From Arthrobacter zhaoxinii (GTDB lineage: Bacteria; Actinomycetota; Actinomycetes; Actinomycetales; Micrococcaceae), in contig NZ_JANFLT010000006.1 in the NCBI RefSeq assembly GCF_024385505.1, positions 496,001-560,000 of the forward strand: 64,000 bases of DNA, in the 5' to 3' direction. Under the pieces are notes generated by a model. It worked only from the letters and a program-made list of their open reading frames with translations. It had not been told where the DNA came from and made no database searches. Within the stretch, counting starts at the first letter, position 1; every line of letters starts with the position of its first letter. Shown in pieces: positions 1-64,000 of the stretch. A program made the translations under genes and the position numbers.

Positions 1-1206
1 ACTCAGCACCGCCGCCTCAGCATCCTGCAGGTCGGGGGACTGGCAGGCCCGGGTGCGGCCGCGGGAGGAGTCTGGGCGGTTGCCCGGACCCAGAGGGCAG
101 CCCTGGCGGGACTTGGCGAAACCGTCGAACTGGTGGGCGGCTGGCTGGGCAGGGTGCCGAAGACCGATAACACTGCGAACGGCGAGGACCCGGTGACGCT
201 GTTCCGGGTTCGGCGGCCGTTCCCCGGCGCCCGCCTGCGCGGACTGGTGAGTCTGCGCCTTCCCCGTTACGTGGCGGCACGCGCCGCATCATCGGACGTG
301 GTCCAGGTTCATTTGTGCCGCGATTTCATCACCACCGCGGCTACGGTGCTGCTCAGCCGGAGAAACACTCCGGTCATTGCACAGTCCCACGGGATGCTGG
401 TGCCCTCGCGCTCGCTGCCGGTACGGATCTACGACACTGCCATCACGCGGTGGCTGGTCCGCATTCCGCGGCTCTGGCTGACGCTGACTGAGGATGAGGA
501 ACGCGGTCTGCAACAACTGGGCGTCGATCCTGTGCGGATGCGCCGGGTGGTTAATGCAACGGTTGCCTCCGACCACGTGTGGTCGGATCCGGAGCAGCAG
601 GTGTTCCTGTTCGCTGCGCGGCTGGCTCCCCGGAAACAGCCCGCGGTGTTTGTCCAGGCGGCTCTGGAAGCGCTCGACCGTGGACTGGACGCGCACTTTA
701 TCCTTGCCGGCCCTGACCAGGGGGAGGCCGCCCGGGTTCGGGCCATGATCGCCGCATCGGCACATGCGGAACGATTCGAGGTGTCAGGGGAACTGACTCC
801 GGCGCAGGTGCAGAGCGCCATGGCCGCCTGCACGGCGTATGTCCTGCCGGCCTTAAACGAGCCGTATCCCATGTCGGTAATCGAGGCAGCGGCTGTGGGA
901 ACACCGCTGATCGTGACTTCCGAATGCGGTCTTGCGGATGACCTCTATGAGGGTGATGCTGCAGTGCTGGCGGAGCCGACAGCAGATGCGTTCTGCCGGG
1001 CCATGCTGAATGTCGGCGCTGACCCGGACCGCCGGATTGAGCTGGGAGCAAACGCGCGCCGGGTGCATCAGCGGCTGTGGTCTGCTGAACGGCTGGCTGA
1101 GGAGCTCCGCAAACTCTGTTTGGAGGCTCTCGAAGAGACGGCCGGAAGTAGTTGGGAAACCATCAAGCCTGCCGAACCTGTCCAGCAGAACGGAGGCCGG
1201 CTATGA
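1..1206 (+). CDS. GT4-type glycosyltransferase, 5' end outside window
   Basis: Probable retaining glycosyltransferase that adds a sugar from a nucleotide donor to a lipid-linked glycan at the inner membrane face. The frame is open to base 1, and the residues before the first in-window ATG (133) read as the glycine-rich N-terminal loop of GT4 enzymes (VGGLAGPGAAAGGVW), so the true start lies to the left. The C-terminal half has the GT-B donor-site pattern: FAARLAPRKQP, ALNEPYPMSVIEAAAVGTP with the E-x7-E spacing, then SECGLADDL. The last codons overlap the next gene by 4 bp (ATGA), so it is the first visible gene of a translationally coupled operon with polymerase, CDP-alcohol phosphotransferase and flippase. 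Sugar specificity cannot be read from the sequence. Confidence 0.85.
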   Translation, partial: TQHRRLSILQVGGLAGPGAAAGGVWAVARTQRAALAGLGETVELVGGWLGRVPKTDNTANGEDPVTLFRVRRPFPGARLRGLVSLRLPRYVAARAASSDVVQVHLCRDFITTAATVLLSRRNTPVIAQSHGMLVPSRSLPVRIYDTAITRWLVRIPRLWLTLTEDEERGLQQLGVDPVRMRRVVNATVASDHVWSDPEQQVFLFAARLAPRKQPAVFVQAALEALDRGLDAHFILAGPDQGEAARVRAMIAASAHAERFEVSGELTPAQVQSAMAACTAYVLPALNEPYPMSVIEAAAVGTPLIVTSECGLADDLYEGDAAVLAEPTADAFCRAMLNVGADPDRRIELGANARRVHQRLWSAERLAEELRKLCLEALEETAGSSWETIKPAEPVQQNGGRL

Positions 1207-2660
1207 GGACCAATCAGCTAGGACGTCGGCCTGCCCCCGTTTCCGGCGGCCCCGGGGCTGACACGCGGCCCGGCGTACGCACCGCCGTCGCGCTTGTGGC
1301 CTTTCTGCTGTTCGCCGTGGTCTTTCCGTTGGAGATCCGGGATGCCGGGGCCGTCTATTTCACCGACGCCGACTTCCTGATCCGCTATGCCGTGGCGCTC
1401 TATGCGGCCGTGAAGCTTGCACTGCTGCTGTGGCACAGCGACATACGCCCCATGGCTGCGGTGTTTTGGATTTTCGTCTACACCGGCATGGGACTTGCAC
1501 CGTTGGCCCAGCTGACCACCGGCCGTTCCACGGCCGTGGCCGTGCAGGTGGACGACGTTGCACTGACAACAACCAGCCTGCTCACGTTGGTGGGATGCGT
1601 CTGTTTTGACGTCGCCTACCACCTGAGGCTGCGCAAGCACGGACGCGAACCGCAGCTGCGGTTCCGGACGCTGCGCAGCATGGACGTGCTGCGCGTTTTC
1701 TCGGTAGCGGCAGTGGTGGCCGCACTGGTTTACGTCGTCCAGGCAGGCGGCCTGTCGGTGTTCTTCCTCAGCCGCCAGGAAGCAGGCCATGCGCTGGATG
1801 AAATCAGCCCTGACAGCGGGCATGCCCTGCGCGCCATCATTTCCTCTGCCGGGTCAGTCGGCTGCCTTACGGCGCTGATCTTCTACCTGCATGTCTGGCG
1901 CACCCGCGACCGCGCACTGGCTGCAGTGGACGGTCTCCTTATGGCTGCGCTTCTGGCGATGAACATTGTGGTCAACAATCCCGTTTCGAATTCCCGTTAC
2001 TGGACGCTCGCGGTGCTCTTTGGCCTGATGCTGCCCCTGATCCGCGGGCGGAAGAACTTGTTCAACGCTGCGGTGGTCGGGGGAGTCATAGCGTCCATCG
2101 TCATTTTTCCCTTGTCGGACATTACCCGCCGGGCGGGCGGACAGGGGACGCCGGTGAACCTCGACTCGGTCTGGATCGTTATTGCCACTAAGGATTACGA
2201 CCAGTTCACCATGCTCGCCAACACCTTGGCCTATACCGATAACAACGGCTTCTCCTGGGGTCTGCAGGCCCTGGGGCCGCTCCTGTTCTGGGTGCCGCGC
2301 GTCATCTGGGCCAATAAACCGCTGGACACCGGAGTTGAGGTGGGCCAATGGATGAACAGCGTCAACCTCAACCTTTCGGCGCCGCTGTGGGCCGAAGCCT
2401 GGATCAACTTCGGGCTGCCGGGCCTGATCCTGGTGTTCGCCGCGCTGGGCATGCTGTCACGGCGCCTGGACTCGGGGTTCAGGGCAGAAATCCTGAGCAA
2501 GGGGGCGGTCGGATACCTGGGCATTTCCATTCTCGCCGGGTACCTGTTCATTCTCCTGCGCGGGTCGCTGCTGCAGTCCATGGGCCGGCTCATGATCCTG
2601 GTACTTTCGGTCGCGATCCTGACCGCTGTCACAAACCGCCGAGAAAGGCTCCAGCCATGA
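1203..2660 (+). CDS. Wzy-like O-antigen/exopolysaccharide polymerase
   Basis: Integral membrane protein of 485 aa with about a dozen hydrophobic segments. It probably polymerises lipid-linked repeat units on the outer face of the membrane. Family-like features are NNPVSNSRYW in a mid-protein loop and FWVPRVIWANKPLDTGVEVG near residue 360, as in O-antigen polymerases of the PF14296 type. I chose ATG 1203 rather than an earlier in-frame ATG (1152) because it makes an exact ATGA overlap with the upstream glycosyltransferase stop, the coupling used throughout this operon. The gene in turn overlaps the next one by 4 bp. Polymerases are poorly conserved, so the role rests on topology, these motifs and the flippase two genes downstream. 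Confidence 0.8.
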   Translation: MRTNQLGRRPAPVSGGPGADTRPGVRTAVALVAFLLFAVVFPLEIRDAGAVYFTDADFLIRYAVALYAAVKLALLLWHSDIRPMAAVFWIFVYTGMGLAPLAQLTTGRSTAVAVQVDDVALTTTSLLTLVGCVCFDVAYHLRLRKHGREPQLRFRTLRSMDVLRVFSVAAVVAALVYVVQAGGLSVFFLSRQEAGHALDEISPDSGHALRAIISSAGSVGCLTALIFYLHVWRTRDRALAAVDGLLMAALLAMNIVVNNPVSNSRYWTLAVLFGLMLPLIRGRKNLFNAAVVGGVIASIVIFPLSDITRRAGGQGTPVNLDSVWIVIATKDYDQFTMLANTLAYTDNNGFSWGLQALGPLLFWVPRVIWANKPLDTGVEVGQWMNSVNLNLSAPLWAEAWINFGLPGLILVFAALGMLSRRLDSGFRAEILSKGAVGYLGISILAGYLFILLRGSLLQSMGRLMILVLSVAILTAVTNRRERLQP

Positions 2661-3517
2661 GTCAAACCCTCCCGCAGACTCGGGCCACCTTTCGCGAGTC
2701 GTTCAACCAGCTGAAGCAGGCACAGAAAACCCGCAAGGGAGCCCCGCTGTACCTGCTGTACGTCAACCGACCGGCGGGCCGGGCCGTGGCAGCGGCCCTA
2801 AGGCACACGCGGCTGACGCCCAACCATGTCACCCTGGCCGGTGCGGTGTGTACCTACGGCTCGCTGGTTTGGCTAGCCTTTGGAGCCGCGGCCGATCTAT
2901 CGTCGGCACTGGTGGGAGCGCTGCTGGTGGTGGGATACATCCTTGATTCGGCCGACGGACAGCTGGCGCGTCTGCAGGGCACCAGTTCCGCCTTCGGCGA
3001 GTGGCTCGACCATGCACTGGACAACGGCCGGATTACGGTCATGCACGTGGCTGCCTTTTGCTTCCTCGCGCGCACCACCGACTACGACCACATTCAGCTG
3101 GCCGCCGTGTGTGGACTGTTTTTGCTCTCCAGCTCCTGCATTTTCTTCGGCGGTGCCCTGCTGGATCAGCTGCGCAAGAATCCCCGTGCGCCGAGGGGTG
3201 CTAATGCACGGCCTTCGGGGAACGCCGCTGCACCGTCGATGCCTGCTGCCGCGTTTGCCGCAGCCGCAGGCGGGGACGCGAACAGGGACTCGGGCCGGGC
3301 CGAAAACCGCCGCGCAAACCGGGCTGACAACCGCCGGATGCTGATGCGGTCAGCTGTAACCCTGCCGGTGGATTACGGCATGACCTGCCTGGCGTTTCTG
3401 CTGCTGCCCTGGCCCCGGGTGTTCCTGGCGGCCTATCTGGTGCTGGCGGCAGCACACGTGCTGATGGCCGCGGCGTTCCTGCCGAAATGGCGTTCCGAGC
3501 TCCTGGCGCTGGGTTAG
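2657..3517 (+). CDS. CDP-alcohol phosphotransferase family membrane enzyme
   Basis: 286 aa membrane protein that should transfer a phospho-alcohol from a CDP-linked donor to an acceptor alcohol. The full family signature DG(x)2AR(x)8G(x)3D(x)3D is intact: D97, D100-G101, A104-R105, G114, D118 and D122, with the four Asp expected to bind metal. Hydrophobic segments flank it, and a charged insert near 180-220 (repeated Asn-Arg-Ala) is probably cytoplasmic. ATG 2657 overlaps the polymerase stop by 4 bp. The acceptor is unknown. Its place inside a Wzx/Wzy operon, plus a TagD-like CDP-polyol synthase at 10536, suggests it works on a glycan or glycolipid rather than in housekeeping phospholipid synthesis (inference). 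The gene at 20002 belongs to the same subfamily. Confidence 0.88.
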   Translation: MSQTLPQTRATFRESFNQLKQAQKTRKGAPLYLLYVNRPAGRAVAAALRHTRLTPNHVTLAGAVCTYGSLVWLAFGAAADLSSALVGALLVVGYILDSADGQLARLQGTSSAFGEWLDHALDNGRITVMHVAAFCFLARTTDYDHIQLAAVCGLFLLSSSCIFFGGALLDQLRKNPRAPRGANARPSGNAAAPSMPAAAFAAAAGGDANRDSGRAENRRANRADNRRMLMRSAVTLPVDYGMTCLAFLLLPWPRVFLAAYLVLAAAHVLMAAAFLPKWRSELLALG

Positions 3518-4753
3518 GTGGGGGGATTCCGCCGGCTGGTCACCTTCGCGGACCAGGGCGTTTCCAGTGTTTCCAATTTTGTGGCGGTGGCGGTGGCAGC
3601 CAATGTGGCAGGTGCCTCCGAGTTTGGCCAGTTTTCACTGGCCTATGCCGGCCTGCTGTTGTTTCTGGGGGGCCAGCGGGCCCTGGTGGGGGAGACCCTG
3701 CTGGTGCGGTATTCCCAAACCGGCAAACTGACCCGGGATGTTGCCTCGGCCAGCCTGGGGGCCACCCTGCTGGTGGCATTGCCTGCCGTCATGCTCCTGC
3801 TGGCCGGGGCGGTCCTCTCCGGTGCAGAGAACTCCCTCGTATGGCTGGTGATGGCGGCGGCGTCGCCGTTTGTGCTGCTGCAGGACAGCATCCGATACCT
3901 GTTCATCTGCCAGGGGCGGCCGGCGCTGGCACTCCTGATCGACGGACTGTGGGCGGGAGGGTCCATCAGTGCGATGCTGCTGGCGGCTCAGTCCGGCAGC
4001 GCGCTGTGGGCAGTCCTGGCGTGGTGGGGTGCAGGTGCTGCCGCCGCGCTCGCGGCCGGCCTCATCATTGCCCGCAGCGTCCCGGCTGTTCCTGCCGGCG
4101 TCCGCTGGCTGCTGCTCAATAGGGACTTTGCTTTCCGCTACCTTGCTGAATTTGCAGCGCTCAATGCCTCCACGTTTGGTGTGCTGTATTTTCTCGTGTT
4201 TCCGCTGGGTGCGGCGGGGGTGGGTGCGCTTAGGGCAGCGCAACTGCTCTTTTCTCCCTTGAACACGGTGTTCAGTGCGATCAAGACAGCAGTCATTCCC
4301 GAGCTGGTCCGGACTCGGGGGACCGGGGCGTTCCGCAGCAGGCTGCTCGAGACCTTCGTTCTTGTACTAGTCCTGTGTGTGGGGTGGGCCGCGGCCGTTC
4401 TGATGCTGCCGGCATCCGCCGGCGAGTTTGTGCTGGGGGAGACCTGGCACAATGCCTCAGACCTGCGCTGGCCGTACGCGGTTCAGTACCTGGCCATGGT
4501 CCCGTATACGGTTCTTCTCGCTTACTTCCGGGCCGTCCAGGTCAACCGGCTGTCCACGCTGATGCGCGGGGTTCTGGCTGTCCTGACTCTTGTACTGCCG
4601 CTGGCCCTGGCCCTGGGCGGATCTGCCGCCGCCTCGGCGTGGGGCTTCACCGGTGCGGTCGCTATTGCTGCGGTATGCGGGCTGGTTGCGGTACGCGTGG
4701 CCCGAGTCCGTTCCGCGCGGCCTGCGGCGGGCGCTCTCGAACCTGTGGATTAG
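3518..4753 (+). CDS. Wzx-like polysaccharide flippase
   Basis: 411 aa polytopic membrane protein of the MATE/PST export type with 10-12 hydrophobic segments. It probably flips an undecaprenyl-linked repeat unit across the membrane. The N-terminus (FRRLVTFADQGVSSVSNF followed by AGASEFGQFSLAYA) is typical of the polysaccharide-biosynthesis exporter family. The GTG start lies immediately after the TAG of the CDP-alcohol phosphotransferase with no gap. It is the last gene of the left operon and is followed by a strong hairpin terminator shared with the convergent BY-kinase gene. Wzx proteins diverge fast, so the call rests on topology and on the polymerase two genes upstream. Confidence 0.82.
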   Translation: MGGFRRLVTFADQGVSSVSNFVAVAVAANVAGASEFGQFSLAYAGLLLFLGGQRALVGETLLVRYSQTGKLTRDVASASLGATLLVALPAVMLLLAGAVLSGAENSLVWLVMAAASPFVLLQDSIRYLFICQGRPALALLIDGLWAGGSISAMLLAAQSGSALWAVLAWWGAGAAAALAAGLIIARSVPAVPAGVRWLLLNRDFAFRYLAEFAALNASTFGVLYFLVFPLGAAGVGALRAAQLLFSPLNTVFSAIKTAVIPELVRTRGTGAFRSRLLETFVLVLVLCVGWAAAVLMLPASAGEFVLGETWHNASDLRWPYAVQYLAMVPYTVLLAYFRAVQVNRLSTLMRGVLAVLTLVLPLALALGGSAAASAWGFTGAVAIAAVCGLVAVRVARVRSARPAAGALEPVD

Positions 4754-4766
4754 CCGCGGACAAGGG

Positions 4767-4820
4767 AAAAGCCTTCCGGGTGATGCGCTTCTGAAGCTGC
4801 ACACCACCCGGAAGGCTTTT
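4767..4820. terminator. Bidirectional rho-independent terminator
   Basis: A perfect 16-bp inverted repeat (arms 4767-4782 and 4805-4820), with an A-tract on one side and a T-tract on the other, lies between convergent genes ending at 4753 (+) and 4891 (-). A second GC-rich hairpin (4855-4881) lies between it and the minus-strand gene and may help on that strand. Confidence 0.9.
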
Positions 4821-4890
4821 GTTGTTCCCCGTTGTCCGGGACGGCTCCCGGAACGGACCCGGCCCGTAGCGAGCCGGGTCCTTGCCCGGG

Positions 4891-6342
4891 TTATCCCTTG
4901 CTCAGCGCCCTGCTGTTCTGGCTGTCCCGGACAATCGCGGCTTCTGCTTCGGCCACGGGAGAGGCCGGACCGCCGTCGTTGTCGCGGATGACGGGCAGCG
5001 GCGTGACGCCGTAATCGGAGAGGTAGGCGGAGTTGGCATCCGGGCCGGAGCGCGGAATGCGGTTGAGGACCGCTCCCACCACATTCGCGTTCACCAGGCT
5101 TAGCTGCTCCACAGCCTTGGAGAGGTTGTGCTGGCTGACCCGGGTTGCTCCGACGACCAGCAGGATGCCATCGGTGTGGCGGGTGAGGATCGCGGTATCG
5201 GCCACCGGCAGCACCGGCGGAGCATCCAGAATCACCGTGTCGTATTCGGCTTCGAGTTCTTTGACCAGTTTCTGCATGGCATCGGAGCCGAGCAGCTCGG
5301 TGGGATTCGGCGGCAGCGGTCCGGAAGTCAGCACCGACAGGCCGCCGGTGCCCCAGTGCTGGGTTGCCTCGGCCAGGCTGGTGCGCCCGATCAGCACGGT
5401 GGTTAGGCCAACGCTGCCTTCCAAGCCGGTGGCGCTGGACACCGAAGGGAGCCGCAGATCGGCGTCGACCAGGATTACCCGCTGCCCGCTTTGCGCGATG
5501 CTCAGGGCCAGGTTCAGGGCGACGGTACTCTTGCCCTCACCCGCCTGCGAAGACGTGATCACCAGCGACTTCATCTGCTGGCTGACGGCGGCAAACTCCA
5601 GATTGGTCCGCAGCTGCCGGAAGGCCTCGGTTCCCGCGCCACCCAGGATGGTCGGGCGGCTGGTGTGCCGCGTGGATTCGGTAATCCCGCCGAGCAGCGG
5701 CAGATCGGTGGACTTGCGCAGATCGGCCTCCGTGCGGACATGGCGGTCCAGGACATGGCGGAGGATCGCCACAACCAGCCCGAGGGCGAGGCCGTACAAC
5801 AGTCCCAACGCCAGGTTCAACGGTGTCTTGGGACTGGAAGCGGACGACGGCGGCTGGGCCGTGTCTACCGAGGTGAGGCGCATGGGGGAGGGCAGTCCGT
5901 TGGTGGGCCGCTCCAGATCAGCAACTGAGGTGATCAGGCTGGCCACCACGCCGTTAGCGATATCCGCCGCACGCTGGGGTGAGGAATCCACCGCCTGGAT
6001 TTCGATCAGGACGGTGTTGCGGGAGGTCCCTGCCTTGACCTTGGTGGCCAGCTCCTGGGGCGTCATGTCCAAGTCAAGGTTCTCAATGACCGGGTTCAGG
6101 ACCTGGGGCATGCTGACCAGCTCCACGTAGGACCCGACCCGGTTCAGGGAGAAGACGCTGCCCTGCTGGAGTTCGGCGGAGGTTTCAACATTCTGGGTGG
6201 AGACAAATAGGTTGCTAGTGGCGGTATAGGTTTTGGGCATCAGTACGGAAATAGCTCCGGCGCTGATCAACCCGATGAGTGCAAATGAGACTATGAGCAT
6301 CCAATTGCGGCGAAGGATGAGTATTTGTTCGCGCATATCCAT
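4891..6342 (-). CDS. Chain-length determinant / bacterial tyrosine kinase (Wzz-BY-kinase fusion), set A
   Basis: 483 aa inner-membrane co-polymerase fused to a cytoplasmic tyrosine autokinase; such proteins control exopolysaccharide chain length. The Wzz domain has TM1 near 14-35 and TM2 near 176-195. The kinase has Walker A SSQAGEGKST (about 264-273), the Walker A' VILVDADLR and a Walker B-like VILDAPPVLPVADT. The C-terminal tail is not tyrosine-rich; only NSAYLSDYG near the end offers tyrosines. The ATG at 6342 follows a GGAAGGGG ribosome-binding site; a second ATG two codons later is possible. It is the last gene of a minus-strand set with the lipoprotein and beta-propeller genes. Two paralogues lie at 29597-31069 and 47575-49050. 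Confidence 0.92.
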   Translation of the reverse strand: MDMREQILILRRNWMLIVSFALIGLISAGAISVLMPKTYTATSNLFVSTQNVETSAELQQGSVFSLNRVGSYVELVSMPQVLNPVIENLDLDMTPQELATKVKAGTSRNTVLIEIQAVDSSPQRAADIANGVVASLITSVADLERPTNGLPSPMRLTSVDTAQPPSSASSPKTPLNLALGLLYGLALGLVVAILRHVLDRHVRTEADLRKSTDLPLLGGITESTRHTSRPTILGGAGTEAFRQLRTNLEFAAVSQQMKSLVITSSQAGEGKSTVALNLALSIAQSGQRVILVDADLRLPSVSSATGLEGSVGLTTVLIGRTSLAEATQHWGTGGLSVLTSGPLPPNPTELLGSDAMQKLVKELEAEYDTVILDAPPVLPVADTAILTRHTDGILLVVGATRVSQHNLSKAVEQLSLVNANVVGAVLNRIPRSGPDANSAYLSDYGVTPLPVIRDNDGGPASPVAEAEAAIVRDSQNSRALSKG

Positions 6343-6404
6343 TGGTTACCCCTTCCCGTGGATAGGCAGATGATGGAAACAGAAAAAGAAGCTGCAGGTG
6401 GACG

Positions 6405-7142
6405 TCATGAACGGAACCACGTGTAGCACTGGTCCGATTCCACACGTGCAGCGTCAGCGCCGATAGTGACCGGAGCGGACCCGTCGTGAGACCCGAGGAG
6501 TTCCCCGGAGCCGGTGTAGACCGTGATGAGACAGCCCTCGGGCTGCCCGTAGGCCCGGTAGATCCCGGGCGCAATCGAGGGTTGCTCGCCGTGAGGCGCA
6601 GCCGCTCCTACCGAGAAGACTCCATCGGGGAAGCCCAGCTTGGCCGCTTCCAGGACGGGCAGGAGCTCAGGGCACAGTGCGGCGACGGCGTCGGCGGTGT
6701 CCCGCGCCGGGCTCATGATGAGCTCGCTGAGGACCGACTCTTCGTCAATCGCCCTGGCGCTGAGCAGCTGATCGCAGCGTTCCTGGCCAACCTGCAGTAC
6801 AGCGTTGGGATCACCGCCTTCGGGCACCTTGTCCTGAAGGTACTGCTCCTGCTCCGCCTCGAATGTCGGTTCCGGTGCCGGCTGGGGCGACTGCACCACG
6901 GCATCGGGCGCCGTCCCGGTCCCCTCGGCAGCGGACGTTTCGGGCGCGCTGGTCGGAACAGCGGTTCTGCTGCTTCCCGGTGCGGCCGACGACGACGGCT
7001 CGCCGGATGAAGCGGACGATGACGGTGAAGCTGACGGCGGCGCTGCTTCGGGTGAGCTGTCGGGGGAACTGCATCCTGTTGCCATACTCAGCATCGGCAA
7101 CAGCAGCATTCCCAGGAGTGGTGGCTTGAGACCGGTTTTCAT
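6405..7142 (-). CDS. Putative lipoprotein with Ser/Pro-rich linker
   Basis: 245 aa, start ATG with AGAAGG upstream. The N-terminus is a type II signal peptide ending in ATGC, the likely lipidated Cys near residue 24. A 60-70 residue Ser/Pro/Ala-rich stretch follows, as in proteins that cross the wall. The folded C-terminal part has several Cys and ends with a module (PGIYRAYGQPEGC to SDQCYTWFRS) that resembles the short actinobacterial 'PGTYR...CYW' modules of exported proteins. Function unknown. It lies 62 bp after the beta-propeller gene and 62 bp before the BY-kinase on the same strand, so co-transcription is likely and a role at the surface in glycan assembly or attachment is inferred. 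Confidence 0.7.
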   Translation of the reverse strand: MKTGLKPPLLGMLLLPMLSMATGCSSPDSSPEAAPPSASPSSSASSGEPSSSAAPGSSRTAVPTSAPETSAAEGTGTAPDAVVQSPQPAPEPTFEAEQEQYLQDKVPEGGDPNAVLQVGQERCDQLLSARAIDEESVLSELIMSPARDTADAVAALCPELLPVLEAAKLGFPDGVFSVGAAAPHGEQPSIAPGIYRAYGQPEGCLITVYTGSGELLGSHDGSAPVTIGADAARVESDQCYTWFRS

Positions 7143-7204
7143 GGAGTGTGCCTTCTATCGAATGAACCTGCAGAAAGAGTGCTGCCCCCTTGCAGGGGCA
7201 CGAG

Positions 7205-10200
7205 TTAGGGGCCGAAGACCAGTGTCAGGACCGGCCGGCGGCTGGAGGACGCTTCCTTTGTGTAAAACCAGGCATTGTCGGTGCCTGCGCCGGTGATCGC
7301 CAGGTCAACGGACTCGGACAGTGCGGCTGAGACAGCTGCGGGATCCAGGTCCACGGAGTAGGCGGTGTTCGTCGCCGTCGGCGAGACGGTGCCCAGCACC
7401 GCGCTGCCCAACGTCGGCCGGGTGTTGTAGGTGGTGCCCGCTTCCGTCCAGGCTCCGGTCGCCGTTTGGACACTGTGCCGGTCAACGGAATTGCTGAGGG
7501 GATCGGAGGTCGTGTACACCCGCAGGCTGGCCGAAATCAGTCGCATTCCTGCCGGCACGGCGGTGCCGGGAGTAAACCTCAGGTACGAGGTATAGGCCTG
7601 CGAGCCACGTGACGCCATGGACGTAGACGTTCCATAAGCCGCATTGGGAGCACTCTGGTTCACATAGGTGTCTGCGGTCGGGGACAGGGACAGGGTCACC
7701 GGTTCGGCCGGAGGAGCGCCGGCGACAGTGGCGCTCGCCTCGTCGGACGCCGCGCCGGCATTCCCGGCGGCATCGATGGCCACCACCCGGTAGTAGTAGG
7801 TTCCCGGTTCCAGATCCGCATCACTGTAGGAGAGCGCCGAACCGGGGGAGGTGGTCAGCAGGCTGCTGTCCGACGGCGTGAAACCTCTCGTCACCGACCG
7901 GTGGATCCGGTACCCGGTGACGCCCACATTGTCGGTGGCGGTATTCCAAGTGAGCGTGGCCGTGGTGCCGCTGACCGTGGCCGACGCACCGGACACGCCG
8001 CTGGGTGCGGTGGTGTCGGGAGCCGGTTCCGGCTCAGCGGGACTTCCCCCGCCTGCGGTGTAGTGCTCGGTTACCTGGGCGGTGCTGATGGCCACGGGGT
8101 AGGCCGCGAATTCGTCGATGGACCCGGCCAGGTAATTGCTGGTGGGCCGTTCGGGCCAGTTGTTCAGGCTGTCGCCGCCCACCCGCCAGGAGCCGGTGTA
8201 GGTTTGTGCGGCGGCTGTCGGACTGGTGGCCACGGCAATGCCGTCCACGTACAGCGTGAAGCCCGAAGCGGTCTGGACTGCCGTTGCGTGGTGCCACGCG
8301 TTGTCGTTGTAGGCCTTGGCGGTGCTGACGCTGACCGGGGTGTTGGCCGCATTGAGGACACCGTAGGCCAGTGTCCCGCCGGTGGTCATATACAGGTGGC
8401 GGTCCACGATCCCGCTGGAGTTCCGGTCGCCGTGGCGATTGGGCTGGCCGGAAGCGAAGCCGAAGATCTTGCCGCCGCGCACTGTGTCGGTTTTGAACCA
8501 GACCTCGGCAGTGTAGATGGTGGGAGCAGCGTACCGCTGCTGTCCGGAGACCTGGTCGTCGACGCCGTCAAACACGCCTGCCGTGCTGCCGGGTACGGCG
8601 CCTTCGGTGCCGGCCAGGAGGGGACCCGCGTAGGCAATGCCCCGGTTGTTGCCCGTGGAGGTGTCTGCCGGAGCGGTGGCGCGGCTGTCGTCGAGCCGCC
8701 AGTATGTGGAGGCACCGTCACGGAGCACCGAAGCAGGGTAGGGCTGGGTGGCCGTGGCAGTGGTGACGGAAACCTGCGCGGAGAGGGCGCTTGTGCTGGA
8801 GCCATCGCCTGCCCTCACCCGGTAGGAGTAGGCAGTGCCCGGCACCGCTGTGCGGTCGGTGAAGGACAGCTGGGGTGTGTTGAACCAGGTGGAGTTGCCG
8901 GTCACGGTGCCGAGTGCGGTGCTGCTGCCGTTGCGGTAGATGCTGTAGGTGAGGGCGGAGTCGTCATTGTCCACGCTTTGGGTCCAGCGGATCTGGTTCT
9001 GGCCGGCGGCGAAGCTGACTGCGCTGACGTTGGCCGGCGTGCCGGGAGCGGCGGATGCCGGCCCGGGACCGAAGCGGGTCAGGCTCTGCTGAGCGGTGCC
9101 GTTGGTGGTGGTGAATTCACCGGCAACCCACAGGACATCGCCGCTGCCCGTGCCGGTGGTCTCCAGTGCCCGCGGGCCCAGGGCTTCCCCGGTGCCGTCA
9201 TTGGTGTCGGGGCTCCAGCCGAGGAACGGGTACGGATCGTTGATGTCCTGGGCGGAGAGGTGCTTGCGGGTGCCGTCGGGGAAGCCATCCATGCTGGAGC
9301 AGTCGTGGACGTGGTGCCCGGAGTAGAGCACGTCCTTGTAGGGCAGCACCGCCTGGGTGGCGCCCTGGCAGGTGTCTTTCCAGATCTGCTCGTAATTGTT
9401 GTCCAGGGAAAGCCGGGCCCGGCCGTCGAAGGACCTTGATCCCAGGCCCTCACCGGCGACGTAGAAGCTGGTGCCGTCGCTCGTCACGTCCTTGACCACG
9501 GCCGTGGCGGGGATGTAGCCGGCTGAGGGATACGTGCGCACATTGGCACCGGAGGCCTTGTCCACCACGGCCATCGCCCGCGATTCGGCGCCGTTGACAG
9601 TGCTGAAGTCCCCGGAAACCAGAACCACGTTCCTGCCCGCCGGGACGTCGAGGGCACGGCCCACGCCGTCAGCCGCCGGCGCCCACGGAAGCAGGCTGCC
9701 CGTGGTGCCAACGGCTGCGAAGCGGTTGCGGGCGGTGCCGTTGACAGTGGTGAAGTCACCGCCGAAGTAAACGGCGTCGTCGGTGGCGGCGACGGTCCGC
9801 ACCGTGCTGTTCACCGTGCCGGGCCGGAAGGAGGTGTCCACCGTGCAGTTCGGAAGGTTGATGGCGGCCAGCCGGTTCGCGGCGACGCCGTTGACCGTGG
9901 TGAAATTTCCGCCCACGTAAAGCCTGCGGCCATCGGGGGAAACATCCATGGCCCGCACCGTGGCGCCCGTTCCGCCGGTGAAGGACAGTGCGCATGAGGT
10001 GGGCGTGCCCGTATAGGCATCAAAGGCTGCGAAGTTGACTGCTGCCCGGGACTGGCTGTTGCCGGCCGCGGTGCCGGGGGGCCGCACGGAGGTGAAGGTG
10101 CCGCCGACGTACATCACGCCGTTGGCCTCCGCCATGGCCCACGCAATGCCGTTGGTCTGCCAGGTGGGGAGCGCGGCGGCAGAGAAAGCCACGCCCGGGG

Positions 10201-10288
10201 ACAGGGCCGTGGCCGGAGCGGCAACGCCAATCAAGGTCGCTGCTGCCACAGCCGCAACCGAAAACATTGCCGCAATCTTTTTATGCAC
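7205..10288 (-). CDS. Large secreted beta-propeller protein with FN3, LamG-like and DNRLRE-like domains
   Basis: About 1027 aa, exported by a Sec signal peptide (about 1-29, ending PATA). Residues about 30-425 are a propeller built from repeats of the type YVGGxFTxVNG with LAAI/FAAV strands, similar to DUF5122/delta-60 repeats. A fibronectin-III module (about 430-520), a LamG/concanavalin-like domain (about 540-735), a second FN3 (about 750-855) and a C-terminal DNRLRE/CBM96-like domain follow. The blade region holds a DTCQGAT...HHVHDC cluster shared with two paralogues. I use GTG 10288, preceded by GAGGCGG, because it matches the short N-terminus of the paralogue; a TTG at 10303 is the alternative. 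Probably a surface adhesin or glycan-binding protein; no catalytic role can be claimed. Confidence 0.85.
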   Translation of the reverse strand: MHKKIAAMFSVAAVAAATLIGVAAPATALSPGVAFSAAALPTWQTNGIAWAMAEANGVMYVGGTFTSVRPPGTAAGNSQSRAAVNFAAFDAYTGTPTSCALSFTGGTGATVRAMDVSPDGRRLYVGGNFTTVNGVAANRLAAINLPNCTVDTSFRPGTVNSTVRTVAATDDAVYFGGDFTTVNGTARNRFAAVGTTGSLLPWAPAADGVGRALDVPAGRNVVLVSGDFSTVNGAESRAMAVVDKASGANVRTYPSAGYIPATAVVKDVTSDGTSFYVAGEGLGSRSFDGRARLSLDNNYEQIWKDTCQGATQAVLPYKDVLYSGHHVHDCSSMDGFPDGTRKHLSAQDINDPYPFLGWSPDTNDGTGEALGPRALETTGTGSGDVLWVAGEFTTTNGTAQQSLTRFGPGPASAAPGTPANVSAVSFAAGQNQIRWTQSVDNDDSALTYSIYRNGSSTALGTVTGNSTWFNTPQLSFTDRTAVPGTAYSYRVRAGDGSSTSALSAQVSVTTATATQPYPASVLRDGASTYWRLDDSRATAPADTSTGNNRGIAYAGPLLAGTEGAVPGSTAGVFDGVDDQVSGQQRYAAPTIYTAEVWFKTDTVRGGKIFGFASGQPNRHGDRNSSGIVDRHLYMTTGGTLAYGVLNAANTPVSVSTAKAYNDNAWHHATAVQTASGFTLYVDGIAVATSPTAAAQTYTGSWRVGGDSLNNWPERPTSNYLAGSIDEFAAYPVAISTAQVTEHYTAGGGSPAEPEPAPDTTAPSGVSGASATVSGTTATLTWNTATDNVGVTGYRIHRSVTRGFTPSDSSLLTTSPGSALSYSDADLEPGTYYYRVVAIDAAGNAGAASDEASATVAGAPPAEPVTLSLSPTADTYVNQSAPNAAYGTSTSMASRGSQAYTSYLRFTPGTAVPAGMRLISASLRVYTTSDPLSNSVDRHSVQTATGAWTEAGTTYNTRPTLGSAVLGTVSPTATNTAYSVDLDPAAVSAALSESVDLAITGAGTDNAWFYTKEASSSRRPVLTLVFGP

Positions 10289-10535
10289 GGCATACCGCCT
10301 CAAGAAGTGGGGACGGGCCCGCGGCCCGAAACTGTTTGGAAGCGTAGCTCCGGGCTTCTGCGTGTCACACGGTGGCGTTTACGCGAATCGGTGCCGTGAA
10401 TACCCGTGCTTCGGGTGCCTTTACTCGTGTTTGCCAGGACCCTACGTGATTGTCCTCAATTCGCTTTACGGGTCCCGAAAATAATCCAAAGATGAATTGA
10501 TATTTAGCGGAGACCATATCTGGGGGTAGTACAAA

Positions 10536-10988
10536 ATGACAGTTCGGATTGGCTATGCCTCGGGTGTTTATGATCTCTTTCACGTCGGCCATCTGAATTT
10601 GTTGAAGCATGCCCGCAGCCAATGCGACTATCTGATTGCAGGCGTTGCCTCCACTGACATGACCCAGCGGCTCAAGGGAACCACTCCGGTGATCCCCCTT
10701 GCCGAGCGGCTGGAGATCGTGCGCAGTGTCCGCTATGTCGACGACGTGGTCATTGATGAGCACCTGAATAAGGCCGACACATGGCGTGAAGTGGGATTCA
10801 ACGTGTTTTTCAAGGGCGACGACTGGCGGGGCACCGAAAAAGGCGACCGCCTGGAACGCGACATGGCTCAAATAGGAGTGCAAGTGGTGTATTTCCCCTA
10901 CACGGTGACCACCTCCTCCACCGCGCTGCGCCGTGCCCTGACCCTGCTGGAGGGCGGCCGCACCGGGGACGCAGCCCTGAAAGCATGA
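10536..10988 (+). CDS. TagD-like cytidylyltransferase (CDP-polyol synthesis), copy A
   Basis: 150 aa cytosolic nucleotidyltransferase of the glycerol-3-phosphate cytidylyltransferase type. It should activate a polyol phosphate with CTP to give CDP-glycerol or a related CDP-alcohol. The HxGH signature is H16-V-G-H19 after YDLF; FFKGDDWRG is near 91-99, and a TTSST segment near 125-129 stands in for the RTxGISTT nucleotide loop. The ATG follows GGGGG at suitable distance. It is divergent from the beta-propeller gene and overlaps the next gene (GDPD lipoprotein) by 4 bp. The CDP-alcohol phosphotransferase at 2657 could use its product. The exact alcohol is not visible. A paralogue is at 18354. 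Confidence 0.87.
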   Translation: MTVRIGYASGVYDLFHVGHLNLLKHARSQCDYLIAGVASTDMTQRLKGTTPVIPLAERLEIVRSVRYVDDVVIDEHLNKADTWREVGFNVFFKGDDWRGTEKGDRLERDMAQIGVQVVYFPYTVTTSSTALRRALTLLEGGRTGDAALKA

Positions 10989-12466
10989 ACTCCCGGCGCG
11001 CTCTCGGGCACCCGCTGCGCCCGGCCTCCGGGCTGTCCCGCCGTGAAGTGCTCGTCCTGGGCGCCGCGGGGCTTGCCCTGGCCGGCTGCACCGGAAGGGC
11101 TGACGCGGACGGCGAGGCGACTGGCACGCCCGAGCCGGCACCCGTCCACACCATCGAGTCCATGCTGGCAGCTGCCCCGTTCCTGGTGGCACACCGCGGA
11201 TCCTGGGACAACTGGCCCGAGCACACCATGACGGCTTACCGAGAGTCGGCCAACGCCGGCGCCGTGGCCCTCGAGATCTCAGTCAGCGCCACCTCGGACG
11301 GAACGCTGATCTGCCACCATGACCTCAGCACCGAACGCACCACCGGCCGCAAGCTGGTGATCAAGGACTCCACCTACGCCGAGGTGTCGGAGCTGATGGT
11401 TGATGCCCGTGCCTGGCTGGGGCCGGAGGCCGTGCCGGAGAAAATTCCGCTGCTCAAGGATGTCCTGGATGCCTTCGCTGCCACCCACGTGCTCTTCATC
11501 GATGACAAGCAGGGCACCAACGCCAACGTCTTGCTGGACCTGATGGACACCTATCCGGAGTCGCACAGCCACTTCATCTGGAAGCAGTCAGCGGAAGCTG
11601 CGCAGATCGATGCGGTGTCCAAGCGCGGGTACTCCAGCTGGGGGTACTTCACTGTGGAACAGCTGGACCTCGTACCGGCACTCGCGGACAAGTTCACCTA
11701 TCTGGGCGTCCATCATTCGGCTTCCGATGCTGCACTGGCGGAGGTTGTGTCCACCGGTAAGCCGGTCATCAGCTGGGAGGTGCACACCCGGGAGCTCCGC
11801 GACCGGCTGTTGGGGCTCGGCGTGTCCGGACTGATGTGCGCGAACCTTCCGTATTTGTCCACTGACGAGCCGATGGCGACGTCCGACAGCTTCGGCGACG
11901 GGATCCGGGCCGCCGGGGACCTGCCGTGGATGGTCAGCCAGGGATGGGACTTCCAACCCGAACTGAAGACTTCCGGGACCCTGCTCATGTCCGCCGCAGC
12001 CAACAGCAGCTACCGGATGGGTTCCCTGGGGCCGCTGCGGCGGCAGATCTACAGTATCCAGTTCGACATGCGCTGGCCGGAGGCGCTGCCTGCCGATGAC
12101 ACACTGCACGCCGGCATCGCATTCGGCCAGGACGACGACCGCCCGTACCGGGTCCTGATACCCAGCGACGTGGGCGGCTATCACCTGGTGGTGCGGCTCA
12201 CCGGGGAAATGACGCTGCTGCTGCGCAGTCCGGGCGAGTCCGGCGGGCTCCGCTTGGGTACGGTGGATACACAGCCGGTCAGGGTCGGGGAATGGATGTC
12301 GTTCAAGATCGATATTGACCCGGACAGTATCCGCTATTCGCGGCTCGACGGCGCGGGCTGGGCGGGCAGCACCTCGAACCGCAAGTACCGCGGGGGTTAC
12401 TTCAGCCTGGCCCGCAACTATTCCGAGGACTGCCCGGTGGAATTCCGCGGTGTGAAGGTCATCTAG
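10985..12466 (+). CDS. GDPD-family lipoprotein with C-terminal lectin-like domain, copy A
   Basis: 493 aa. The N-terminus carries a twin-arginine-like SRREVLVLG stretch and lipobox LALAGC (C35), so it is probably a lipoprotein on the outer membrane face. Residues about 60-310 are a glycerophosphodiester phosphodiesterase TIM barrel: H70-R71-G72, E79 and HHD at 111-113. The usual ExD metal pair reads E97-I-S99, and the late TDxP motif reads CANLP, so the metal site is altered. Residues about 330-493 form a beta-rich domain resembling concanavalin-like folds. Overlaps the cytidylyltransferase stop by 4 bp. It may cleave or bind glycerophosphate-type links in the surface glycan; activity is uncertain because of the substitutions. 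Confidence 0.8.
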   Translation: MNSRRALGHPLRPASGLSRREVLVLGAAGLALAGCTGRADADGEATGTPEPAPVHTIESMLAAAPFLVAHRGSWDNWPEHTMTAYRESANAGAVALEISVSATSDGTLICHHDLSTERTTGRKLVIKDSTYAEVSELMVDARAWLGPEAVPEKIPLLKDVLDAFAATHVLFIDDKQGTNANVLLDLMDTYPESHSHFIWKQSAEAAQIDAVSKRGYSSWGYFTVEQLDLVPALADKFTYLGVHHSASDAALAEVVSTGKPVISWEVHTRELRDRLLGLGVSGLMCANLPYLSTDEPMATSDSFGDGIRAAGDLPWMVSQGWDFQPELKTSGTLLMSAAANSSYRMGSLGPLRRQIYSIQFDMRWPEALPADDTLHAGIAFGQDDDRPYRVLIPSDVGGYHLVVRLTGEMTLLLRSPGESGGLRLGTVDTQPVRVGEWMSFKIDIDPDSIRYSRLDGAGWAGSTSNRKYRGGYFSLARNYSEDCPVEFRGVKVI

Positions 12467-12983
12467 TCCGACTCCGCCGTGTGCCTGCACGCAGGCCCCG
12501 ACCGGTAGCGGCCACTGCTACGCCCAGCAGCGCACCCACGCCGTTGTTCAGCACATCCTGAAGACTGCCCTGCCGCAGGGGCAGGAACAGTTCCTGGAAC
12601 ACTTCGGCGCCCGCCGCCATGCCCAGGCACAGCAGCAGCGCCAGCCACCACCGCCGTGGGGGCAGCAGGAGCGCGGCCAGGAGTCCCAGCGGGACAAAGA
12701 GCAGCACGTTGGCAGCTGCTTCCGCTGCAGCGTAGTCCACCCAGCCCGGGAGCCCGTGTTCCTGCAGCCGGCGGATGGCGCGCAGCACCTTACCGTAGAC
12801 GGGCCGGTCCACTGGCCCGGGAGTCAGGAGGACGCCGCCCATGCAGGCCAGGACCACCGCGGCAGCCAACCCGAGCACGGCGCGCCGGGCCGATCGGCCG
12901 CGGCTGCCCTGTTCCGGGGGCGGGCTGCACGTTGCCACGCGCCGGTTACCCAAGTCGGCGCCTCCGGGAAATCCTGCCGGCAC
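12459..12983 (-). CDS. VanZ family membrane protein, copy 1
   Basis: 174 aa with four hydrophobic segments and the VanZ-type pattern: ANVLLFVPLGLLAALL, then GAEVFQELFLP and SLQDVLNNGVGALLG. VanZ-like proteins are associated with glycopeptide tolerance and envelope functions, but the biochemical role is unknown. The GTG start lies 3 bases after the stop of the beta-propeller gene upstream on the same strand, so the two are probably co-transcribed. Its end overlaps the convergent GDPD gene by 8 bp. The first about 30 residues are not membrane-like, and a later start is possible. A close paralogue is at 61994-62431. Confidence 0.8.
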   Translation of the reverse strand: MPAGFPGGADLGNRRVATCSPPPEQGSRGRSARRAVLGLAAAVVLACMGGVLLTPGPVDRPVYGKVLRAIRRLQEHGLPGWVDYAAAEAAANVLLFVPLGLLAALLLPPRRWWLALLLCLGMAAGAEVFQELFLPLRQGSLQDVLNNGVGALLGVAVAATGRGLRAGTRRSRTR

Positions 12984-12986
12984 CGG

Positions 12987-15233
12987 CTACCTGCGTCCCT
13001 GCTGGTTGTGGGCGGCAACCTGGGCGGCGGTCAACGCTGTGGGATAGACAGCGAATTCGTCAATGGTGCCCTTGAAGTGCCTGCTGGTGGGAGCGTTGGG
13101 CCAGCTGGACGGGATCGAATCTCCGCCGATCCGCCAGGATCCCAGGCTGACCGTGTTAGCGGAAACGGTATTGGAGGCAACCTTCACACCGTCGACATAC
13201 AGAACCATGCCCGCCGGGCCCTGGGTGGCCACCACGTGGTGCCACGCGTCGTCGTTGTACCTCGCGGGCGAGGTGACAACCACCCGGGTGCCGGACCAGG
13301 TGCCGAACACGAGGTTCCCGGCGTCGCTCATGTACACGTGGCGGTCATAGACGCTGCTGTAGCCGAGGAAGGTTCCGTTGCGCCGGGGCTGCGCATTGCC
13401 GAAACCCAGGATCTTCCCGCCGGTGGTCGTGTTGGTTTTGAACCAGGCTTCGGCGCTGAATACAGTCGGGGCGCTGACGCGCTGCTGGCCGAAGATCATG
13501 TCGTCGACGCCGTCGAAGCTGGCCGCGCGGTTGTTGTCGCTGCGTAGGGCTCCGACGGATCCCGAGGGTTTCGCCCCGAGGTTGGGCAGGCCCATCTTGT
13601 TGCCGTTGGAGGAATCCGCTGCCGCTGCCAGGGAATCACCCAGCCGCCAGTAGGTGATGGCGCCGTCGGCCCGGACCATGGCTGGATACGCGGCGGCCGA
13701 GGTGGCCGTGGTGATCTGCACCTGCGCGGACAGGGCACCGCTGCGGCCGCTGGGATCGGTGGCCTGCACCCGGTAGGTGTAGGAGGTGCCCGGCACCGCA
13801 GTGGTGTCAGTGAAGGAGGCCTGCGGCAGGTCCCACCAGCGCGACGACGAGTTGACGGTTGCCAGCGGAGTGGCGGAACCGTTGCGGTAGACCCGATAGG
13901 TGAGCTCGGAATCGTCAGGGTCGGAGGTGGACTGCCACCGGATGGTGTTCTGGCCGGAGGCCCGCGACTCGGCGCTGACAAACTTTGGGACGCCGGGACC
14001 AGCGGTGCCGGGGCCGGGACCGAACCTGGTCAGGCTCTGCTGCGCGGCGCCGTTGACGGTAGTGAATTCCCCTCCGGTCCACAGCATGTCCCTGCCGCTG
14101 CCGGCGCTGGTGTGCGCCAGGGTGCGCGGGCCGATTTGTTCACCCTGGCCGTCATTGGTGATCGGGTTCCACTGGTACATGGGCGAGGGTCCATTGATGC
14201 TCTGTGCGCTTAGGTGAACCCGCGGTCCGTCGGGAAAGGAGTTCATGCTGGAGCAGTCGTGGGCGTGGTGCGCCGCGTAGAGCGTCGCTCCGTAGACGGA
14301 GACGGCCTGGGTGGCACCGAGGCAGGTGTCCCGCCAGATCTGGTTGTAGGTGGTCAGGTCCAGCCGGGCGCGGCCGTCAAACACCCCGCCGCCGGTGCCC
14401 TCATTGCCGATATAGAAACTGGTGGCGTCGGAGTCGATGGACTTTACCGTGGAGGTTTTTGGAATAAAGAAGTTGGGGTACGTGCGGATGTTGGCGCCCG
14501 TGGTGTTGTTCAGGACCGCCAGGGCCTTTGAATCGGCACCGTTCATGGTGAGGAAATCCCCGCCGGCCAGCACGATGTTCCGTCCGGCCGGGACGTGCAG
14601 CGCCCGCACCGGCTGGTCGGCCGACGGCGCCCAGGGCAGCAGTGTGCCGGTGGTGCTCACGGCGGCCAGCCTGTTCCGCGCCGCACTCCCCACCGTTTTG
14701 AAGTCCCCGCCGAAGTACACTGCGGAGGCCGTTGCCTCGATGGCACGGACGGTCGTGTTGACCGCCGCCGGCTTGAAGTTGGTGTTCACTGTGCAGGAGG
14801 GCAGGTTGACGGCTGCGAGCTTGGTGGTGCCCACGCCGTTCACCGCTGTGAAACTTCCCCCGATGTACAGCGTCCTGCCGTCAGGGGAAACGTCCAGGGC
14901 CCGCACCGTGGCGCTGCCCCCGGTGACCGAGAGGGAACAGCCGGCCGGGTTCCCGGTATAGGCATCAAGAGCGGCAAAGTTCACGGCGCTCACCGACCCG
15001 GCACCGCCGGCGGCGACTTTGGGCGGGCGGATGGCGGTGAAGGTGCCTCCGACATACATGACCCCGTTGGACTCGGCCATTGCCCAGACAATTCCGTTGG
15101 TCTGCCAGGTGGGCAGGTCCGAGGCGGCGAACGACACTCCGGGGGAGAGGGCGGCCGACGGAGCGGACACCCCGATCAGAGTGCCGGCGGCGAGTACGGT
15201 CCCGGTGAGTACTGCAATGAGTTTTCTGCGCAC
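12987..15233 (-). CDS. Secreted beta-propeller protein with FN3 and LamG-like domains
   Basis: 748 aa paralogue of the protein at 7205-10288. It has a Sec signal peptide (RRKLIAVLTGTVLAAGTLIG, cleavage near PSAA), a YVGGTFTAIRP/YIGGSFTAVNG-type propeller to about residue 420, one fibronectin-III module (about 425-515) and a LamG/concanavalin-like domain (about 530-748). The second FN3 and DNRLRE tail of the longer paralogue are missing. It keeps the DTCLGAT...HHAHDC cluster (about 14250-14330). I chose GTG 15233, preceded by AGGGG, because the signal peptide then has normal length. The frame is open further upstream to 15383 and there crosses a run of ten G, see findings. Probably a surface-exposed binding or matrix protein. 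Confidence 0.83.
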   Translation of the reverse strand: MRRKLIAVLTGTVLAAGTLIGVSAPSAALSPGVSFAASDLPTWQTNGIVWAMAESNGVMYVGGTFTAIRPPKVAAGGAGSVSAVNFAALDAYTGNPAGCSLSVTGGSATVRALDVSPDGRTLYIGGSFTAVNGVGTTKLAAVNLPSCTVNTNFKPAAVNTTVRAIEATASAVYFGGDFKTVGSAARNRLAAVSTTGTLLPWAPSADQPVRALHVPAGRNIVLAGGDFLTMNGADSKALAVLNNTTGANIRTYPNFFIPKTSTVKSIDSDATSFYIGNEGTGGGVFDGRARLDLTTYNQIWRDTCLGATQAVSVYGATLYAAHHAHDCSSMNSFPDGPRVHLSAQSINGPSPMYQWNPITNDGQGEQIGPRTLAHTSAGSGRDMLWTGGEFTTVNGAAQQSLTRFGPGPGTAGPGVPKFVSAESRASGQNTIRWQSTSDPDDSELTYRVYRNGSATPLATVNSSSRWWDLPQASFTDTTAVPGTSYTYRVQATDPSGRSGALSAQVQITTATSAAAYPAMVRADGAITYWRLGDSLAAAADSSNGNKMGLPNLGAKPSGSVGALRSDNNRAASFDGVDDMIFGQQRVSAPTVFSAEAWFKTNTTTGGKILGFGNAQPRRNGTFLGYSSVYDRHVYMSDAGNLVFGTWSGTRVVVTSPARYNDDAWHHVVATQGPAGMVLYVDGVKVASNTVSANTVSLGSWRIGGDSIPSSWPNAPTSRHFKGTIDEFAVYPTALTAAQVAAHNQQGRR

Positions 15234-15561
15234 GATGATCAGACCCCTGGCTTGTGTTTCCCCGGCACGCCTCATCAAGACGTTCCCCCCCCCCGACGCC
15301 GCTGCAGGACGTTTCCCTAACGGAACGTAATGCCTGCGGCTGCACCCGGAAATGCGTACCGGTACGCGCATTCGCAGGAACACCTGCGTAGTGGCGCAGG
15401 ATCCTGGCCACGGGTGACCCCGTACCGGGGCGGGGAGGAACTAAGGCCCGGCTCAGATGCGCTCCGAGGGCGGCAATGGGATGATTAGCAAAGAGTTCCG
15501 TTGCGTAATGGTGCAGATCACCTGATGCGCACATCCGACGGCCAGCCAAGGAGATTTTTCC
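15234..15561. promoter_or_regulatory. Divergent intergenic region with G10 tract and 14-bp palindrome
   Basis: Separates the second beta-propeller gene (-) from sufS (+). It holds a run of ten C on the plus strand (15285-15294; G10 in the sense of the propeller gene), about 50 bp before that gene's GTG. It also has a perfect 14-bp palindrome centred on ACCGGT (15354-15367) and a short inverted repeat GCAGG/CCTGC (15375-15388). No gene is seen. The AAGGAG site just before 15562 is the sufS ribosome-binding site. Promoter hexamers could not be assigned with confidence. Confidence 0.5.
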
Positions 15562-16878
15562 GTGCCTGTGGTTTCCACCCCTGATACCCTCCGGCCCGCT
15601 CACGGGCCCTTGGACAACGCCGAAGTGCTGCGCATCCGCAACGACTTCCCCATCCTGAACCAGCAGGTCAACGGCAGGCCCCTGGTCTACCTCGATTCGG
15701 GTGCCACGTCCCAGAATCCGCTGAGTGTCATTGAAGCCGAGCAGGAGTTCTATGAGCAGCGGAATTCCGCCGTCCACCGCGGCGCCCACACCCTTGCCGT
15801 TGCGGCGACCGAGGTGTACGAGGATGCGCGCGCCAAGGTAGCCGGGTTCGTGGGTGCGGGCCCCACTGAGATTGTCTGGACCTCCAACGCCACCGAGGCA
15901 CTGAACCTGGTGGCCTACGCCTTCTCCAACGCCGCCGTCGGCCGCGGCGGGGAAGCGGCCCGCCGCTTTGCGCTGGGCGAAGGCGACGAAATTGTGGTGA
16001 CGGAAATGGAGCACCACGCCAACCTGATTCCGTGGCAGGAACTGGCGGCGCGCACCGGAGCGACTCTGCGGTTCATTCCCGTGGACAACGACGGCGCGCT
16101 GCGGCTGGAGGAGGCCGAGCGCATCATTACCGGGCGCACCCGGATCGTGGCGTTCACCCACGCCTCCAACGTGCTCGGAACCATCAACCCGGTTCGGGCA
16201 CTCGTCGACATGGCGCACCGGCAGGGGGCGCTGGTGGTGCTGGACGCCTGCCAGTCCGTGCCGCACCTGCCCGTGGATGTGAAGGCCCTGGACGTGGACT
16301 TCGCCGCGTTCTCCGGGCACAAGATGCTTGGCCCCACCGGCATCGGCGCCCTCTACGGCCGGGCCGAACTGCTGGACGCGATGCCCACCTTCCTGACCGG
16401 CGGCTCCATGATCACGACCGTGACCATGGACAAGGCCGAATACCTGCCCGCGCCGCAGCGCTTCGAGGCCGGAACCCAGCGCATTTCGCAGGCCATGGCC
16501 CTGGGCACTGCCGTCGACTACCTGCAGGAAACCGGGATGGACCGCATCCATGCCTGGGAGGCGCAGCTGGGTCAGCGGCTGGTGTCCGGCCTGGAACAGA
16601 TTGACGGTATCCGCGTCCTCGGCCCGAAGGCGGGCGTGGAGCGGATCGGGCTGGCGGCGTTCGACGTCGCCGGCGTCCACTCCCACGACGTCGGCCAGTT
16701 CCTGGATGACCAGGGCATCGCCGTCCGTGTGGGCCACCACTGCGCCCAGCCGCTGCACCGGCGCCTGGGGCTGGTCTCCACCACCCGCGCCAGCACCTAC
16801 CTTTACAACACCACCGACGACGTCGATGCCTTCCTGGCCGCAGTGGCCGGCGTCCGTCCCTTCTTTGGAGTGAAATAA
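15562..16878 (+). CDS. sufS: SufS cysteine desulfurase
   Basis: 438 aa PLP enzyme of the type II (SufS/CsdB) group. It takes sulfur from cysteine as persulfide for Fe-S cluster assembly in the cytoplasm. Visible features are D228 in VVLDACQS (PLP ring nitrogen), the Schiff-base lysine K254 in SGHKMLGPTGIG, and the catalytic loop Cys at about 394 in VRVGHHCAQPLH. Length and N-terminus (IRNDFPILNQ...LVYLDSGATSQ) match the family. The start is GTG with AAGGAG 8 bases upstream. Only sufU follows; the scaffold genes sufB, sufC and sufD are not in the window. Its place between two surface-glycan sets looks like a housekeeping remnant around which the island has grown. Confidence 0.95.
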   Translation: MPVVSTPDTLRPAHGPLDNAEVLRIRNDFPILNQQVNGRPLVYLDSGATSQNPLSVIEAEQEFYEQRNSAVHRGAHTLAVAATEVYEDARAKVAGFVGAGPTEIVWTSNATEALNLVAYAFSNAAVGRGGEAARRFALGEGDEIVVTEMEHHANLIPWQELAARTGATLRFIPVDNDGALRLEEAERIITGRTRIVAFTHASNVLGTINPVRALVDMAHRQGALVVLDACQSVPHLPVDVKALDVDFAAFSGHKMLGPTGIGALYGRAELLDAMPTFLTGGSMITTVTMDKAEYLPAPQRFEAGTQRISQAMALGTAVDYLQETGMDRIHAWEAQLGQRLVSGLEQIDGIRVLGPKAGVERIGLAAFDVAGVHSHDVGQFLDDQGIAVRVGHHCAQPLHRRLGLVSTTRASTYLYNTTDDVDAFLAAVAGVRPFFGVK

Positions 16879-17337
16879 ATGAGTTCTGACCTGCAGCAGC
16901 TGTACCAGCAGATCATCCTGGAACACGCCAAGCGGCGCCGCGGCGACGGGCTGGTAGATGTTCCGGCCGGCGCGGTATCGGGGGAGTCCCACCAGCTCAA
17001 CCCCACCTGCGGAGACGAGATCACGCTGCGCGCCGTCGTCGACGGGTCCACCGTGGAGGGGATCAGCTGGGAAGGCCAGGGCTGCTCCATCTCCATGGCC
17101 TCGGCCTCGGTGCTGACCGAAATGGTGGCCGGGCTGGACCGCGGGGAGGCAGCCGGGCTGGTGGAGGAATTCCGGACGCTGATGCGTTCGCGCGGAAGCA
17201 TCGAACCGGACGAGGAAGTCCTGGGCGATGCCGCGGCCTTCGCCGGAGTGGCCCGCTATCCGGCCCGGGTCAAGTGTGCCATGCTCGCTTGGGTGGCGCT
17301 CGAAGAGGCCCTGGACCAGGCCGCACCGGCGGCCTAG
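16879..17337 (+). CDS. sufU: SufU sulfur-transfer protein
   Basis: 152 aa zinc protein that accepts the persulfide from SufS in Gram-positive bacteria. The expected zinc and transfer residues are present: C44 and D46 in PTCGDE, C69 in GQGCSIS and C133 in VKCAMLAW. The N-terminus LYQQIILEHAKRRR is characteristic. The ATG directly follows the sufS TAA, so the pair is co-translated. Downstream DNA is decayed, and the next suf genes expected in some actinobacterial operons are absent. Confidence 0.94.
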   Translation: MSSDLQQLYQQIILEHAKRRRGDGLVDVPAGAVSGESHQLNPTCGDEITLRAVVDGSTVEGISWEGQGCSISMASASVLTEMVAGLDRGEAAGLVEEFRTLMRSRGSIEPDEEVLGDAAAFAGVARYPARVKCAMLAWVALEEALDQAAPAA

Positions 17338-17849
17338 GGCCCCGGCGTCTGCAGGTAGCCACCCGGAAAATCACGCGGGCAGTCGCCGCTATCAAGGCCG
17401 GGCAGCAGCACCTCTACATGGGCAACCTGGAGTTTCCTATCTCAGCCCGTCGCTGCATCTAGTCCGACTGACCCGGCGGGAACATGAAATCGTGGACCTG
17501 CTGCTCTCCGGAGCTAGCCGCCGGGCGCACCTCGAGTCGGCCTACCGGGCCCTGGAACCCGGGCACCGGACGGCGTCGCTCCTCTAGTTTTCCGGCGGAA
17601 AGCGCAGCAGTCCCGGTAGCGCCGGGGTACCCCTGCCCGCGGATACCAGTGGTAACAGCAGCCCCTGCAGTACCAGCAGTCCCGGTATTTCCAGTACCCG
17701 CGTAGCAAAACAGGTAGACGCCCTGCGGTGCGGAGCACGATCGCCGGTCCATCCGAGTACCCGGTACTCGTGTCGGGGGCAAGTGGCCCTCCTAGATTGA
17801 TGTCCGTCGAATAACTCGTGGTCTCCACGAAAAGGAATGACGGCTCGTT
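17338..17849 (+). other. Decayed region without an intact gene
   Basis: No intact gene is supported between sufU and the broken sugar transferase. It contains a short gmd fragment (see the pseudogene at 17355). In another frame there is a stretch LTRREHEIVDLLLSGAS that looks like the start of a LuxR-type helix-turn-helix; it ends at a stop at 17587. After that comes a low-complexity segment (about 17600-17720) of repeated CCGGTA/ACCAG-type words. The mixture suggests the scar of several deletions. Confidence 0.55.
17355..17432 (+). pseudogene. Fragment of a GDP-mannose 4,6-dehydratase gene
   Basis: About 70 bases match the middle of the intact gmd gene (about 40180-40255). Translated, they read [16 protein letters not shown] then HLYMGNLE, against [25 protein letters not shown] in the intact enzyme, with one codon deleted and two other changes. 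Both flanks are unrelated to gmd and there is no start, nucleotide-binding motif or catalytic residue, so this is a remnant. It shows that a gmd gene, or a recombined copy of the one at 39600, once reached this place. Confidence 0.85.
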
Positions 17850-18353
17850 ATGGGTGCTGATATGCAGCCCCGGCTCCTGCCGGGCGCCCCGGCGTCGGCC
17901 GCGGCACGCACGGTCGCCACCGCTGCACCACCGGCGGAAGCGTTCATTTTTCCCAGTTTCGCCAAGCGGCGGCCTTTCAGCGGGGCCAGCCATTGTAGAA
18001 GTGCCGCCGCTGCCTGGGCCCGCAAATACTCGCGGATCATCACCGTGACGGACGCCGTGGTGGTCTTCGGGGCGGCCCTGGCCGGGCACCTGGTCTGGTT
18101 CGGCCTGTCACCGGCCCCGCTGATCCACTCCCGGCCCGTCGAGGGCCTGCCGCTGATGCACGTGGAGCTGCCTCAGCACTCCGGCGCCGCGCTGCTCGCC
18201 CTGATACCGGTGTTTATCACCCTTTCAGTGCTGATCCGCCGGGACAGCCCCGGTCCGGTGATTTTCCGGCAGATGCTGCACGATCCGCGGGTCACCCGGA
18301 TGCGCCCCCACCCGCCCATCCAGCCAAACGTCCATGACAGGGAGACAGGAAAG
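17850..18353 (+). pseudogene. Internally deleted polyprenyl sugar-phosphate transferase (WbaP/WcaJ-like) remnant
   Basis: The frame is open and runs into the next gene, but the protein is a patchwork of pieces of an initiating sugar transferase like that at 46091-47524. WARKYSRIITVTDAVVVFG resembles the N-terminal TM1. IHSRPVEGLPLMHVELP matches IHTQPVAGLPLIHVSTP of the intact protein. LIRRDSPGPVIFRQ matches VRADSSGPVLFRQ, and DPRVTRM matches DPRITRV. The segments between them, including most membrane helices and the catalytic C-terminus, are missing. It cannot be an active transferase. The frame stays open through several deletions, so a small membrane product is possible but unlikely. Confidence 0.8.
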
Positions 18354-18785
18354 ATGGCCATCCGCATCGGCTACGCCGCAGGAGCTTATGACCTGTTCCA
18401 TGTGGGGCACCTGAACATCCTTAGGCATGCTAAGGCCCACTGTGACTATCTCATCGCTGGAGTTGTCTCCGATGAACTGTGTGAGGCCCGGAAAGGCCAT
18501 CCGCCGGTCATACCCCTGGCCGAACGCCTCCAGATCGTAGGGGGACTGCAGTGCGTGGACAGCGCAGTTCCCGAACTGCTCCCAGACAAGCTGCAGACCT
18601 GGGAAGAACTGCGCTTCAACGTGTTCTTCAAGGGGGACGACTGGCGCGGCACACCGGCTGGCACGGCGCTGGAAGCCGCTTTTGCCGCCGAGGTTGTCTA
18701 TTTCCCCTATACGGTCCACACCTCCAGCAGCCGGCTGAGCCAGAGCCTGGAGGTCCTAAACTCGAGGGCAGGACGGCGGCTATGA
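18354..18785 (+). CDS. TagD-like cytidylyltransferase (CDP-polyol synthesis), copy B
   Basis: 143 aa paralogue of the enzyme at 10536. It has the HVGH site after AYDLF, PPVIPLAERLQIV, and the FNVFFKGDDWRGT segment near 84-96. It should make CDP-glycerol or a similar CDP-alcohol. The upstream remnant is in the same frame, so a longer fusion reading exists. I chose ATG 18354 because it is preceded by an AGGAAAG site and matches the normal N-terminus of the family. The stop overlaps the next glycosyltransferase by 4 bp, opening a coupled operon with CDP-alcohol phosphotransferase, anchored protein and beta-propeller. The partner GDPD lipoprotein of this set is at 27067. Confidence 0.85.
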   Translation: MAIRIGYAAGAYDLFHVGHLNILRHAKAHCDYLIAGVVSDELCEARKGHPPVIPLAERLQIVGGLQCVDSAVPELLPDKLQTWEELRFNVFFKGDDWRGTPAGTALEAAFAAEVVYFPYTVHTSSSRLSQSLEVLNSRAGRRL

Positions 18786-20005
18786 AAGCGTCCCCAACGC
18801 ATCGCGCACGCGTCACCCTGCGCATCGCACTGCTGGGCACCCGCGGGGTGCCCGCCCGCTACGGGGGATTCGAGACCTGTGTGGAGGAGGTAGGCCAGCG
18901 GCTGGCAGCCCTCGGACACAAAGTAAGCGTCTACTGCCGCACCGACAGCGAAAGCGACACCTCCGAAACCGAGTACCTCGGTATGGACCTTGTGTACCTG
19001 CCGGCCCTGCGGAGGCGGGCGCTGGAAACGCTCAGCCATACGGGACTCTCCGTTTTCCACCTGATGCTGCACCGGCCGGATGTGGCCATTGTCTTCAACG
19101 CGGCCAACGCGCCATGGCTTCCCATCCTGCGGGCAGCGCGTATTCCGGTGGCCACCCATGTGGATGGACTGGAATGGAAACGGGCCAAATGGGGGCCGAC
19201 GGGGCAGCGGTACTACCGGATGGCGGAAGCGGTTGCCGTGCGGTTCTCGGATGCGCTGATTGCCGATGCACGCGGTATCCGGGACTACTACCGGGATGAG
19301 TTCGACGCCGAAACGCATCTGATGGCCTACGGTGCGCCGATCCTCACCGATGCGGCCGCGGACCGTCTTGCCGGGCTCGGTCTTGAACCGGACGGCTACC
19401 ATTTGGTGGTCGCCCGGCTCGAACCCGAGAACCACGTCCACACCATCGTCGAAGGGTATGTCCGGAGCCGGGCGGAACTGCCTCTGGTGGTGGTCGGGGC
19501 GGCGGCCTATGCCCGGAAATATGTCAGCGGCCTGCACTCCTGCGCGGATGAACGGGTGCGGTTCCTTGGCGGAATCTGGGACCAGGAACAGCTGCAGCAG
19601 CTCTATGCGAATGCGCGCCTCTACTGGCACGGACACTCCGTGGGCGGCACCAACCCCTCCCTGCTGCGGGCGATGGGAGCAGGAACCGCCGTGAATGCCT
19701 TCGACGTCAATTTCAACCGGGAGGTCCTAGGGGAGTGCGGCTGGTACTTCCGCCTCCCTGCTGACATCCCGGCACTCATCGAAGCTGCGGAAGGTCCGGT
19801 GTCAGATACAACGCTGCGGGCTAAGCAGTCCCAGGAGCGGGCCAAAAGCTACGACTGGGGGCAGGTCGCCGATGAGTACGAGAAATTATGCCTGGGACTG
19901 GCCTCGGGCAAACTGAAAGGGCAGCACGCCCGTTTCGGCCGGGGGTTCCTCTGGGCGCCGCGCCGGACAGCAGGGAGGCCTGTGCACGGGGCGGTGGGAC
20001 CATGA
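18782..20005 (+). CDS. DUF1972-type glycosyltransferase (rhamnosyltransferase-like)
   Basis: 407 aa GT-B enzyme. The N-terminal domain has the DUF1972 signature LRIALLGTRGVPARYGGFET and THVDGLEWKRAKW near residue 125. The C-terminal GT4 domain has VVARLEPENHV, FLGGIWDQEQL and a HGHSVGGTNPSLLRAMGAG donor loop. Relatives with this N-terminus often transfer rhamnose or galactose onto lipid-linked glycans, but specificity is not readable. ATG 18782 overlaps the cytidylyltransferase stop by 4 bp and the gene overlaps the next by 4 bp, so it is translated as part of operon B. Confidence 0.87.
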   Translation: MKASPTHRARVTLRIALLGTRGVPARYGGFETCVEEVGQRLAALGHKVSVYCRTDSESDTSETEYLGMDLVYLPALRRRALETLSHTGLSVFHLMLHRPDVAIVFNAANAPWLPILRAARIPVATHVDGLEWKRAKWGPTGQRYYRMAEAVAVRFSDALIADARGIRDYYRDEFDAETHLMAYGAPILTDAAADRLAGLGLEPDGYHLVVARLEPENHVHTIVEGYVRSRAELPLVVVGAAAYARKYVSGLHSCADERVRFLGGIWDQEQLQQLYANARLYWHGHSVGGTNPSLLRAMGAGTAVNAFDVNFNREVLGECGWYFRLPADIPALIEAAEGPVSDTTLRAKQSQERAKSYDWGQVADEYEKLCLGLASGKLKGQHARFGRGFLWAPRRTAGRPVHGAVGP

Positions 20006-20799
20006 GCGGCCGCCGGCGGGAAGTAGCCGGCGCCCCGTCCCGTCCGGAGCACCTGCCGCACTTCCGCGCCGTGTACGCCCAGCTTGGCGAAGCGCAAAAA
20101 GCTGCGGCACGCAGCGCCCCCGCTTACTCCCGGTTCATCAACCGGAGGCTGGGCAGGGTGCTGGCCGCCGCCGCGTTCATGTGGGGCCTGTCATCGAATG
20201 CGGTCACCGCGGTGAGCGCCGTCCTCACGTTCAGCGCAGCGACCCTCCTCATTTTCCTGCCGCCGAGCTGGCCTGCGGGAGCGGCAGTGGCAACGCTCCT
20301 GCTGCTTGGTTATGCCTTTGATTCAGCGGACGGACAGGTAGCTCGCCTGACCGGCGGCGGCAGCCCGGCCGGCGAATGGCTGGACCACATCGTGGACGCC
20401 GTCAAAACCTCCGCACTGCCGCTTGCGCTAGCCGTCGGCCTGTATCGATTCAACGCCGTCGAACACTACTGGCTGCTGGTGCCACTGGCTTTCAGTGCCG
20501 TATCCGCTGTGCTGTTCTTCGCAATGATCCTCACCGAACAACTCCGCCGGCAGGTGGGAACTCCGTCGCGGGCGGCGGACCTGCCCGGACGTTTCCCCTG
20601 GCTTCGCTCGGTGTTCGTTTTGCCGATGGATTACGGCGTGCAGTGCGTGGCATTCGTGCTTTTGGGCAATCCCGCCCTCTTCCTGCCGGTGTATACCTTC
20701 ATAGCTGCTGCCACTACAGGCTTTGTTCTGCTGGCGCTCCCAAAATGGTTCCGCGAAATGAAGGCCCTGGCTCCACGGAAGACCGCAACAGCTATGTGA
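20002..20799 (+). CDS. CDP-alcohol phosphotransferase family membrane enzyme, copy B
   Basis: 265 aa, same subfamily as the gene at 2657. The complete signature is D107, D110-G111, A114-R115, G124, D128 and D132. Shared features outside the motif are an N-terminal LGEAQKAA...RFINRRLGR stretch and a C-terminal LPMDYGVQCVAF...LPKWFREM region, matching QLKQAQKT...YVNRPAGR and LPVDYGMTCLAF...LPKWRSEL in copy A. So the two are true paralogues, not just members of one superfamily. The start overlaps the glycosyltransferase stop by 4 bp. It probably uses the CDP-alcohol made by the gene at 18354; the acceptor is unknown. Confidence 0.88.
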   Translation: MSGRRREVAGAPSRPEHLPHFRAVYAQLGEAQKAAARSAPAYSRFINRRLGRVLAAAAFMWGLSSNAVTAVSAVLTFSAATLLIFLPPSWPAGAAVATLLLLGYAFDSADGQVARLTGGGSPAGEWLDHIVDAVKTSALPLALAVGLYRFNAVEHYWLLVPLAFSAVSAVLFFAMILTEQLRRQVGTPSRAADLPGRFPWLRSVFVLPMDYGVQCVAFVLLGNPALFLPVYTFIAAATTGFVLLALPKWFREMKALAPRKTATAM

Positions 20800-20809
20800 G
20801 GAGCAGGGC

Positions 20810-21559
20810 ATGGACAAAGAAGGCCTTAGGAGGCGAACAGGGGGCCGGAGACGGCTGGCGCTCGTTGCGGTGCTGGTGCTGGTTCTTTTGACGGGGGGAC
20901 TGTTCACCCTTCAGATTGGGGGCGGTGGCGCTGATCCGGCGGCGGCGCAACGGGAACCAAACGCCACGGAGGCGAGTCCCGGACCCCAAGGGGAGCAGTC
21001 GGCTGCCTCGCCCGCTGCCGGCGAAGCAACCGCGCCGGCAGCGGACGGATCCGGCGGCGACGGCGAAACCGGAGGAGGCGACGGAGCCGGCGCCGCTTTG
21101 GGGGAGCCGCCCGCCGCCGGGGAGATCAACGATGCTCCCCAGCCGGTTGCCGCCGCCGGGGCCCTTAACCGTCCCGCTGACGTCAGCGACGGCGTCGAGG
21201 CCGCTGTCGGTTCCTTCGAGGCTGTCGACGGCGATCCTGGAGGAGCCGCCGAGGCCGGCGGGCCCTCCATCCGGTTCAGCGTCACGGTATCCAACCGTAC
21301 GGGCAGCGCGATATCCCTCGAAGAAGCCGTGGTCAACGTTGAAGCCGGTCCGGACGCGACCCCGGCAACCCAGTTGAGCGGTCCCGGAGGCACCGCCTTT
21401 CCGGCGACTCTGGGCGCCGGGGAGTCCGCGTCTGCAGTATTCGTCTTCCGCGTAGCACCTGAGCTCCGGCAAGCACTCAGGATCCTTTTCCACTATCAGG
21501 CAACCACCCCGATTGCCGCGTTCGAAGGGCCCATGCCCCAGTCAGAAGGAAAACAATGA
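20810..21559 (+). CDS. Membrane-anchored protein with disordered linker and Ig-like domain
   Basis: 249 aa of unrecognised family. A positively charged N-terminus (RRRTGGRRR) precedes one transmembrane helix (about 16-36) that anchors the protein facing outward. About 110 residues rich in Ala, Gly, Pro and Glu form a flexible linker. The last 100 residues (IRFSVTVSNRTGSAISLEEAVVNVEAG ending in FHYQATTP-like strands) look like a small immunoglobulin-like beta domain. The ATG has GAGGAGC upstream. The stop overlaps the beta-propeller gene by 4 bp, so the two products are made together; an extracellular docking or assembly role for the propeller is inferred. Confidence 0.7.
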   Translation: MDKEGLRRRTGGRRRLALVAVLVLVLLTGGLFTLQIGGGGADPAAAQREPNATEASPGPQGEQSAASPAAGEATAPAADGSGGDGETGGGDGAGAALGEPPAAGEINDAPQPVAAAGALNRPADVSDGVEAAVGSFEAVDGDPGGAAEAGGPSIRFSVTVSNRTGSAISLEEAVVNVEAGPDATPATQLSGPGGTAFPATLGAGESASAVFVFRVAPELRQALRILFHYQATTPIAAFEGPMPQSEGKQ

Positions 21560-24174
21560 ACAAAAAACCCACCCGCCGCGAATACGCGGATCCTGGTCCG
21601 CAAAGCGCCAGGATTGTCCGGGGTTTCCGCAGGTTGACGGCTCTGGCGGGCGCAGCAGCCATCACGGCCTCGCTGGTGCTCGTGTCCGTAACTCCGGCCG
21701 CCGCAGACACCGCACCCTTGAACCCGGCCGATCCAGCCACCCCTGAAACGGTTTCCGCGGATGCCCTTCCCACTGTGCAGATTGACGGCGTTGTCTGGCA
21801 GCAGGTGGCAGTGGGCAATACCGTGTACGTCGCCGGTGAATTCACAAAGGCACGCCCTGCAGGAGCGGCCCCCGGAACCAACACGGTTACCCGCAACAAC
21901 ATCCTGGCCTACAACCTCACCACGGGCGAATTGATCTCTTCCTTCGCACCGAGCCTGAATGCACAGGCAAAAGCGATCACTGCTTCCCCTGACGGCACAC
22001 GGATCTACGTCGGCGGAACGTTCACCCAAGTGAACGGTGTCAACGCCTACCGCATCGCCGCGCTGAACCCGACCACCGGCGAACTGATTAATTCCTTCAA
22101 GCCGGCGCCCAACTCGAAGGTCTCGGCAATTGCCGCCACGAACACCACGGTCTATTTCGGTGGCGTGTTCTCCAGCGTGGGGTCCACCAGCCGCAGCAGG
22201 CTCGCATCCGTGAACGCATCGGACGGCAAACTGACATCCTGGGCGCCAACTGCCAACGGCGCCGTAACGGCGATGGCGATGAGCCCCGATCAGAGCAGGA
22301 TCGCAGTAGGCGGGGCGTTCACCACGCTGAATAATTCCGGCAACCCCGGGTACGGTTTGGGCCAGGTGTCCGCAGCGAACGGCGCACTACTGCCCTTCGC
22401 GGTGAACTCCGTAGTCCGCGACGCCGGCTCGGCGGGCGCGATCACGAGCCTCACGGCCGGCGACGACGTCGTTTACGGGAGCGGATACGACTACGGAGGA
22501 GGCGCCAACTTCGAAGGCAGTTTCGCTGCCAAATGGGACGGTGGAGCCATCAAGTGGTTGGAGGACTGCCACGGCGATACCTATGGTGTGGCCCCACTCG
22601 ACGGGGCTGTGTACACCGCGGGGCACGCCCACATGTGCACCAACATCGGCGGCTTCCCGGAGGTCACCCCGCGGCGGTTCCAGCGCGGCCTCGCCTTCAG
22701 CGAGGAAGCAACGCAGAAAATCACCAGGGAACGGGGCAGCTACGTAAACTTCGAGGGCAAGCCCGCGCCGTCCCTGCAAACCTGGTTCCCGGACATCGAG
22801 GCAGGCTCCTACACTGGCAAGACCCAGGGGCCGTGGACTGTCGCCACGGCCCCTGGATACGTGCTGATGGGCGGCGAATTCCCGAAGGTCAACGGCAAGC
22901 CGCAGCAGGGTCTCGTCCGCTTCGCCACCAAGGACCGTGCACCGAACCGGCTGGGGCCGCAGGATGCGTCGTCCGAGAGCCTGCCTACCGTGAAAGACAC
23001 GGGCAAGGGTGGAGCCACCGTGACCTGGAAGACCAACATGGACCAGGACAACCAGAACCTGACCTATAGGGTGATCCGGGACGGGAATATCGCTGCTCCC
23101 GTCCACACTGTCACGGAGGCCTCCACCTTCTGGCAGCGGCCCAGCCTGACCTTTACTGATACTGGGCTGTCTTCGGGTGCCCACACCTATCGGATCTTCG
23201 TGACGGATCCCTTTGGCAACGAGCTCGCGACAAACGCGGTCAGCGTCAACGTGACCGGCGGGGGGCAAGTCAATACCGCACCGATTGCGGCATTTACCGC
23301 CACCACGGCGGGGCTCACGGTCAATGTCAATGGCTCTGGATCTACGGATCCCGGCGGAAGCATCGCGGGATATGCCTGGGACCTCGGTGACGGCAGCACT
23401 GCCACCGGGGCAACCGCTTCCCGTACCTACGCGGCTCCGGGAACGTACACGGTCTCACTCACGGTGACGGATAACGGTGGTGCGGCTAATACACTCCGCC
23501 GCGCCGTAACGGTGGGATCACCAACCGTTCCGCCTCCGCCGGCGGGAACCCTGGCGCGTGACACCTTTGCCCGTACCGTATCGGGAGGCTGGGGTACCGC
23601 TGACGCCGGTGGACGCTGGACGGTCGTGGGAACGGCTGGCAACTACAGTGTGGGTTCCGGGGCAGGGTCCATGCTCGTCAACGCGGGAGGAAGCGCGGTC
23701 GCCCAGCTGAACAGCGTCTCGGCAACGGATGCCAGGACCAGTTTCAGTGTCGTCGTCGACAAGAAGCCGAACGGAGGCGGCCTGAAGGTACTGGGGATTG
23801 GACGGCGGATCGCCGGCGCCGGCGAGTACCGCGGCGGAGTCTCCATAACGTCCGCCGGGGCAGTGAACTTTTCCCTCACCAAGGTGTTGGGAAGCGCTGA
23901 AAGTTCCCTGAAATCCGCGTCTGTTCCTGGGCTGGCTCTGGCGCCGGGGGAACAGTTGAACGTGTTGGTCAGGGTGAGCGGAGTCTCGCCCACCACGGTT
24001 GAAGCCAAGGCATGGAAGGCAGGAACTGCGGAACCGTCAGGCTGGCAGGTCACGGCGACCGATAGTTCCGCAGGACTCCAGGCAGCAGGAGGAGTAGGGA
24101 TCTACTCCTATCTCTCGGGAACGGCGACCGTTGGACCGATCCTCCTCAGCATCCGGTCCTTCTCGGCCCAGTAA
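21556..24174 (+). CDS. Secreted beta-propeller protein with PKD and lectin-like domains
   Basis: 872 aa. A long n-region and hydrophobic stretch (LTALAGAAAITASLVLVS, ending AAAD) form the signal peptide. The propeller (about 60-465) uses repeats such as VYVAGEFTKARP, IYVGGTFTQVNG and VYFGGVFSSVGS. The EDCHGDT...GHAHMC cluster (22561-22660) matches the DxC and HxHxC cluster of the two paralogues on the other side. An FN3-like segment (about 480-560), a PKD domain (NTAPIAAFTATTAG to the end at about 655) and a C-terminal concanavalin-like domain (DTFARTVSGGWGTADAGGRW onward) follow. It is the last gene of operon B. Probably a surface matrix or adhesion protein tied to the glycan of this set. 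Confidence 0.85.
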   Translation: MNKKPTRREYADPGPQSARIVRGFRRLTALAGAAAITASLVLVSVTPAAADTAPLNPADPATPETVSADALPTVQIDGVVWQQVAVGNTVYVAGEFTKARPAGAAPGTNTVTRNNILAYNLTTGELISSFAPSLNAQAKAITASPDGTRIYVGGTFTQVNGVNAYRIAALNPTTGELINSFKPAPNSKVSAIAATNTTVYFGGVFSSVGSTSRSRLASVNASDGKLTSWAPTANGAVTAMAMSPDQSRIAVGGAFTTLNNSGNPGYGLGQVSAANGALLPFAVNSVVRDAGSAGAITSLTAGDDVVYGSGYDYGGGANFEGSFAAKWDGGAIKWLEDCHGDTYGVAPLDGAVYTAGHAHMCTNIGGFPEVTPRRFQRGLAFSEEATQKITRERGSYVNFEGKPAPSLQTWFPDIEAGSYTGKTQGPWTVATAPGYVLMGGEFPKVNGKPQQGLVRFATKDRAPNRLGPQDASSESLPTVKDTGKGGATVTWKTNMDQDNQNLTYRVIRDGNIAAPVHTVTEASTFWQRPSLTFTDTGLSSGAHTYRIFVTDPFGNELATNAVSVNVTGGGQVNTAPIAAFTATTAGLTVNVNGSGSTDPGGSIAGYAWDLGDGSTATGATASRTYAAPGTYTVSLTVTDNGGAANTLRRAVTVGSPTVPPPPAGTLARDTFARTVSGGWGTADAGGRWTVVGTAGNYSVGSGAGSMLVNAGGSAVAQLNSVSATDARTSFSVVVDKKPNGGGLKVLGIGRRIAGAGEYRGGVSITSAGAVNFSLTKVLGSAESSLKSASVPGLALAPGEQLNVLVRVSGVSPTTVEAKAWKAGTAEPSGWQVTATDSSAGLQAAGGVGIYSYLSGTATVGPILLSIRSFSAQ

Positions 24175-24181
24175 ACCCAGC

Positions 24182-24204
24182 CCGGCCGCTGCCCACGCGG
24201 CCGG
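24182..24204. terminator. Terminator-like hairpin between convergent genes
   Basis: Perfect 8-bp GC stem CCGGCCGC/GCGGCCGG with a 7-nt loop, centred in the 44-bp gap between the beta-propeller gene (+) and the flippase gene (-). There is no T-tract, so the termination role is inferred from position. Confidence 0.55.
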
Positions 24205-24218
24205 AGAGCAGCTGATGT

Positions 24219-25571
24219 TCACCGGGAGGGGTCTCCGGCTTCGGACGGGGACCCCTCCTCTGCGTCCTGCACAGGGCCGGGAACGCCTTCGGACGTTTCT
24301 TGCCGGCGATGCCGTCTTCGGGCCAGGTCACGGTGGACGTACCAGAAATTCGGCAGCACCTGGCAGAGAGCAACGGACACGGCGGAACCGATGATCGGTC
24401 CGCCGGCGCCCACCACCCCCACCAGCCACCAGGACAACCCCAGATTCAGCGGAACCATAAGCAGAATGGGAGCGACCTGGAACCACAGACCTTTCTGGTC
24501 CGTCATGTACATGCCCAGCGGGTACTTGGCCGCCTGCAGTCCGGTAAAGGCGGCGAACCCAAGAACCAGGGGAAGATCCAGGTGGATCTGCCCGGAGGAG
24601 ATAAACCCGGCAAGCCAAGGGGAAGCCAGGGCCAGGCCACCCCCAAGCAGTACCCCTCCGGTCAGGAAGGCGAGGGTAGGTCCGGCCGGGGATTCCACGT
24701 GCCCTTCGCGGCGTGCGAGGGCATAGACAGGCCACAAAGCCAGCCCCGCGGCAGCGATTGTCTGCAGGACCAGGCCATACAACTGGGAGGCGAGGTTGTA
24801 GGCGGCCAGCGCGTCAACCCCCGCTAAATGACTGAGCAGCAGGCGGTCGGTCTGCATGGCGATGGGAAGGGCCACCATCTGAATCAGCATGGGAAGGGCT
24901 GTGCCGGCCACGGGCACCCCCCGGTAGGAGCGCACACGCCACACCCGCCGCAGCGCCGTTCCCAGCTGGGGACGGGTATGCCGGTGGGCGATCACCAGAC
25001 AGATGACGGACACGAGTCCGTTGCCGGCATAAGAAAAAACAGCCAGGAAATTTCCGGCCGGAAGGGAGAGGGCGATGACCGAGGTAATGCACAGCAGCAT
25101 GAACGGCGCCACCACCACCTGCGCTGCAACCTGGCTCGTCGTCCTGCCCAGGCCCACGAGGATCCTTTGCCCAACAACCAGCGGCAGGCACACCCCGAAC
25201 AGGGACAGACACAGGAAGGCTGCTGTGTTCCCTTCGCTGCCCGTGACCGCGCTGCCAAGCAGCAGCGGCCATGCCTTGAGCAGGGTGATTGCCGCAGACA
25301 GGCAGATGAGGACAAAGCCGGCACCAAACAACACCCGCAGCGCTGTTACCAGGGTCCGGGTAACATCCTCGTCGGTCCGCACAGCCTTGGACCCGGCAAC
25401 CGCGTTGATGACTACTGCCGCTATGCCCAGATCGGCAAATGGCAGCAGCGACGGAAAGGAGGCAAGGAGGCCGTATTGTGCGTACGCCGACGTACCGAAG
25501 TCCTGGATGATCAAGCGGCTGGTCAGCACTGCCAGCAGGCCCGACGAGCCCATGACCAGGACTTTGACCAC
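24219..25571 (-). CDS. Wzx-like polysaccharide flippase, set B
   Basis: 450 aa polytopic protein of the MATE/PST exporter type, with about 12 hydrophobic segments and a charged C-terminal tail. N-terminal SRLIIQDFGTSAYAQYGLLASFPSLLPFADLGI is typical of oligosaccharide flippases. The GTG start at 25571 is the only usable one. The in-frame codons before it (NSALKAVGSTAV) look like a natural flippase N-terminus but contain no ATG, GTG or TTG before a stop, and the ribosome-binding site is weak. The true start may therefore be a rarer codon, or the 5' end may be damaged. Divergent from the polymerase at 25791. Confidence 0.78.
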   Translation of the reverse strand: MVKVLVMGSSGLLAVLTSRLIIQDFGTSAYAQYGLLASFPSLLPFADLGIAAVVINAVAGSKAVRTDEDVTRTLVTALRVLFGAGFVLICLSAAITLLKAWPLLLGSAVTGSEGNTAAFLCLSLFGVCLPLVVGQRILVGLGRTTSQVAAQVVVAPFMLLCITSVIALSLPAGNFLAVFSYAGNGLVSVICLVIAHRHTRPQLGTALRRVWRVRSYRGVPVAGTALPMLIQMVALPIAMQTDRLLLSHLAGVDALAAYNLASQLYGLVLQTIAAAGLALWPVYALARREGHVESPAGPTLAFLTGGVLLGGGLALASPWLAGFISSGQIHLDLPLVLGFAAFTGLQAAKYPLGMYMTDQKGLWFQVAPILLMVPLNLGLSWWLVGVVGAGGPIIGSAVSVALCQVLPNFWYVHRDLARRRHRRQETSEGVPGPVQDAEEGSPSEAGDPSR

Positions 25572-25790
25572 CGCTGTGCTGCCGACGGCCTTGAGGGCTG
25601 AATTCTTGAGGTTCCTCGTTGTTCCCTCCGCCCAAGCGTCGACTGTGGGACCTGCCGGCCGCTCGCCATGATGTCAGGCGGTACGTGTGCTTTCCATAGG
25701 TACTCGGGCGGGCTGCTAAGTACCTATTGGCAATCGGAAGCAGCGGCGTACATTGGGCCCGGCAGCGGCGGAGTGAACAGGGGGGACCGG

Positions 25791-27197
25791 ATGCCCGAAC
25801 GTGTTGGGACGGGCTGGCCGACGAAGGTACTCGAGGGGGCGTGGCCGGGCCGTTCGACGCTGCAATGGACGGACGGCGACGCCGCCAGAGGCTGGGCGGT
25901 CCTGGAACGCGTGGCAGCAGTAGCCGGTCTTCTGATCCTCGGCCTGCGAATCAACCTGCCGCAGGGACTCACGGTGGGATATGCCTTCGCGTTGGCCTTC
26001 GCCCCGGTATGGCTGTCTGTGGTTCGGCGGTACCGCTGGGCCCCGACAATGTTTGTGCTCGGCGTCCTGATGCTTCTCTCCGGGTTTGTCCTGACCGCCC
26101 TGTCGGCCCAGACCCACACCATCAGTGTCCGCACCCTTTCCGGCCAGGTTTTCCTGCTCATCGGGACACTGGCGGGGGCCGGGTTCATGCTGTGGACACG
26201 GTCCGTGATCGGAGTCCGTTGGACCGTTGCTGTATACGCCGTCGGGCTCCTGCTTGGTGTTTCCCCGAACGGGGCCCTCTACGATTCGAATCCATGGAAG
26301 TACGGTTACGCCGCCGCTGCAAGCGTTTTGATACTCAGCCTGGCGGGGGTAGTCCGGCGCCGTTGGGGTGAATTACTGGTACTGACTGTCCTAGCCGTGG
26401 TCTCTTCGCTAACGGATGCACGGTCCGCCTTCGGCCTGCTGCTGCTGACTATCCTGGCCGTGGCATGGCAGATGCGCCCGGCGCACCCAAAGCGCAGCAT
26501 CAATGCAGCAAGCACTGCTTTGGCTGTGGCGGGCATATTTGTGGTGGTGTACAACCTCGGGAGGGCGCTTATCCTCGACGGATACCTGGGCCAAACCACT
26601 CAGCAGCGCTCCATCCAGCAGGTTCACGACGCCGGTTCGCTGTTGCTGGGGGCACGCCCTGAACTGGGGGCAACCGTGGCGCTAATGGAACACCAGCCGC
26701 GGGGATTCGGACTGGGTGCTGTGCCGAATCTGCAGGAAATCCTGATCGGCAAGAGCGGCATGATCCGGCTTGGATACCAACCCAATAACGGATATGTAGA
26801 GAACTACATGTTTGGTTCCTCGTTTGAGCTGCACTCCATTTTCGGAGACCTGTGGGCGCATTACGGGGTGGTGGGCGTGGCAGCTTCCATCCTGTTTGTC
26901 ACCGCAGTGGTGGTTCGGCTGGTCTCTTTCATCTCGACAGGCAAAGCCAGCGCCGTCCTGGTTTTCGTGGCTGCACAGGCTCTATGGAATGTCGCCTTTT
27001 CCCCCCTGTACAGTTCCGCGGCTTTCCTGATGCTGCTGCTGGGACTTTTGTGGGAGGAGCGTAGCCCTAGGACCTTTGCACTGAACGGAATTCCAGTGGC
27101 TCGGCGGCCTTATACGCTTTCCACAGGGAGAAATGGCCGCCGCGGTACTGGGTATCCTGGGCAGAGACGGAGCTCTCCCCGCCATCGTGGCCTATGA
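25791..27197 (+). CDS. O-antigen ligase/polymerase-like membrane protein, set B
   Basis: 468 aa with about 12 hydrophobic segments and a large loop (about 270-375) that carries PRGFGLGAVPNLQEI and NGYVENYMFGSSFELHSIFGDLWAHYG, as expected for Wzy_C/WaaL-type proteins. It probably polymerises or ligates lipid-linked glycan outside the membrane. I start at ATG 25791, preceded by AGGGGGG, rather than at an in-frame ATG at 25668. The 3' end runs about 130 bp into the convergent GDPD gene; the last 40 residues are basic and not membrane-like, so the C-terminus may be extended by loss of an earlier stop. Confidence 0.78.
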   Translation: MPERVGTGWPTKVLEGAWPGRSTLQWTDGDAARGWAVLERVAAVAGLLILGLRINLPQGLTVGYAFALAFAPVWLSVVRRYRWAPTMFVLGVLMLLSGFVLTALSAQTHTISVRTLSGQVFLLIGTLAGAGFMLWTRSVIGVRWTVAVYAVGLLLGVSPNGALYDSNPWKYGYAAAASVLILSLAGVVRRRWGELLVLTVLAVVSSLTDARSAFGLLLLTILAVAWQMRPAHPKRSINAASTALAVAGIFVVVYNLGRALILDGYLGQTTQQRSIQQVHDAGSLLLGARPELGATVALMEHQPRGFGLGAVPNLQEILIGKSGMIRLGYQPNNGYVENYMFGSSFELHSIFGDLWAHYGVVGVAASILFVTAVVVRLVSFISTGKASAVLVFVAAQALWNVAFSPLYSSAAFLMLLLGLLWEERSPRTFALNGIPVARRPYTLSTGRNGRRGTGYPGQRRSSPRHRGL

Positions 27198-28515
27198 CCG
27201 TTACGGTCACGACGCCCGCGGCCATTCTCGCCGAGACCTTCATCCAGCGGCCTCTGTATGAACGGGTAGCAGGCGCCTCATCCAGTGGCACCGAGCTGCC
27301 GTCGGGACCCAGCTTCAGGAGCACGATGCGCCCCACGGGATAAACCAGCACAGCGTAGCCGTCACTCGGTGCGCCGTCGGCTACGGGTCGGTCACTGCCC
27401 TGCGCGAAGGCCAAACCCGCGCAGTCTTCATCTTGGGGCTTGCCCGGCCAACGCATCTGGAAGCTGATCGACAGCTCCTCTGACGGCAGCTCGGCCATTG
27501 AGCCCATCTGGTAGACCACCTTGTGGCCCTGCTCGAACCGCAGGGAGGCCCTGGCTGGCAGGATTTGCGGCTGCGCGGTCCAGACCAGCGGGTAGGGCAG
27601 GTCTCCCGGGGTCCGCGACCCGGAAGTGAACTTGTCCGTAGCTGCAGGGGCATCGGGGAAAGCCACGTACAGGATGTTTGAACACATCATCCCCTGTACG
27701 CCCAAGCCGGTCAGGCGGTCCCTCATCCAGCGCTGATGTACTTCCCAGCAGATGACCGGTTTCCCGGCTGCAACCACCCGGCTTATGACATCGTCAGGGG
27801 CCCGGTGATAAATCCCCAGATAGTCCAGTAACGGCACGCTCTTGGTGAAGGTTTCCTCGTCGATCTCTGCGAAATAGCCCCACACTTGGTAGCCGCGCTC
27901 GCGGCATTCACGCGCCGCCTTCGCGGATTCGCCCGGCATCTTGATGATGACATGTTGGCGGGCGTTGGGATATGCGGAAAGGACGTCAAGCAGCAGCGCT
28001 GTGTTCTTGCCAGTCTTGTCCTCGATGAAGAGCACATGGGAGGCAACGTGCGCGTCCAGGATGTCGGTGAGCTTGGGGATAGGCAGCAACGGCGTGCTGG
28101 GACCCAGCCAGGCCCGGGCATCGGTACGCAGCTCTGCAACCTGGTCGTAGGTCATTTGTTCGATTTCGCCGGGCACCCCGGTCAGCCGGGCCGTATCCCG
28201 GTCGTGATGGCATACGAACACCCCGTCCTTTGTCGGCACAGTGGACACTTCAATGGCTTTGACGCCGGCGTCAATGGCGTTGGCGTAGGCCTCGGCCGTG
28301 TGCTCCGTCCAGTTGTCCCCGGATCCCCGGTGCGCGATATAGAACGGCGAGGAGCTGAAAAGGTCGTCAATGTTGTATCTGGGCAGTACCGTCGCAGCAG
28401 GCTGTTGACGTACGCAGCCCGCCAATACCAGCGCGCCGGCGGACGCGGCAAACAACTGGCGGCGGGAAAGCAGCGGATGGACAGCATGGGCGCCGGCTGG
28501 GATCGTCGGCATCAC
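27067..28515 (-). CDS. GDPD-family lipoprotein with C-terminal lectin-like domain, copy B
   Basis: 482 aa paralogue of the protein at 10985. It has a twin-Arg SRRQLF stretch and lipobox LVLAGC (C34), followed by a GDPD barrel with AHRGSGDNWTEHT (H62, R63, E71) and CHHDRDTARLTG (H103-H104-D105). Like copy A it has E89-V-S91 in place of the usual ExD metal pair, and MCSNIL in place of TDxP. The last about 150 residues form the same beta-rich domain (ISFQMRWP, YRGGHFSLWKAYK). It overlaps the upstream glycosyltransferase by 4 bp and follows the BY-kinase in one minus-strand operon. Substrate unknown; an extracytoplasmic role on glycerophosphate-type bonds is inferred. Confidence 0.8.
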   Translation of the reverse strand: MMPTIPAGAHAVHPLLSRRQLFAASAGALVLAGCVRQQPAATVLPRYNIDDLFSSSPFYIAHRGSGDNWTEHTAEAYANAIDAGVKAIEVSTVPTKDGVFVCHHDRDTARLTGVPGEIEQMTYDQVAELRTDARAWLGPSTPLLPIPKLTDILDAHVASHVLFIEDKTGKNTALLLDVLSAYPNARQHVIIKMPGESAKAARECRERGYQVWGYFAEIDEETFTKSVPLLDYLGIYHRAPDDVISRVVAAGKPVICWEVHQRWMRDRLTGLGVQGMMCSNILYVAFPDAPAATDKFTSGSRTPGDLPYPLVWTAQPQILPARASLRFEQGHKVVYQMGSMAELPSEELSISFQMRWPGKPQDEDCAGLAFAQGSDRPVADGAPSDGYAVLVYPVGRIVLLKLGPDGSSVPLDEAPATRSYRGRWMKVSARMAAGVVTVTVIGHDGGESSVSAQDTQYRGGHFSLWKAYKAAEPLEFRSVQRS

Positions 28516-29597
28516 ATACTCCTGAAGAGCCAGTGGTCGGCAGCCAGGCGGCCGTCTACGGGCGGCAGGGATGACTGTACGAGGGCTGGGGGCAGCGGTG
28601 CCGCGGCGATGCCCGCCATGGCCTGGGCCAAATCCTCCGGGGAGTAATCAGCCGGCAGAACCCTGTGCCCATGCTGATGCAGCCAGGATGCCAGGCCGGT
28701 TTGGTCCGTTGTGACGATGCTGCAGCCGTGTGCAAGGCCTTCAACAATGGGCAGTCCCACCTGCTCCCGCCAGCCGGGAGTGGATCTGGAGGGGAGCGCA
28801 AGCACTTGATGCGTCAGCAGTTCCCGGTGAATGACGTCACGCGGGGGATCGGCGACAAAGCGGACACGCGGATCAGCGCGGGCAAGGTTCCGGGCGGCGG
28901 TAGACAGGCGCCCGGTGCCAATGATTGTCAGGTGGATTGCAGGCATGCAGAGCCGTACCCGGGCCCATGCCTGCAGCAGGAGGTCGAAGCCCTTCCGTTC
29001 TGAGAGGGCGCCCAAATACAGAAGGGTTCCGGGTGTCTTTTCCGGCCTCTGGGCACACGGGCAGGACGCAGGCAACGCTTCGACCAGTTTCTGGTCGAGG
29101 CGGACCCGCGGCGGCATGATCTGCTGATAGAGCGTGCGGGAGGCAACAGTCCCATAGGCGATCCGGTCGAGACGCTGCCACAAGGCTCGGGACAGGGCCG
29201 CGTTCAATACCAGGCCAGGGCGCTGACGGAGGCTGGCGGGCGGAGGGCCGAACGGATTCCGGTTCTCAATGGCGTAGCTGACTACCAGGGGGCGGTAGCC
29301 CATCAGCCTTCCGCGCAGGCAGGCAACGGCCACCGCCACGGCGGTACGCCGCGCGCTGGCCAGCATAAGCGGTTCGTTGATTTCGATTTCCCTGACCGTG
29401 GAACGTGCCATTAGGCACACCGTACCGAAGGTGTCCGCCCGAACGAGGTGCAGGCCCTGTGCTATGGTTTCGTCGAAGTCATAGCGTCGAGAGGCGTACA
29501 CCAGCGACGCCGCCGGCAAGGTCCGTGCTCTCTCCATGTGGGCTGTCCTGAGCGTTTCGTAGAGTCGAACCCTCTCCAGCAACAGCGCCCCTGCCAC
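28512..29597 (-). CDS. GT4-type glycosyltransferase, set B
   Basis: 361 aa GT-B glycosyltransferase. The C-terminal donor-binding half is clear: LLYLGALSERKGFDLLLQAWARV, then ALPSRSTPGWREQVGLPIVEGLAHGCSIVTTD with the conserved Glu-x7-Glu geometry. The N-terminal acceptor domain is divergent. The GTG start shares one base with the TAG of the BY-kinase gene upstream, and the stop overlaps the GDPD gene by 4 bp. All three are therefore translated from one message. Sugar donor unknown. Confidence 0.84.
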   Translation of the reverse strand: MAGALLLERVRLYETLRTAHMERARTLPAASLVYASRRYDFDETIAQGLHLVRADTFGTVCLMARSTVREIEINEPLMLASARRTAVAVAVACLRGRLMGYRPLVVSYAIENRNPFGPPPASLRQRPGLVLNAALSRALWQRLDRIAYGTVASRTLYQQIMPPRVRLDQKLVEALPASCPCAQRPEKTPGTLLYLGALSERKGFDLLLQAWARVRLCMPAIHLTIIGTGRLSTAARNLARADPRVRFVADPPRDVIHRELLTHQVLALPSRSTPGWREQVGLPIVEGLAHGCSIVTTDQTGLASWLHQHGHRVLPADYSPEDLAQAMAGIAAAPLPPALVQSSLPPVDGRLAADHWLFRSM

Positions 29598-31069
29598 TAG
29601 CGTCCTGAATCCGCGGCCGACCGGGCCTTGCCATCGGTCTGTGCTGGCTCATCGGGTTGTTCGGACGAGCGCCAGGACCGGGGTTCCGTCGGCGGTACCC
29701 AGGCCTCTGCTCCGGGCTTACCCACTCCGGAGTCGGGATAACTGCCGTAGTAGGTGCTTCCGAGATCTGCATCGGCCATGGTGAGCACCACTCCAACCGT
29801 GCTCGCCCCTACGTTTTCCAGTGCTGCCTGCGCCCGTGCCAACTGCTGGCGCCGGGTCTTGCGGCGCCTGGCAACAAGCAGGGTGCCCTCGGCAAGCCGT
29901 GCCAAGGGGAGGGCATCAGCTACCGGAAGGATAGGAGGGGAATCGATCACAACGAAGTCGTACCGGGCAACCAGGTCCCTGACGATCGACGCCATGGTGT
30001 TGGAGCTCAGTAGCTGGGTGGGGTTAGGCGGTACCGGCCCGGAGGGGAGGATGTCCACTCCGCTCCAGCGTTCGATGGCTTCCTCCGCTGATGCGTTTCC
30101 GGATAAGACAGTGGTCAGTCCAACGTCTCCCTGGATGCCGCAGTACGGGGCGACGGCGGGACGGCGCAGGTCAGCATCTATGAGCAGCACCCGGTTTGTG
30201 TGTTCTGCTACGGCAAGGGCCAGGTTGATGGCAATGGTGGTTTTTCCTTCACCGGGCATTGGAGAGGAGACCAGGATGGACTTGAGCTGGCGGTCCGGAT
30301 CGATGTACTCCAGATTCGTGGCCAGCAGGCGGTATGACTCTGCGACGTGGCTGTGGGGATTGCTGCGCATCGCCAACTGGCTCGACTTCTTGTTGCGGTT
30401 CCGGGAAACGGAGGCAATAACAGGCAACTTGGTGACTCGCTCAATGTCCGTGGAGTTCCGCACCCGCGTATCCACCAGCTCCCGGCCAAGGGCGACGAGC
30501 ACGCCGAGGACAAGCCCGCCGAGGAATCCCAGGGAAAGCAGCAGCCTGATGTTCGGTTCAAACGGAGCCCCGGGAGTCTGTGCCCGGGTGACGACCGTCA
30601 GCTCAATGGGCGGCCGCTGGTCCTGCCCCACGGCCGGCGACAGTTCCGCCACAGTCTCCGACAGTGAAGCCGCCACACTGTTGGCGATCTCGGCAGCTCC
30701 TTCAGCGGACGCATCAACCGCCTTGATGTCGATAAGCACGGTATTCAGCGGTGTTTCCGCCGTGACGTGCGAGGCGAGAGTCTGTGCCGTCGTCTCCAGA
30801 TCGAGGTCTTCGATGACGGGGTCCAAAACCTTGGGCGTCGTAACCAGTTGGGTGTAGGACTGCACGATGTTTTGGGTGTAAGTGGAGCCTTGGACGAGTT
30901 CCGAAGTGGTTTGTCCACGGTCCACGGACACGAACACGCTGCTCGTGGCGCGGTACGAGGCGGGGGTCAGGGCTGCGGTCCCCAGTCCGACGAGAATGCC
31001 CGCGACGGCGATACAGAGAATCAAGAGCCACTGATTGCGCATCGCTGCTACGTAGTCCCGAAGTTCCAT
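29597..31069 (-). CDS. Chain-length determinant / bacterial tyrosine kinase, set B
   Basis: 490 aa Wzz-BY-kinase fusion. The start MELRDYVAAMRNQWLLIL (ATG 31069, AGAAGG site 5 bases upstream) aligns with the N-termini of the two paralogues; an in-frame ATG at 31117 would add 16 unlikely residues. It has two transmembrane helices around a periplasmic-type loop, Walker A SSPMPGEGKTT, Walker A' VLLIDADLRRP and Walker B VVIDSPPILPVADA. Tyrosines in the tail are limited to GSTYYGSYPDSG. First gene of a minus-strand operon with a glycosyltransferase and the GDPD lipoprotein. The divergent tyrosine phosphatase gene at 31240 is its likely counter-enzyme. Confidence 0.92.
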   Translation of the reverse strand: MELRDYVAAMRNQWLLILCIAVAGILVGLGTAALTPASYRATSSVFVSVDRGQTTSELVQGSTYTQNIVQSYTQLVTTPKVLDPVIEDLDLETTAQTLASHVTAETPLNTVLIDIKAVDASAEGAAEIANSVAASLSETVAELSPAVGQDQRPPIELTVVTRAQTPGAPFEPNIRLLLSLGFLGGLVLGVLVALGRELVDTRVRNSTDIERVTKLPVIASVSRNRNKKSSQLAMRSNPHSHVAESYRLLATNLEYIDPDRQLKSILVSSPMPGEGKTTIAINLALAVAEHTNRVLLIDADLRRPAVAPYCGIQGDVGLTTVLSGNASAEEAIERWSGVDILPSGPVPPNPTQLLSSNTMASIVRDLVARYDFVVIDSPPILPVADALPLARLAEGTLLVARRRKTRRQQLARAQAALENVGASTVGVVLTMADADLGSTYYGSYPDSGVGKPGAEAWVPPTEPRSWRSSEQPDEPAQTDGKARSAADSGR

Positions 31070-31239
31070 TGAGACCTTCTTCCAATCCTGGTGCTGCCGC
31101 TTCGCGCTGCATGCCAAACCCAGTAACTACCACAGGGGCAACAACGTGAAACGCGTAGTTCTCCCCGCACACCGGAAGGGGCCGGCGCTGTATTCTGCCG
31201 ATGTAAACCGGCGGCCGGATGAGTGCGCGAGGTGTGTCC

Positions 31240-31893
31240 ATGGAAGAAGCCCTGCCGGTGCCTGACAGAGACACGGGGGGACACCTCAATGTGCTGACCG
31301 TCTGCACGGCGAACGTATGCCGGTCACCTCTGATGGCCGCCTTGCTGCTGAACCAGGTGGGGACCAATCCCGGGAAGACCGTCATTCGCGTCGGCAGCGC
31401 AGGGACCTTGGCCCGGAATGGAAGCAGGATCTGTCCGGTGGCCGCCCGCCGGGTGCGGAATATGGGCCCGCTTCAGGCCGCCTACGCCGACAGCCACCGA
31501 TCACGCTGCCTGACGGCAGCACTGGCGGATTCAGCCGATCTGATTATCGTTCCGGACCTGGCTAACCGAAGCCGGGTGATCAGTGTCTACCCACCCGCCC
31601 GCACCCGAACGTTCACTTTGATTGAAGCGGTACAGCTTGCGCAGCACCTGCCGGATGCGGAGGCCGAACATCTGGACGGGCTGGTGGAAAGGATGAATGA
31701 ATGCCGGGTCCCGCTGGCCGCCGGCCGGGCCCGGGGGCTGCGGACCTGCAGCGACGGTTCCGGCACCTCAAGCGACATCCGCGACGGGCACAATCTGTCG
31801 GTATTTGGGCACCTCGCCACCCTGAAGCAGATTGCCAACGGGGTGGAGGCGCTCAGCTCGGTTCTCCAGGCGGCTCAGCGCTCCCGGGCCTGA
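31240..31893 (+). CDS. Low-molecular-weight protein tyrosine phosphatase
   Basis: 217 aa from the chosen start. The phosphate loop CX5R is intact (VCTANVCRSPLMAALL), with Ala in place of the usual Gly. The general-acid loop, DPY in most relatives, reads DIRDGHNLS here; an Asp is present but the motif differs from the second phosphatase gene at 62428, which has VVDPYRRS. It should dephosphorylate the tyrosine tail of BY-kinases; it is divergent from one at 31069. I prefer ATG 31240, with GAGG five bases upstream, over ATG 31219, whose site is weak. Confidence 0.83.
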   Translation: MEEALPVPDRDTGGHLNVLTVCTANVCRSPLMAALLLNQVGTNPGKTVIRVGSAGTLARNGSRICPVAARRVRNMGPLQAAYADSHRSRCLTAALADSADLIIVPDLANRSRVISVYPPARTRTFTLIEAVQLAQHLPDAEAEHLDGLVERMNECRVPLAAGRARGLRTCSDGSGTSSDIRDGHNLSVFGHLATLKQIANGVEALSSVLQAAQRSRA

Positions 31894-31925
31894 CGTGGCT
31901 GCTGCGGCGTATTCCGCGCAGGGAC

Positions 31926-32894
31926 CTAGGTGGTGCGGCTGGCAGAACGCCGTACGGCCATGGCCGTTCGCGCAATTCTGCGTCCTTCCCATATGCCAAG
32001 CAACAGGGCGCGCAGGGGAGCGACAGGGTGAACGAGCTGCCGCCGCCCCCCACGCATGAGCACCGCCCATGCCTGCGGATACGTGCTTCGCAGCCAGCGG
32101 CGAAGCTCATCATCGGTCAGGTTCCGCGCGGCAAATAACAGGCGGTTACGCGCGTTGTACCGGTAATAGAGGGTGGATTTTCCGCGGCCTCCGTGGTTGT
32201 GCCGTTCCGGCCGCTGTGTCCCGCCGACGTCGTGCACTGCTAAGGCTTTCGAATCAACCAGCAGCACTGCACCTGCCGCCGTTGCCCGCCAGGACAAATC
32301 GATATCCTCCCAATACAGGAAATACTCCTCGTCAAAGCCGCCCAGCTTATGCCAGAACTCCGCATGGATCATCAGGCAGGCACCGCTCAACCACTGCGTG
32401 TGCCGGCGGCCCGGGTATTTGCTGCGGTGCCTGCTGGCCGCCACCTGACCGGTGTCCAGGTAAAGATCGGAACCGGTGAACCAAGGGTCCCCGGAAGGTT
32501 TGAGTACCACCGGTGAGACCAGGGTGGCCGGCTCGGCATCGACCCGGGCGCGCAGGCGCCGTACATGCGACGCGGAAATCCGGGCATCCGGGTTCAGGAT
32601 GAGGAAGGCACCGACGCCCATTCCTGCCGCACGCGCGGCGCCCGCGTTGGCGCCGGCGCCGAATCCCCGGTTGTCGGGCAGGCAGACCAAGGCCCAGCCC
32701 TCAGCCCTCGCCAAATCCCCTAGGGCGCGGCGCTCCGCACAGTCTGAGAAGTTGTCCACCACGACGACAAGCAGGTTTGGATCTTCACGCGACAGTGGCG
32801 CCAGGTTCTCCCTCAGCAGGGACGAGGACGCGTAATTGACGACGATGACTGCAGTGGTGTCCGCAGTGCGCTCCACCGAGGAGATTTCAGACAT
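31926..32894 (-). CDS. GT2-family glycosyltransferase
   Basis: 322 aa GT-A enzyme of the rhamnosyltransferase-like GT2 group. It has TAVIVVNYASSS at the start, VVVVDNFSDC, LPDNRGFGAGANAGA, the metal-binding LNPDARI, WLSGACLMIHAEFW, and the acceptor-site DEEYFLYWEDIDLSWR. It should add a sugar, often rhamnose or galactose in relatives, with inversion. The ATG at 32894 begins MSEISSVERT; an upstream in-frame start (32942) would reach into the regulatory gap of the divergent GT2 gene. It ends 32 bp beyond the convergent phosphatase gene. Confidence 0.87.
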   Translation of the reverse strand: MSEISSVERTADTTAVIVVNYASSSLLRENLAPLSREDPNLLVVVVDNFSDCAERRALGDLARAEGWALVCLPDNRGFGAGANAGAARAAGMGVGAFLILNPDARISASHVRRLRARVDAEPATLVSPVVLKPSGDPWFTGSDLYLDTGQVAASRHRSKYPGRRHTQWLSGACLMIHAEFWHKLGGFDEEYFLYWEDIDLSWRATAAGAVLLVDSKALAVHDVGGTQRPERHNHGGRGKSTLYYRYNARNRLLFAARNLTDDELRRWLRSTYPQAWAVLMRGGRRQLVHPVAPLRALLLGIWEGRRIARTAMAVRRSASRTT

Positions 32895-33000
32895 GCGGCG
32901 CAGACTACCCGTGGACAGAAACGAAGACACCAGTATCCTCAAACGGCCCGGGCGTCCCGACGCCCATGCCTACGCGATCCGCCGACAGAAAAGGACGGCC

Positions 33001-34032
33001 ATGCCTCACGAGCACAGGGAACAGGTGACGATAGCCGTCCTGACCTACAGGCGGGCGGCGGACCTGGACCGCATTCTTCCGCTGCTGCTCGAGCAGGCAG
33101 CAAAGGCAGAGACCTCCGGCTGGCCCACGGAAGTACTCGTGGTGGACAACGATCCGGAGGCCGGGGCAAGGGACCAGGTGAAGCAGGCTGCCGGGCTGCG
33201 GGCCGCGGAAGGGAGACGCCTGCGGTATGTGCATGAAGCGGTGCCGGGGATCTCCGCAGCGCGGAACCGGGCCATGGCGGCTTCACCGGATTCGGAGCTG
33301 TTGGTCTTCATCGATGATGATGAAAGCCCGGGCGAACGATGGCTGATGTCCCTGCTGGAGACATACGCCGACTATGCGCCGGCCGCGGTTGTGGGCCCGG
33401 TGCGCTCCACCTTCGAGGTGGAACCGGAGCCGTGGATCGAAGCCGGCCGGTTCTTCGCGCGGCGGCGGTTGGCAACCGGGACGCCCGTGCAGGTGGCGGC
33501 GACGAATAACCTCCTATTGAGCCTGCCGGTCGTGCGGAGGCTGGGGTTGGAATTCGACCCCGACTTCGGTATTTCGGGCGGGGCGGACTCCCTGTTCACC
33601 CTGCAGCTGCACCGGCAGGGCGGGCCGATGGTGTGGTGCTCCGAGGCGCTGGTCGACGACGTCGTGCCGTCGCACCGGCTCACTCGCAGGTGGGTGGTGA
33701 CCCGGGCGTTCCGAAGCGGTAACTCCTGGAGCCGGGTGCAGCTTCGGATGGAAGGATCCGGTGCGCGCAGGGGGACGCTGCGGCTAAGGCTTCTCGGGCC
33801 GGCGCTGCTGCGTGCGTCCGGCGGGACCGCCCGTGCCACCTTTGGTACCCTGACGCGGTCCGATAAGCACCAGGCGCGGGGGATACGTACTGCGGCGAGG
33901 GGGCTGGGCATGCTGTCGGGAATGCTCGGGTACACCCATCTGGAGTACGGAAGGACGCCGAAGCGGGGGAAGCAGCCGAGGAAGCCGCATCCCGCCGCAG
34001 CACGCAGGGAGCACCCAGGCAAAGCCGGTTAA
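33001..34032 (+). CDS. GT2-family glycosyltransferase
   Basis: 343 aa GT-A glycosyltransferase. Features are TIAVLTYRRAADLDRILPLL, EVLVVDNDPEAG, EAVPGISAARNRAMAA, the DxD-like IDDDESPGERWL and FGISGGADSLFTLQL. The C-terminal 100 residues are basic and amphipathic, typical of membrane-associated GT2 enzymes. I chose ATG 33001, with AAGGA five bases upstream; the frame is open to 32836 but the extra 55 residues lie in the divergent promoter gap. It ends with a 4-bp overlap with the convergent GT4 gene. Confidence 0.86.
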   Translation: MPHEHREQVTIAVLTYRRAADLDRILPLLLEQAAKAETSGWPTEVLVVDNDPEAGARDQVKQAAGLRAAEGRRLRYVHEAVPGISAARNRAMAASPDSELLVFIDDDESPGERWLMSLLETYADYAPAAVVGPVRSTFEVEPEPWIEAGRFFARRRLATGTPVQVAATNNLLLSLPVVRRLGLEFDPDFGISGGADSLFTLQLHRQGGPMVWCSEALVDDVVPSHRLTRRWVVTRAFRSGNSWSRVQLRMEGSGARRGTLRLRLLGPALLRASGGTARATFGTLTRSDKHQARGIRTAARGLGMLSGMLGYTHLEYGRTPKRGKQPRKPHPAAARREHPGKAG

Positions 34033-35036
34033 CCGCGGGCCAGACGAAGGGCAAGCCGGTACGCCTCGACGTGCTCGCTTCCGGCCCGCGCCCAGCCCCG
34101 CCGGGATAGGTCCGGACTGTGCCCGGCGCGGGCGGTGCGGGTGCTGTGCAGCGCATTGACCAGGATCTCCGGGGTGAGGCTTCCGTTGTAGGTGTGTACC
34201 CAGCCTGTCCCTGCTTCCTGCTGCAGCAGGCGGTTCGTTTCATTCGCGGGAACAAGCACCGGCCTGTCCAGTGATAACGCCGCCAGCGCCGCTCCGGAGT
34301 TGTGCATCTCCCGGTAGGGGAGCACCACGAGTTCGGCGGCCGTCACCACCTGGACCAGCTCGGCGTCCGTGAGGTACCGCAGGATGGAGGCCACCCTGGG
34401 GTCGCCGTCGAGCCGTTCGATGAGCGCCTGCGGATCCGAGCCTGGCTTGCCGGCAACCATAAGGCGTAACCCTTCGTCGGGCCGTGTCTGTGCGAAGGCA
34501 TCAAGGAGCCCGTCCACGTTCTTGTAGGGGCGGATAAGGCCGAAGTAAGTGAGCTGCCCGGACACAGCCGGGGAAGGGGGGAAGCTGCTGAACCAATCAC
34601 GGTAGTGCCCGTGCAGGATGGTCACGCATTCTTTCCCGGGCTGGACCGGGGTGGCGTCGCTAATGTGGATACGCAGCACGGTCAGCCGGTCAAAGAGGCG
34701 CAGCAAGAGCCGCTGCACGGTGCATAACCCGGGCGGCACGTCCAGGTTATGCACCGTGCGGACCACCGGAATCCGGAGCAGGAGCAGTTTGGCCAGGAAG
34801 CCCACGAACAGTGCCTGCCGAACCGCCGCCTTGAGGGGTCCCGCGCCGGATACAAGGATTTCCGGCCAATGTGCGTGAAAGACGTCGAACCGGGACAGCA
34901 GCGCGGTACGCCAGGAGAAGTGCAGCAGATCTAAGTCCGGGCGTTCGGCTAATGACCGGCACAGCATGACAATGTAGGGGTTGGTGGTGGGTCTGGGCAG
35001 GGGTGCCGACTGCAGGATACGAAGGGGACGGGACAC
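34029..35036 (-). CDS. GT4-like glycosyltransferase
   Basis: 335 aa GT-B enzyme. N-terminal half: LRILQSAPLPRPTTNPYIVML and FDVFHAHWPE. C-terminal half: LTYFGLIRPYKNVDGLLDAF, VVLPYREMHNSGAALAALSLDRPVLV. The YREMHNSGA loop replaces the usual E-x7-E and resembles GumK-like or capsular transferases. The GTG start has a strong AGGAGG site five bases upstream. Donor and acceptor unknown. It and the GT-C-like gene at 35155-36696 lie in the same direction, 118 bp apart. Confidence 0.83.
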   Translation of the reverse strand: MSRPLRILQSAPLPRPTTNPYIVMLCRSLAERPDLDLLHFSWRTALLSRFDVFHAHWPEILVSGAGPLKAAVRQALFVGFLAKLLLLRIPVVRTVHNLDVPPGLCTVQRLLLRLFDRLTVLRIHISDATPVQPGKECVTILHGHYRDWFSSFPPSPAVSGQLTYFGLIRPYKNVDGLLDAFAQTRPDEGLRLMVAGKPGSDPQALIERLDGDPRVASILRYLTDAELVQVVTAAELVVLPYREMHNSGAALAALSLDRPVLVPANETNRLLQQEAGTGWVHTYNGSLTPEILVNALHSTRTARAGHSPDLSRRGWARAGSEHVEAYRLALRLARG

Positions 35037-35154
35037 AGATTCCTCCTAGGGGCCCGGTAGGCACTGACCCGCGAGCATAGCTATTCACCGTGGAGCAGGC
35101 ACAAGTAAGAGACGCAGGCGTTCTCCAATGCCTCGCTCGGCAGGGGCGCGCACC

Positions 35155-36696
35155 TCATTCCACTCTGATGAAGACGGTGATCCGGTTGGTTGTACCCGTC
35201 CAGTTCTGTTCCTGGGCAAAGCCGGAGGATGCCAGCCACTGCTCCTCCTGCAGCAACAGAGCGGCCGGGTAATCCACGCGGCGCACGGCCACGAGCCGGT
35301 CTATGCCTTTCAGGCGGACTGCAGCGTCCTGAAGTCGCAGCGAACGTCCGTCCAAGGAACCGTCATCTTCCCCTGGACGTATGAGCGTAAGGTCGACCAG
35401 TCCGCGAAACGGTGCGGGATAGGCAGTCCGGATCCGGCGCTGGGTCTGCCCCGCGTAGGTACCGTCCGGCGGCCGCCTGGGTCCGAAATACACGGCGTCG
35501 CCCGGATCTGAATGCTCCTCCACATACGCCGCCACCCGGGACCAGTCGGATGCACTCTTCGCGGACTCGGTCCGCTGGGAAGCATAAACCGGCAGGATGA
35601 GCATACCCAGCACCGCCCACGCAGCGATGCGCCTGCCCGGGGTGCTTATGCGGACCAGGCCCGCTCCCATCAGCAGAGCCAGCCCGGGTACCGCGATGGC
35701 CAGGTAACGGGGGTTGTAAATAGGTGAGACAACCAGGGAATAGGCGACCAGCACGACGGTCGGCAGCAGCACGAGCGGGGCGGCGGCCGCCAGGACGGTT
35801 TGCCCCGCGCTGCGCGCGGCCTTCAGGGCAAGCAGCCATGCCGGGAGCGCAAGGAGCAAAGCCGCAGGTTGCCACCAGCCGTCCCCTGATCCGGGAACGG
35901 ACGCATTGGTAGGGGTTTCCCCCAGGAACCACTGATCCACAAGCACGTTCCGTGCCAGGTGGAGGGCCGAGAGGTCCGGAGTTCCCAACTGGCCGCTTTG
36001 GGCTGCGGAGGCCAGCAGTACCGGAGCCGCCAGGAGCCCCCCGCCGACGGCCGCCGCGAGCCAGCGTCCAAGGAACGGCCGTGCGCGGGGGATGAGGAGC
36101 AAGGTTAGGCCGTGCCCTGCCACGGCCAGCAGTACGTATATATTTACCGCGATTCCGAAGGCGGCAAGCAGCCCGTAGCCGGCGAAAGACATCCAGCGTC
36201 CACGGATCACGCCGGCCGCCAACAGGCATGCCAGCCCTACGCCCGCGGCCGTCCCGAGGGCGAAGGAACGGCCCTCCATTCCCATCCATGTGGTCCTGGG
36301 CAGGATGGCGAATATGACGGCGGCAGCAGCGGCTGTGCGTGGGCCGTCCAGCCTGCGTGCCACCACGTAGACTCCTGCAGCGGCGGCACCGACAGCCAGG
36401 GCACTGGGAAGGCGGAGTGCGAAGGCCGAGTACCCGAACACCGAGCCCCACAGGTGCATTAGCGCGTAGTAGGCACCGTGCACCGCGTCTACGTCTGTGA
36501 GCATTTTCAACAGCGAGGACCAACTGCGGGAGGCCGCGGAAATGGAGACCGCCTCATCAGTCCAAAGGGAGGCGTGCCAGGACCCCAGGACTGACACGGC
36601 AAACGCCCCGGCAGCAATGACCGCCGGGGTGAACAGCCACCCGGTCCCCGGGACCGGACGGGGAAAGGCCGCCGCCTCGGGCCTCGTTTCCGACAT
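35155..36696 (-). CDS. GT-C-like membrane glycosyltransferase (ArnT/PMT-like)
   Basis: 513 aa integral membrane protein with 11-12 hydrophobic segments. The first loop carries SLWTDEAVSISAAS, whose Asp-Glu is the catalytic acidic pair expected in GT39/GT83-type enzymes using polyprenyl-phosphate sugars, and ALRLPSALAVGAAAAGVYVVARR follows as in that superfamily. The soluble C-terminal 150 residues face the outside. It would decorate the glycan or proteins after export. It is divergent from the GT4 gene at 36937. The sugar is not readable. Confidence 0.8.
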   Translation of the reverse strand: MSETRPEAAAFPRPVPGTGWLFTPAVIAAGAFAVSVLGSWHASLWTDEAVSISAASRSWSSLLKMLTDVDAVHGAYYALMHLWGSVFGYSAFALRLPSALAVGAAAAGVYVVARRLDGPRTAAAAAVIFAILPRTTWMGMEGRSFALGTAAGVGLACLLAAGVIRGRWMSFAGYGLLAAFGIAVNIYVLLAVAGHGLTLLLIPRARPFLGRWLAAAVGGGLLAAPVLLASAAQSGQLGTPDLSALHLARNVLVDQWFLGETPTNASVPGSGDGWWQPAALLLALPAWLLALKAARSAGQTVLAAAAPLVLLPTVVLVAYSLVVSPIYNPRYLAIAVPGLALLMGAGLVRISTPGRRIAAWAVLGMLILPVYASQRTESAKSASDWSRVAAYVEEHSDPGDAVYFGPRRPPDGTYAGQTQRRIRTAYPAPFRGLVDLTLIRPGEDDGSLDGRSLRLQDAAVRLKGIDRLVAVRRVDYPAALLLQEEQWLASSGFAQEQNWTGTTNRITVFIRVE

Positions 36697-36936
36697 CAGT
36701 GCACCTCGGGCGGTAGGGGAAGGATCGTGCCTAGGAGGCCGTCAATCCGGCCACGCCCGACAGTAGCCGGTGGCGGAAGCTTTGGGCACCGAACCAAGCA
36801 GTGGCGAGTATCAGGCTCCGGGCGGGGGCGTAGGTAATCGGATGAGTGTTCGTCCTGCCGGTTTGTCTCCTAGCCTGAGTCCATGAATCCGGGTCCCGCC
36901 GGAGGTACGCGACCACGAAGGGGATCGAAGAGGACC

Positions 36937-38094
36937 ATGGAGCTTCAACGACCACCCCGTCCGCGCCGACACCGTCGGCCGCGCACAGGGATTCTTTGCG
37001 TCCACTCATCCAATGAAATGTACGGGGCGGACCGTGTGCTGCTGCAGGTGGTGCAGGCGCTGCCCCCGGACCGCCGGGACGACGTTGTGGTGTGGCTGCC
37101 GGATGGCCGCACTGCGCCCGAAACCGCACGTTTGGACCGTGAATTGAAGCGGGCCGGTTATGCCGCCCGGTCACTGCCGCTGCCGGTGCTGCGACGGAGC
37201 CTGATGTCGGTCCGGGGGTTCGTCATTCTTTTAGGGCAAGCAGCTGCCGTCCTTCCGGCCCTGGCACGCCTGCGCCCACAGGTCCTTCACTGCTCCACCA
37301 GTGCCGCCCTTCTGCTGGCTCCGGCTGCCAGAATGCTGGGCGTTCCGCGCGTGGTGCTGCATATCCAGGAAATCTGGTCCGGTCCGGAGGCACTGGTACT
37401 GCGGTTCCTCGCCGGGTTCGCCACGGACTGGATAGCGATCTCCAGGGCTTCGGCCGCATCCATGCGGGCCGGGATGCGGCACCGGGTGCGGGTGATTCCC
37501 AATGGCGTCGAGGACCGGCCCATGGGAGAGCCGCCTCCGGGGCGGGAGAGGGAGGGGCCGCTGCGCTTCGTTATGGCCGGCCGCTGGAACGCCTGGAAGG
37601 GCCACCGAACCCTGCTGGAGGCCTGGGACGGGGCAGAGCCGCCGGGCACGCTCAGCATCCTTGGCGGTCCGCCGTCTTCGGGGAACGCCGCGGACGTTGC
37701 GGGAATGGTTGCCGGACTGCGCTGGCCCGGGTCCGTCACCATTGTGGGGGAGGTTCCTGACATCACCCCCTATATTGATGCCGCTGACGTGATGGTAGTG
37801 CCCTCCGCGAGCCCGGAGCCGTTTGGACTTGTCGCCATCGAAGCGTTTGCCCGGTCCCGTCCCGTTGTGGGCAGCAACGCCGGCGGCTTGGCCGACGTCG
37901 TCACCCACGGTGTCACTGGCTGGTTATTCCGACCAGGGGATGCAGCGGAGCTGTCGGCCGTCCTGCGGGGATTGGACCGGACCAGGACGGAAGCCGTAGG
38001 CCGGCTGGCACGCCACGCCTACGAAGAGCAGTACACCGCTGCGATATTCCAGGAGAACCTGCGCACCTGGTGGAAAGGGGTGCTCGAGGCCTAG
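36937..38094 (+). CDS. GT4-type glycosyltransferase
   Basis: 385 aa retaining GT-B enzyme: ILCVHSSNEMYGADRVLLQVV at the N-terminus, VIPNGVEDRP, FVMAGRWNAWKGHRTLLEAW, and the donor site PSASPEPFGLVAIEAFARSRPVVGSNAGGLADVV with E-x7-E. I use ATG 36937, with GAGG close upstream; an in-frame ATG at 36883 adds 18 basic residues. The stop overlaps the convergent ugd copy 1 by 4 bp. Sugar unknown. Confidence 0.87.
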   Translation: MELQRPPRPRRHRRPRTGILCVHSSNEMYGADRVLLQVVQALPPDRRDDVVVWLPDGRTAPETARLDRELKRAGYAARSLPLPVLRRSLMSVRGFVILLGQAAAVLPALARLRPQVLHCSTSAALLLAPAARMLGVPRVVLHIQEIWSGPEALVLRFLAGFATDWIAISRASAASMRAGMRHRVRVIPNGVEDRPMGEPPPGREREGPLRFVMAGRWNAWKGHRTLLEAWDGAEPPGTLSILGGPPSSGNAADVAGMVAGLRWPGSVTIVGEVPDITPYIDAADVMVVPSASPEPFGLVAIEAFARSRPVVGSNAGGLADVVTHGVTGWLFRPGDAAELSAVLRGLDRTRTEAVGRLARHAYEEQYTAAIFQENLRTWWKGVLEA

Positions 38095-39416
38095 GGTCGT
38101 CCCATTGCCTTGTAGTTCCAGCCCGCGGCCCGCCACTGGACCGCGTCCAGGGCATTGCGTCCGTCGATAATGTTTTTTTCCGTGACGAGGGCAGAGGTTG
38201 CGGCGGGATCCAGGCCCAGGTACTGCTTCCACTCGGTGAGCAACACCAGGGCATGGGCATTTTCAATAGCATTCTCCGCGACGGGCTCGTAGTTCAGCTC
38301 GGGGAAGCGGGCCTTGGCGTTCTGCAGGGCTTCGGGATCCGTGACGGTGACGGTGGCTCCCTGCAGCTGCATCTGGGCGGCGGCGCTTAGGGCGGGAGAA
38401 TCACGGACGTCGTCGCTTTCGGGCTTGAAGGCGGCGCCCAGGATGGTGATTCGCTTACCGAGCAGCGATCCGCCGCAGATGTCCCTGGCCATGTCCACCA
38501 CCTTCGAGCGGCGGCGCATGTTGATGGCGTCCACTTCCCGAAGGAAGGTCAGGGCTTGGTCTGCCCCGAGCTCGCCTGCCCGGGCCATGAAGGCGCGGAT
38601 GTCCTTCGGCAGGCATCCGCCCCCGAAGCCCACTCCCGCGTTGAGGAATTTGCGGCCAATCCGCTCGTCCATGCCGATCGCGTCGGCGAGGGCGGTGACG
38701 TCCGCTCCGGAGGCCTCGCACACCTCGGCCATGGCATTGATAAAGCTGATCTTGGTGGCCAGGAACGAGTTGGCAGCGGTCTTGACCAGCTCCGCGGTGG
38801 CATAGTCCACCAGCATGCGGGGCGTGCCGGTGGACAGGGGGACGGCATACACCTGGTCCAGTGCTGCGGCGGCGGACTCTCCGGCGGCACCGGCAGGAAT
38901 GCCGTAGACGAACCTGTCTGGTGCGAGCGTGTCCTGCACGGCGTGGCCTTCGCGCAGGAACTCGGGGTTCCAAGCCAGCACCGCGCCCGGGGCAGCCTCG
39001 GCCAGCTGGTCGGCCAGGCGTGCGGCGGTGCCCACCGGGACGGTGGACTTGCCCACCACGATGTTGCCCGGCTTGAGGTACGGTGCCAGGCCGGCGACGG
39101 CGGCGTCCACGAACCGCAGGTCAGCGGCGTATTCGCCCTTCCGCTGAGGGGTGCCCACGCAGACAAAGTGCACGTCTGCTCCGGCGGCGTCGGCCAGATC
39201 GGTGCTGAAATTCAGGCGACCGGTGGCCTGAGACCCGGCAAGCAACTCCGGCAGTCCCGGTTCGAAGAACGGTGCCCGCCCCGCAGCAAGTTCGTCAACC
39301 TTGGCCTGGTCAACGTCAATGCCTACAACGTCGTGGCCCAGTTTCGCCATGGAGGCGGCGTGGACTGCTCCCAAGTAACCGCAGCCGATAACCGAGAGAT
39401 GCACTTTTTGCCCCAT
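38091..39416 (-). CDS. ugd: UDP-glucose 6-dehydrogenase, copy 1
   Basis: 441 aa NAD-dependent enzyme that oxidises UDP-glucose to UDP-glucuronate, a precursor of acidic exopolysaccharides. N-terminal Rossmann motif GCGYLGAVHA (11-20), VGTPQRKG, NPEFLREGHAVQD, and the catalytic Cys268 in GFGGGCLPKDIR; the C-terminal domain has GAAFKPESDDVRDSPAL. GDP-mannose dehydrogenases share these motifs, so the sugar is probable, not certain. Divergent from gmd. A nearly identical gene is at 41648-42961. Confidence 0.93.
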   Translation of the reverse strand: MGQKVHLSVIGCGYLGAVHAASMAKLGHDVVGIDVDQAKVDELAAGRAPFFEPGLPELLAGSQATGRLNFSTDLADAAGADVHFVCVGTPQRKGEYAADLRFVDAAVAGLAPYLKPGNIVVGKSTVPVGTAARLADQLAEAAPGAVLAWNPEFLREGHAVQDTLAPDRFVYGIPAGAAGESAAAALDQVYAVPLSTGTPRMLVDYATAELVKTAANSFLATKISFINAMAEVCEASGADVTALADAIGMDERIGRKFLNAGVGFGGGCLPKDIRAFMARAGELGADQALTFLREVDAINMRRRSKVVDMARDICGGSLLGKRITILGAAFKPESDDVRDSPALSAAAQMQLQGATVTVTDPEALQNAKARFPELNYEPVAENAIENAHALVLLTEWKQYLGLDPAATSALVTEKNIIDGRNALDAVQWRAAGWNYKAMGRP

Positions 39417-39599
39417 AAGGTTCGATGGCGGAGGACGGCTACCAGCCTATCCCTTACAACTACAACGGTTCCCGCGCAGAACTCCGTGCAGCCGTAGGTA
39501 ATGGGGCGGACGGGGTACGTATCCACTACTCTTCCGCAACGGTCTCAGCCGGGATTGGCTTCATATCCACGACGGCGTCAATTACTGGGGGGAATGATT

Positions 39600-40628
39600 T
39601 TGCCTAAGCGCGCACTAATTACAGGTATCACCGGGCAGGACGGCTCTTACCTTGCAGAGCTTCTGCTGCGGAAGGGGTACGAGGTCCACGGTCTCATCCG
39701 CCGCGCCTCCACCTTCAACACCTCCCGCGTGGACCACCTGTACGTGGATTCACATGATCCAGAGGCGAAGCTCTTTCTGCATTACGGGGACCTCAGCGAC
39801 GGCTCGCGCCTGGTGACCATGCTGGCCGGCCTGAAGCCGGACGAGGTCTACAACCTTGCCGCGCAGTCCCATGTCCGTGTCTCCTTCGACGAGCCCGAGC
39901 ACACGGCGGACACCACCGGGATGGGGACGGTCCGGCTCCTGGAAGCCGTGCGGCTGGCGGGAATCGACACCCGGTTCTATCAGGCGTCCTCGTCCGAGAT
40001 GTTCGGCGCCACGCCGCCCCCGCAGAACGAGGACACCCCGTTCTATCCCCGATCGCCCTATGGGGTCGCGAAGGTCTACAGCTACTGGATCACGAAGAAC
40101 TACCGCGAGGCCTACGGCATGTACGCGGTAAACGGGATTCTGTTCAACCACGAATCCCCCCGGCGCGGAGAAACATTCGTCACCCGAAAAATCACGCGGG
40201 CAATCGCCGCTATAAAGGCCGGGCAGCAGGAGCACCTCTACATGGGCAACCTGGACGCAATCCGGGACTGGGGATATGCCGCTGAATATGTGGAGGGCAT
40301 GTGGCGCATGCTGCAGGCCGACGAGCCCGACGATTTTGTCCTGGCCACCGGCGGGAACTACTCCGTGCGGGATTTCCTGACTATTGCCTTTGAACACGCC
40401 GGCCTCAACTGGGAGGACCACGTGAAGTTCGACGAACGCTACCTCCGTCCCACGGAAGTGGACGCACTCGTGGGTGATCCCTCTAAAGCGGGGGCAAAGC
40501 TCGGCTGGAAAGCCACGGTGCATACTCCCGATCTGGCCCGGATCATGGTGGACGCGGACATCGAGATGCTCAAGCACCCGGGCCGCAACTGGATCGACAC
40601 CGTGAACCTCGACTGCTGGAACGACTGA
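39600..40628 (+). CDS. gmd: GDP-mannose 4,6-dehydratase
   Basis: 342 aa short-chain dehydrogenase that turns GDP-mannose into GDP-4-keto-6-deoxymannose, first step of GDP-L-fucose synthesis. Motifs: [10 protein letters not shown] (NADP binding), [13 protein letters not shown], the SSSEMFG loop and catalytic Y-x3-K in [12 protein letters not shown], plus [12 protein letters not shown] chose TTG 39600 because a G6 site lies 7 bases upstream and the protein then begins [12 protein letters not shown] 39594 would leave only one base of spacing. fcl follows after one base. A fragment of this gene lies at 17355-17432. Confidence 0.95.
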
Positions 40629-40629
40629 C

Positions 40630-41619
40630 GTGGCGGCGAGCCTTACCGCAGACAGTGCGGGCTTCGAACCGGGCGTCCTGGACCGCGCCGCACCCTTCTA
40701 TGTTGCCGGACACCGCGGCCTCGTCGGCTCGGCGATATGGCGGAAACTCGAATCCGCCGGCTTCACGGATCTTAGAGGCCGGACCTCCAGCGAGCTGGAC
40801 CTCAAGGACCGTGCGGCCGTCTTCGAATACTTTGCGGAGACCACCCCCCGCTACGTGGTCCTGGCGGCAGCGAAGGTGGGTGGAATCCTCGCCAACAATA
40901 CGTATCCGGTGGACTTCCTGACCGAGAACCTGCAGATCCAAGTCAATGTGCTGGACGCGGCCCGCGAACAGGGAGTGGAACGACTCCTGTTCCTCGGCTC
41001 ATCCTGCATCTACCCCAGACTTGCACAGCAGCCCATTTCCGAGGATTCGCTTCTCACCGGGCACCTCGAGCCGACCAACGATGCCTATGCGATTGCCAAG
41101 ATTGCCGGCATCATGCACATCCAGGCGGTCCGCCGGCAGTACGGGCTGCCCTGGATTTCGGCAATGCCTACCAACCTTTACGGCCCGGGGGACAATTTTT
41201 CGTCGGAAGGATCCCACGTCCTTCCGGCGCTCATCCGCCGTTATGACGAGGCCGCACGGCAGGGTTTAGGCACTGTGACCAACTGGGGAACAGGGGCGCC
41301 CCGGCGGGAATTCCTGCATGTGGACGATATGGCAGCTGCCTGCCTTCACCTGCTGGAGCACTATGACGGACCGCAGCAGGTGAACGTAGGAACGGGGTCC
41401 GACGTCACGATCAAGGAACTCGCCGGACTAGTCGCCGAGGCCGTGGGCTATAACGGAGCCATGGAGTGGGATAGCTCGAAACCCGACGGCACCCCGCAAA
41501 AGCTGCTGGATGTCTCCAAATTGACCGAGGCCGGCTGGACGGCACAGATCTCCTTGAAGGACGGCATTCGGGACACGGTGTCCTGGTATCGGAACAATCT
41601 GGCCGCGCTGCGCGGTTAG
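40630..41619 (+). CDS. fcl: GDP-L-fucose synthase (epimerase/reductase)
   Basis: 329 aa. It converts the gmd product to GDP-L-fucose with NADPH. Motifs: YVAGHRGLVGSAI near residue 24-36, AAAKVGGI, LGSSCIYPRLA, catalytic Y-x3-K in NDAYAIAKIAG, and PTNLYGPGDNF. A 20-residue N-terminal extension precedes the Rossmann motif, so a start further in is possible, but GTG 40630 directly after the gmd stop fits translational coupling. Its end is 28 bp from the convergent ugd copy 2. The fucose would feed the glycosyltransferases of the island. Confidence 0.94.
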   Translation: MAASLTADSAGFEPGVLDRAAPFYVAGHRGLVGSAIWRKLESAGFTDLRGRTSSELDLKDRAAVFEYFAETTPRYVVLAAAKVGGILANNTYPVDFLTENLQIQVNVLDAAREQGVERLLFLGSSCIYPRLAQQPISEDSLLTGHLEPTNDAYAIAKIAGIMHIQAVRRQYGLPWISAMPTNLYGPGDNFSSEGSHVLPALIRRYDEAARQGLGTVTNWGTGAPRREFLHVDDMAAACLHLLEHYDGPQQVNVGTGSDVTIKELAGLVAEAVGYNGAMEWDSSKPDGTPQKLLDVSKLTEAGWTAQISLKDGIRDTVSWYRNNLAALRG

Positions 41620-41647
41620 ATCCGGTACGCGCTTCCTGCCACTGCGG

Positions 41648-42961
41648 CTACGGCCGGCCCATGCTCCGGTAGTTCCACCCGCCTGCCCGCCAGGCCGCGG
41701 GATCCAGCACGTTGCGGCCGTCAATGATGTTCCGGTCCGCAACGAGGGCGCCGGAGGCCTCCGGGTCGAGGGACCGGTATTCCTTCCACTCGGTCAGGAG
41801 CACCACGGCATGGGCGTTCAGCAGCGCGTTTTCGGTGACCGGTTCGTACGTCAGCTCGGGGAAGCGGCCCTTGGCGTTCTGCAGGGCCTCGGGGTCCGTC
41901 ACGGTGACGGTGGCGCCCTGCAGCTGCATCTGCGCTGCGGCGCTGAGCGCGGGGGAGTCCCGGACGTCGTCGCTCTCCGGCTTGAAGGCCGCGCCCAGGA
42001 TGGTGACGCGCTTGCCCAGCAGGGAACCGCCGCAGATTTCGCGGGTCATTTCCACCACCTTGGAGCGGCGGCGCATGTTGATGGCGTCCACCTCGCGGAG
42101 GAAGGTCAGCGCCTGGTCTGCTCCCAGTTCCCCGGCGCGGGCCATGAAGGCACGGATGTCTTTGGGCAGGCAGCCGCCGCCGAAGCCGACGCCGGCGTTG
42201 AGGAAGCTGCGTCCGATGCGCTCGTCCATGCCGATGGCGTCCGCGAGGGCAGTGACGTCTGCTCCGGAGGCCTCGCAGACCTCCGCCATGGCGTTGATGA
42301 AGCTGATCTTGGTGGCGAGGAAGGAGTTCGCGGCAGTCTTGACCAGTTCCGCCGTGGCGTAGTCCACCACCATGCGCGGGGTTCCGGTGGAGAGGGGAGT
42401 GGCGTAAACATCGTCCAGGGCGGCGACGGCGGCGGTGCCGGCAGCGCCGTCCGGGACACCGTAGACAAAGCGGTCCGGGGAAAGGGTGTCCTGCACGGCG
42501 TGGCCTTCGCGCAGGAACTCAGGGTTCCAGGCCAGGACGGCGCCCGGGGCGTCCTCGTCCAGCTGATCGGCCAGGCGTGCGGCTGTGCCCACCGGGACGG
42601 TGGATTTGCCCGCCACTACGTTGCCCGGCTTCAGATGCGGTGCCAGTCCGGCGACGGCGGCGTCCACGTAGCGCAGGTCCGCGGCGTATTCACCCTTCCG
42701 CTGAGGTGTGCCCACGCAGACAAAGTGGACGTCGGCGCCGGCAACGCGAGCCATATCCGTGCTGAACTCCAGGCGTCCACTGTCGAGCGCTTCGGCAAGC
42801 AGTTCGGGCAGGCGCGGTTCAAAGAATGGAGCCCGCCCGGCGGCGAGGTCCTCGATCCTGGCGGTGTCGACGTCGATCCCCACAACCTCATGTCCCAGCT
42901 TGGCCATGGAAACCGCGTGAACGGCGCCCAGGTAGCCGCAGCCAATAACGGAGAGACGCAC
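41648..42961 (-). CDS. ugd: UDP-glucose 6-dehydrogenase, copy 2
   Basis: 437 aa. Almost every block is the same as in copy 1 (GCGYLGAVHAVSMAKLGHE, GVGFGGGCLPKDIR with the catalytic Cys, GAAFKPESDDVRDSPAL). Differences are scattered conservative changes plus a few near residues 180-195 and the C-terminus (DPAAWRAGGWNYRSMGRP). The upstream 45 bp also match copy 1. Both copies look functional, so this is a retained duplication rather than a decaying copy; they may supply UDP-glucuronate for different glycans or at different times. Confidence 0.93.
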   Translation of the reverse strand: MRLSVIGCGYLGAVHAVSMAKLGHEVVGIDVDTARIEDLAAGRAPFFEPRLPELLAEALDSGRLEFSTDMARVAGADVHFVCVGTPQRKGEYAADLRYVDAAVAGLAPHLKPGNVVAGKSTVPVGTAARLADQLDEDAPGAVLAWNPEFLREGHAVQDTLSPDRFVYGVPDGAAGTAAVAALDDVYATPLSTGTPRMVVDYATAELVKTAANSFLATKISFINAMAEVCEASGADVTALADAIGMDERIGRSFLNAGVGFGGGCLPKDIRAFMARAGELGADQALTFLREVDAINMRRRSKVVEMTREICGGSLLGKRVTILGAAFKPESDDVRDSPALSAAAQMQLQGATVTVTDPEALQNAKGRFPELTYEPVTENALLNAHAVVLLTEWKEYRSLDPEASGALVADRNIIDGRNVLDPAAWRAGGWNYRSMGRP

Positions 42962-43116
42962 TTTTTACCCCAAAGGTTCGATGGCGGAAGACGGCTACCA
43001 GCCTATCCTTTGCACGGGCGTGGCAAGGAATGATGTTGAGTCCTAGGTACCGTCCCGTTCGGGACAGGTATCGATTACTCTTCCCCTAAGGTCGAGTACT
43101 TCTTAGGTTCGGAGCC

Positions 43117-43254
43117 ATGAGTACAGTCGAACCGAGAAGAGAATGGCGCCGTAAACGTCCGCGCCTAACTCCAGGGGAATGGGCCAGATATGCAGGGGTC
43201 GTAGTTCTGGCAGTGGTTACGGCGGCGGTGGTGATCTCCGCATTGGCTAGGTAG
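43117..43254 (+). CDS. Small single-pass membrane protein, 45 aa
   Basis: A short gene with ATG 43117 and TAG 43252. It is very basic at the N-terminus (RREWRRKRPR) and has the segment LTPGEWARYAGV followed by one hydrophobic helix of about 16 residues (VVVLAVVTAAVVISALA). A GGAG lies just before the ATG, though close to it. It is followed by a strong terminator. Family unknown; I infer a real gene from the codon pattern, topology and terminator. It occupies the position relative to ugd copy 2 that gmd occupies relative to copy 1. Confidence 0.6.
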   Translation: MSTVEPRREWRRKRPRLTPGEWARYAGVVVLAVVTAAVVISALAR

Positions 43255-43282
43255 CCATTCCATCAATGAGTGGAGAAATACA

Positions 43283-43320
43283 GAGGGAGGGCGGAAACCT
43301 GTTGGTTTCCGCCCTCCCTC
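43283..43320. terminator. Bidirectional rho-independent terminator
   Basis: Perfect 16-bp inverted repeat (43283-43298 and 43305-43320) with a 6-nt loop between the 45-aa gene (+) and the convergent LPXTG gene (-). The stem is GC-rich with A/T pairs near the loop; trailing T residues are few. Confidence 0.85.
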
Positions 43321-43365
43321 CTTGCTGACTAGACCGGTCGCTGTGTGCGACCGCTAATCAGGTGG

Positions 43366-43926
43366 TTAGGCATTTTTGCGGCGTGCGACGGCCACGGAGG
43401 CAACGCCGGCGCCCAGGGCCAGGACGCCTGCGGCACCCCAGAGCATCATCGCAGAATCAGCGCCGGTGTCGGGGAGACCACCGTCAGCCGAAGCGTTGGC
43501 GCCAGTTCCGGCACCCGCGCCCTCGGCTTCAACAACAACGGTGCTGGTCACTACCTTGCCCGATTCCGCGCCGGTGGCAGTCAGGGTATAGGTTCCGGGC
43601 TCGCCCAGCGTTACCTCAACGGCGAAGTTGCCTGCTGCGTCGGCAGCGGTGTTGTAGCTGCCGATCTGCTGGGCCAGGATAATCGGGCTGCTCACGCCGG
43701 TTCCGCCGACAACCACAGGGTCATTGGCGTAGGTGACTGTGACGAGGATCTGCTCTCCGGGGATGAAGCCGGCGCCGCTGAAGACTACAGCCGAACCGGG
43801 GGTTACGACGCTATCGCTGACCGTGCCGGCTGCCGGAGCAGGGTAGCTCTCAAGGGCGCTGGCAGCTCCGGCGCCAGCAAGGGCCATAACTCCGGTAAGG
43901 ACTAGTGCGGATACGGTTTTTTTCAT
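43366..43926 (-). CDS. LPXTG-anchored surface protein
   Basis: 186 aa. It has a signal peptide (about 1-24, ending ASA), one or two small Ig-like beta domains (AVVFSGAGFIPGEQILVTV, FAVEVTLGEPGTYTLTATG), a Gly/Ala linker, and a complete sortase signal: LPDTGA, a hydrophobic stretch and the RRKNA tail. It should be covalently joined to peptidoglycan. Start ATG with GGGGAG upstream. The promoter region carries a 14-bp motif shared with the polymerase gene at 49450. Function beyond the surface location is unknown. Confidence 0.88.
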   Translation of the reverse strand: MKKTVSALVLTGVMALAGAGAASALESYPAPAAGTVSDSVVTPGSAVVFSGAGFIPGEQILVTVTYANDPVVVGGTGVSSPIILAQQIGSYNTAADAAGNFAVEVTLGEPGTYTLTATGAESGKVVTSTVVVEAEGAGAGTGANASADGGLPDTGADSAMMLWGAAGVLALGAGVASVAVARRKNA

Positions 43927-43971
43927 GTGAGACTCCCCGGTGCAATTGATAAAGACTGTGTGTTTATAGAC

Positions 43972-43985
43972 GGTCGGCTCCCACC
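43972..43985 (-). promoter_or_regulatory. 14-bp motif GGTGGGAGCCGACC upstream of a -10-like TATAAA
   Basis: On the minus strand the 14-mer is followed three bases later by TATAAA, about 40 bases before the LPXTG start codon. The identical 14-mer occurs at 49375-49388 before the polymerase gene. It could be an operator or part of an unusual promoter. Confidence 0.5.
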
Positions 43986-44113
43986 AAGAACCCGTGAAAC
44001 CAAGCCTGAAAATATTTCGATCTCATGATCTGTCCCCGGCGCTCTTTCGAGCGTACTGGGGATGTTACCCCGCATATTTGTGCGAAGCGGGACATGATCA
44101 CGGTAACAGGTGC

Positions 44114-44147
44114 TGCCCATACTTCCAAGCTGTATGTGGTATGGGCA
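44114..44147. terminator. Hairpin after the DUF4012 gene
   Basis: Perfect 9-bp inverted repeat TGCCCATAC/GTATGGGCA with a 16-nt loop, about 15 bp after the stop of the minus-strand DUF4012 gene and before the leader of the LPXTG gene. No clear T-tract, so a weak terminator or mRNA end is inferred. The following leader (44034-44061) can form a second stem CCCC/GGGG around GCTC/GAGC. Confidence 0.5.
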
Positions 44148-44160
44148 AGGTATTTATCTT

Positions 44161-46047
44161 CTAATCGCAGGAACCGTCTCGTTTCGCAGGAAGTGCAACG
44201 TCTTGTAGTGCCTGTGTGGAAGGAGTGACCTCAAGCTTAGGCTCGGAACTCTGCACTACACGGGAGAACTCAATATCGATAACCGCTGTTTCTCCGGGCG
44301 CTAGCTCTAGGGTTACGGTGCCCACGGGCCGTTGGCCGTGTTTACCCGCGCCGAATGCGACGCTGTTTCCGTTTATCTGAGCTGCCTCGACTAGGGACTG
44401 TGCCGGCCCATAGACCACATAGTTTGTGCGGAAGTGCCCTGGCTCTACGCCGAACACTCCGTCGCCGGTCACGTAGGCCGGAAGTGAGGTAGCGGCATCC
44501 TCTGGCGCAGTATTCGCCACCTTCAGCTGTACGGTGTAGCGGCTGTAGCCGTCAGCGTCGCAGGTCTGCATTAGCTGGGCAGTACGAGAGGCGTAATAAT
44601 CCATTTTGGCACCAGTTCCGTCATTGAAATAGGCCCCAAACGTGGCCCCACCCGCTGTTGGCCCGGTAACCGACCCTGCAAGGGCGGTGGACGAAATAAT
44701 GTCCTGTTCATTCTTGATACTTGACCACAGGTACAGCCGATTCTCCTGCACGCTCGTGCCCAGGGCAGAGATCAGCTGTTTGCTGTCACCCTGGCCCCCT
44801 GTAAAAGCCGAGAAGACCCTGGCAGCCACGGCAGCGAAATATGCGTCCTGAGCCGCTGGCTCTTCGATTTCTCGGTAAACATCGGACAGAAGGGTGTTGA
44901 CCACATTGTCTTTGGTCAAGGATATGGGTAGTTGCGTTCCTCCAACGAGTTCCACCACGCTGGGGTCAGCCAAATCTACCGGTCCGGTTGCTTCCAAGAG
45001 GTGTCCCAACACCACGGGATCCAGGGCAAGAACGCCATCTACTATCTGCCCCGGATGCCGCCCTTCCCACATTCTTTTGGCAGTTTCTGCTGCTGTTGGG
45101 AAGTGGGGAGTGAGATTTACGTTCTGCATCTGGGTGCCGAGGCGTGCTGTGTACAGGCGCTCTTCCTCTTCGTCCACCTCCAAGGCTGGCTTGAAGGCCT
45201 CAATTGCCGCAGCGCTGCTTTGATCGCTCAGGCTGATTCGGCCATCATCGGTGGTCAGCATCGCCAAGGCCCCGGGAATGCCGCCTGTTGCGCGGGTTTC
45301 GGCGCTGTTCTGTACGAGAACTAGGTAATTGCGTTCACCATTAGTGCCCAGCATCTCCGGTAGCAGCTGGGCTGCTGAGGAAGCGGTTCCTAACGTGGTG
45401 CTGACGGATCCGAGCTGCTCTGTTGCTGAACGGATTGGGTCAGCTATTTCCGGACGGAGGCGGGAGAGGTCGATGGACTTCAATCGGTCGTGGGACATAC
45501 GTACGGTGTTCGCTGCAGTGGAAATGCTTGGCTCGGCATCCTTGACTTGGCTAACATCGATCCGACCGTCCGTGGGAGTCAATGTTGCCCAGTCGAGAGA
45601 TTTATATCGGTCGACCAACGGGCTTATCGCATGAGCAGCAACGTCATCGGCAGATACGGCAACTTCCGCTACTGCGGCAAAATTCGCTCCGATCAGGGGA
45701 ACGGCGGCGGCCGCCTTCCACAGGGGGCCGGTCACTATAGAACGTGCACTGGCGGTACTGTCCTGGATCTGAGCAGCAGCTTGGTTTGCGCCGTCATAGT
45801 TGCTTGCACCCAGATCGGCCCGAAGCGAGGGAACCAGAGCGAAAACCGTTTCAAGGTCTGTACGAACCGCCAAAACCTGACGGGCTACCAAACCTATCCC
45901 TGCGCCAACGAATATGAGTAAAGAGAGAAGTGCGATAGCCACGCGATAGAGCAGCTGGCCCCGTCCAATTGGCCACTTACGGCGTTTCGTCGTTTGTGCA
46001 GCTCCAGATGCTTCTGGTTCGGCAACTATGCGGTAGTGCGAACTCAT
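44161..46047 (-). CDS. DUF4012 domain membrane-anchored protein
   Basis: 628 aa. A cytoplasmic basic segment and one transmembrane helix (about 35-55) anchor a long extracellular part. The DUF4012 block is clear: LLPEMLGTNGERNYLVLVQNSAETRATGGIPGALAML, then DGVLALDPVVLGHLLEATGPV and DNVVNTLLSDVY. The domain is common beside exopolysaccharide genes in Gram-positive bacteria, and members are suggested to be LytR-CpsA-Psr-like or chain-related surface proteins; its reaction is not established. I start at ATG 46047 (MSSHYRIV) because the upstream in-frame start (46113) would lie inside the preceding sugar transferase gene. Confidence 0.85.
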   Translation of the reverse strand: MSSHYRIVAEPEASGAAQTTKRRKWPIGRGQLLYRVAIALLSLLIFVGAGIGLVARQVLAVRTDLETVFALVPSLRADLGASNYDGANQAAAQIQDSTASARSIVTGPLWKAAAAVPLIGANFAAVAEVAVSADDVAAHAISPLVDRYKSLDWATLTPTDGRIDVSQVKDAEPSISTAANTVRMSHDRLKSIDLSRLRPEIADPIRSATEQLGSVSTTLGTASSAAQLLPEMLGTNGERNYLVLVQNSAETRATGGIPGALAMLTTDDGRISLSDQSSAAAIEAFKPALEVDEEEERLYTARLGTQMQNVNLTPHFPTAAETAKRMWEGRHPGQIVDGVLALDPVVLGHLLEATGPVDLADPSVVELVGGTQLPISLTKDNVVNTLLSDVYREIEEPAAQDAYFAAVAARVFSAFTGGQGDSKQLISALGTSVQENRLYLWSSIKNEQDIISSTALAGSVTGPTAGGATFGAYFNDGTGAKMDYYASRTAQLMQTCDADGYSRYTVQLKVANTAPEDAATSLPAYVTGDGVFGVEPGHFRTNYVVYGPAQSLVEAAQINGNSVAFGAGKHGQRPVGTVTLELAPGETAVIDIEFSRVVQSSEPKLEVTPSTQALQDVALPAKRDGSCD

Positions 46048-46090
46048 GGATCGGCTTTCAGCAGAAGGGGCATGTGGGAAAAGGTAGGGA

Positions 46091-47524
46091 TTAGAAGGCG
46101 CCTTGACGTGCAAGGACGGCCCGCACCGTTTTGAGCAGAATGGCGATGTCGCCGGCCAGCGACCAGTTCTCTACGTAGTAGAGGTCAAGGCGCACCGTGT
46201 CGTCCCATGAAAGCAAGGACCTGCCACTGACCTGCCACAATCCAGTGAGTCCGGGACGAACCATCAAACGGCGATGTACGTGGCTCTGGTACTGATCAAC
46301 CTCCGACCGCAGTGGCGGGCGGGGCCCAACCAGACTCATCGTTCCGTTGAGTACGTTGAATAGCTGAGGGAGTTCATCCAAGCTATAGCGGCGAAGAAAG
46401 CGACCCACTCTTGTGATGCGGGGGTCGGCCTTGAGCTTGAACATCACGCCGTTGCCCTCGCTTTCGGCTTGGAGAGCTGCCAGCTGTTGTTCGGCATCAA
46501 CGACCATTGAACGAAATTTAAGCATTTGGAACGGCCGACCCCCGGTACCTATACGTTCTTGGCGGAAGAGGACTGGTCCCGATGAATCGGCCCGCACCAC
46601 GGCGGCTACGATCAGAAGCACCGGTAACAGTACAACCAAAAGTCCTGTAGCGCCTATCAAATCAAAAGTGCGTTTCACTAGCCCCTGGCCGCTTCCAAGA
46701 TTCGGTGTGGAAACATGAATCAGCGGGAGACCCGCAACCGGTTGAGTGTGTATCCGAGGACCAGCTATGTCTGTTAGTGCAGGTGCCATAATCATGCGAA
46801 TCTGCATGTCAGCGAGGGCCCAGCCCAGCTCTCGAATAACGGGCGGGGGCAGAGGGACACCTGTCGAGAGTGCCACGGCATCGGGTGATACTTTCCGGAC
46901 TGCGGCGACGATGCCCTCTATTGACGCTTCGTGTCCGAGGTTCGGCATATCGAGGGAAGGGTCGATAAAGCTATCCTTTGGGGTCCCTGGGAGGTAGGTG
47001 GCAACTGGCTGGTAGCCTGCCATGGGCTGGCTGCGCAGTGCCCGGACTAGGTGCTCAACACCAAAGATTCCGCCGATGACGAGGACAGATGAACTGCTTT
47101 TCCCGGATTGGCGTTGGCCTCGGAGGTGGGTTCGCAATAGGAAGCGAGCCACAAGCAAAGACAAAACGCCTGCCGACAAGGCGAGACCCACGAAGCCTCG
47201 GGCGGTATCGAACTGGAAAACGTAGGATACCGACGCCACAAGCCCAAATAGCCAGAAGGAAGCGGTAAGGACCCGCTTATACTCTTCTGATCCATAACCC
47301 AACACCGTAGTGTCGCGGCTGCCTAGGAGTCCCAGCATGGCCCACCAGGTGGTGCTCAGAAGCAAGGTAATAACGAGGTAAAACTCGCCTTTAGCAGCAA
47401 TCCACTCCTCGCTTGCCGGAGTACCGAAGCGAAGGATAAGGGCACCAGACATCGCCCATAGAATAACTGCGGCGTCCACCGCCGCTAACCGTCCCACGTG
47501 TTGCCGCCGCCAGTCAGTTGCCAT
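46091..47524 (-). CDS. Polyprenyl-phosphate sugar-1-phosphate transferase (WcaJ/WbaP-like)
   Basis: 477 aa initiating enzyme that loads the first sugar-phosphate on undecaprenyl phosphate. There are four N-terminal transmembrane helices and a Rossmann-like CoA-binding-type region (SVLVIGGIFGVEHLV), then the catalytic domain: KRTFDLIGATGLLVV membrane re-entrant helix, DSSGPVLFRQERIG, FQMLKFRSM, LRRYSLDELPQLFNVLNG, LVGPRPPL and RPGLTGLWQVSGRS. ATG 47524 with AGGA upstream is preferred to a GTG at 47554. It is the intact counterpart of the remnant at 17850-18353 and, with the BY-kinase upstream, heads set C. Confidence 0.93.
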   Translation of the reverse strand: MATDWRRQHVGRLAAVDAAVILWAMSGALILRFGTPASEEWIAAKGEFYLVITLLLSTTWWAMLGLLGSRDTTVLGYGSEEYKRVLTASFWLFGLVASVSYVFQFDTARGFVGLALSAGVLSLLVARFLLRTHLRGQRQSGKSSSSVLVIGGIFGVEHLVRALRSQPMAGYQPVATYLPGTPKDSFIDPSLDMPNLGHEASIEGIVAAVRKVSPDAVALSTGVPLPPPVIRELGWALADMQIRMIMAPALTDIAGPRIHTQPVAGLPLIHVSTPNLGSGQGLVKRTFDLIGATGLLVVLLPVLLIVAAVVRADSSGPVLFRQERIGTGGRPFQMLKFRSMVVDAEQQLAALQAESEGNGVMFKLKADPRITRVGRFLRRYSLDELPQLFNVLNGTMSLVGPRPPLRSEVDQYQSHVHRRLMVRPGLTGLWQVSGRSLLSWDDTVRLDLYYVENWSLAGDIAILLKTVRAVLARQGAF

Positions 47525-47574
47525 TTTCCTGCGCCCCCAGTTGAAGATTTCCACTCGTTTAAGGACTGATTGCG

Positions 47575-49050
47575 CTATCTGACAATATCGGCGGACTCGG
47601 ACACCTCGTGACGACCCCGGTTACCAGTCACAAAATGACCACCATTGACGCTTTTTGCCGTGCGCTTATTGCTTCTCTTGCCTCCGGCCGATTCGCCCTT
47701 TGATTCATAAGAATAATAGCTGTAGGCGTAAGCATCGGGACCTTTGGAAGGAAGCATGTTGAGCACGGTGCCCAGCAAGTTTGCTTTTACCAGTTCCAAC
47801 GAGGAGAGAGACTTCTCAAGGTCCCGGGACTGAATCTTGCCCGAGGCGACCACGAGAACCACACCCGACACCTTCTGAGCGAGCACAGTTGAGTCGGTCA
47901 CCGGTATTAGCGGAGGAGCATCGACAATAACAGCGTCGAATTCATCGGATAGGCGAGTGATCATTTTTGACATCGCCTCTGAACCCAAAAGTTCACTCGG
48001 ATTGGGCGGTATCTGCCCTGACGTGAGGACATATAGATCGTCTTCTCCCCAGGGCTGTAGAAGATCTTCTACGTCAGCAGTGCCGATCAAAGCGGTAGTG
48101 AGTCCAGCGCCGCTCTCAAGACCCAAGTATGTCGCTACCATTGGGCGCCGGAGGTCGGCATCGATGAGGACCACTCGCTGGCCGGCCTGAGCCATGGCGA
48201 TCGCCATGTTCGTTGCCGTGGTGCTCTTTCCTTCGCCCGGCAGAGACGAGGTAACGAGAATGGTGTTCGAGTTGCTGTCGACATTAGCGAACTGAAGGTT
48301 AGTGCGAATTTGCCGGAAAGATTCAGCACGTGGACTCTGGGGTGCCGCCTGAGTCAGCACCGGCCTCTTCGCAGCATCCACGTCGAACGAAATGCCCCCA
48401 AGGATTGGAGCCTTGGTCACCCGTGAGACATCAGCTTCACCTCGAACCTTGGTATCTAGGGCTGAGCGGAGGATAGCGGTCCCTACTCCGGCCATGAGGC
48501 CAACAACAAGGCCGACAAACAGATTCAACTTCGTGTCAGGGGCAGATGGTGCGGTGGGTGCGACGGCTGGCGTTACCACAGAGAGTTTAATGGGTGAGAC
48601 TCCACCCATGCTGGGGGTTTCTAATTGACCAACTGTCTCGACAAGACTGTCGGCTACCGCTTGTGCTACGGCCGCTGCCTGGACCGGCGAGGAATCGACG
48701 GCGGAAATTGTGATGAGAACGGTGTTCAAGTCTGCACTTGCGCTTACGGTTTCGGCAAGTTTGGCAGGAGAAACATCGAGCCCGAGGCTATCAACGACAG
48801 GCTGCAGAACCGCTGGTGTTTTCGCGGTCTCCACATAGGTTTGGACACGCGCCTGAGTGAAAGTATTCCCCTGTTGAAGCTCAGCCACAGTGCCAGTGCT
48901 TTGAATAGAGACGAATAGCTGCGTGTGCGAAGTATAAACCGGACGGATTAGGAAGGACGCTGCTGCCGCGGCCAGCGTTCCGAGCAGGGCGCACGCGACT
49001 ATAACCATCCAGTTGCGTCGAACTAACCGCCCATATTCCTTGAGATCCAA
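47575..49050 (-). CDS. Chain-length determinant / bacterial tyrosine kinase, set C
   Basis: 491 aa Wzz-BY-kinase fusion. TM1 near 14-34 and TM2 near 175-195, Walker A SSLPGEGKSTT, Walker A' VVLIDADLRRP, Walker B VIVDAPPLIPVTDS. Unlike the other two copies it has a tyrosine cluster near the end (DAYAYSYYSYE) as in typical autokinases, followed by a basic tail. The start is TTG 49050 (MDLKEYGRLVRRNW) with AAAGG seven bases upstream. It lies 50 bp before the initiating sugar transferase in one operon. Confidence 0.92.
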   Translation of the reverse strand: MDLKEYGRLVRRNWMVIVACALLGTLAAAAASFLIRPVYTSHTQLFVSIQSTGTVAELQQGNTFTQARVQTYVETAKTPAVLQPVVDSLGLDVSPAKLAETVSASADLNTVLITISAVDSSPVQAAAVAQAVADSLVETVGQLETPSMGGVSPIKLSVVTPAVAPTAPSAPDTKLNLFVGLVVGLMAGVGTAILRSALDTKVRGEADVSRVTKAPILGGISFDVDAAKRPVLTQAAPQSPRAESFRQIRTNLQFANVDSNSNTILVTSSLPGEGKSTTATNMAIAMAQAGQRVVLIDADLRRPMVATYLGLESGAGLTTALIGTADVEDLLQPWGEDDLYVLTSGQIPPNPSELLGSEAMSKMITRLSDEFDAVIVDAPPLIPVTDSTVLAQKVSGVVLVVASGKIQSRDLEKSLSSLELVKANLLGTVLNMLPSKGPDAYAYSYYSYESKGESAGGKRSNKRTAKSVNGGHFVTGNRGRHEVSESADIVR

Positions 49051-49449
49051 GTTCTAACCTTTCGTCGCGTGCATATCAGATCGTGTGCGAGGCCAGAACA
49101 ACAGGAGATGTCGACCGCCGCCCATTGCCCGAACCAGATAACTATAGCGGCATTCCGACAAACCTATTCGAACGAAAGGGGGTCTCGGCCCGCCGCGTCC
49201 GCTCTTTCGACCTGTTGCGAGCTCGGTGAAGGGCCATCGATGCCTGCAGATCACAGCCGCTGCTCCTTGAATATCGCCAGTTTGACCCCTCGCTCTCTCA
49301 CTAGCACCGCTCATGACAATCAGCCTTCATGTTCCTACTCGTGGAGTCGATGAACGGGGTGGCCACATATTGTCGGTGGGAGCCGACCTGTGCCTATAGA
49401 CTGGGTTGGTGCAACACAGAGTCGGTCTTACCTGGGTGAGGGAGTTTGA
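49051..49449. promoter_or_regulatory. Divergent intergenic region of set C
   Basis: About 400 bp without a supported gene, between the BY-kinase (-) and the polymerase (+). It must hold promoters for both halves of the cluster. The only clear site is the 14-mer at 49375-49388, followed eight bases later by TATAGA. An open frame across the region (49069-49353) has no ribosome-binding site or family resemblance. Confidence 0.55.
49375..49388 (+). promoter_or_regulatory. 14-bp motif GGTGGGAGCCGACC upstream of the polymerase gene
   Basis: Second exact copy of the 14-mer found before the LPXTG gene. Here it sits in a GTCGG/CCGAC inverted repeat and is followed by a -10-like TATAGA at 49395-49400, about 50 bases before the GTG start at 49450. 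Confidence 0.5.
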
Positions 49450-50583
49450 GTGAGTGGTCGGGAAACGCACCGATACGCACCCGGCGTAAAACGCGAACTT
49501 GTATTTATGGACCTCTGCTTCGTCGCGGTATTCCTTCTCGGATATCTCATCGTTGTCTATCGTTCTGATATTCTTCCAACGCGTTTCATGGGTGACGAAA
49601 ATGTCATTCGGGAGCTTGCTTTAGGAACGCGCTCTGCTTACGGAGACAACTCTTACGGCACGGTTGCGGCTATATATAAGCATTTGGGATTGGCCAAGAA
49701 CCAGCTTGCAGCCGGACTGCTTGGCTACTTATTCGCATGTGCGCCATATTTGATCGTTATGTCTAGGCACAGAAACGCCGGCGCGAATTATGGTGCCATA
49801 TTTGCCCTTAGCATTGGCGTGCTTCTAAGCGCCGTCTATATGGGAACGTACTCTAAGGAAGTTTTCGTTGTACCAGTAGTAGTCGCTCTGATCCTGTGTC
49901 GTTCACGGCGAAGTGGTTTGGTAATCATTTGTACGCTGGTCGTCGTATATGCCGTAAACTTTCGAAGTTACTGGTTTCTTCTGCTCGTAACTTTCGTCGC
50001 ATTGTTACTATTAGTAAAAGCTATTCGGGCTTCTTGGGCTATCGTCCTAACTGCGCTGACAGCCGTCATTGTGGGATCTTTCATCTTTAGCACCATCATG
50101 AATGTTCCCGCTGACCATTTCCGCAACAGCGTCAACGAAAATCGCTTGCTCACAGGTAACGTTAATACGCTTATACCGCGATATGTTGACACGGGGACTA
50201 TTTTGGATGGCCCCATGAACAACGCGATCAGCTATATCACCTTACAGCTCCCTATCCCACTGCTCATAAAGCTGTCTCCATATTATGTGGCCCTGGCGAT
50301 CGTGATGGCCGCTCTATGGATTGGCTTCTACTCACGCATGGCCTCCATACTGAACATAGATGATACGAAGCGGGACCCTCAATTAGTGCGATCTGTTACG
50401 TTCGTATTGGCGTTCTCTGTGACTCAGGCATTTTTCGAGCCTGACTATGGCTCAGCATTAAAACACTTAACTCCGTTTTTACCGATATTCCTAGCGATGT
50501 ACCTGGCGGTTCGGAAGAAACCTGAAGACTTGGTGCAAAGGGGCAACAAAGAGGAGCGCTGGGCACTTGACCAAACCCATTAG
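49450..50583 (+). CDS. Putative Wzy-like polymerase, set C
   Basis: 377 aa polytopic membrane protein with about 10 hydrophobic segments and an extracellular loop (NVPADHFRNSVNENRLLTGNVNTL). No signature motif is recognised. The call as the glycan polymerase rests on topology and on its place between the BY-kinase and a glycosyltransferase plus flippase, where a Wzy is expected. GTG start with GAGGGAG five bases upstream. Codon use is visibly less GC-biased (many TTA, ATA and CGA-type codons) than in the left half of the window, as often seen in type-specific capsule genes acquired by transfer. Confidence 0.65.
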   Translation: MSGRETHRYAPGVKRELVFMDLCFVAVFLLGYLIVVYRSDILPTRFMGDENVIRELALGTRSAYGDNSYGTVAAIYKHLGLAKNQLAAGLLGYLFACAPYLIVMSRHRNAGANYGAIFALSIGVLLSAVYMGTYSKEVFVVPVVVALILCRSRRSGLVIICTLVVVYAVNFRSYWFLLLVTFVALLLLVKAIRASWAIVLTALTAVIVGSFIFSTIMNVPADHFRNSVNENRLLTGNVNTLIPRYVDTGTILDGPMNNAISYITLQLPIPLLIKLSPYYVALAIVMAALWIGFYSRMASILNIDDTKRDPQLVRSVTFVLAFSVTQAFFEPDYGSALKHLTPFLPIFLAMYLAVRKKPEDLVQRGNKEERWALDQTH

Positions 50584-51625
50584 AGTTTTACATGTCGTGG
50601 AGAGCTACGGGGGCGGTGTAGCGACAGCGCTTGCCCAATATGCTGCCGCAACTCCTTCCGTTGAACATCACTTGCTCCGCACAGAACGGCCAGGCGATTT
50701 CGTTGATGGCGGAGAGCTTGCACAGTTTAAGAGCGTTGAAGATCTGCCCGGAAATCCCGCTAAAGCGTGGTGGACCATCAGACGCACGGTGAAAGCCCTC
50801 AACCCGGATGTTGTCCATGCTCATTCAAGCCTTGCAGGCGCTTATGTAAGGACGTCCGTCAAGGCTTCGCGGAATTTGAGTGTTATATACACGCCTCATG
50901 GTTACGCCTTCGAGAGGAAGGACATCCCTGTATCGCTTCGCCGCGTCTATCAGACTATAGAGCGAGTTTTGGCTCGAAATACTACGTCATATGCCGCTTG
51001 TTCACCTCGCGAAGCTGAGCTGAGCCAGTTCCCAGGATTTGCAGGGGCTGTAGTTCACGTTCCTAATGTTGCGACAGACGACGTTGAAAAGATTATGCAT
51101 GAGGCTCCCCATGGTTCCGCAATGGAGGTAGTTAGCGTCGGCCGGCTTACACCCGCGCGCGATCCGCACTTTTTCGCTGAGGTCGTACGGACCGTTCAGG
51201 AAGACGGCCCTGAAGTGGAATTCACATGGGTGGGGGGTGGTGATATCGAGTATATTTCGACTCTCCAAGAGTTGGGAGTACATGTGACCGGATGGCTTTC
51301 CCGCAAGGAAGCTATGGCTTATATCGCCGGCGCGGATGCACACCTTCATACTGCGTCGTGGGATGGATTCCCTATGGTATTACTCGAGGCCAACGCAATG
51401 AGGGTGCCGAGTCTTGTACGGGATATTGAACCATTCGCGCAGGTTCCCCCTACGATGCGTAGTAAATTGCCTGAAGAGATGGCTCGCCAACTAATTGGCA
51501 TGCGACAGAACACTCGCCGCCAACAGGTCTTGGCCCTGTGGGACCACTACCTAAGGGACAACACCGTGGAGGTTCAGGGTGAGCGGTTGATGTCTTTGTA
51601 TGATCCCCCTTCCACTAATGAGTAG
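50567..51625 (+). CDS. GT4-type glycosyltransferase, set C
   Basis: 352 aa GT-B enzyme: VLHVVESYGGGVATALAQYA at the N-terminus, VHAHSSLAGAYVR, YTPHGYAFERKD, VVSVGRLTPARDP and DAHLHTASWDGFPMVLLEANAMRVPSLV in the donor site. It begins with TTG 50567 and overlaps the polymerase gene by 17 bp with AGGAG inside that gene, so the two are coupled. Donor sugar unknown. Same AT-richer codon use as its neighbours. Confidence 0.85.
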   Translation: MTKPIRVLHVVESYGGGVATALAQYAAATPSVEHHLLRTERPGDFVDGGELAQFKSVEDLPGNPAKAWWTIRRTVKALNPDVVHAHSSLAGAYVRTSVKASRNLSVIYTPHGYAFERKDIPVSLRRVYQTIERVLARNTTSYAACSPREAELSQFPGFAGAVVHVPNVATDDVEKIMHEAPHGSAMEVVSVGRLTPARDPHFFAEVVRTVQEDGPEVEFTWVGGGDIEYISTLQELGVHVTGWLSRKEAMAYIAGADAHLHTASWDGFPMVLLEANAMRVPSLVRDIEPFAQVPPTMRSKLPEEMARQLIGMRQNTRRQQVLALWDHYLRDNTVEVQGERLMSLYDPPSTNE

Positions 51626-51700
51626 TAAAGCTCCTTGGCGAGCAAAGAACTAAGAGCCGAACTTGGTATCCGCACCGCTCCGTAGAGACTAGTGAAGCTA

Positions 51701-51868
51701 ATGAATCAACAGATAAGCGTGGAATCGCAGGCTGCAGTATATGCTGCGGAATGGGGGAACGAAGCGTTTATGCCTGGCCCCATAATTTATCCGGTTTCGC
51801 ATAATATTGGCGCAAATTGTTCCGCTGTGGCTATGCTGCGTTACGGAATCGACAGAACGAATGGGTAA
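51701..51868 (+). CDS. Possible 55-aa open reading frame, unknown
   Basis: ATG 51701 to TAA 51866 in the 282-bp gap between the glycosyltransferase and the flippase. The product would have a segment MPGPIIYPVSHNIGANCSAV but no membrane helix or known motif. The ribosome-binding site is weak (GTGAAGC). It may be a remnant of a lost cluster gene or simply chance. Nothing else is seen in the gap. Confidence 0.25.
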   Translation: MNQQISVESQAAVYAAEWGNEAFMPGPIIYPVSHNIGANCSAVAMLRYGIDRTNG

Positions 51869-51907
51869 CAACATGGTCCATCGATGTAATACCTACGGGC
51901 CGAACTA

Positions 51908-53149
51908 ATGGTCGGTATGGGTCAAGTTAAGAACAAAATATGGTATCTTGCACCAACAGCCCTAACAGGGCTGACTTCGATATTATGTGTGCCCCTGTTG
52001 ATCTATATCTTGGGCCCTGCAGGTTGGGCTGATCTGGCGCTCGGACAAGCAATCGGTCTTTTTGGAACGGTTTTCGTCAGCCTTGGGTGGCCGGTGACCG
52101 GTCCTGCGCTTATTGCTCGCTCTTCCGCTGACGAGCGGTACAGGCAAATGGTTATTTCCCTCTGGACTCGTTTCCTTATGGCCTTACCGTTGGTTGTAAT
52201 TGGGGCAGTTGCACTGATCTATTGGATCCCTCAAAGTCAAGTTCTCGTGTGCACCGCGCTCGTGAGCGCTTTTCTAGGTTTTGCGCCATCGTGGTATTTT
52301 CTCGGCATAGATGACCCGAAGGGGTTGTTCTGGTTCGATGCTGTAGCTCGGGCGACTGGGACTCTCGGCGGGCTGGTGGGTGTTTATGCCACGCACGATG
52401 CTCGTTTTTACGCCTTCGGTCTTTTCTGTGGAATCGTTGTTGCTGCTACATCAGGTTGGGCGAAGGCCCGAGGGATGAGGGCTAAGGTTGGTGTGGGCGT
52501 AACGGCAAGTGAGGTATTCAAAGCGTTTAAGGGACATCTCCGGGGTTTGACTACCAATGCTCTGTATATTTCTATAGCGTCAGTCATGCTACCTCTGGTC
52601 GCCTTGTTTGGAGGCCCTGTGTATGTGGTATTCGCTATTGTTGATAAGGTGCAAAAACAGCTCTTAACGGTGTCGCTTCCGATCACGCAAATGCTGACAG
52701 GCCGAATGGCGGGGGATATTGAGGGAGGTAATGGCGCTCTAGCAGTTGCAAGCCGCTCCTTCAAGGCCATAGTTGTGGCTGGTGCAATATTAGCGCTGTG
52801 CATGATACCTATCACGCCCTGGGCTGTTCAGCTGATGTCAGTGGGCTCGGCCGACATCGACCTTGTGCAAATCCTCGCAGTTTCCCTTGGCGTCGGCTTG
52901 GCCTTTATCTTGCAATGCCTCCCTGTTGCGGTTTTGGTCGTACTGAAACGTCTTGGGTATGCCGTTGTAGGAATGATAGTATCGCTACTTATAGGCATAG
53001 CCTCGGTTGTCTTTATCGGAGATGAGTTGAATTTGACGTTCATACTATGGGTTCAGTGTGGTATGTATGCCGTTTCGATCGTCTTCTGTTGGGCGGGTTT
53101 CCATAATGCAAAGAGGTCGTTTCATTCGGTCTCCAGTGTTTGCAGTTAG
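51908..53149 (+). CDS. Wzx-like polysaccharide flippase, set C
   Basis: 413 aa, about 12 hydrophobic segments, PST/MATE type. Family-like features are YILGPAGWADLALGQAIG near the N-terminus, APSWYFLGIDDPKGLFWFDAVARATG and FAIVDKVQKQLLTVSLPITQ. It should export the repeat unit made by set C for the polymerase at 49450. Start ATG 51908, with a second in-frame ATG four codons later (51917). Followed by a 103-bp gap to the next glycosyltransferase. Confidence 0.84.
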   Translation: MVGMGQVKNKIWYLAPTALTGLTSILCVPLLIYILGPAGWADLALGQAIGLFGTVFVSLGWPVTGPALIARSSADERYRQMVISLWTRFLMALPLVVIGAVALIYWIPQSQVLVCTALVSAFLGFAPSWYFLGIDDPKGLFWFDAVARATGTLGGLVGVYATHDARFYAFGLFCGIVVAATSGWAKARGMRAKVGVGVTASEVFKAFKGHLRGLTTNALYISIASVMLPLVALFGGPVYVVFAIVDKVQKQLLTVSLPITQMLTGRMAGDIEGGNGALAVASRSFKAIVVAGAILALCMIPITPWAVQLMSVGSADIDLVQILAVSLGVGLAFILQCLPVAVLVVLKRLGYAVVGMIVSLLIGIASVVFIGDELNLTFILWVQCGMYAVSIVFCWAGFHNAKRSFHSVSSVCS

Positions 53150-53252
53150 TGTGGTTCTAGGGCCGCCTAAAGTCTTTTGTTGCACGCCTGTTTCAAGCTG
53201 GTCATGAGCGCATCGTGTACCGGATATTTTCCCGCTTATTGCCGTAGCGGTT

Positions 53253-54380
53253 ATGTGTTTGCGCGGACGTCGTTGCTCTAGTGTCTGGATTATTGTTGTG
53301 TTTACTAATTCCCTCGTCACGGTAGCCACCTATGGTAGAGCCGGCGGGAGTGCCAGGGTTCGTATATATGATTGGCTGGATTTCTTACGCGTCGATGCGG
53401 CGGTATTCGACTATGCCGGCATGGGCGATAACGGTGTATCAACAATTCTCCGCAATGCCCCGTCAGCATTGCGTGCAGAGGTGGAGCTTCGTGCGCTTCC
53501 GACTAGGTTGAGTAAGTCAGTTTTGCTAATGAGTCGAGAAGCATCCCCGTTTAGTAGCGGAAAGTTGGAAGAACGACTACTTAAGAGCGCGGCTTTGTCG
53601 GTTTATGACTTTGACGATGCAATTTACGCCGCTTCAGCTCGTTTTCCGCAAAGTATTTGGCCAAAGGATAGAATTTGGACAAGGGCCGTCCGCCACGCCG
53701 ATCGCGTTATTGCTGGAAACGAGTATCTGGCTGAAGCAGCATCCAAGATCGCTGACGATGTCACGATTATCCCTAGTTGTGTAAATCCTGACGCATATCC
53801 GATAAAGACGGACTACGGTCTAAATGGGACTCCGACGCTGGTCTGGTTAGGGTCACCGTCTACTGAACAGTTCCTCTTGCCTCTCGCCGATGCCCTTGTC
53901 AATGTGAATCGAGTCCGGCCTATCCGGTTGCGGGTCATAAGCGCCGGACAGCAAAGCCTCGGGAAGCTAGATGCGATAGTGGAGAGGGTAAATTGGTCGG
54001 AAGATACATTCGCTAATGAACTTCCGAGTGCGGATCTGGGAATTATGCCGCTCTTGGATACACCATTTGCGCGCGGAAAGTGTGCGTACAAGCTTCTTCA
54101 GTACGGGGCCGCGGGATTGCCGGTAATGGGCTCGCCCGTGGGTACAAACCTGTCGGTTCTGGCGGCCATGGGTGGAGCTGCGCCTTCAACGCCTGCACAG
54201 TGGGAGAACGCTCTCCATGACTTCTTGGACACCAGCGAAGAGGAACGGCGGCGCATGGGGGAACGAGCGTACGCAACCGTCGGTGAGCGTTATAGTTTCC
54301 AAGCCTGGCAGGATGAGTGGCGCCGGGTTGTGGGAATAGACGATTCGGGTCTCTTGAGTGATGCTGGAAGCATTAGCTAA
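53253..54380 (+). CDS. GT-B glycosyltransferase, set C
   Basis: 375 aa. The central and C-terminal parts read as a GT1/GT4-like fold: VYDFDDAIYAAS, ADRVIAGNEYLAEAASK, TIIPSCVNPDAYP, LVWLGSPSTEQFLLPLADAL, LGIMPLLDTPFARGKCAYKLLQYGAAGLPVMGSPVG. The first 15 residues are poor; a GTG at 53298 (beginning FTNSLVTVATYGRAGG) may be the real start. Last gene of set C, convergent with the histidine kinase gene 121 bp away. Sugar unknown. Confidence 0.8.
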   Translation: MCLRGRRCSSVWIIVVFTNSLVTVATYGRAGGSARVRIYDWLDFLRVDAAVFDYAGMGDNGVSTILRNAPSALRAEVELRALPTRLSKSVLLMSREASPFSSGKLEERLLKSAALSVYDFDDAIYAASARFPQSIWPKDRIWTRAVRHADRVIAGNEYLAEAASKIADDVTIIPSCVNPDAYPIKTDYGLNGTPTLVWLGSPSTEQFLLPLADALVNVNRVRPIRLRVISAGQQSLGKLDAIVERVNWSEDTFANELPSADLGIMPLLDTPFARGKCAYKLLQYGAAGLPVMGSPVGTNLSVLAAMGGAAPSTPAQWENALHDFLDTSEEERRRMGERAYATVGERYSFQAWQDEWRRVVGIDDSGLLSDAGSIS

Positions 54381-54501
54381 GTCAGAATTTGGCGGCTGAC
54401 AGGCTGAGACGGCACTTTATCTAGGTTCACGACTAGGGGCGGCAGTAATCATTTCGTCCTTACCGCTGCTGAGAGCTCATGACCAGTCACTTCCTCCTTG
54501 T

Positions 54502-56178
54502 TCAAAGAGCCGTGTACGCCGGCACCTCTACGCAGAAAGTAGTCCCGACGCCCAGCACCGAGTTGAACGAAATCTGCCCCCCGTGTGCCTCAACGATGGA
54601 TTTGGTGATCACCAGACCCAGTCCCACTCCCGGGATGGCAGCCTTCTTCACCTGCCCGGTGCGGAAGAACTTGGTGAACACATCCCGCTGGTCGGCCTCG
54701 CTCATGCCGATGCCGGCGTCCTGCACCTCCAAGACCAGGTTTCCGCCCTCCTGCCGGGAGCGGACGGTGACTTTGCCTCCGTCGGGGGAGTACTTGATTG
54801 CGTTGGAGAGCAGATTGTCTAGGACCTGGGAGAACCGGGCCGGATCCACCAGGGCCCGCAGGTTTTCCTCGCAGTCGCAGCCCAGGTCCACGCCGGCTGT
54901 ACCTGCGCGGGTGCCGGCCGAGTCCAGCGCGGCGCGCACCAGCTCGGCTACGTCCGTCTCAGTGCGGTGTAGATCCATCGTTCCGGAGGCGGTGGTCAGT
55001 AGGTCTGCCACCAGCAGCAGCAGCCGCTCGGCGTTGCGCTGCGCCACCTGCAGGGCGCTGTGCAGACGTGGCAGTAGCCGGGAGGAGGCCTCGTCATCCA
55101 GCACCAGGTCCAGGTAGCCGATGATCGAGGTGAGCGGCGTCCGCAGCTCATGGGAGACGCTGGAGACAAAGTCCTCCCGGGCGTTGAGCGCGTTGACCAT
55201 TTCCGTGACATCGCTGTAGGCCAGTACGGAGCCGGTAAACTGCCCGTTCTCCCGCATGGGCCGGGCACAGACGGCCAGGGCACGCTGACGCTCGCCCGTA
55301 CCCACCCAGATCACGACGTCGGAAAAGGTTTCCCCCCGCATGGCCCGCTGGGACGGCCGCTGGTCCAGGGACACGGGCGTGAGCTGGTCCAGCCCGAAAA
55401 TCAGGGCGTCACCGTCCGTGTCCGAGGCATGCAAAAGACCGGCGAGAGCGTGGTTGGCGCGCTGCCGGCTGTTCATCAGGATGGTCCGGCCGGCGGCGTC
55501 CACGGCCGTGACGCCGACGTCCACCGTTTCCAGTACGGCGTCCAGCAGCTGGGAGCGACGGCTGGTTTCCGCCAGGCTGGCCTGCAGCTCGGATTCGATG
55601 GCCACCAGCCGTTGCTGCTGGGCGGTGGTGTCCGCCTCCATGGCCGAGGCGACAACGCAGATGCCCAGCATCACGAAGGGAATCAGCAGCGGCGCGGCCA
55701 GGCTCTCAAGACCCGGGAAGCCGGGGGCCTGGATAAATAGCGGTGCCCACAGCAGCAGCGTGGTGCAGAAATAACCGAGAAGCCATGCCAGACGCGGTGC
55801 CGCACCGGACCAGGCCATCCAGAATACCGGAAAAACCGCTAGGAAGCTCAGGCCAATAAGGGAGTTTTTGCCCTCGTAATAAAGGCTGGCGACAACTGCG
55901 AAATCCAGTATCGGGATACACCAATAGCTCAGCGGTGGATATCGTTCCCACGGCACCGCAACACAGGCCGCCGTAAGAACTGTAAGAAGCACCGCGGCGA
56001 ACCGGAAGCCGGCGCTTCCATAGAGTTCCGGGGCAACCACAGCGGTAATCAGGAGCGCCACGACAACAGCAAGCACAAGCGGAAGCTGGCTCACCAGCAG
56101 CCGGTACCGCAGACTTAGCTGATTGAAAGAAGAGGTGATGCCCGTAAGGGTTGCCACACGGTCTTTGAGACTGGACAT
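54502..56178 (-). CDS. Membrane sensor histidine kinase, copy 1
   Basis: 558 aa. Five or six N-terminal transmembrane helices (about 28-180), a coiled segment, a PAS-like domain (about 210-325, VDVGVTAVDAAG...YSDVTEMVNAL), the HisKA box with H343 in SSVSHELRTPLTSIIGYLDL, and HATPase motifs NLLSNAIKYSPDGG, DAGIGMS and GVGLGLVITKS. It should phosphorylate the divergent OmpR-type regulator at 56298. I start at ATG 56178; a TTG at 56250 would extend over the probable promoter (TATAAT at 56218-56223). Same length as the paralogue at 59558. The signal is unknown. Confidence 0.92.
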   Translation of the reverse strand: MSSLKDRVATLTGITSSFNQLSLRYRLLVSQLPLVLAVVVALLITAVVAPELYGSAGFRFAAVLLTVLTAACVAVPWERYPPLSYWCIPILDFAVVASLYYEGKNSLIGLSFLAVFPVFWMAWSGAAPRLAWLLGYFCTTLLLWAPLFIQAPGFPGLESLAAPLLIPFVMLGICVVASAMEADTTAQQQRLVAIESELQASLAETSRRSQLLDAVLETVDVGVTAVDAAGRTILMNSRQRANHALAGLLHASDTDGDALIFGLDQLTPVSLDQRPSQRAMRGETFSDVVIWVGTGERQRALAVCARPMRENGQFTGSVLAYSDVTEMVNALNAREDFVSSVSHELRTPLTSIIGYLDLVLDDEASSRLLPRLHSALQVAQRNAERLLLLVADLLTTASGTMDLHRTETDVAELVRAALDSAGTRAGTAGVDLGCDCEENLRALVDPARFSQVLDNLLSNAIKYSPDGGKVTVRSRQEGGNLVLEVQDAGIGMSEADQRDVFTKFFRTGQVKKAAIPGVGLGLVITKSIVEAHGGQISFNSVLGVGTTFCVEVPAYTAL

Positions 56179-56217
56179 GAAAAAGGAAACCCCCGGAATC
56201 CTGTAGCGGTAGCTCAG

Positions 56218-56223
56218 ATTATA
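56218..56223 (-). promoter_or_regulatory. -10 box TATAAT for the histidine kinase gene
   Basis: Perfect consensus -10 on the minus strand, 40 bp before ATG 56178. The best -35-like element (TTGCTC, 56245-56250) is 21 bp away, longer than usual, so only the -10 is convincing. Confidence 0.5.
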
Positions 56224-56297
56224 GGGCCCCTCCTGTAGAATACTGAGCAAGGGGTGCGGGGAATCAGAAGGTCTCGCAGGAACAGGAAAAATAGAAC

Positions 56298-57119
56298 ATG
56301 GAAATTCAACGCGTAGCCGTCATCATCGAAGACGACGCCGATATCCGCGACCTTCTTTACGCGGTGCTTCAGCAGTCCGGTTTTGAAGTTTTTACAGCTC
56401 CCAACGGCTCAGACGGTGTTGAAGCCGTACGGCAGCACAATCCCACGGTGGTTACCCTGGACCTCGGTCTGCCGGACATTGACGGTTTTGAGGTCATCCG
56501 GCAGTTGCGGCAGTTCAGCGATGCGTACATCGTGATGCTCACGGCCCGCGCGGAGGAACTCGACACCCTGATGGGACTTGAAGCCGGGGCGGATGACTAC
56601 GTCACCAAACCCTTCCGTCCCCGGGAACTGCGCGCCCGGATCTCCGCCATGCTGCGCCGGCCCCGCGGCGAGGCACCCGCTGCCGAAACACCGGACGCCG
56701 GTACCTCTTCCTCTCCGCAGGACGGGCCGGGAGCGCCCCTCACGGGACAGGCACCCGCACGCGTTGCCGCTCCCGTCTCCGAGGTAATCCCGGGCGCGCT
56801 GGCGCACAACGGTCTGACCCTGAACCCGGGCACCCGGACCACGGAGATTGAAGGCACGAACGTTGAGCTGACCCGCACGGAGTTTGACCTCCTGCAGGCC
56901 CTGTTGGAAGGCGGCCGGCTGGTCCGGACCAAGACCGACCTGGTCCGGCGGCTGCGGGGCGAGGAGTACGACACAGGATCCTTTATCAGCGACGCGGATG
57001 AACGGACCGTGGAAGTGCACGTAGGCAACCTGCGCCGCAAGCTCGGTGACGATTCGAAGGCGCCACGCTGGCTCGAAACCGTCCGCGGCGTCGGCTACCG
57101 GCTGGCACCCCAGATTTGA
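56298..57119 (+). CDS. OmpR-family response regulator
   Basis: 273 aa. Receiver domain 1-120 with acidic pocket E11-D12-D13, phospho-acceptor D55 (VVTLDLGLPD) and K104 (VTKPF). An unusually long Pro/Ala/Ser linker of about 50 residues follows, then a winged-helix DNA-binding domain (about 170-273: LTRTEFDLLQALLEGG, DERTVEVHVGNLRRKLG, VRGVGYRLAP). It is divergent from the kinase gene at 56178 with 119 bp between starts. A short remnant of a second regulator lies at 59440-59513. Targets unknown; the island's surface genes are plausible. Confidence 0.94.
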   Translation: MEIQRVAVIIEDDADIRDLLYAVLQQSGFEVFTAPNGSDGVEAVRQHNPTVVTLDLGLPDIDGFEVIRQLRQFSDAYIVMLTARAEELDTLMGLEAGADDYVTKPFRPRELRARISAMLRRPRGEAPAAETPDAGTSSSPQDGPGAPLTGQAPARVAAPVSEVIPGALAHNGLTLNPGTRTTEIEGTNVELTRTEFDLLQALLEGGRLVRTKTDLVRRLRGEEYDTGSFISDADERTVEVHVGNLRRKLGDDSKAPRWLETVRGVGYRLAPQI

Positions 57120-57646
57120 TACGGACGGGTTGCGAAGAAGAATAGATAATGGTCCCCGCGGATCGGTCTTCCCTGCCCGAATCAGGCCTATTCTGCAAAG
57201 ACCAGGCTGGTCGGGGATGTCTCTATGGTTAGAACTGTTTGCCGACGATTTCCACTAGGATTCGAGCGTAACCCTTGAAATCCGGGCTTTGGGGTAGGGC
57301 CCCGTAAAGAAGGGGTGAAGAGGCGGAGATTGGCCCAGCGAGGTGACCCCGATGGGAAGTGCGCTGGCGATCGCGCGCTGGTCCTCGACCTCCAAAACTT
57401 TCCTATGGGCGGCGAGGCGGATGTCACGGATTCAGACTTTATCCGGACGCTGGTAACTTTCTGCTCATCTGGCCTGATGTGTTCGCAGGTCGAGGTAGGT
57501 AGGACTCATATCTGCTTTGTAAACGGCTTCGTTGGTCGTGCCGCTGCCGGATTTTGCCGGGCGCCAGAAGTCAGTTCCGGTGGCGGGAGCTCGTGCCCGT
57601 CTTCGTGGAGGAATCGTGCCCGAACAGGTGGGCATATAATCGGTTA
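57120..57646 (+). other. 527-bp stretch without a recognised gene
   Basis: Between the response regulator and the acyltransferase. It contains a 13-bp near-palindrome GACCAG-G-CTGGTC (57200-57212). It also has an open frame (57315-57647, 110 codons) with a segment LVLDLQNFPMGGEADVTDSDF but no ribosome-binding site or recognised family. It may be decayed coding DNA. The last 12 bp hold the acyltransferase promoter. Confidence 0.5.
57635..57640 (+). promoter_or_regulatory. -10 box TATAAT immediately before the acyltransferase start
   Basis: Consensus -10 ending seven bases before ATG 57647, so transcription would begin at or next to the A of the start codon. This is the spacing of leaderless mRNAs, which are common in actinobacteria. 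No good -35 was found. Confidence 0.55.
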
Positions 57647-58627
57647 ATGTCCAACGATGAGATGCCCCGAACGGAGATGCGGAAGCGAATCGATTGGATG
57701 GACTCCCTCAGAGGATTAGCCATAGTTTTCGTCCTGATTTGGCATGCAGTCTCTATCCCAACTGTACATGGGTATTCCCTACCAACGTGGATCGAATCGA
57801 TCAACAATAGTGTGCTCCCGTTTCGCATGCCACTTCTCATGTTCCTCTCCGGCACGTTACTTGCTAGGTCCTTTGGCAAGTCGACCAAGAGTTATTATCT
57901 CGGCAAATTTCAAAGGCTCGTTTGGCCTTATCTGGTGTGGAGTCTGATATATATTCTCCAGTACCCAGATTCCGGCAGCCTGTGGGATCCACGCGCGTGG
58001 ATCGCTACGGGACATTTATGGTTCATTTTTTTTATTACGTTCTATTACCTAGTTGCTCCAGCCTTTAGGAATTTGCCCGTACTAGTGATTCCTGCACTCT
58101 CTCTATTGGTTGCCTTGGTGCTTCCGGGGGGAGTGGTGCAGATGCTATTCTACTTTGCTGTATTCTTCTTTATGGGGAATGCAGTTACGCGCCACCCCAA
58201 TATATTCAATCGAATGCTGAAGTCCAGGCTGGCCATTGGAGTGTCAGCAATGGTCGCTCTCCTTCTTGGGTTCATGTCGGCCACTTACGGGACCGAACAC
58301 AACGCATGGTTTGCGCCCGCGAATCTTGCTGGTATATTGGCAATCATTGCGGGCGCCCAGAAGGTGGAGAATGCGGCTTGCCAGACGATACTGCGTTACA
58401 TAGGGAAGCACTCCATTTACTTCTATTTTTCACACTTCGCTGCCATGACGGTCGCACTCGTCGCATTGGAAGCGTTGGGTACTACTGCTTACGGAGTGAG
58501 AATTCCCGTTCTATTGGCGGTCGGATCAATCACAGGATTCGTATTGAGCGGGTTTCGCGACCGGCCCCCAGTACGGTGGGCTTTCAGTCCGCCCCGTATG
58601 GCCGCCGGGTTTAATCGCGTTAGGTAG
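57647..58627 (+). CDS. Acyltransferase-3 family membrane protein (OafA/EpsH-like)
   Basis: 326 aa with about 10 hydrophobic segments. It begins with the family's RIDWMDSLRGLAIVFVLIWHAV, with the catalytic-type His in the first helix, then WPYLVWSLIYIL and TGHLWFIFFITFYYLVAP. It should acetylate or acylate a sugar of the surface glycan using acyl-CoA. ATG 57647 is chosen because a perfect TATAAT ends seven bases upstream; later ATGs at 57662 and 57677 are alternatives. GC bias is lower than in its neighbours, which suggests transfer. Followed by insertion-sequence debris. Confidence 0.87.
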   Translation: MSNDEMPRTEMRKRIDWMDSLRGLAIVFVLIWHAVSIPTVHGYSLPTWIESINNSVLPFRMPLLMFLSGTLLARSFGKSTKSYYLGKFQRLVWPYLVWSLIYILQYPDSGSLWDPRAWIATGHLWFIFFITFYYLVAPAFRNLPVLVIPALSLLVALVLPGGVVQMLFYFAVFFFMGNAVTRHPNIFNRMLKSRLAIGVSAMVALLLGFMSATYGTEHNAWFAPANLAGILAIIAGAQKVENAACQTILRYIGKHSIYFYFSHFAAMTVALVALEALGTTAYGVRIPVLLAVGSITGFVLSGFRDRPPVRWAFSPPRMAAGFNRVR

Positions 58628-58739
58628 GAGACAACAGCTATTTAGTACTCCTCGCGGTGAGCCGTGCGCTTACTTGCGGGTTTGTCGGCCGCCGGTACAC
58701 CTATAATTTGGTGCGGAATCGGGGGACTTTTTCGAACTC

Positions 58740-59266
58740 TGTTTCGTGTGGCTTCTCACGCGGCTGATTGAAGTCATCGAAGAACTCCAGGTCACCGATG
58801 CAGCTTGGTGCCGGTGGCTGATTCGGTTCGGGTTCGAGCAGAGCGCAGAGGTATCTAAGCGGACCAAGGGGCTGGAAAAGGAGAACGTCTGGCCAAAAAC
58901 TGTGGCGTGGCGGAGAAGGAACTGGCCATCGAGATCATCAACTGGGTGGCCGAGGGAAAACTCTGAGCCGTGAAGCCCGCGTCGCTTTGCTGTGCCCATG
59001 GCGGCGGAGAAATTCGGGGTGTCGGAACGCCTCGCCTGCATAATCCTGGGTCAGGACTGGTCCGTGCTGCGCGAGAAGGAAGCCTGCATGGGTTTCAAGG
59101 GGGCCCGGCTCCATGCGGAGATGTGGGCTATCGCGGTTAAGCATCCCTTCCTCGCCAGCACCGAATCCGATGCGGCGCTTCTTTTTCGCCATGGAGCCCT
59201 TCGGGGACTGGGCGGCCACTCTATGTATGCGGGGTGGGTCCGTGTCTGTACGTTCAGAGAATGATG
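58740..59266 (+). pseudogene. IS3-family transposase remnant (orfA and orfB pieces)
   Basis: Two open pieces in one frame, split by a stop at 58971. The first (about 58746-58960) resembles the end of an IS3 orfA: a helix-turn-helix-like WCRWLIRFGF and the leucine-zipper-like EVSKRTKGLEKENVWPKTVA. The second (about 58997-59160) resembles the start of orfB: AAEKFGVSERLACIILGQDWSVLREKE and RLHAEMWAIAVKHP. The DDE catalytic domain is missing and no terminal inverted repeats or target duplication were found. It is a decayed insertion between the acyltransferase gene and the second kinase. Confidence 0.7.
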
Positions 59267-59439
59267 ACAGTGTAGCGCGCACAGTTAGATAATCGATATT
59301 GACTGAGGAGGAAAGCCTGCGCGGGGCGCGGTGGTCTATCGGATGCCGACCGAGTGCGTGCGCGAGGCGTGCCCGACGGCATCGTGGAACCCGACGGTGC
59401 CTTCGCCCACATCGGTGAGGAACCGGCCGATACTCATAG

Positions 59440-59513
59440 TGTCCACGCCGTCGGTGGAGCCTCGGCGGGTTGCGTCCCGCGGCGCTGGCTACCGGCTGCC
59501 ACCCCAGAACTAA
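59440..59513 (+). pseudogene. 3' remnant of a response regulator gene
   Basis: The last about 20 codons end in GAGYRLPPQN and stop at TAA, matching VRGVGYRLAPQI at the end of the intact regulator (57119). The DNA of the last 40 bp is nearly the same (CGCGGCG, GGCTACCGGCTG, CACCCCAGA). The preceding bases only loosely resemble the winged-helix region. It sits against the 3' end of the second histidine kinase, so it is probably what is left of a duplicated kinase-regulator pair. Confidence 0.65.
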
Positions 59514-59518
59514 TCCGA

Positions 59519-59545
59519 CGGCCCCGCGTCTCTGACCCGGGGCCG
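59519..59545. terminator. Hairpin at the 3' end of the second histidine kinase gene
   Basis: Stem of 8 bp (59519-59526 with 59538-59545; CGGCCCCG/CGGGGCCG) and an 11-nt loop, 13 bp beyond the kinase stop. No T-tract; the role is inferred from position. Confidence 0.5.
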
Positions 59546-59557
59546 CCGGCCGGCGGG

Positions 59558-61234
59558 CTACACGCCGGAGGGCAGCTCCACTGTGAAACTGGTGCCCTGG
59601 CCCAGAGTGCTCTCCACCCGGATACTGCCACCGTGCGCCTCGGCAATATCCTTGCTGATGGCCATGCCCAGCCCGACGCCGGGGATACCCGCCTGCCGTA
59701 CCGTGCCGGTGCGGAAGAACTTCTCGAACACCGCATCCACGTCCTCGGCGGACATGCCCATGCCGGTGTCGGCCACACGGAAGACCGCGCGGTCCGCGTC
59801 GCGCCAGGCGCTCACGGTGACCGTCCCTCCGTCGGGCGAGTACTTGATGGCGTTGGACAGCAGGTTATCCAGAACCTGCGCAATACGGTGCGGGTCCGCA
59901 TGCATGGGCAGCTCGGCCGGAGCATCGTTCACCAGCTCGACGCCGGCCTCCCCTGCCCGGGGCTCCGCCGTGCGGAGGCTGGTGGTGATGATGTCCGCCA
60001 GGCACATGGGCCGGTATTCCAGCTGAATGGTGCCTGAAGCCGCCGTGAGCAGGTCCGACACCAACCGCAGCAGCCGTTCACTGTTGCGCAGCGCCACACG
60101 CAGGGATCCGGGGATGGGCCCCTGCAGCTGGGTTTCCTCAGCCTCGTCCAGGGCGAGGTCCAGATAGCCCATGATGGACGTCAGCGGGGTCCGCAGCTCA
60201 TGCGACACGCTGGCGACGAAGTCGTCCTTCGCGGCCAGTGCACCTACCAGGGCAGTGACGTCGGAGAAAACGATGACCGCGCCGTTGAAGCCGCCGTCGT
60301 CGTTCCGCAGTACCGCCCCGGAAGTGTTCACGGCCATCTGGTTGCCTGGAGGTCCCAGCCACAGCGGTACGTCTTGGAAGTCGGAACCGAGCAGGGCGCG
60401 GGCCACGGGCCGCTCGTCGAAGGGCATCAGGGTGGTGCGGTCGAGGGTATAAAGGAGCAGATCGCGTTCATGTGGGCGGGTTATTCCGGCGGGCAGCGCC
60501 CGCTCCTGCAGCAGCCGCTGGCGGCGGTTCATATGCCGGGGAATGCCGTCCGCGTCCACCAGGAGGACCCCGACGTCGATGGCGTTGAGCACGCCGTCGA
60601 GGCGTTGGGACTGCCGCTTACTCTCGGCCAGCGCGGCTTCGAGCAGCCGGTCCTTGTTCTCCATGGTTTCACGCTGCGAACGGATGTCCTCACGCAGCAC
60701 GGATACGGTGAGCGCGACGCCCAGGCTCACCAGCGGAACAAGCAGGGGAGCGGTGAGGTCCGCACCGCTGACTGGGCCGGGGGTGCCCAGGATGAAGGGA
60801 TGCCAGACGGACAGCAACGGGCAGAAAAAGCTCAGCACCTGCGCCGACGCAGGGGATACCCGGGACCAGGAGATCCAGAACACGGGGAAGACGTGCAGGA
60901 GGCTCAGTCCCGTCAGGATCCCGTTGCTGCCGTGGTGGAGCTGGGCGATGGCCACGAAGTCCAGCAGGGGGATGATCCAGTAGGAGGGGTACCAGAGCTG
61001 GTTCCAGGGAACGGCAATGCATACTGCGGTGACCACGGCCAGCGTGATCAGGCCCGTAACGAATTCCTGCTGCTGGAAGATCTCCGGCAACTGCCAGGCG
61101 GCAACGGCGCAGATCAGTCCCACCACAATGACCAGGGGTGCCTGGCTCACCGCCGTCCGATAACGCAGCGGCAATTCGTGGAACTGGGAGGTAATGCCGA
61201 AAAACCCCAGCGTCGACCGCGACAACCGCGACAT
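59558..61234 (-). CDS. Membrane sensor histidine kinase, copy 2
   Basis: 558 aa, colinear over its whole length with the kinase at 54502: five or six membrane helices, PAS-like domain (about 210-325), HisKA box with H345 (SVSHELRTPLTSIMGYLDL), NLLSNAIKYSPDGG, DTGMGMS and GVGLGMAISKD. All catalytic motifs are intact. ATG 61234 has an AAGGGGG site. It has no adjacent intact response regulator; only a regulator remnant lies downstream, so it may signal to the regulator at 56298 or work with the HPt-like protein encoded just upstream (61352). Confidence 0.91.
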   Translation of the reverse strand: MSRLSRSTLGFFGITSQFHELPLRYRTAVSQAPLVIVVGLICAVAAWQLPEIFQQQEFVTGLITLAVVTAVCIAVPWNQLWYPSYWIIPLLDFVAIAQLHHGSNGILTGLSLLHVFPVFWISWSRVSPASAQVLSFFCPLLSVWHPFILGTPGPVSGADLTAPLLVPLVSLGVALTVSVLREDIRSQRETMENKDRLLEAALAESKRQSQRLDGVLNAIDVGVLLVDADGIPRHMNRRQRLLQERALPAGITRPHERDLLLYTLDRTTLMPFDERPVARALLGSDFQDVPLWLGPPGNQMAVNTSGAVLRNDDGGFNGAVIVFSDVTALVGALAAKDDFVASVSHELRTPLTSIMGYLDLALDEAEETQLQGPIPGSLRVALRNSERLLRLVSDLLTAASGTIQLEYRPMCLADIITTSLRTAEPRAGEAGVELVNDAPAELPMHADPHRIAQVLDNLLSNAIKYSPDGGTVTVSAWRDADRAVFRVADTGMGMSAEDVDAVFEKFFRTGTVRQAGIPGVGLGMAISKDIAEAHGGSIRVESTLGQGTSFTVELPSGV

Positions 61235-61351
61235 GCGTGACCCCCTTCTAAGCACAACAGGGTCTAACGATACCGGTGGTATGCCCGCTCCCGTGACCGC
61301 GCTCACGGGCGGGGCGGGTTCAGCGGGGCCGGCGGGTCTAGGCGGCGGGCC

Positions 61352-61729
61352 CTAGGCGGCGGAGAACAGGGATGACTGGTTCAGATGTGCCATGGTTTCC
61401 GTGCCGCAGGCACGGACGGCAGCGACCATTGCCTCCAGACCGCGTATGTCGCGGCGTGACACCAGGTCCTGCGCGGCAGCCCCCAGGGCCGAGAGCCGTT
61501 CCGCTCCGGCCATGTGGCTGGAGATCTTGATACTCAGGACCACGTCCATCGCGGCGTCGAAGTCCCGGCCTTGAACGGCCTGACAAAGGCGGGTAAACCG
61601 GCTCTCCCACATGGAGACGAAATTAGAGACGAACTGGCGGCAGGACTCAGTGCCCACCTGGTCGCTCAGCTCCCGGAGCCGCTCCAGGGAGACCAGCCGC
61701 ACGTCTGTTTCTTCGCGGGGCATCGTCAT
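61352..61729 (-). CDS. HPt-like protein lacking the phospho-accepting histidine
   Basis: 125 aa, helical. The pattern of a histidine phosphotransfer domain can be followed (VSNFVSMWESRFTRLCQAVQGRDFDAAMDVVLSIKISSHMAGAERLSALG). Where HPt domains have H-x-L-K-G-S/A-S the sequence reads LSIKISS, so the active His is replaced by Leu. A different His two residues after SS is not in the normal place. The start is taken at ATG 61729; ATG 61723 is equally good. It lies between VanZ and the second kinase on the same strand. It may be a non-phosphorylated partner or inhibitor of the kinase; the family call itself is moderate. Confidence 0.6.
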   Translation of the reverse strand: MTMPREETDVRLVSLERLRELSDQVGTESCRQFVSNFVSMWESRFTRLCQAVQGRDFDAAMDVVLSIKISSHMAGAERLSALGAAAQDLVSRRDIRGLEAMVAAVRACGTETMAHLNQSSLFSAA

Positions 61730-61993
61730 GACCTGCTGCTCCCGCGGCGCGAGGCTGCGGCATTCTGTTTCAGCGGTCAGGCTGATGCACCGGCGTGCGG
61801 GCTCGGTGGCCCTGCCTGCGGAAGCTGCGGGGGAGTCAGATATAAACAAAATATCCTTCGGGGTGGGGTGCCGTGGGGCGTTCGGTTCCTGGCGGAAGCC
61901 AGCCGAAAGCTCCCGGCCGATGCTTTACGCTCTCACTCCAACCTCAGGAAATCTGGCCTGTGACACTCAAGATCGAGGCAATATTGGCGGCCC

Positions 61994-62431
61994 TCATCCG
62001 TCGTGTTTTCGGCTGCGGATTGCGTAGACCGCAAGCGTGCCGAGCGCCGCCCCCAGCGAATTGGCCATGACGTCGTGGACGGTGGCAAACCGGGCAGGCA
62101 GGAACAGATGCTGCCCGGTTTCAATAGCGCAGGAAACGGCAACGCCGACGACCGCGGCGAACCAGGCATAGCGTTCGGCAAGGTATGCGGCGGCCAGGAC
62201 ACCGAAGGGAACGAACAACACCACGTTCGCCGCGGACTCCACCAGGGTGTAGTTGACCCAGCCGGGCACGCCGCGGGCATGCAGGGCACCGAGGATCTTC
62301 TGCAGGGTGCCGGCCGAGCCCGCGTCTACCGGGGAGGGCCAGAATGCGATCAGCGCCAGCGCACCTATATAGAGCAGGAACAGGCCCGCCAGCCTGCGTC
62401 GTCGTTGAGTTCCCGGAATGACTACGTTCAC
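61994..62431 (-). CDS. VanZ family membrane protein, copy 2
   Basis: 145 aa, four hydrophobic segments. The core GVPGWVNYTLVESAANVVLFVPFGVLAA and HLFLPARFATVHDVMANSLGAALG parallels copy 1 (GLPGWVDYAAAEAAANVLLFVPLGLLAA, SLQDVLNNGVGALLG). I use GTG 62431, which makes a GTGA overlap with the phosphatase stop; ATG 62449 would overlap by 22 bp. Co-translated with the phosphatase. Function in the envelope is inferred only from the family. Confidence 0.8.
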   Translation of the reverse strand: MNVVIPGTQRRRRLAGLFLLYIGALALIAFWPSPVDAGSAGTLQKILGALHARGVPGWVNYTLVESAANVVLFVPFGVLAAAYLAERYAWFAAVVGVAVSCAIETGQHLFLPARFATVHDVMANSLGAALGTLAVYAIRSRKHDG

Positions 62432-63006
62432 CGGTAGCGGCGCTCCCATGCGAGCAGCGCGTCCACCGCGGGGGTAAGCTCGCGGACCATCTGCTGGTAG
62501 ACATCGTCGCTGCGGCGGTACGGGTCCACCACGTCATCTTCTTCCGGCCCCGCCGGGTGGGCGCTGCGCAACCGCAGGGCACGGGCCATTGCGGCCTGCC
62601 AGCGGTCGGCAGTCGTCGCGTCCGGGTCGGCGTCCACCAGGGGGAGCAGACGGGCCAGTTCGCGCAGAGTGAAGGTGCGGCGCAGCAGCCCAGGGGCGAG
62701 CTCGACTATTTTGCTCCGGTGGCCGCGGGTCAGGGCCAGCACAAGGTCCTGGCCCTGGAGAACCTCCAACGTGAGCTGCCGGGAGGTGAAACCGGCGGAA
62801 CTGCCGCCGAAGATATTCACGAAGCCGGCCACGTGCGGTTCGATGCCCGAGCCCACCAGCGCCCCGGTGCCGGCGCTGGTGACCTCGAACTCGCCGGGAG
62901 CCATCTGGTCCAGTCCGGACTGGAGCAGGCGCTCGGCCATGGGGGAACGGCAGATGTTGCCGGTGCAGACGGTCAGAATACGGAACGGGGCGGTGGTGGT
63001 TCTCAT
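62428..63006 (-). CDS. Low-molecular-weight protein tyrosine phosphatase
   Basis: 192 aa. Canonical P-loop VCTGNICRSPMAERLL, and the general-acid loop VVDPYRRSDDVYQQM near the C-terminus with the DPY motif intact. It should dephosphorylate BY-kinases and sugar-nucleotide enzymes such as Ugd. The start MRTTTAPFRILTVCTGN (ATG 63006) has GAGG close upstream; the frame stays open to 63273 but the extra residues are in the promoter gap of the divergent exported protein. First gene of a minus-strand run with VanZ, the HPt-like protein and the second kinase. Confidence 0.92.
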   Translation of the reverse strand: MRTTTAPFRILTVCTGNICRSPMAERLLQSGLDQMAPGEFEVTSAGTGALVGSGIEPHVAGFVNIFGGSSAGFTSRQLTLEVLQGQDLVLALTRGHRSKIVELAPGLLRRTFTLRELARLLPLVDADPDATTADRWQAAMARALRLRSAHPAGPEEDDVVDPYRRSDDVYQQMVRELTPAVDALLAWERRYR

Positions 63007-63224
63007 GTCCTCAGGCTTCAAATAGGGCTGGTTTCCAGGCCGGATACGGCCGGGTGCGCTGGTTTTGAGGGTACCTTGTGTGGCGCTTGAGCTTTGCCGG
63101 AATGTTTCACGAACCCTGTGTTTGGGCGGCGTTGTTTCTTGAGGGGAGGGCAGCAAAGTAATACCCAGCGGCGAGGAGAAAAATCTCCCCAGGCCGAACG
63201 GGTTACACGGAGCAAGGGGACACA

Positions 63225-63815
63225 ATGAATAAGATGGCAAAAGGCGCACTGGCAATCGGTATCGGCTCGGCAATGCTGCTCGGCGGCGGCGGCACCCTGG
63301 CAGTCTGGAACCAGACGCAGGCAGCCAACGCCGGCCAGATCGCAGCCGGTGACCTGAATCTGACCACGCAGCCGGGTGTCTGGAAGAACGCCTACGGCAC
63401 CGTGGTGGATCTGGATCCCACCAACGCCGTTGCTGACTACAAGGTGGTCCCGGGCGATGTCCTCACCTACAGCCAGACCATGGACGTGTTGCTCACCGGT
63501 GATCTGATGCAGGCCAAGCTCTCCATCCAGAACGTCCCCACCAGCAGCTTCGTGGCCCAGAACGTCACCATCGACAGCGTGGTCGTCAAGGATGCTTCGG
63601 GCAACAACCTGCAGAACGCCGTCCTGACGCCGGCCAACTCCGGCAAGGTCACCGCCTCCGCCAAGTTCACCTTCAAGCAGGACACCGATCTGCGCAGCAG
63701 CGTCAACGCCCTGGCTGACTTCAAGAACATCTCCTACAAGCTGGACCAGCAGGCACTGCCGGCACCGACCGCCACCCCGACCGCCACCCCGGCCGCAACC
63801 CCGGCCGCCGGCTAG
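63225..63815 (+). CDS. Exported protein with alternate (SipW-type) signal peptide
   Basis: 196 aa. The N-terminus (KMAKGALAIGIGSAMLLGGGGTLAVWN) is the alternate signal peptide type recognised by SipW-like signal peptidases, marked by the G-rich core and xxWN near the cut. The mature part is a beta-rich domain (AGDLNLTTQPG, YKVVPGDVLTYSQTMDVLLTGDLMQAKL) similar to TasA/camelysin-type proteins, with a Thr-Pro-Ala repeat tail (PTATPTATPAATPAAG). TasA relatives form extracellular fibres; that role here is inference. ATG with AAGGGG upstream. Confidence 0.85.
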   Translation: MNKMAKGALAIGIGSAMLLGGGGTLAVWNQTQAANAGQIAAGDLNLTTQPGVWKNAYGTVVDLDPTNAVADYKVVPGDVLTYSQTMDVLLTGDLMQAKLSIQNVPTSSFVAQNVTIDSVVVKDASGNNLQNAVLTPANSGKVTASAKFTFKQDTDLRSSVNALADFKNISYKLDQQALPAPTATPTATPAATPAAG

Positions 63816-63849
63816 TAGCACTGGCTAACGCCACCTTGTTCCAACCCCT

Positions 63850-63883
63850 GGCTGTGCGCGAAGCATAGGCTCCGCGCACAGCC
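63850..63883. terminator. Hairpin between the two exported-protein genes
   Basis: Perfect 11-bp stem GGCTGTGCGCG/CGCGCACAGCC with a 12-nt loop, 34 bp after the stop of the first gene and 21 bp before the second start. It may end or reduce the transcript; there is no long T-tract. Confidence 0.7.
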
Positions 63884-63904
63884 TGTTCCCCCCGAAGGCG
63901 GATC

Positions 63905-64000
63905 ATGAAGAGCACGCTGAAGGCAGCAGGCCTGATCCTCGCCGCCGTCGTGCTCGGTCTGATGACCGTTCAGGGAAGCTACGCATTATGGAATACCACG
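63905..64000 (+). CDS. Second alternate-signal exported protein, 3' end outside window
   Basis: Only 32 codons are visible. The N-terminus MKSTLKAAGLILAAVVLGLM and the SYALWNTT segment have the same alternate signal layout, with ALWN at the cut region, as the preceding gene (AVWN). So this is probably a partner fibre or matrix subunit, with the rest and perhaps the dedicated signal peptidase gene beyond the right edge. Confidence 0.7.
   Translation, partial: MKSTLKAAGLILAAVVLGLMTVQGSYALWNTT

Follow-up and report, generated by a model that had tools for sequence, protein, structure and literature searches.

Two Wzx/Wzy/BY-kinase regions with the same four parts

The window, a 64,000-nucleotide stretch of Arthrobacter zhaoxinii DNA, holds at 1-31 kb two regions of Wzx/Wzy/BY-kinase type. 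Both also encode a TagD-like cytidylyltransferase, a CDP-alcohol phosphotransferase (CAPT), a GDPD lipoprotein and a secreted propeller. Set A opens on the plus strand with WzyA (1203..2660), an oligosaccharide repeat polymerase-like membrane protein with 11 hydrophobic segments, a TIGR04370 score of 34.6 bits (cut-off 40) and a sub-threshold PF14296 match; it is followed on the same strand by CAPT A (2657..3517; PF01066, 42 bits, cut-off 22) and by WzxA (3518..4753), which we weakly assign as flippase-like from its position and 8 hydrophobic segments. Three genes then lie on the minus strand: a BY-kinase fused to Wzz, for chain-length control (4891..6342; TIGR01007, 181 bits, cut-off 108), a putative lipoprotein with an Rv1352/Rv1906c-like C-terminus (6405..7142; NF053833, 20.9 bits, below the cut-off of 25), and secreted propeller A (7205..10288), in which Pfam places beta-propeller, fn3, LamG and CBM96 domains and whose propeller domain was modelled by AF2 as a WD40-like fold (pLDDT 94.7). 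Back on the plus strand are TagD-like A, a putative phospho-alcohol cytidylyltransferase (10536..10988; PF01467, 61.4 bits), and GDPD A, a lipoprotein with an RR signal (10985..12466; PF03009, 80.9 bits). Next to these, on the minus strand, are a VanZ family membrane protein (12459..12983; PF04892, 53.2 bits) and secreted propeller C (12987..15383), which is 59% identical to propeller A and has LamG and weak fn3 matches. An earlier sequence-only reading of this DNA had passed over both of these genes.

Genes of sufS/sufU type (15562-17337) separate the sets. Set B begins with a packed plus-strand run: TagD-like B (18354..18785; PF01467, 43.2 bits), a Cps2T-like GT4 glycosyltransferase (18782..20005; DUF1972, 77 bits; NF046071, 183.6 bits, below the cut-off of 500), CAPT B (20002..20799; PF01066, 38.1 bits), a small secreted or membrane-anchored protein with one N-terminal hydrophobic segment (20810..21559), and secreted propeller B with a PKD domain (21556..24174; Rax2, 43.9 bits; PKD_4, 78.9 bits). 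Beyond it lie flippase-like WzxB (24219..25571, minus; PF01943, 22.4 bits, below the cut-off of 28.2; 11 hydrophobic segments) and polymerase-like WzyB (25668..27197, plus; start uncertain; 9 hydrophobic segments), whose 3' end overlaps the gene for GDPD B (27067..28515, minus; PF03009, 85.8 bits). The minus strand continues with a second GT4 glycosyltransferase (28512..29597; PF13692, 66.6 bits) and a BY-kinase fused to Wzz (29597..31117; TIGR01007, 157 bits, cut-off 108). A protein of the low-molecular-weight tyrosine phosphatase family (31219..31893, plus; PF01451, 38.3 bits) is likely to be the partner of the BY-kinase. Overlaps of 4 bp (ATGA) join Wzy to CAPT and TagD to GDPD in set A, and TagD to GT4, GT4 to CAPT and the small protein to the propeller in set B.

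Both sets thus have the BY-kinase/Wzz co-polymerase by which a Wzx/Wzy-dependent locus is recognised. The positions and parts of the two sets were as given in the sequence-only reading, which had also named the flippases and polymerases; these assignments proved weak, and some genes had been overlooked. WzyA and WzxB score under their family cut-offs, and WzxA and WzyB had no Pfam or NCBIfam match at the thresholds used (for WzxA, E 0.01), so that their tentative assignments are drawn from position and hydropathy; the hydropathy of all the Wzx and Wzy candidates fits.

The two sets appear to be old relatives

By BLASTP the A and B partners are 58% (TagD), 33% (CAPT), 40% (GDPD), 34% (propeller) and 42% (kinase) identical, and neither the Wzx pair nor the Wzy pair showed mutual similarity at E 1e-3. 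We built trees of the five similar families, leaving out Wzx and Wzy; none of these trees grouped a set B gene with its set A counterpart as sisters. The nearest relatives of all five set A genes are in Arthrobacter loci (L008-L012), and those of the set B genes are mixed. The earlier description of the sets as whole-set relatives therefore holds only in part. The trees do not support a recent whole-set duplication as their origin; judged from these comparisons, sets A and B are old relatives.

TagD-like protein and CAPT occur together across genomes

Among 149 genomes of the order, TagD was found in 38, CAPT in 40 and both in 37 (Fisher 2.6e-30, uncorrected for relatedness), with matches in about 21-22 of 64 genera. 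Where both occur, they share a contig in 36 of the 37 genomes and lie within 20 kb in 33, at a median distance of 1.75 kb. The propeller was found in 38 of the 149, 31 of which have all three. Across the phylum (246 genomes), TagD and CAPT are in the same 5 genomes (hypergeometric 1.4e-10), which include A. zhaoxinii itself and three of one genus. As the control we used loci of canonical GDPDs, rather than another polysaccharide gene profiled over the same genomes, and TagD, CAPT, propeller and BY-kinase were found in 0 of these 18. The association is looser when strict profiles are run on stretches of 20 kb: among 20 TagD loci from within the order, CAPT was found in 10, BY-kinase in 10 and propeller in 5, and four loci outside it had CAPT in 4, propeller in 1 and BY-kinase in 0; in an Actinomyces locus, no BY-kinase was found in 31 kb. 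The sequence-only reading had staked its system on repeated co-localisation above background, which the genome counts bear out, and random co-occurrence does not fit them. We conclude that TagD and CAPT almost certainly form one functional unit.

The cytidylyltransferases themselves fall far short of the TagD equivalog TIGR01518 (67.9 bits for TagD-like A and 65.3 for TagD-like B, cut-off 165.4) and have PYTxxTSS(T) in place of the TagD motif RTxGISTT, and their profile matches ethanolamine-phosphate as well as glycerol-3-phosphate cytidylyltransferases; the "polyol" of the first reading is accordingly unsupported, and we write of a phospho-alcohol. The proteins might instead supply CDP-glycerol for ordinary wall teichoic acid, their place in polysaccharide loci being incidental. 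As we read its six PF01467 matches, the genome has no further stand-alone TagD; it has four TagF-type PF04464 matches on contig C3, and PF04464 is associated with TagD across the order (28 of 38 TagD genomes, Fisher 5e-4). Against this, the module lies on contig C6, and the scanned proteins of the window include no PF04464 match, so that TagD here lacks the neighbouring TagF-type gene of a wall teichoic acid locus; PF04464 is missing from 10 of the 38 TagD genomes and occurs in 46 genomes without this TagD, whereas CAPT accompanies TagD in 37 of 38, and the PYTxxTSST replacement also speaks against this role. We regard this supply role as very doubtful.

CAPT carries a choline-phosphotransferase-type dyad

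All 51 module CAPTs, CAPT A and CAPT B included, contain the family motif D1xxD2GxxAR...GxxxD3xxxD4, the Ala of which is Ser in 2 of 32 sequences. In addition, a G-E-xx-D-H dyad is present in all 51 module CAPTs and in 0 of 3 other CAPTs of the genome; the Glu and His of this G2-E-xx-D3-H-xx-D4 arrangement are those of the eukaryotic choline/ethanolamine phosphotransferases. In xlCHPT1, alanine at either dyad residue is reported almost to abolish activity, and the same source describes the dyad as missing from most bacterial CAPTs (PMC10182977). In its catalytic dyad, then, the module CAPT is of choline-phosphotransferase type, with putative substrates. For the CPT/EPT enzymes the acceptor is a lipid (DAG); a sugar acceptor for the module CAPT cannot be read from sequence.

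This likeness raises the alternative that CAPT makes a special phospholipid, moving the alcohol phosphate X-P onto diacylglycerol or polyprenol in Kennedy-like fashion, the lipid serving as glycan anchor or outside donor and the GDPD removing its head group. In CHPT1 the proposed task of the dyad is to activate the hydroxyl of a lipid, DAG (PMC10182977). The best solved-structure matches of CAPT include CPT1 and CEPT1, although the part that aligns is the catalytic core only, about 85-115 residues with CPT1. Enzymes with the GDPD fold also have lysophospholipids among their substrates (8ghh, 7ymp). In the same search CPT1 is outscored by AF2299, an archaeal CAPT without the dyad, and the module CAPTs (265-286 residues) are about 100-140 residues shorter than the CPT1/CEPT1 chains (380-406). 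The gene neighbourhood argues against a special phospholipid: CAPT A overlaps Wzy and directly precedes the Wzx-like gene, CAPT B overlaps GT4, and the pair is found in glycan loci; so does the lectin-like domain of the GDPD. We consider a dedicated phospholipid product unlikely, if worth keeping in mind.

Secreted propellers accompany the module

At E 1e-25 the propeller is absent from 6 of 40 CAPT genomes and 6 of 38 TagD genomes; a looser profile recovered one, close to TagD or CAPT, in three of those six. Relatives of the small set B protein occur at 8 places, one of them weak, in 7 of 41 TagD/CAPT loci. In archaeosortase systems, attachment of a lipid to protein has been proposed, and a CAPT-made phospho-alcohol lipid might comparably be attached to the secreted propeller, modifying and anchoring it. 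The tight packing of set B from TagD to propeller would suit such a role, as would a weak match (27 of 200 bits) of CAPT B to NF038086, the family of an archaetidylserine synthase from a protein sorting system; yet the window proteins scanned yielded no exosortase or sortase domain, propeller A has no C-terminal hydrophobic segment, and the propeller is missing from six TagD genomes at E 1e-25. We give propeller attachment little credence.

A GDPD with an altered calcium site is shared with phages

Both GDPDs score above the PF03009 cut-off of 23.6 bits. The AF2 model of GDPD A (pLDDT 93.7) has the TIM-barrel fold, matching GlpQ with Z 28.2 and an rmsd of 2.2 across 236 residues, and has an added lectin-like domain whose best match, again from the predicted model, is CBM66 (Z 17.9). 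An RR motif and lipobox are present in 42 of 43 GDPDs. The Glu-Asp-Glu calcium site of GlpQ (Glu70, Asp72, Glu152) is incomplete in the module proteins: of 49 rows, 48 have Ser at the position of Asp72, GDPD A and GDPD B among them, which gives ExS in place of ExD, and one has Tyr, whereas canonical-GDPD controls keep the Asp in 18 of 18. Because a calcium ligand is missing, the GDPD might be inactive. GlpQ-type enzymes, a membrane-anchored one included, are described as trimming wall teichoic acid (PMC9208761, PMC7086022).

In 24 of 46 GDPD loci, the ORF immediately upstream of the GDPD, in the same orientation, encodes the propeller. The GDPD was found at E <= 1e-40 in 2 of the 149 genomes of the order, and because it is absent from most TagD-CAPT genomes, it is an optional accessory of the TagD-CAPT module. 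Its distribution within the genus is scattered: 8 of 24 genomes have the gene, and there is one broken copy besides.

Of eight phage-type relatives, seven have the Ser. ExS GDPDs occur at seven loci of actinobacterial phages or phage-plasmids, and in five of these the C-terminal domain of the host lipoprotein is present as well; phage XacN1 has the domain layout of the module GDPD but keeps Asp. These phage proteins probably sit on tail proteins, and the occurrence of the variant in hosts and phages suggests that the glycan is a phage target. The phage loci and the patchiness of the host gene would also suit a mainly anti-phage role, in which the host trims phosphodiester receptor groups with a phage-related enzyme. 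That account sits poorly with the overlap of the set A GDPD with the biosynthetic TagD gene and with the retention of TagD by 45 of 46 GDPD genomes (one MAG showed none), as expected of a pathway enzyme, and we think it improbable.

A proposed phospho-alcohol decoration pathway

A phospho-alcohol-modified or lipid-linked surface glycan, as first read, is still the best idea, shorn of its polyol and sharpened by the CAPT dyad and the GDPD variant. The reading we favour is that a Kennedy-type pair attaches a phospho-alcohol to a lipid-linked glycan or to a dedicated lipid, and that the GDPD, an optional part, trims it outside the cell. The TagD-like enzyme would make CDP-X from CTP and the alcohol phosphate X-P; CAPT, with its recognisable catalytic residues, would transfer P-X from CDP-X to a hydroxyl group, most likely one on a lipid-linked oligosaccharide at the inner membrane face; and Wzx would flip and Wzy polymerise the unit under BY-kinase/Wzz control. 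Outside, secreted propellers with lectin-type modules may bind or organise the glycan, and where present, the GDPD would dock through its predicted lectin-like domain and, with its altered calcium site, trim or transfer the phosphodiester; phage relatives, probably on tail proteins, would attack such glycans. We put at about 50% the probability of this mechanism as a whole, in which the set serves actinobacteria to decorate their Wzx/Wzy surface glycans with a phospho-alcohol. The fuller picture of an actinobacterial glycan branch of the Kennedy pathway, with cytidylyltransferase and CAPT, propellers as readers, the Ser-site GDPD as eraser and phage depolymerase relatives, is tentative, at slightly worse than even odds.

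Phosphodiester groups on bacterial surface glycans influence charge, phage adsorption and immune recognition. To our knowledge, the known transferases for such groups are of TagF, LicD or LtaS type; if our reading is true, a two-gene Kennedy-like unit, found in 37 of 149 genomes of one order, is a different route to the same type of bond, and the variant GDPD is an enzyme for probing what the glycan is. New here are the CAPT dyad, the GDPD that joins a GlpQ fold and lectin-like domain to a Ser calcium site, and the phage-type relatives that share the Ser.

Comparison with known systems

Like the eukaryotic Kennedy pathway, the module pairs a cytidylyltransferase with a CAPT that has the G-E-xx-D-H dyad; unlike it, the module is bacterial, has a shorter CAPT and lies in polysaccharide loci with Wzx/Wzy, propeller and GDPD. 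Pneumococcal Wzy capsules decorated with phosphoglycerol through Gct/TagD-type enzymes also have a CDP-alcohol maker within a Wzx/Wzy locus; their transferase is a TagF- or LicD-type protein, in contrast to the membrane CAPT of the module. With B. subtilis GlpQ and pneumococcal WhyD the module GDPD shares the TIM barrel, a place outside the cell, the His/Arg/His residues and, as mapped by motif, Glu or Asp at two of three calcium-ligand positions; it differs in the Ser at the Asp72 position, the added lectin-like domain, the RR-signal lipoprotein form and its frequent place near TagD/CAPT. In phage K gp155 and the phi812 spike, a GDPD domain whose fold matches that of the module GDPD ends a phage structural protein, and these keep ExD, whereas the seven actinobacterial phage-type forms have ExS.

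Two polysaccharide regions share four gene families

The window lies on contig C6 of a 3.5 Mb genome (G000:C6:496001-560000). Scans with Pfam and NCBIfam bore out the sequence-only reading that it contains two polysaccharide regions, each with genes for a TagD-like cytidylyltransferase (TagD), a CDP-alcohol phosphotransferase (CAPT), a GDPD lipoprotein and a secreted propeller. Set A comprises the CAPT (2657-3517), the propeller (7205-10288, minus strand), TagD (10536-10988) and the GDPD (10985-12466), while set B spans 18354-31117. Several neighbouring genes are coupled by 4-bp overlaps (ATGA): the pairs Wzy/CAPT and TagD/GDPD in set A, and in set B TagD with GT4, GT4 with CAPT, and a small secreted protein with the propeller.

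The GDPD gene of set A is followed by a VanZ-family protein (12459-12983), whose position is kept in three Arthrobacter loci (L008-L010); the available part of the VanZ/lipocone paper connects VanZ proteins with genes for exopolysaccharides and contains no description of a TagD/CAPT module (PMC12419801). A third propeller/LamG protein (12987-15383) is 59% identical to the propeller at 7205-10288, and L008 and L010 likewise have two propeller copies, flanking TagD/GDPD. Between the two sets lie sufS- and sufU-type genes (15562-17337); sufS-type relatives occur in 14 of 46 GDPD loci, so this position may be a fixed chromosomal site of the island.

Pfam and NCBIfam scans also placed a Bac_transf initiating sugar transferase (46091-47554) and a BY-kinase (47575-49050) in a third polysaccharide region (44161-49050), together with a DUF4012 protein; ten proteins were scanned between 34 and 49 kb of the window, and none was a TagD or a CAPT. 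Rfam and tRNA scans gave no hits.

TagD and CAPT form the core of a widespread unit

Co-localisation above chance had been set beforehand as the test of a system, and the counts across genomes and loci confirmed it. The order was sampled with 149 genomes: 38 have TagD, 40 have CAPT and 37 have both (Fisher 2.6e-30, relatedness ignored). The figure of 38 was reached after nine weaker matches were set aside; keeping all 41 TagD genomes gives four with TagD and no CAPT, versus one with 38. The pair shares a contig in 36 of the 37 genomes and is less than 20 kb apart in 33, at a median distance of 1.75 kb. The propeller is also found in 38 of the 149 genomes, and accompanies both TagD and CAPT in 31. 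In the phylum sample of 246 genomes, the five with TagD are also the five with CAPT; among them are the genome studied here and three that belong to a single genus.

Searching from the GDPD, we found TagD in 45 of the 46 genomes reached, the exception being a MAG. Within the 46 GDPD loci (up to about 21 kb), strict counts gave the propeller in 33 (40 with a loose profile), BY-kinase in 24, TagD in 22 (23 at first count, before an HldE-type domain at L046 was dropped) and CAPT in 19. All four were absent from 18 control loci around ordinary GDPDs, which came from ten same-genus genomes and are non-polysaccharide loci, and thus provide no control for polysaccharide loci as such. On the order and phylum counts and the control loci, chance co-occurrence of the parts was rejected.

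Loci centred on TagD gave a less favourable picture. Twenty from the order (14-20 kb each) had CAPT in ten, BY-kinase in ten and the propeller in five (13 with the loose profile); four from outside the order had CAPT in all four, the propeller in one and BY-kinase in none. TagD-CAPT is therefore the firm core; the propeller, BY-kinase and GDPD often accompany it, though not always. It is well supported that TagD and CAPT form a real, widespread unit in polysaccharide loci.

A plasmid record of the oral actinobacterium Actinomyces oris (NZ_CP116225.1), found via CAPT only, carries a sugar transferase, a cytidylyltransferase, a flippase, a CAPT and two propellers, with no BY-kinase in the 31 kb examined; its genes are annotated merely as separate families. 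Among the literature matches listed, in which subscription papers are thinly covered, we found no account of the TagD/CAPT/GDPD/propeller gene set.

The two sets appear to have separate histories

The suggestion that sets A and B are relatives as whole sets held in part. In trees of TagD, CAPT, GDPD, propeller and kinase, the nearest relatives of set A are the Arthrobacter loci L008-L012, those of set B vary, and in no tree do the A and B copies pair as sisters; these were single FastTree runs, interpreted by distance without support values. A recent duplication of the whole set was rejected on this basis. These relationships suggest that the two sets are old versions, of which one stayed together as a block and the other is a mosaic.

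The lipoprotein resembles a changed phosphodiesterase

Structural alignment of the AlphaFold model of the GDPD (pLDDT 93.7) showed a barrel like that of GlpQ, with Z 28.2 and an rmsd of 2.2 over 236 residues. Its predicted C-terminal domain is a lectin-type sandwich best matched by CBM66 (Z 17.9, rmsd 2.3, 155 residues), with legume-lectin, ERGIC-53 and phage-fibre structures within 1 Z unit of that match. In 42 of 43 members with the exact AHRGS string, the lipobox is preceded by an RR motif, which suggests a Tat-exported lipoprotein.

In GlpQ, the calcium ligands are Glu70, Asp72 and Glu152, according to the part of the source available (PMC7086022). We placed residues on GlpQ numbering by motif in 49 rows (47 ORFs, of which L137 repeats L043, plus the two window copies). 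The ligand Asp is Ser in 48 of the 49, a form we call ExS, and Asp in 18 of 18 ordinary GDPDs. The His-Arg pair, first Glu and second His are invariant; at the third ligand, 48 rows have Glu and one has Asp. This retention points to an enzyme that has changed but is not dead. EHT in place of ENT was rejected as a special mark, as an S. aureus GDPD and phage GP-PDE proteins in the PDB likewise have EHT; only ExS sets this GDPD apart. Agrocinopine synthase was dropped as a precedent for a phosphodiester-making GDPD, as the accessible part of PMC3228805 states mere homology. In one same-genus genome the GDPD is split over several frames (G013:C1:3020358-3021702) and looks like a broken copy.

By tblastn, relatives of the GDPD also turned up in 13 of 50,697 phage records at E ≤ 1e-15 and, at E ≤ 1e-30, in 6 Streptomyces records among 72,556 plasmid records. 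Eight representatives were examined, from seven of the phage records and one of the plasmid records (second copies H12, H16 and H19, and matches H9, H17 and H20, were omitted); the single plasmid opened was phage-like, with a tape measure gene. ExS was present in seven of the eight, all from actinobacterial phages or phage-plasmids, while the Xanthomonas phage representative has Asp at the Ser position. Five of the seven matched almost the whole profile, including the C-terminal domain, as did the Xanthomonas one. Two of the seven records lack annotation; in the other five the gene lies near tail, tail-fibre, tape measure or lysin genes. Retention on a phage structural protein would make an inactive enzyme unlikely, and suggests a surface glycan as the target. 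The seven ExS loci (L188-L194) belong to phages or phage-plasmids of Streptomyces, Microbacterium and Clavibacter.

The propeller carries an invariant site

The propeller domain was modelled as a WD40-like fold (pLDDT 94.7), and a PDB fold search returned this common fold only, with many rows tied. A W..C.G...H.H.C site, in the propeller domain of the protein at 7205-10288 (residues 303-330), is invariant in 50 of 50 rows; it resembles a metal site or active site framed by a disulphide, and a structural repeat would not need such a site. The small protein encoded directly before the propeller of set B has a single hydrophobic segment, at its N-terminus; its relatives occur at eight places, one of them weak, in 7 of 41 TagD/CAPT loci.

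The enzyme pair resembles the Kennedy pathway

Module CAPTs have the full family motif and a G-E-xx-D-H-xx-D stretch in 51 of 51; the genome's other three CAPTs, by our reading housekeeping enzymes, lack Glu and His at the dyad positions. The available part of PMC10182977 reports that Ala at either dyad residue nearly abolishes activity of Xenopus CHPT1 and that both residues are missing from most bacterial family members; that of PMC10156783 proposes His155 or His197 of CEPT1 as the base activating the acceptor hydroxyl.

TagD is a small cytidylyltransferase, with PYTxxTSST where RTxGISTT is expected, whose profile matches are ethanolamine-phosphate and glycerol-3-phosphate cytidylyltransferases. 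An ethanolamine-phosphate-type identity is favoured by the whole-protein score because that enzyme has two domains; it was rejected on the per-domain score (TagD type 71.2 versus 61.6 bits). A canonical TagD in a teichoic acid locus was also rejected: 10 of the 38 TagD carriers have no PF04464 match, and the four teichoic-acid-type PF04464 matches of our own genome lie on another contig (C3). Among the six PF01467 matches of the genome we recognised no canonical TagD; two proteins on contig C2 (L178 and L179) are by our reading HldE-like kinase/nucleotidyltransferases.

Our best reading of the mechanism is a Kennedy-type transfer in which a glycan or a dedicated lipid would receive a phospho-alcohol, and a phosphodiesterase would act outside the cell. 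Given the dyad in CAPT and the ethanolamine- and glycerol-phosphate cytidylyltransferase matches of its partner, the pair in these loci, a cytidylyltransferase and a dyad-bearing CAPT, resembles that of the Kennedy pathway.
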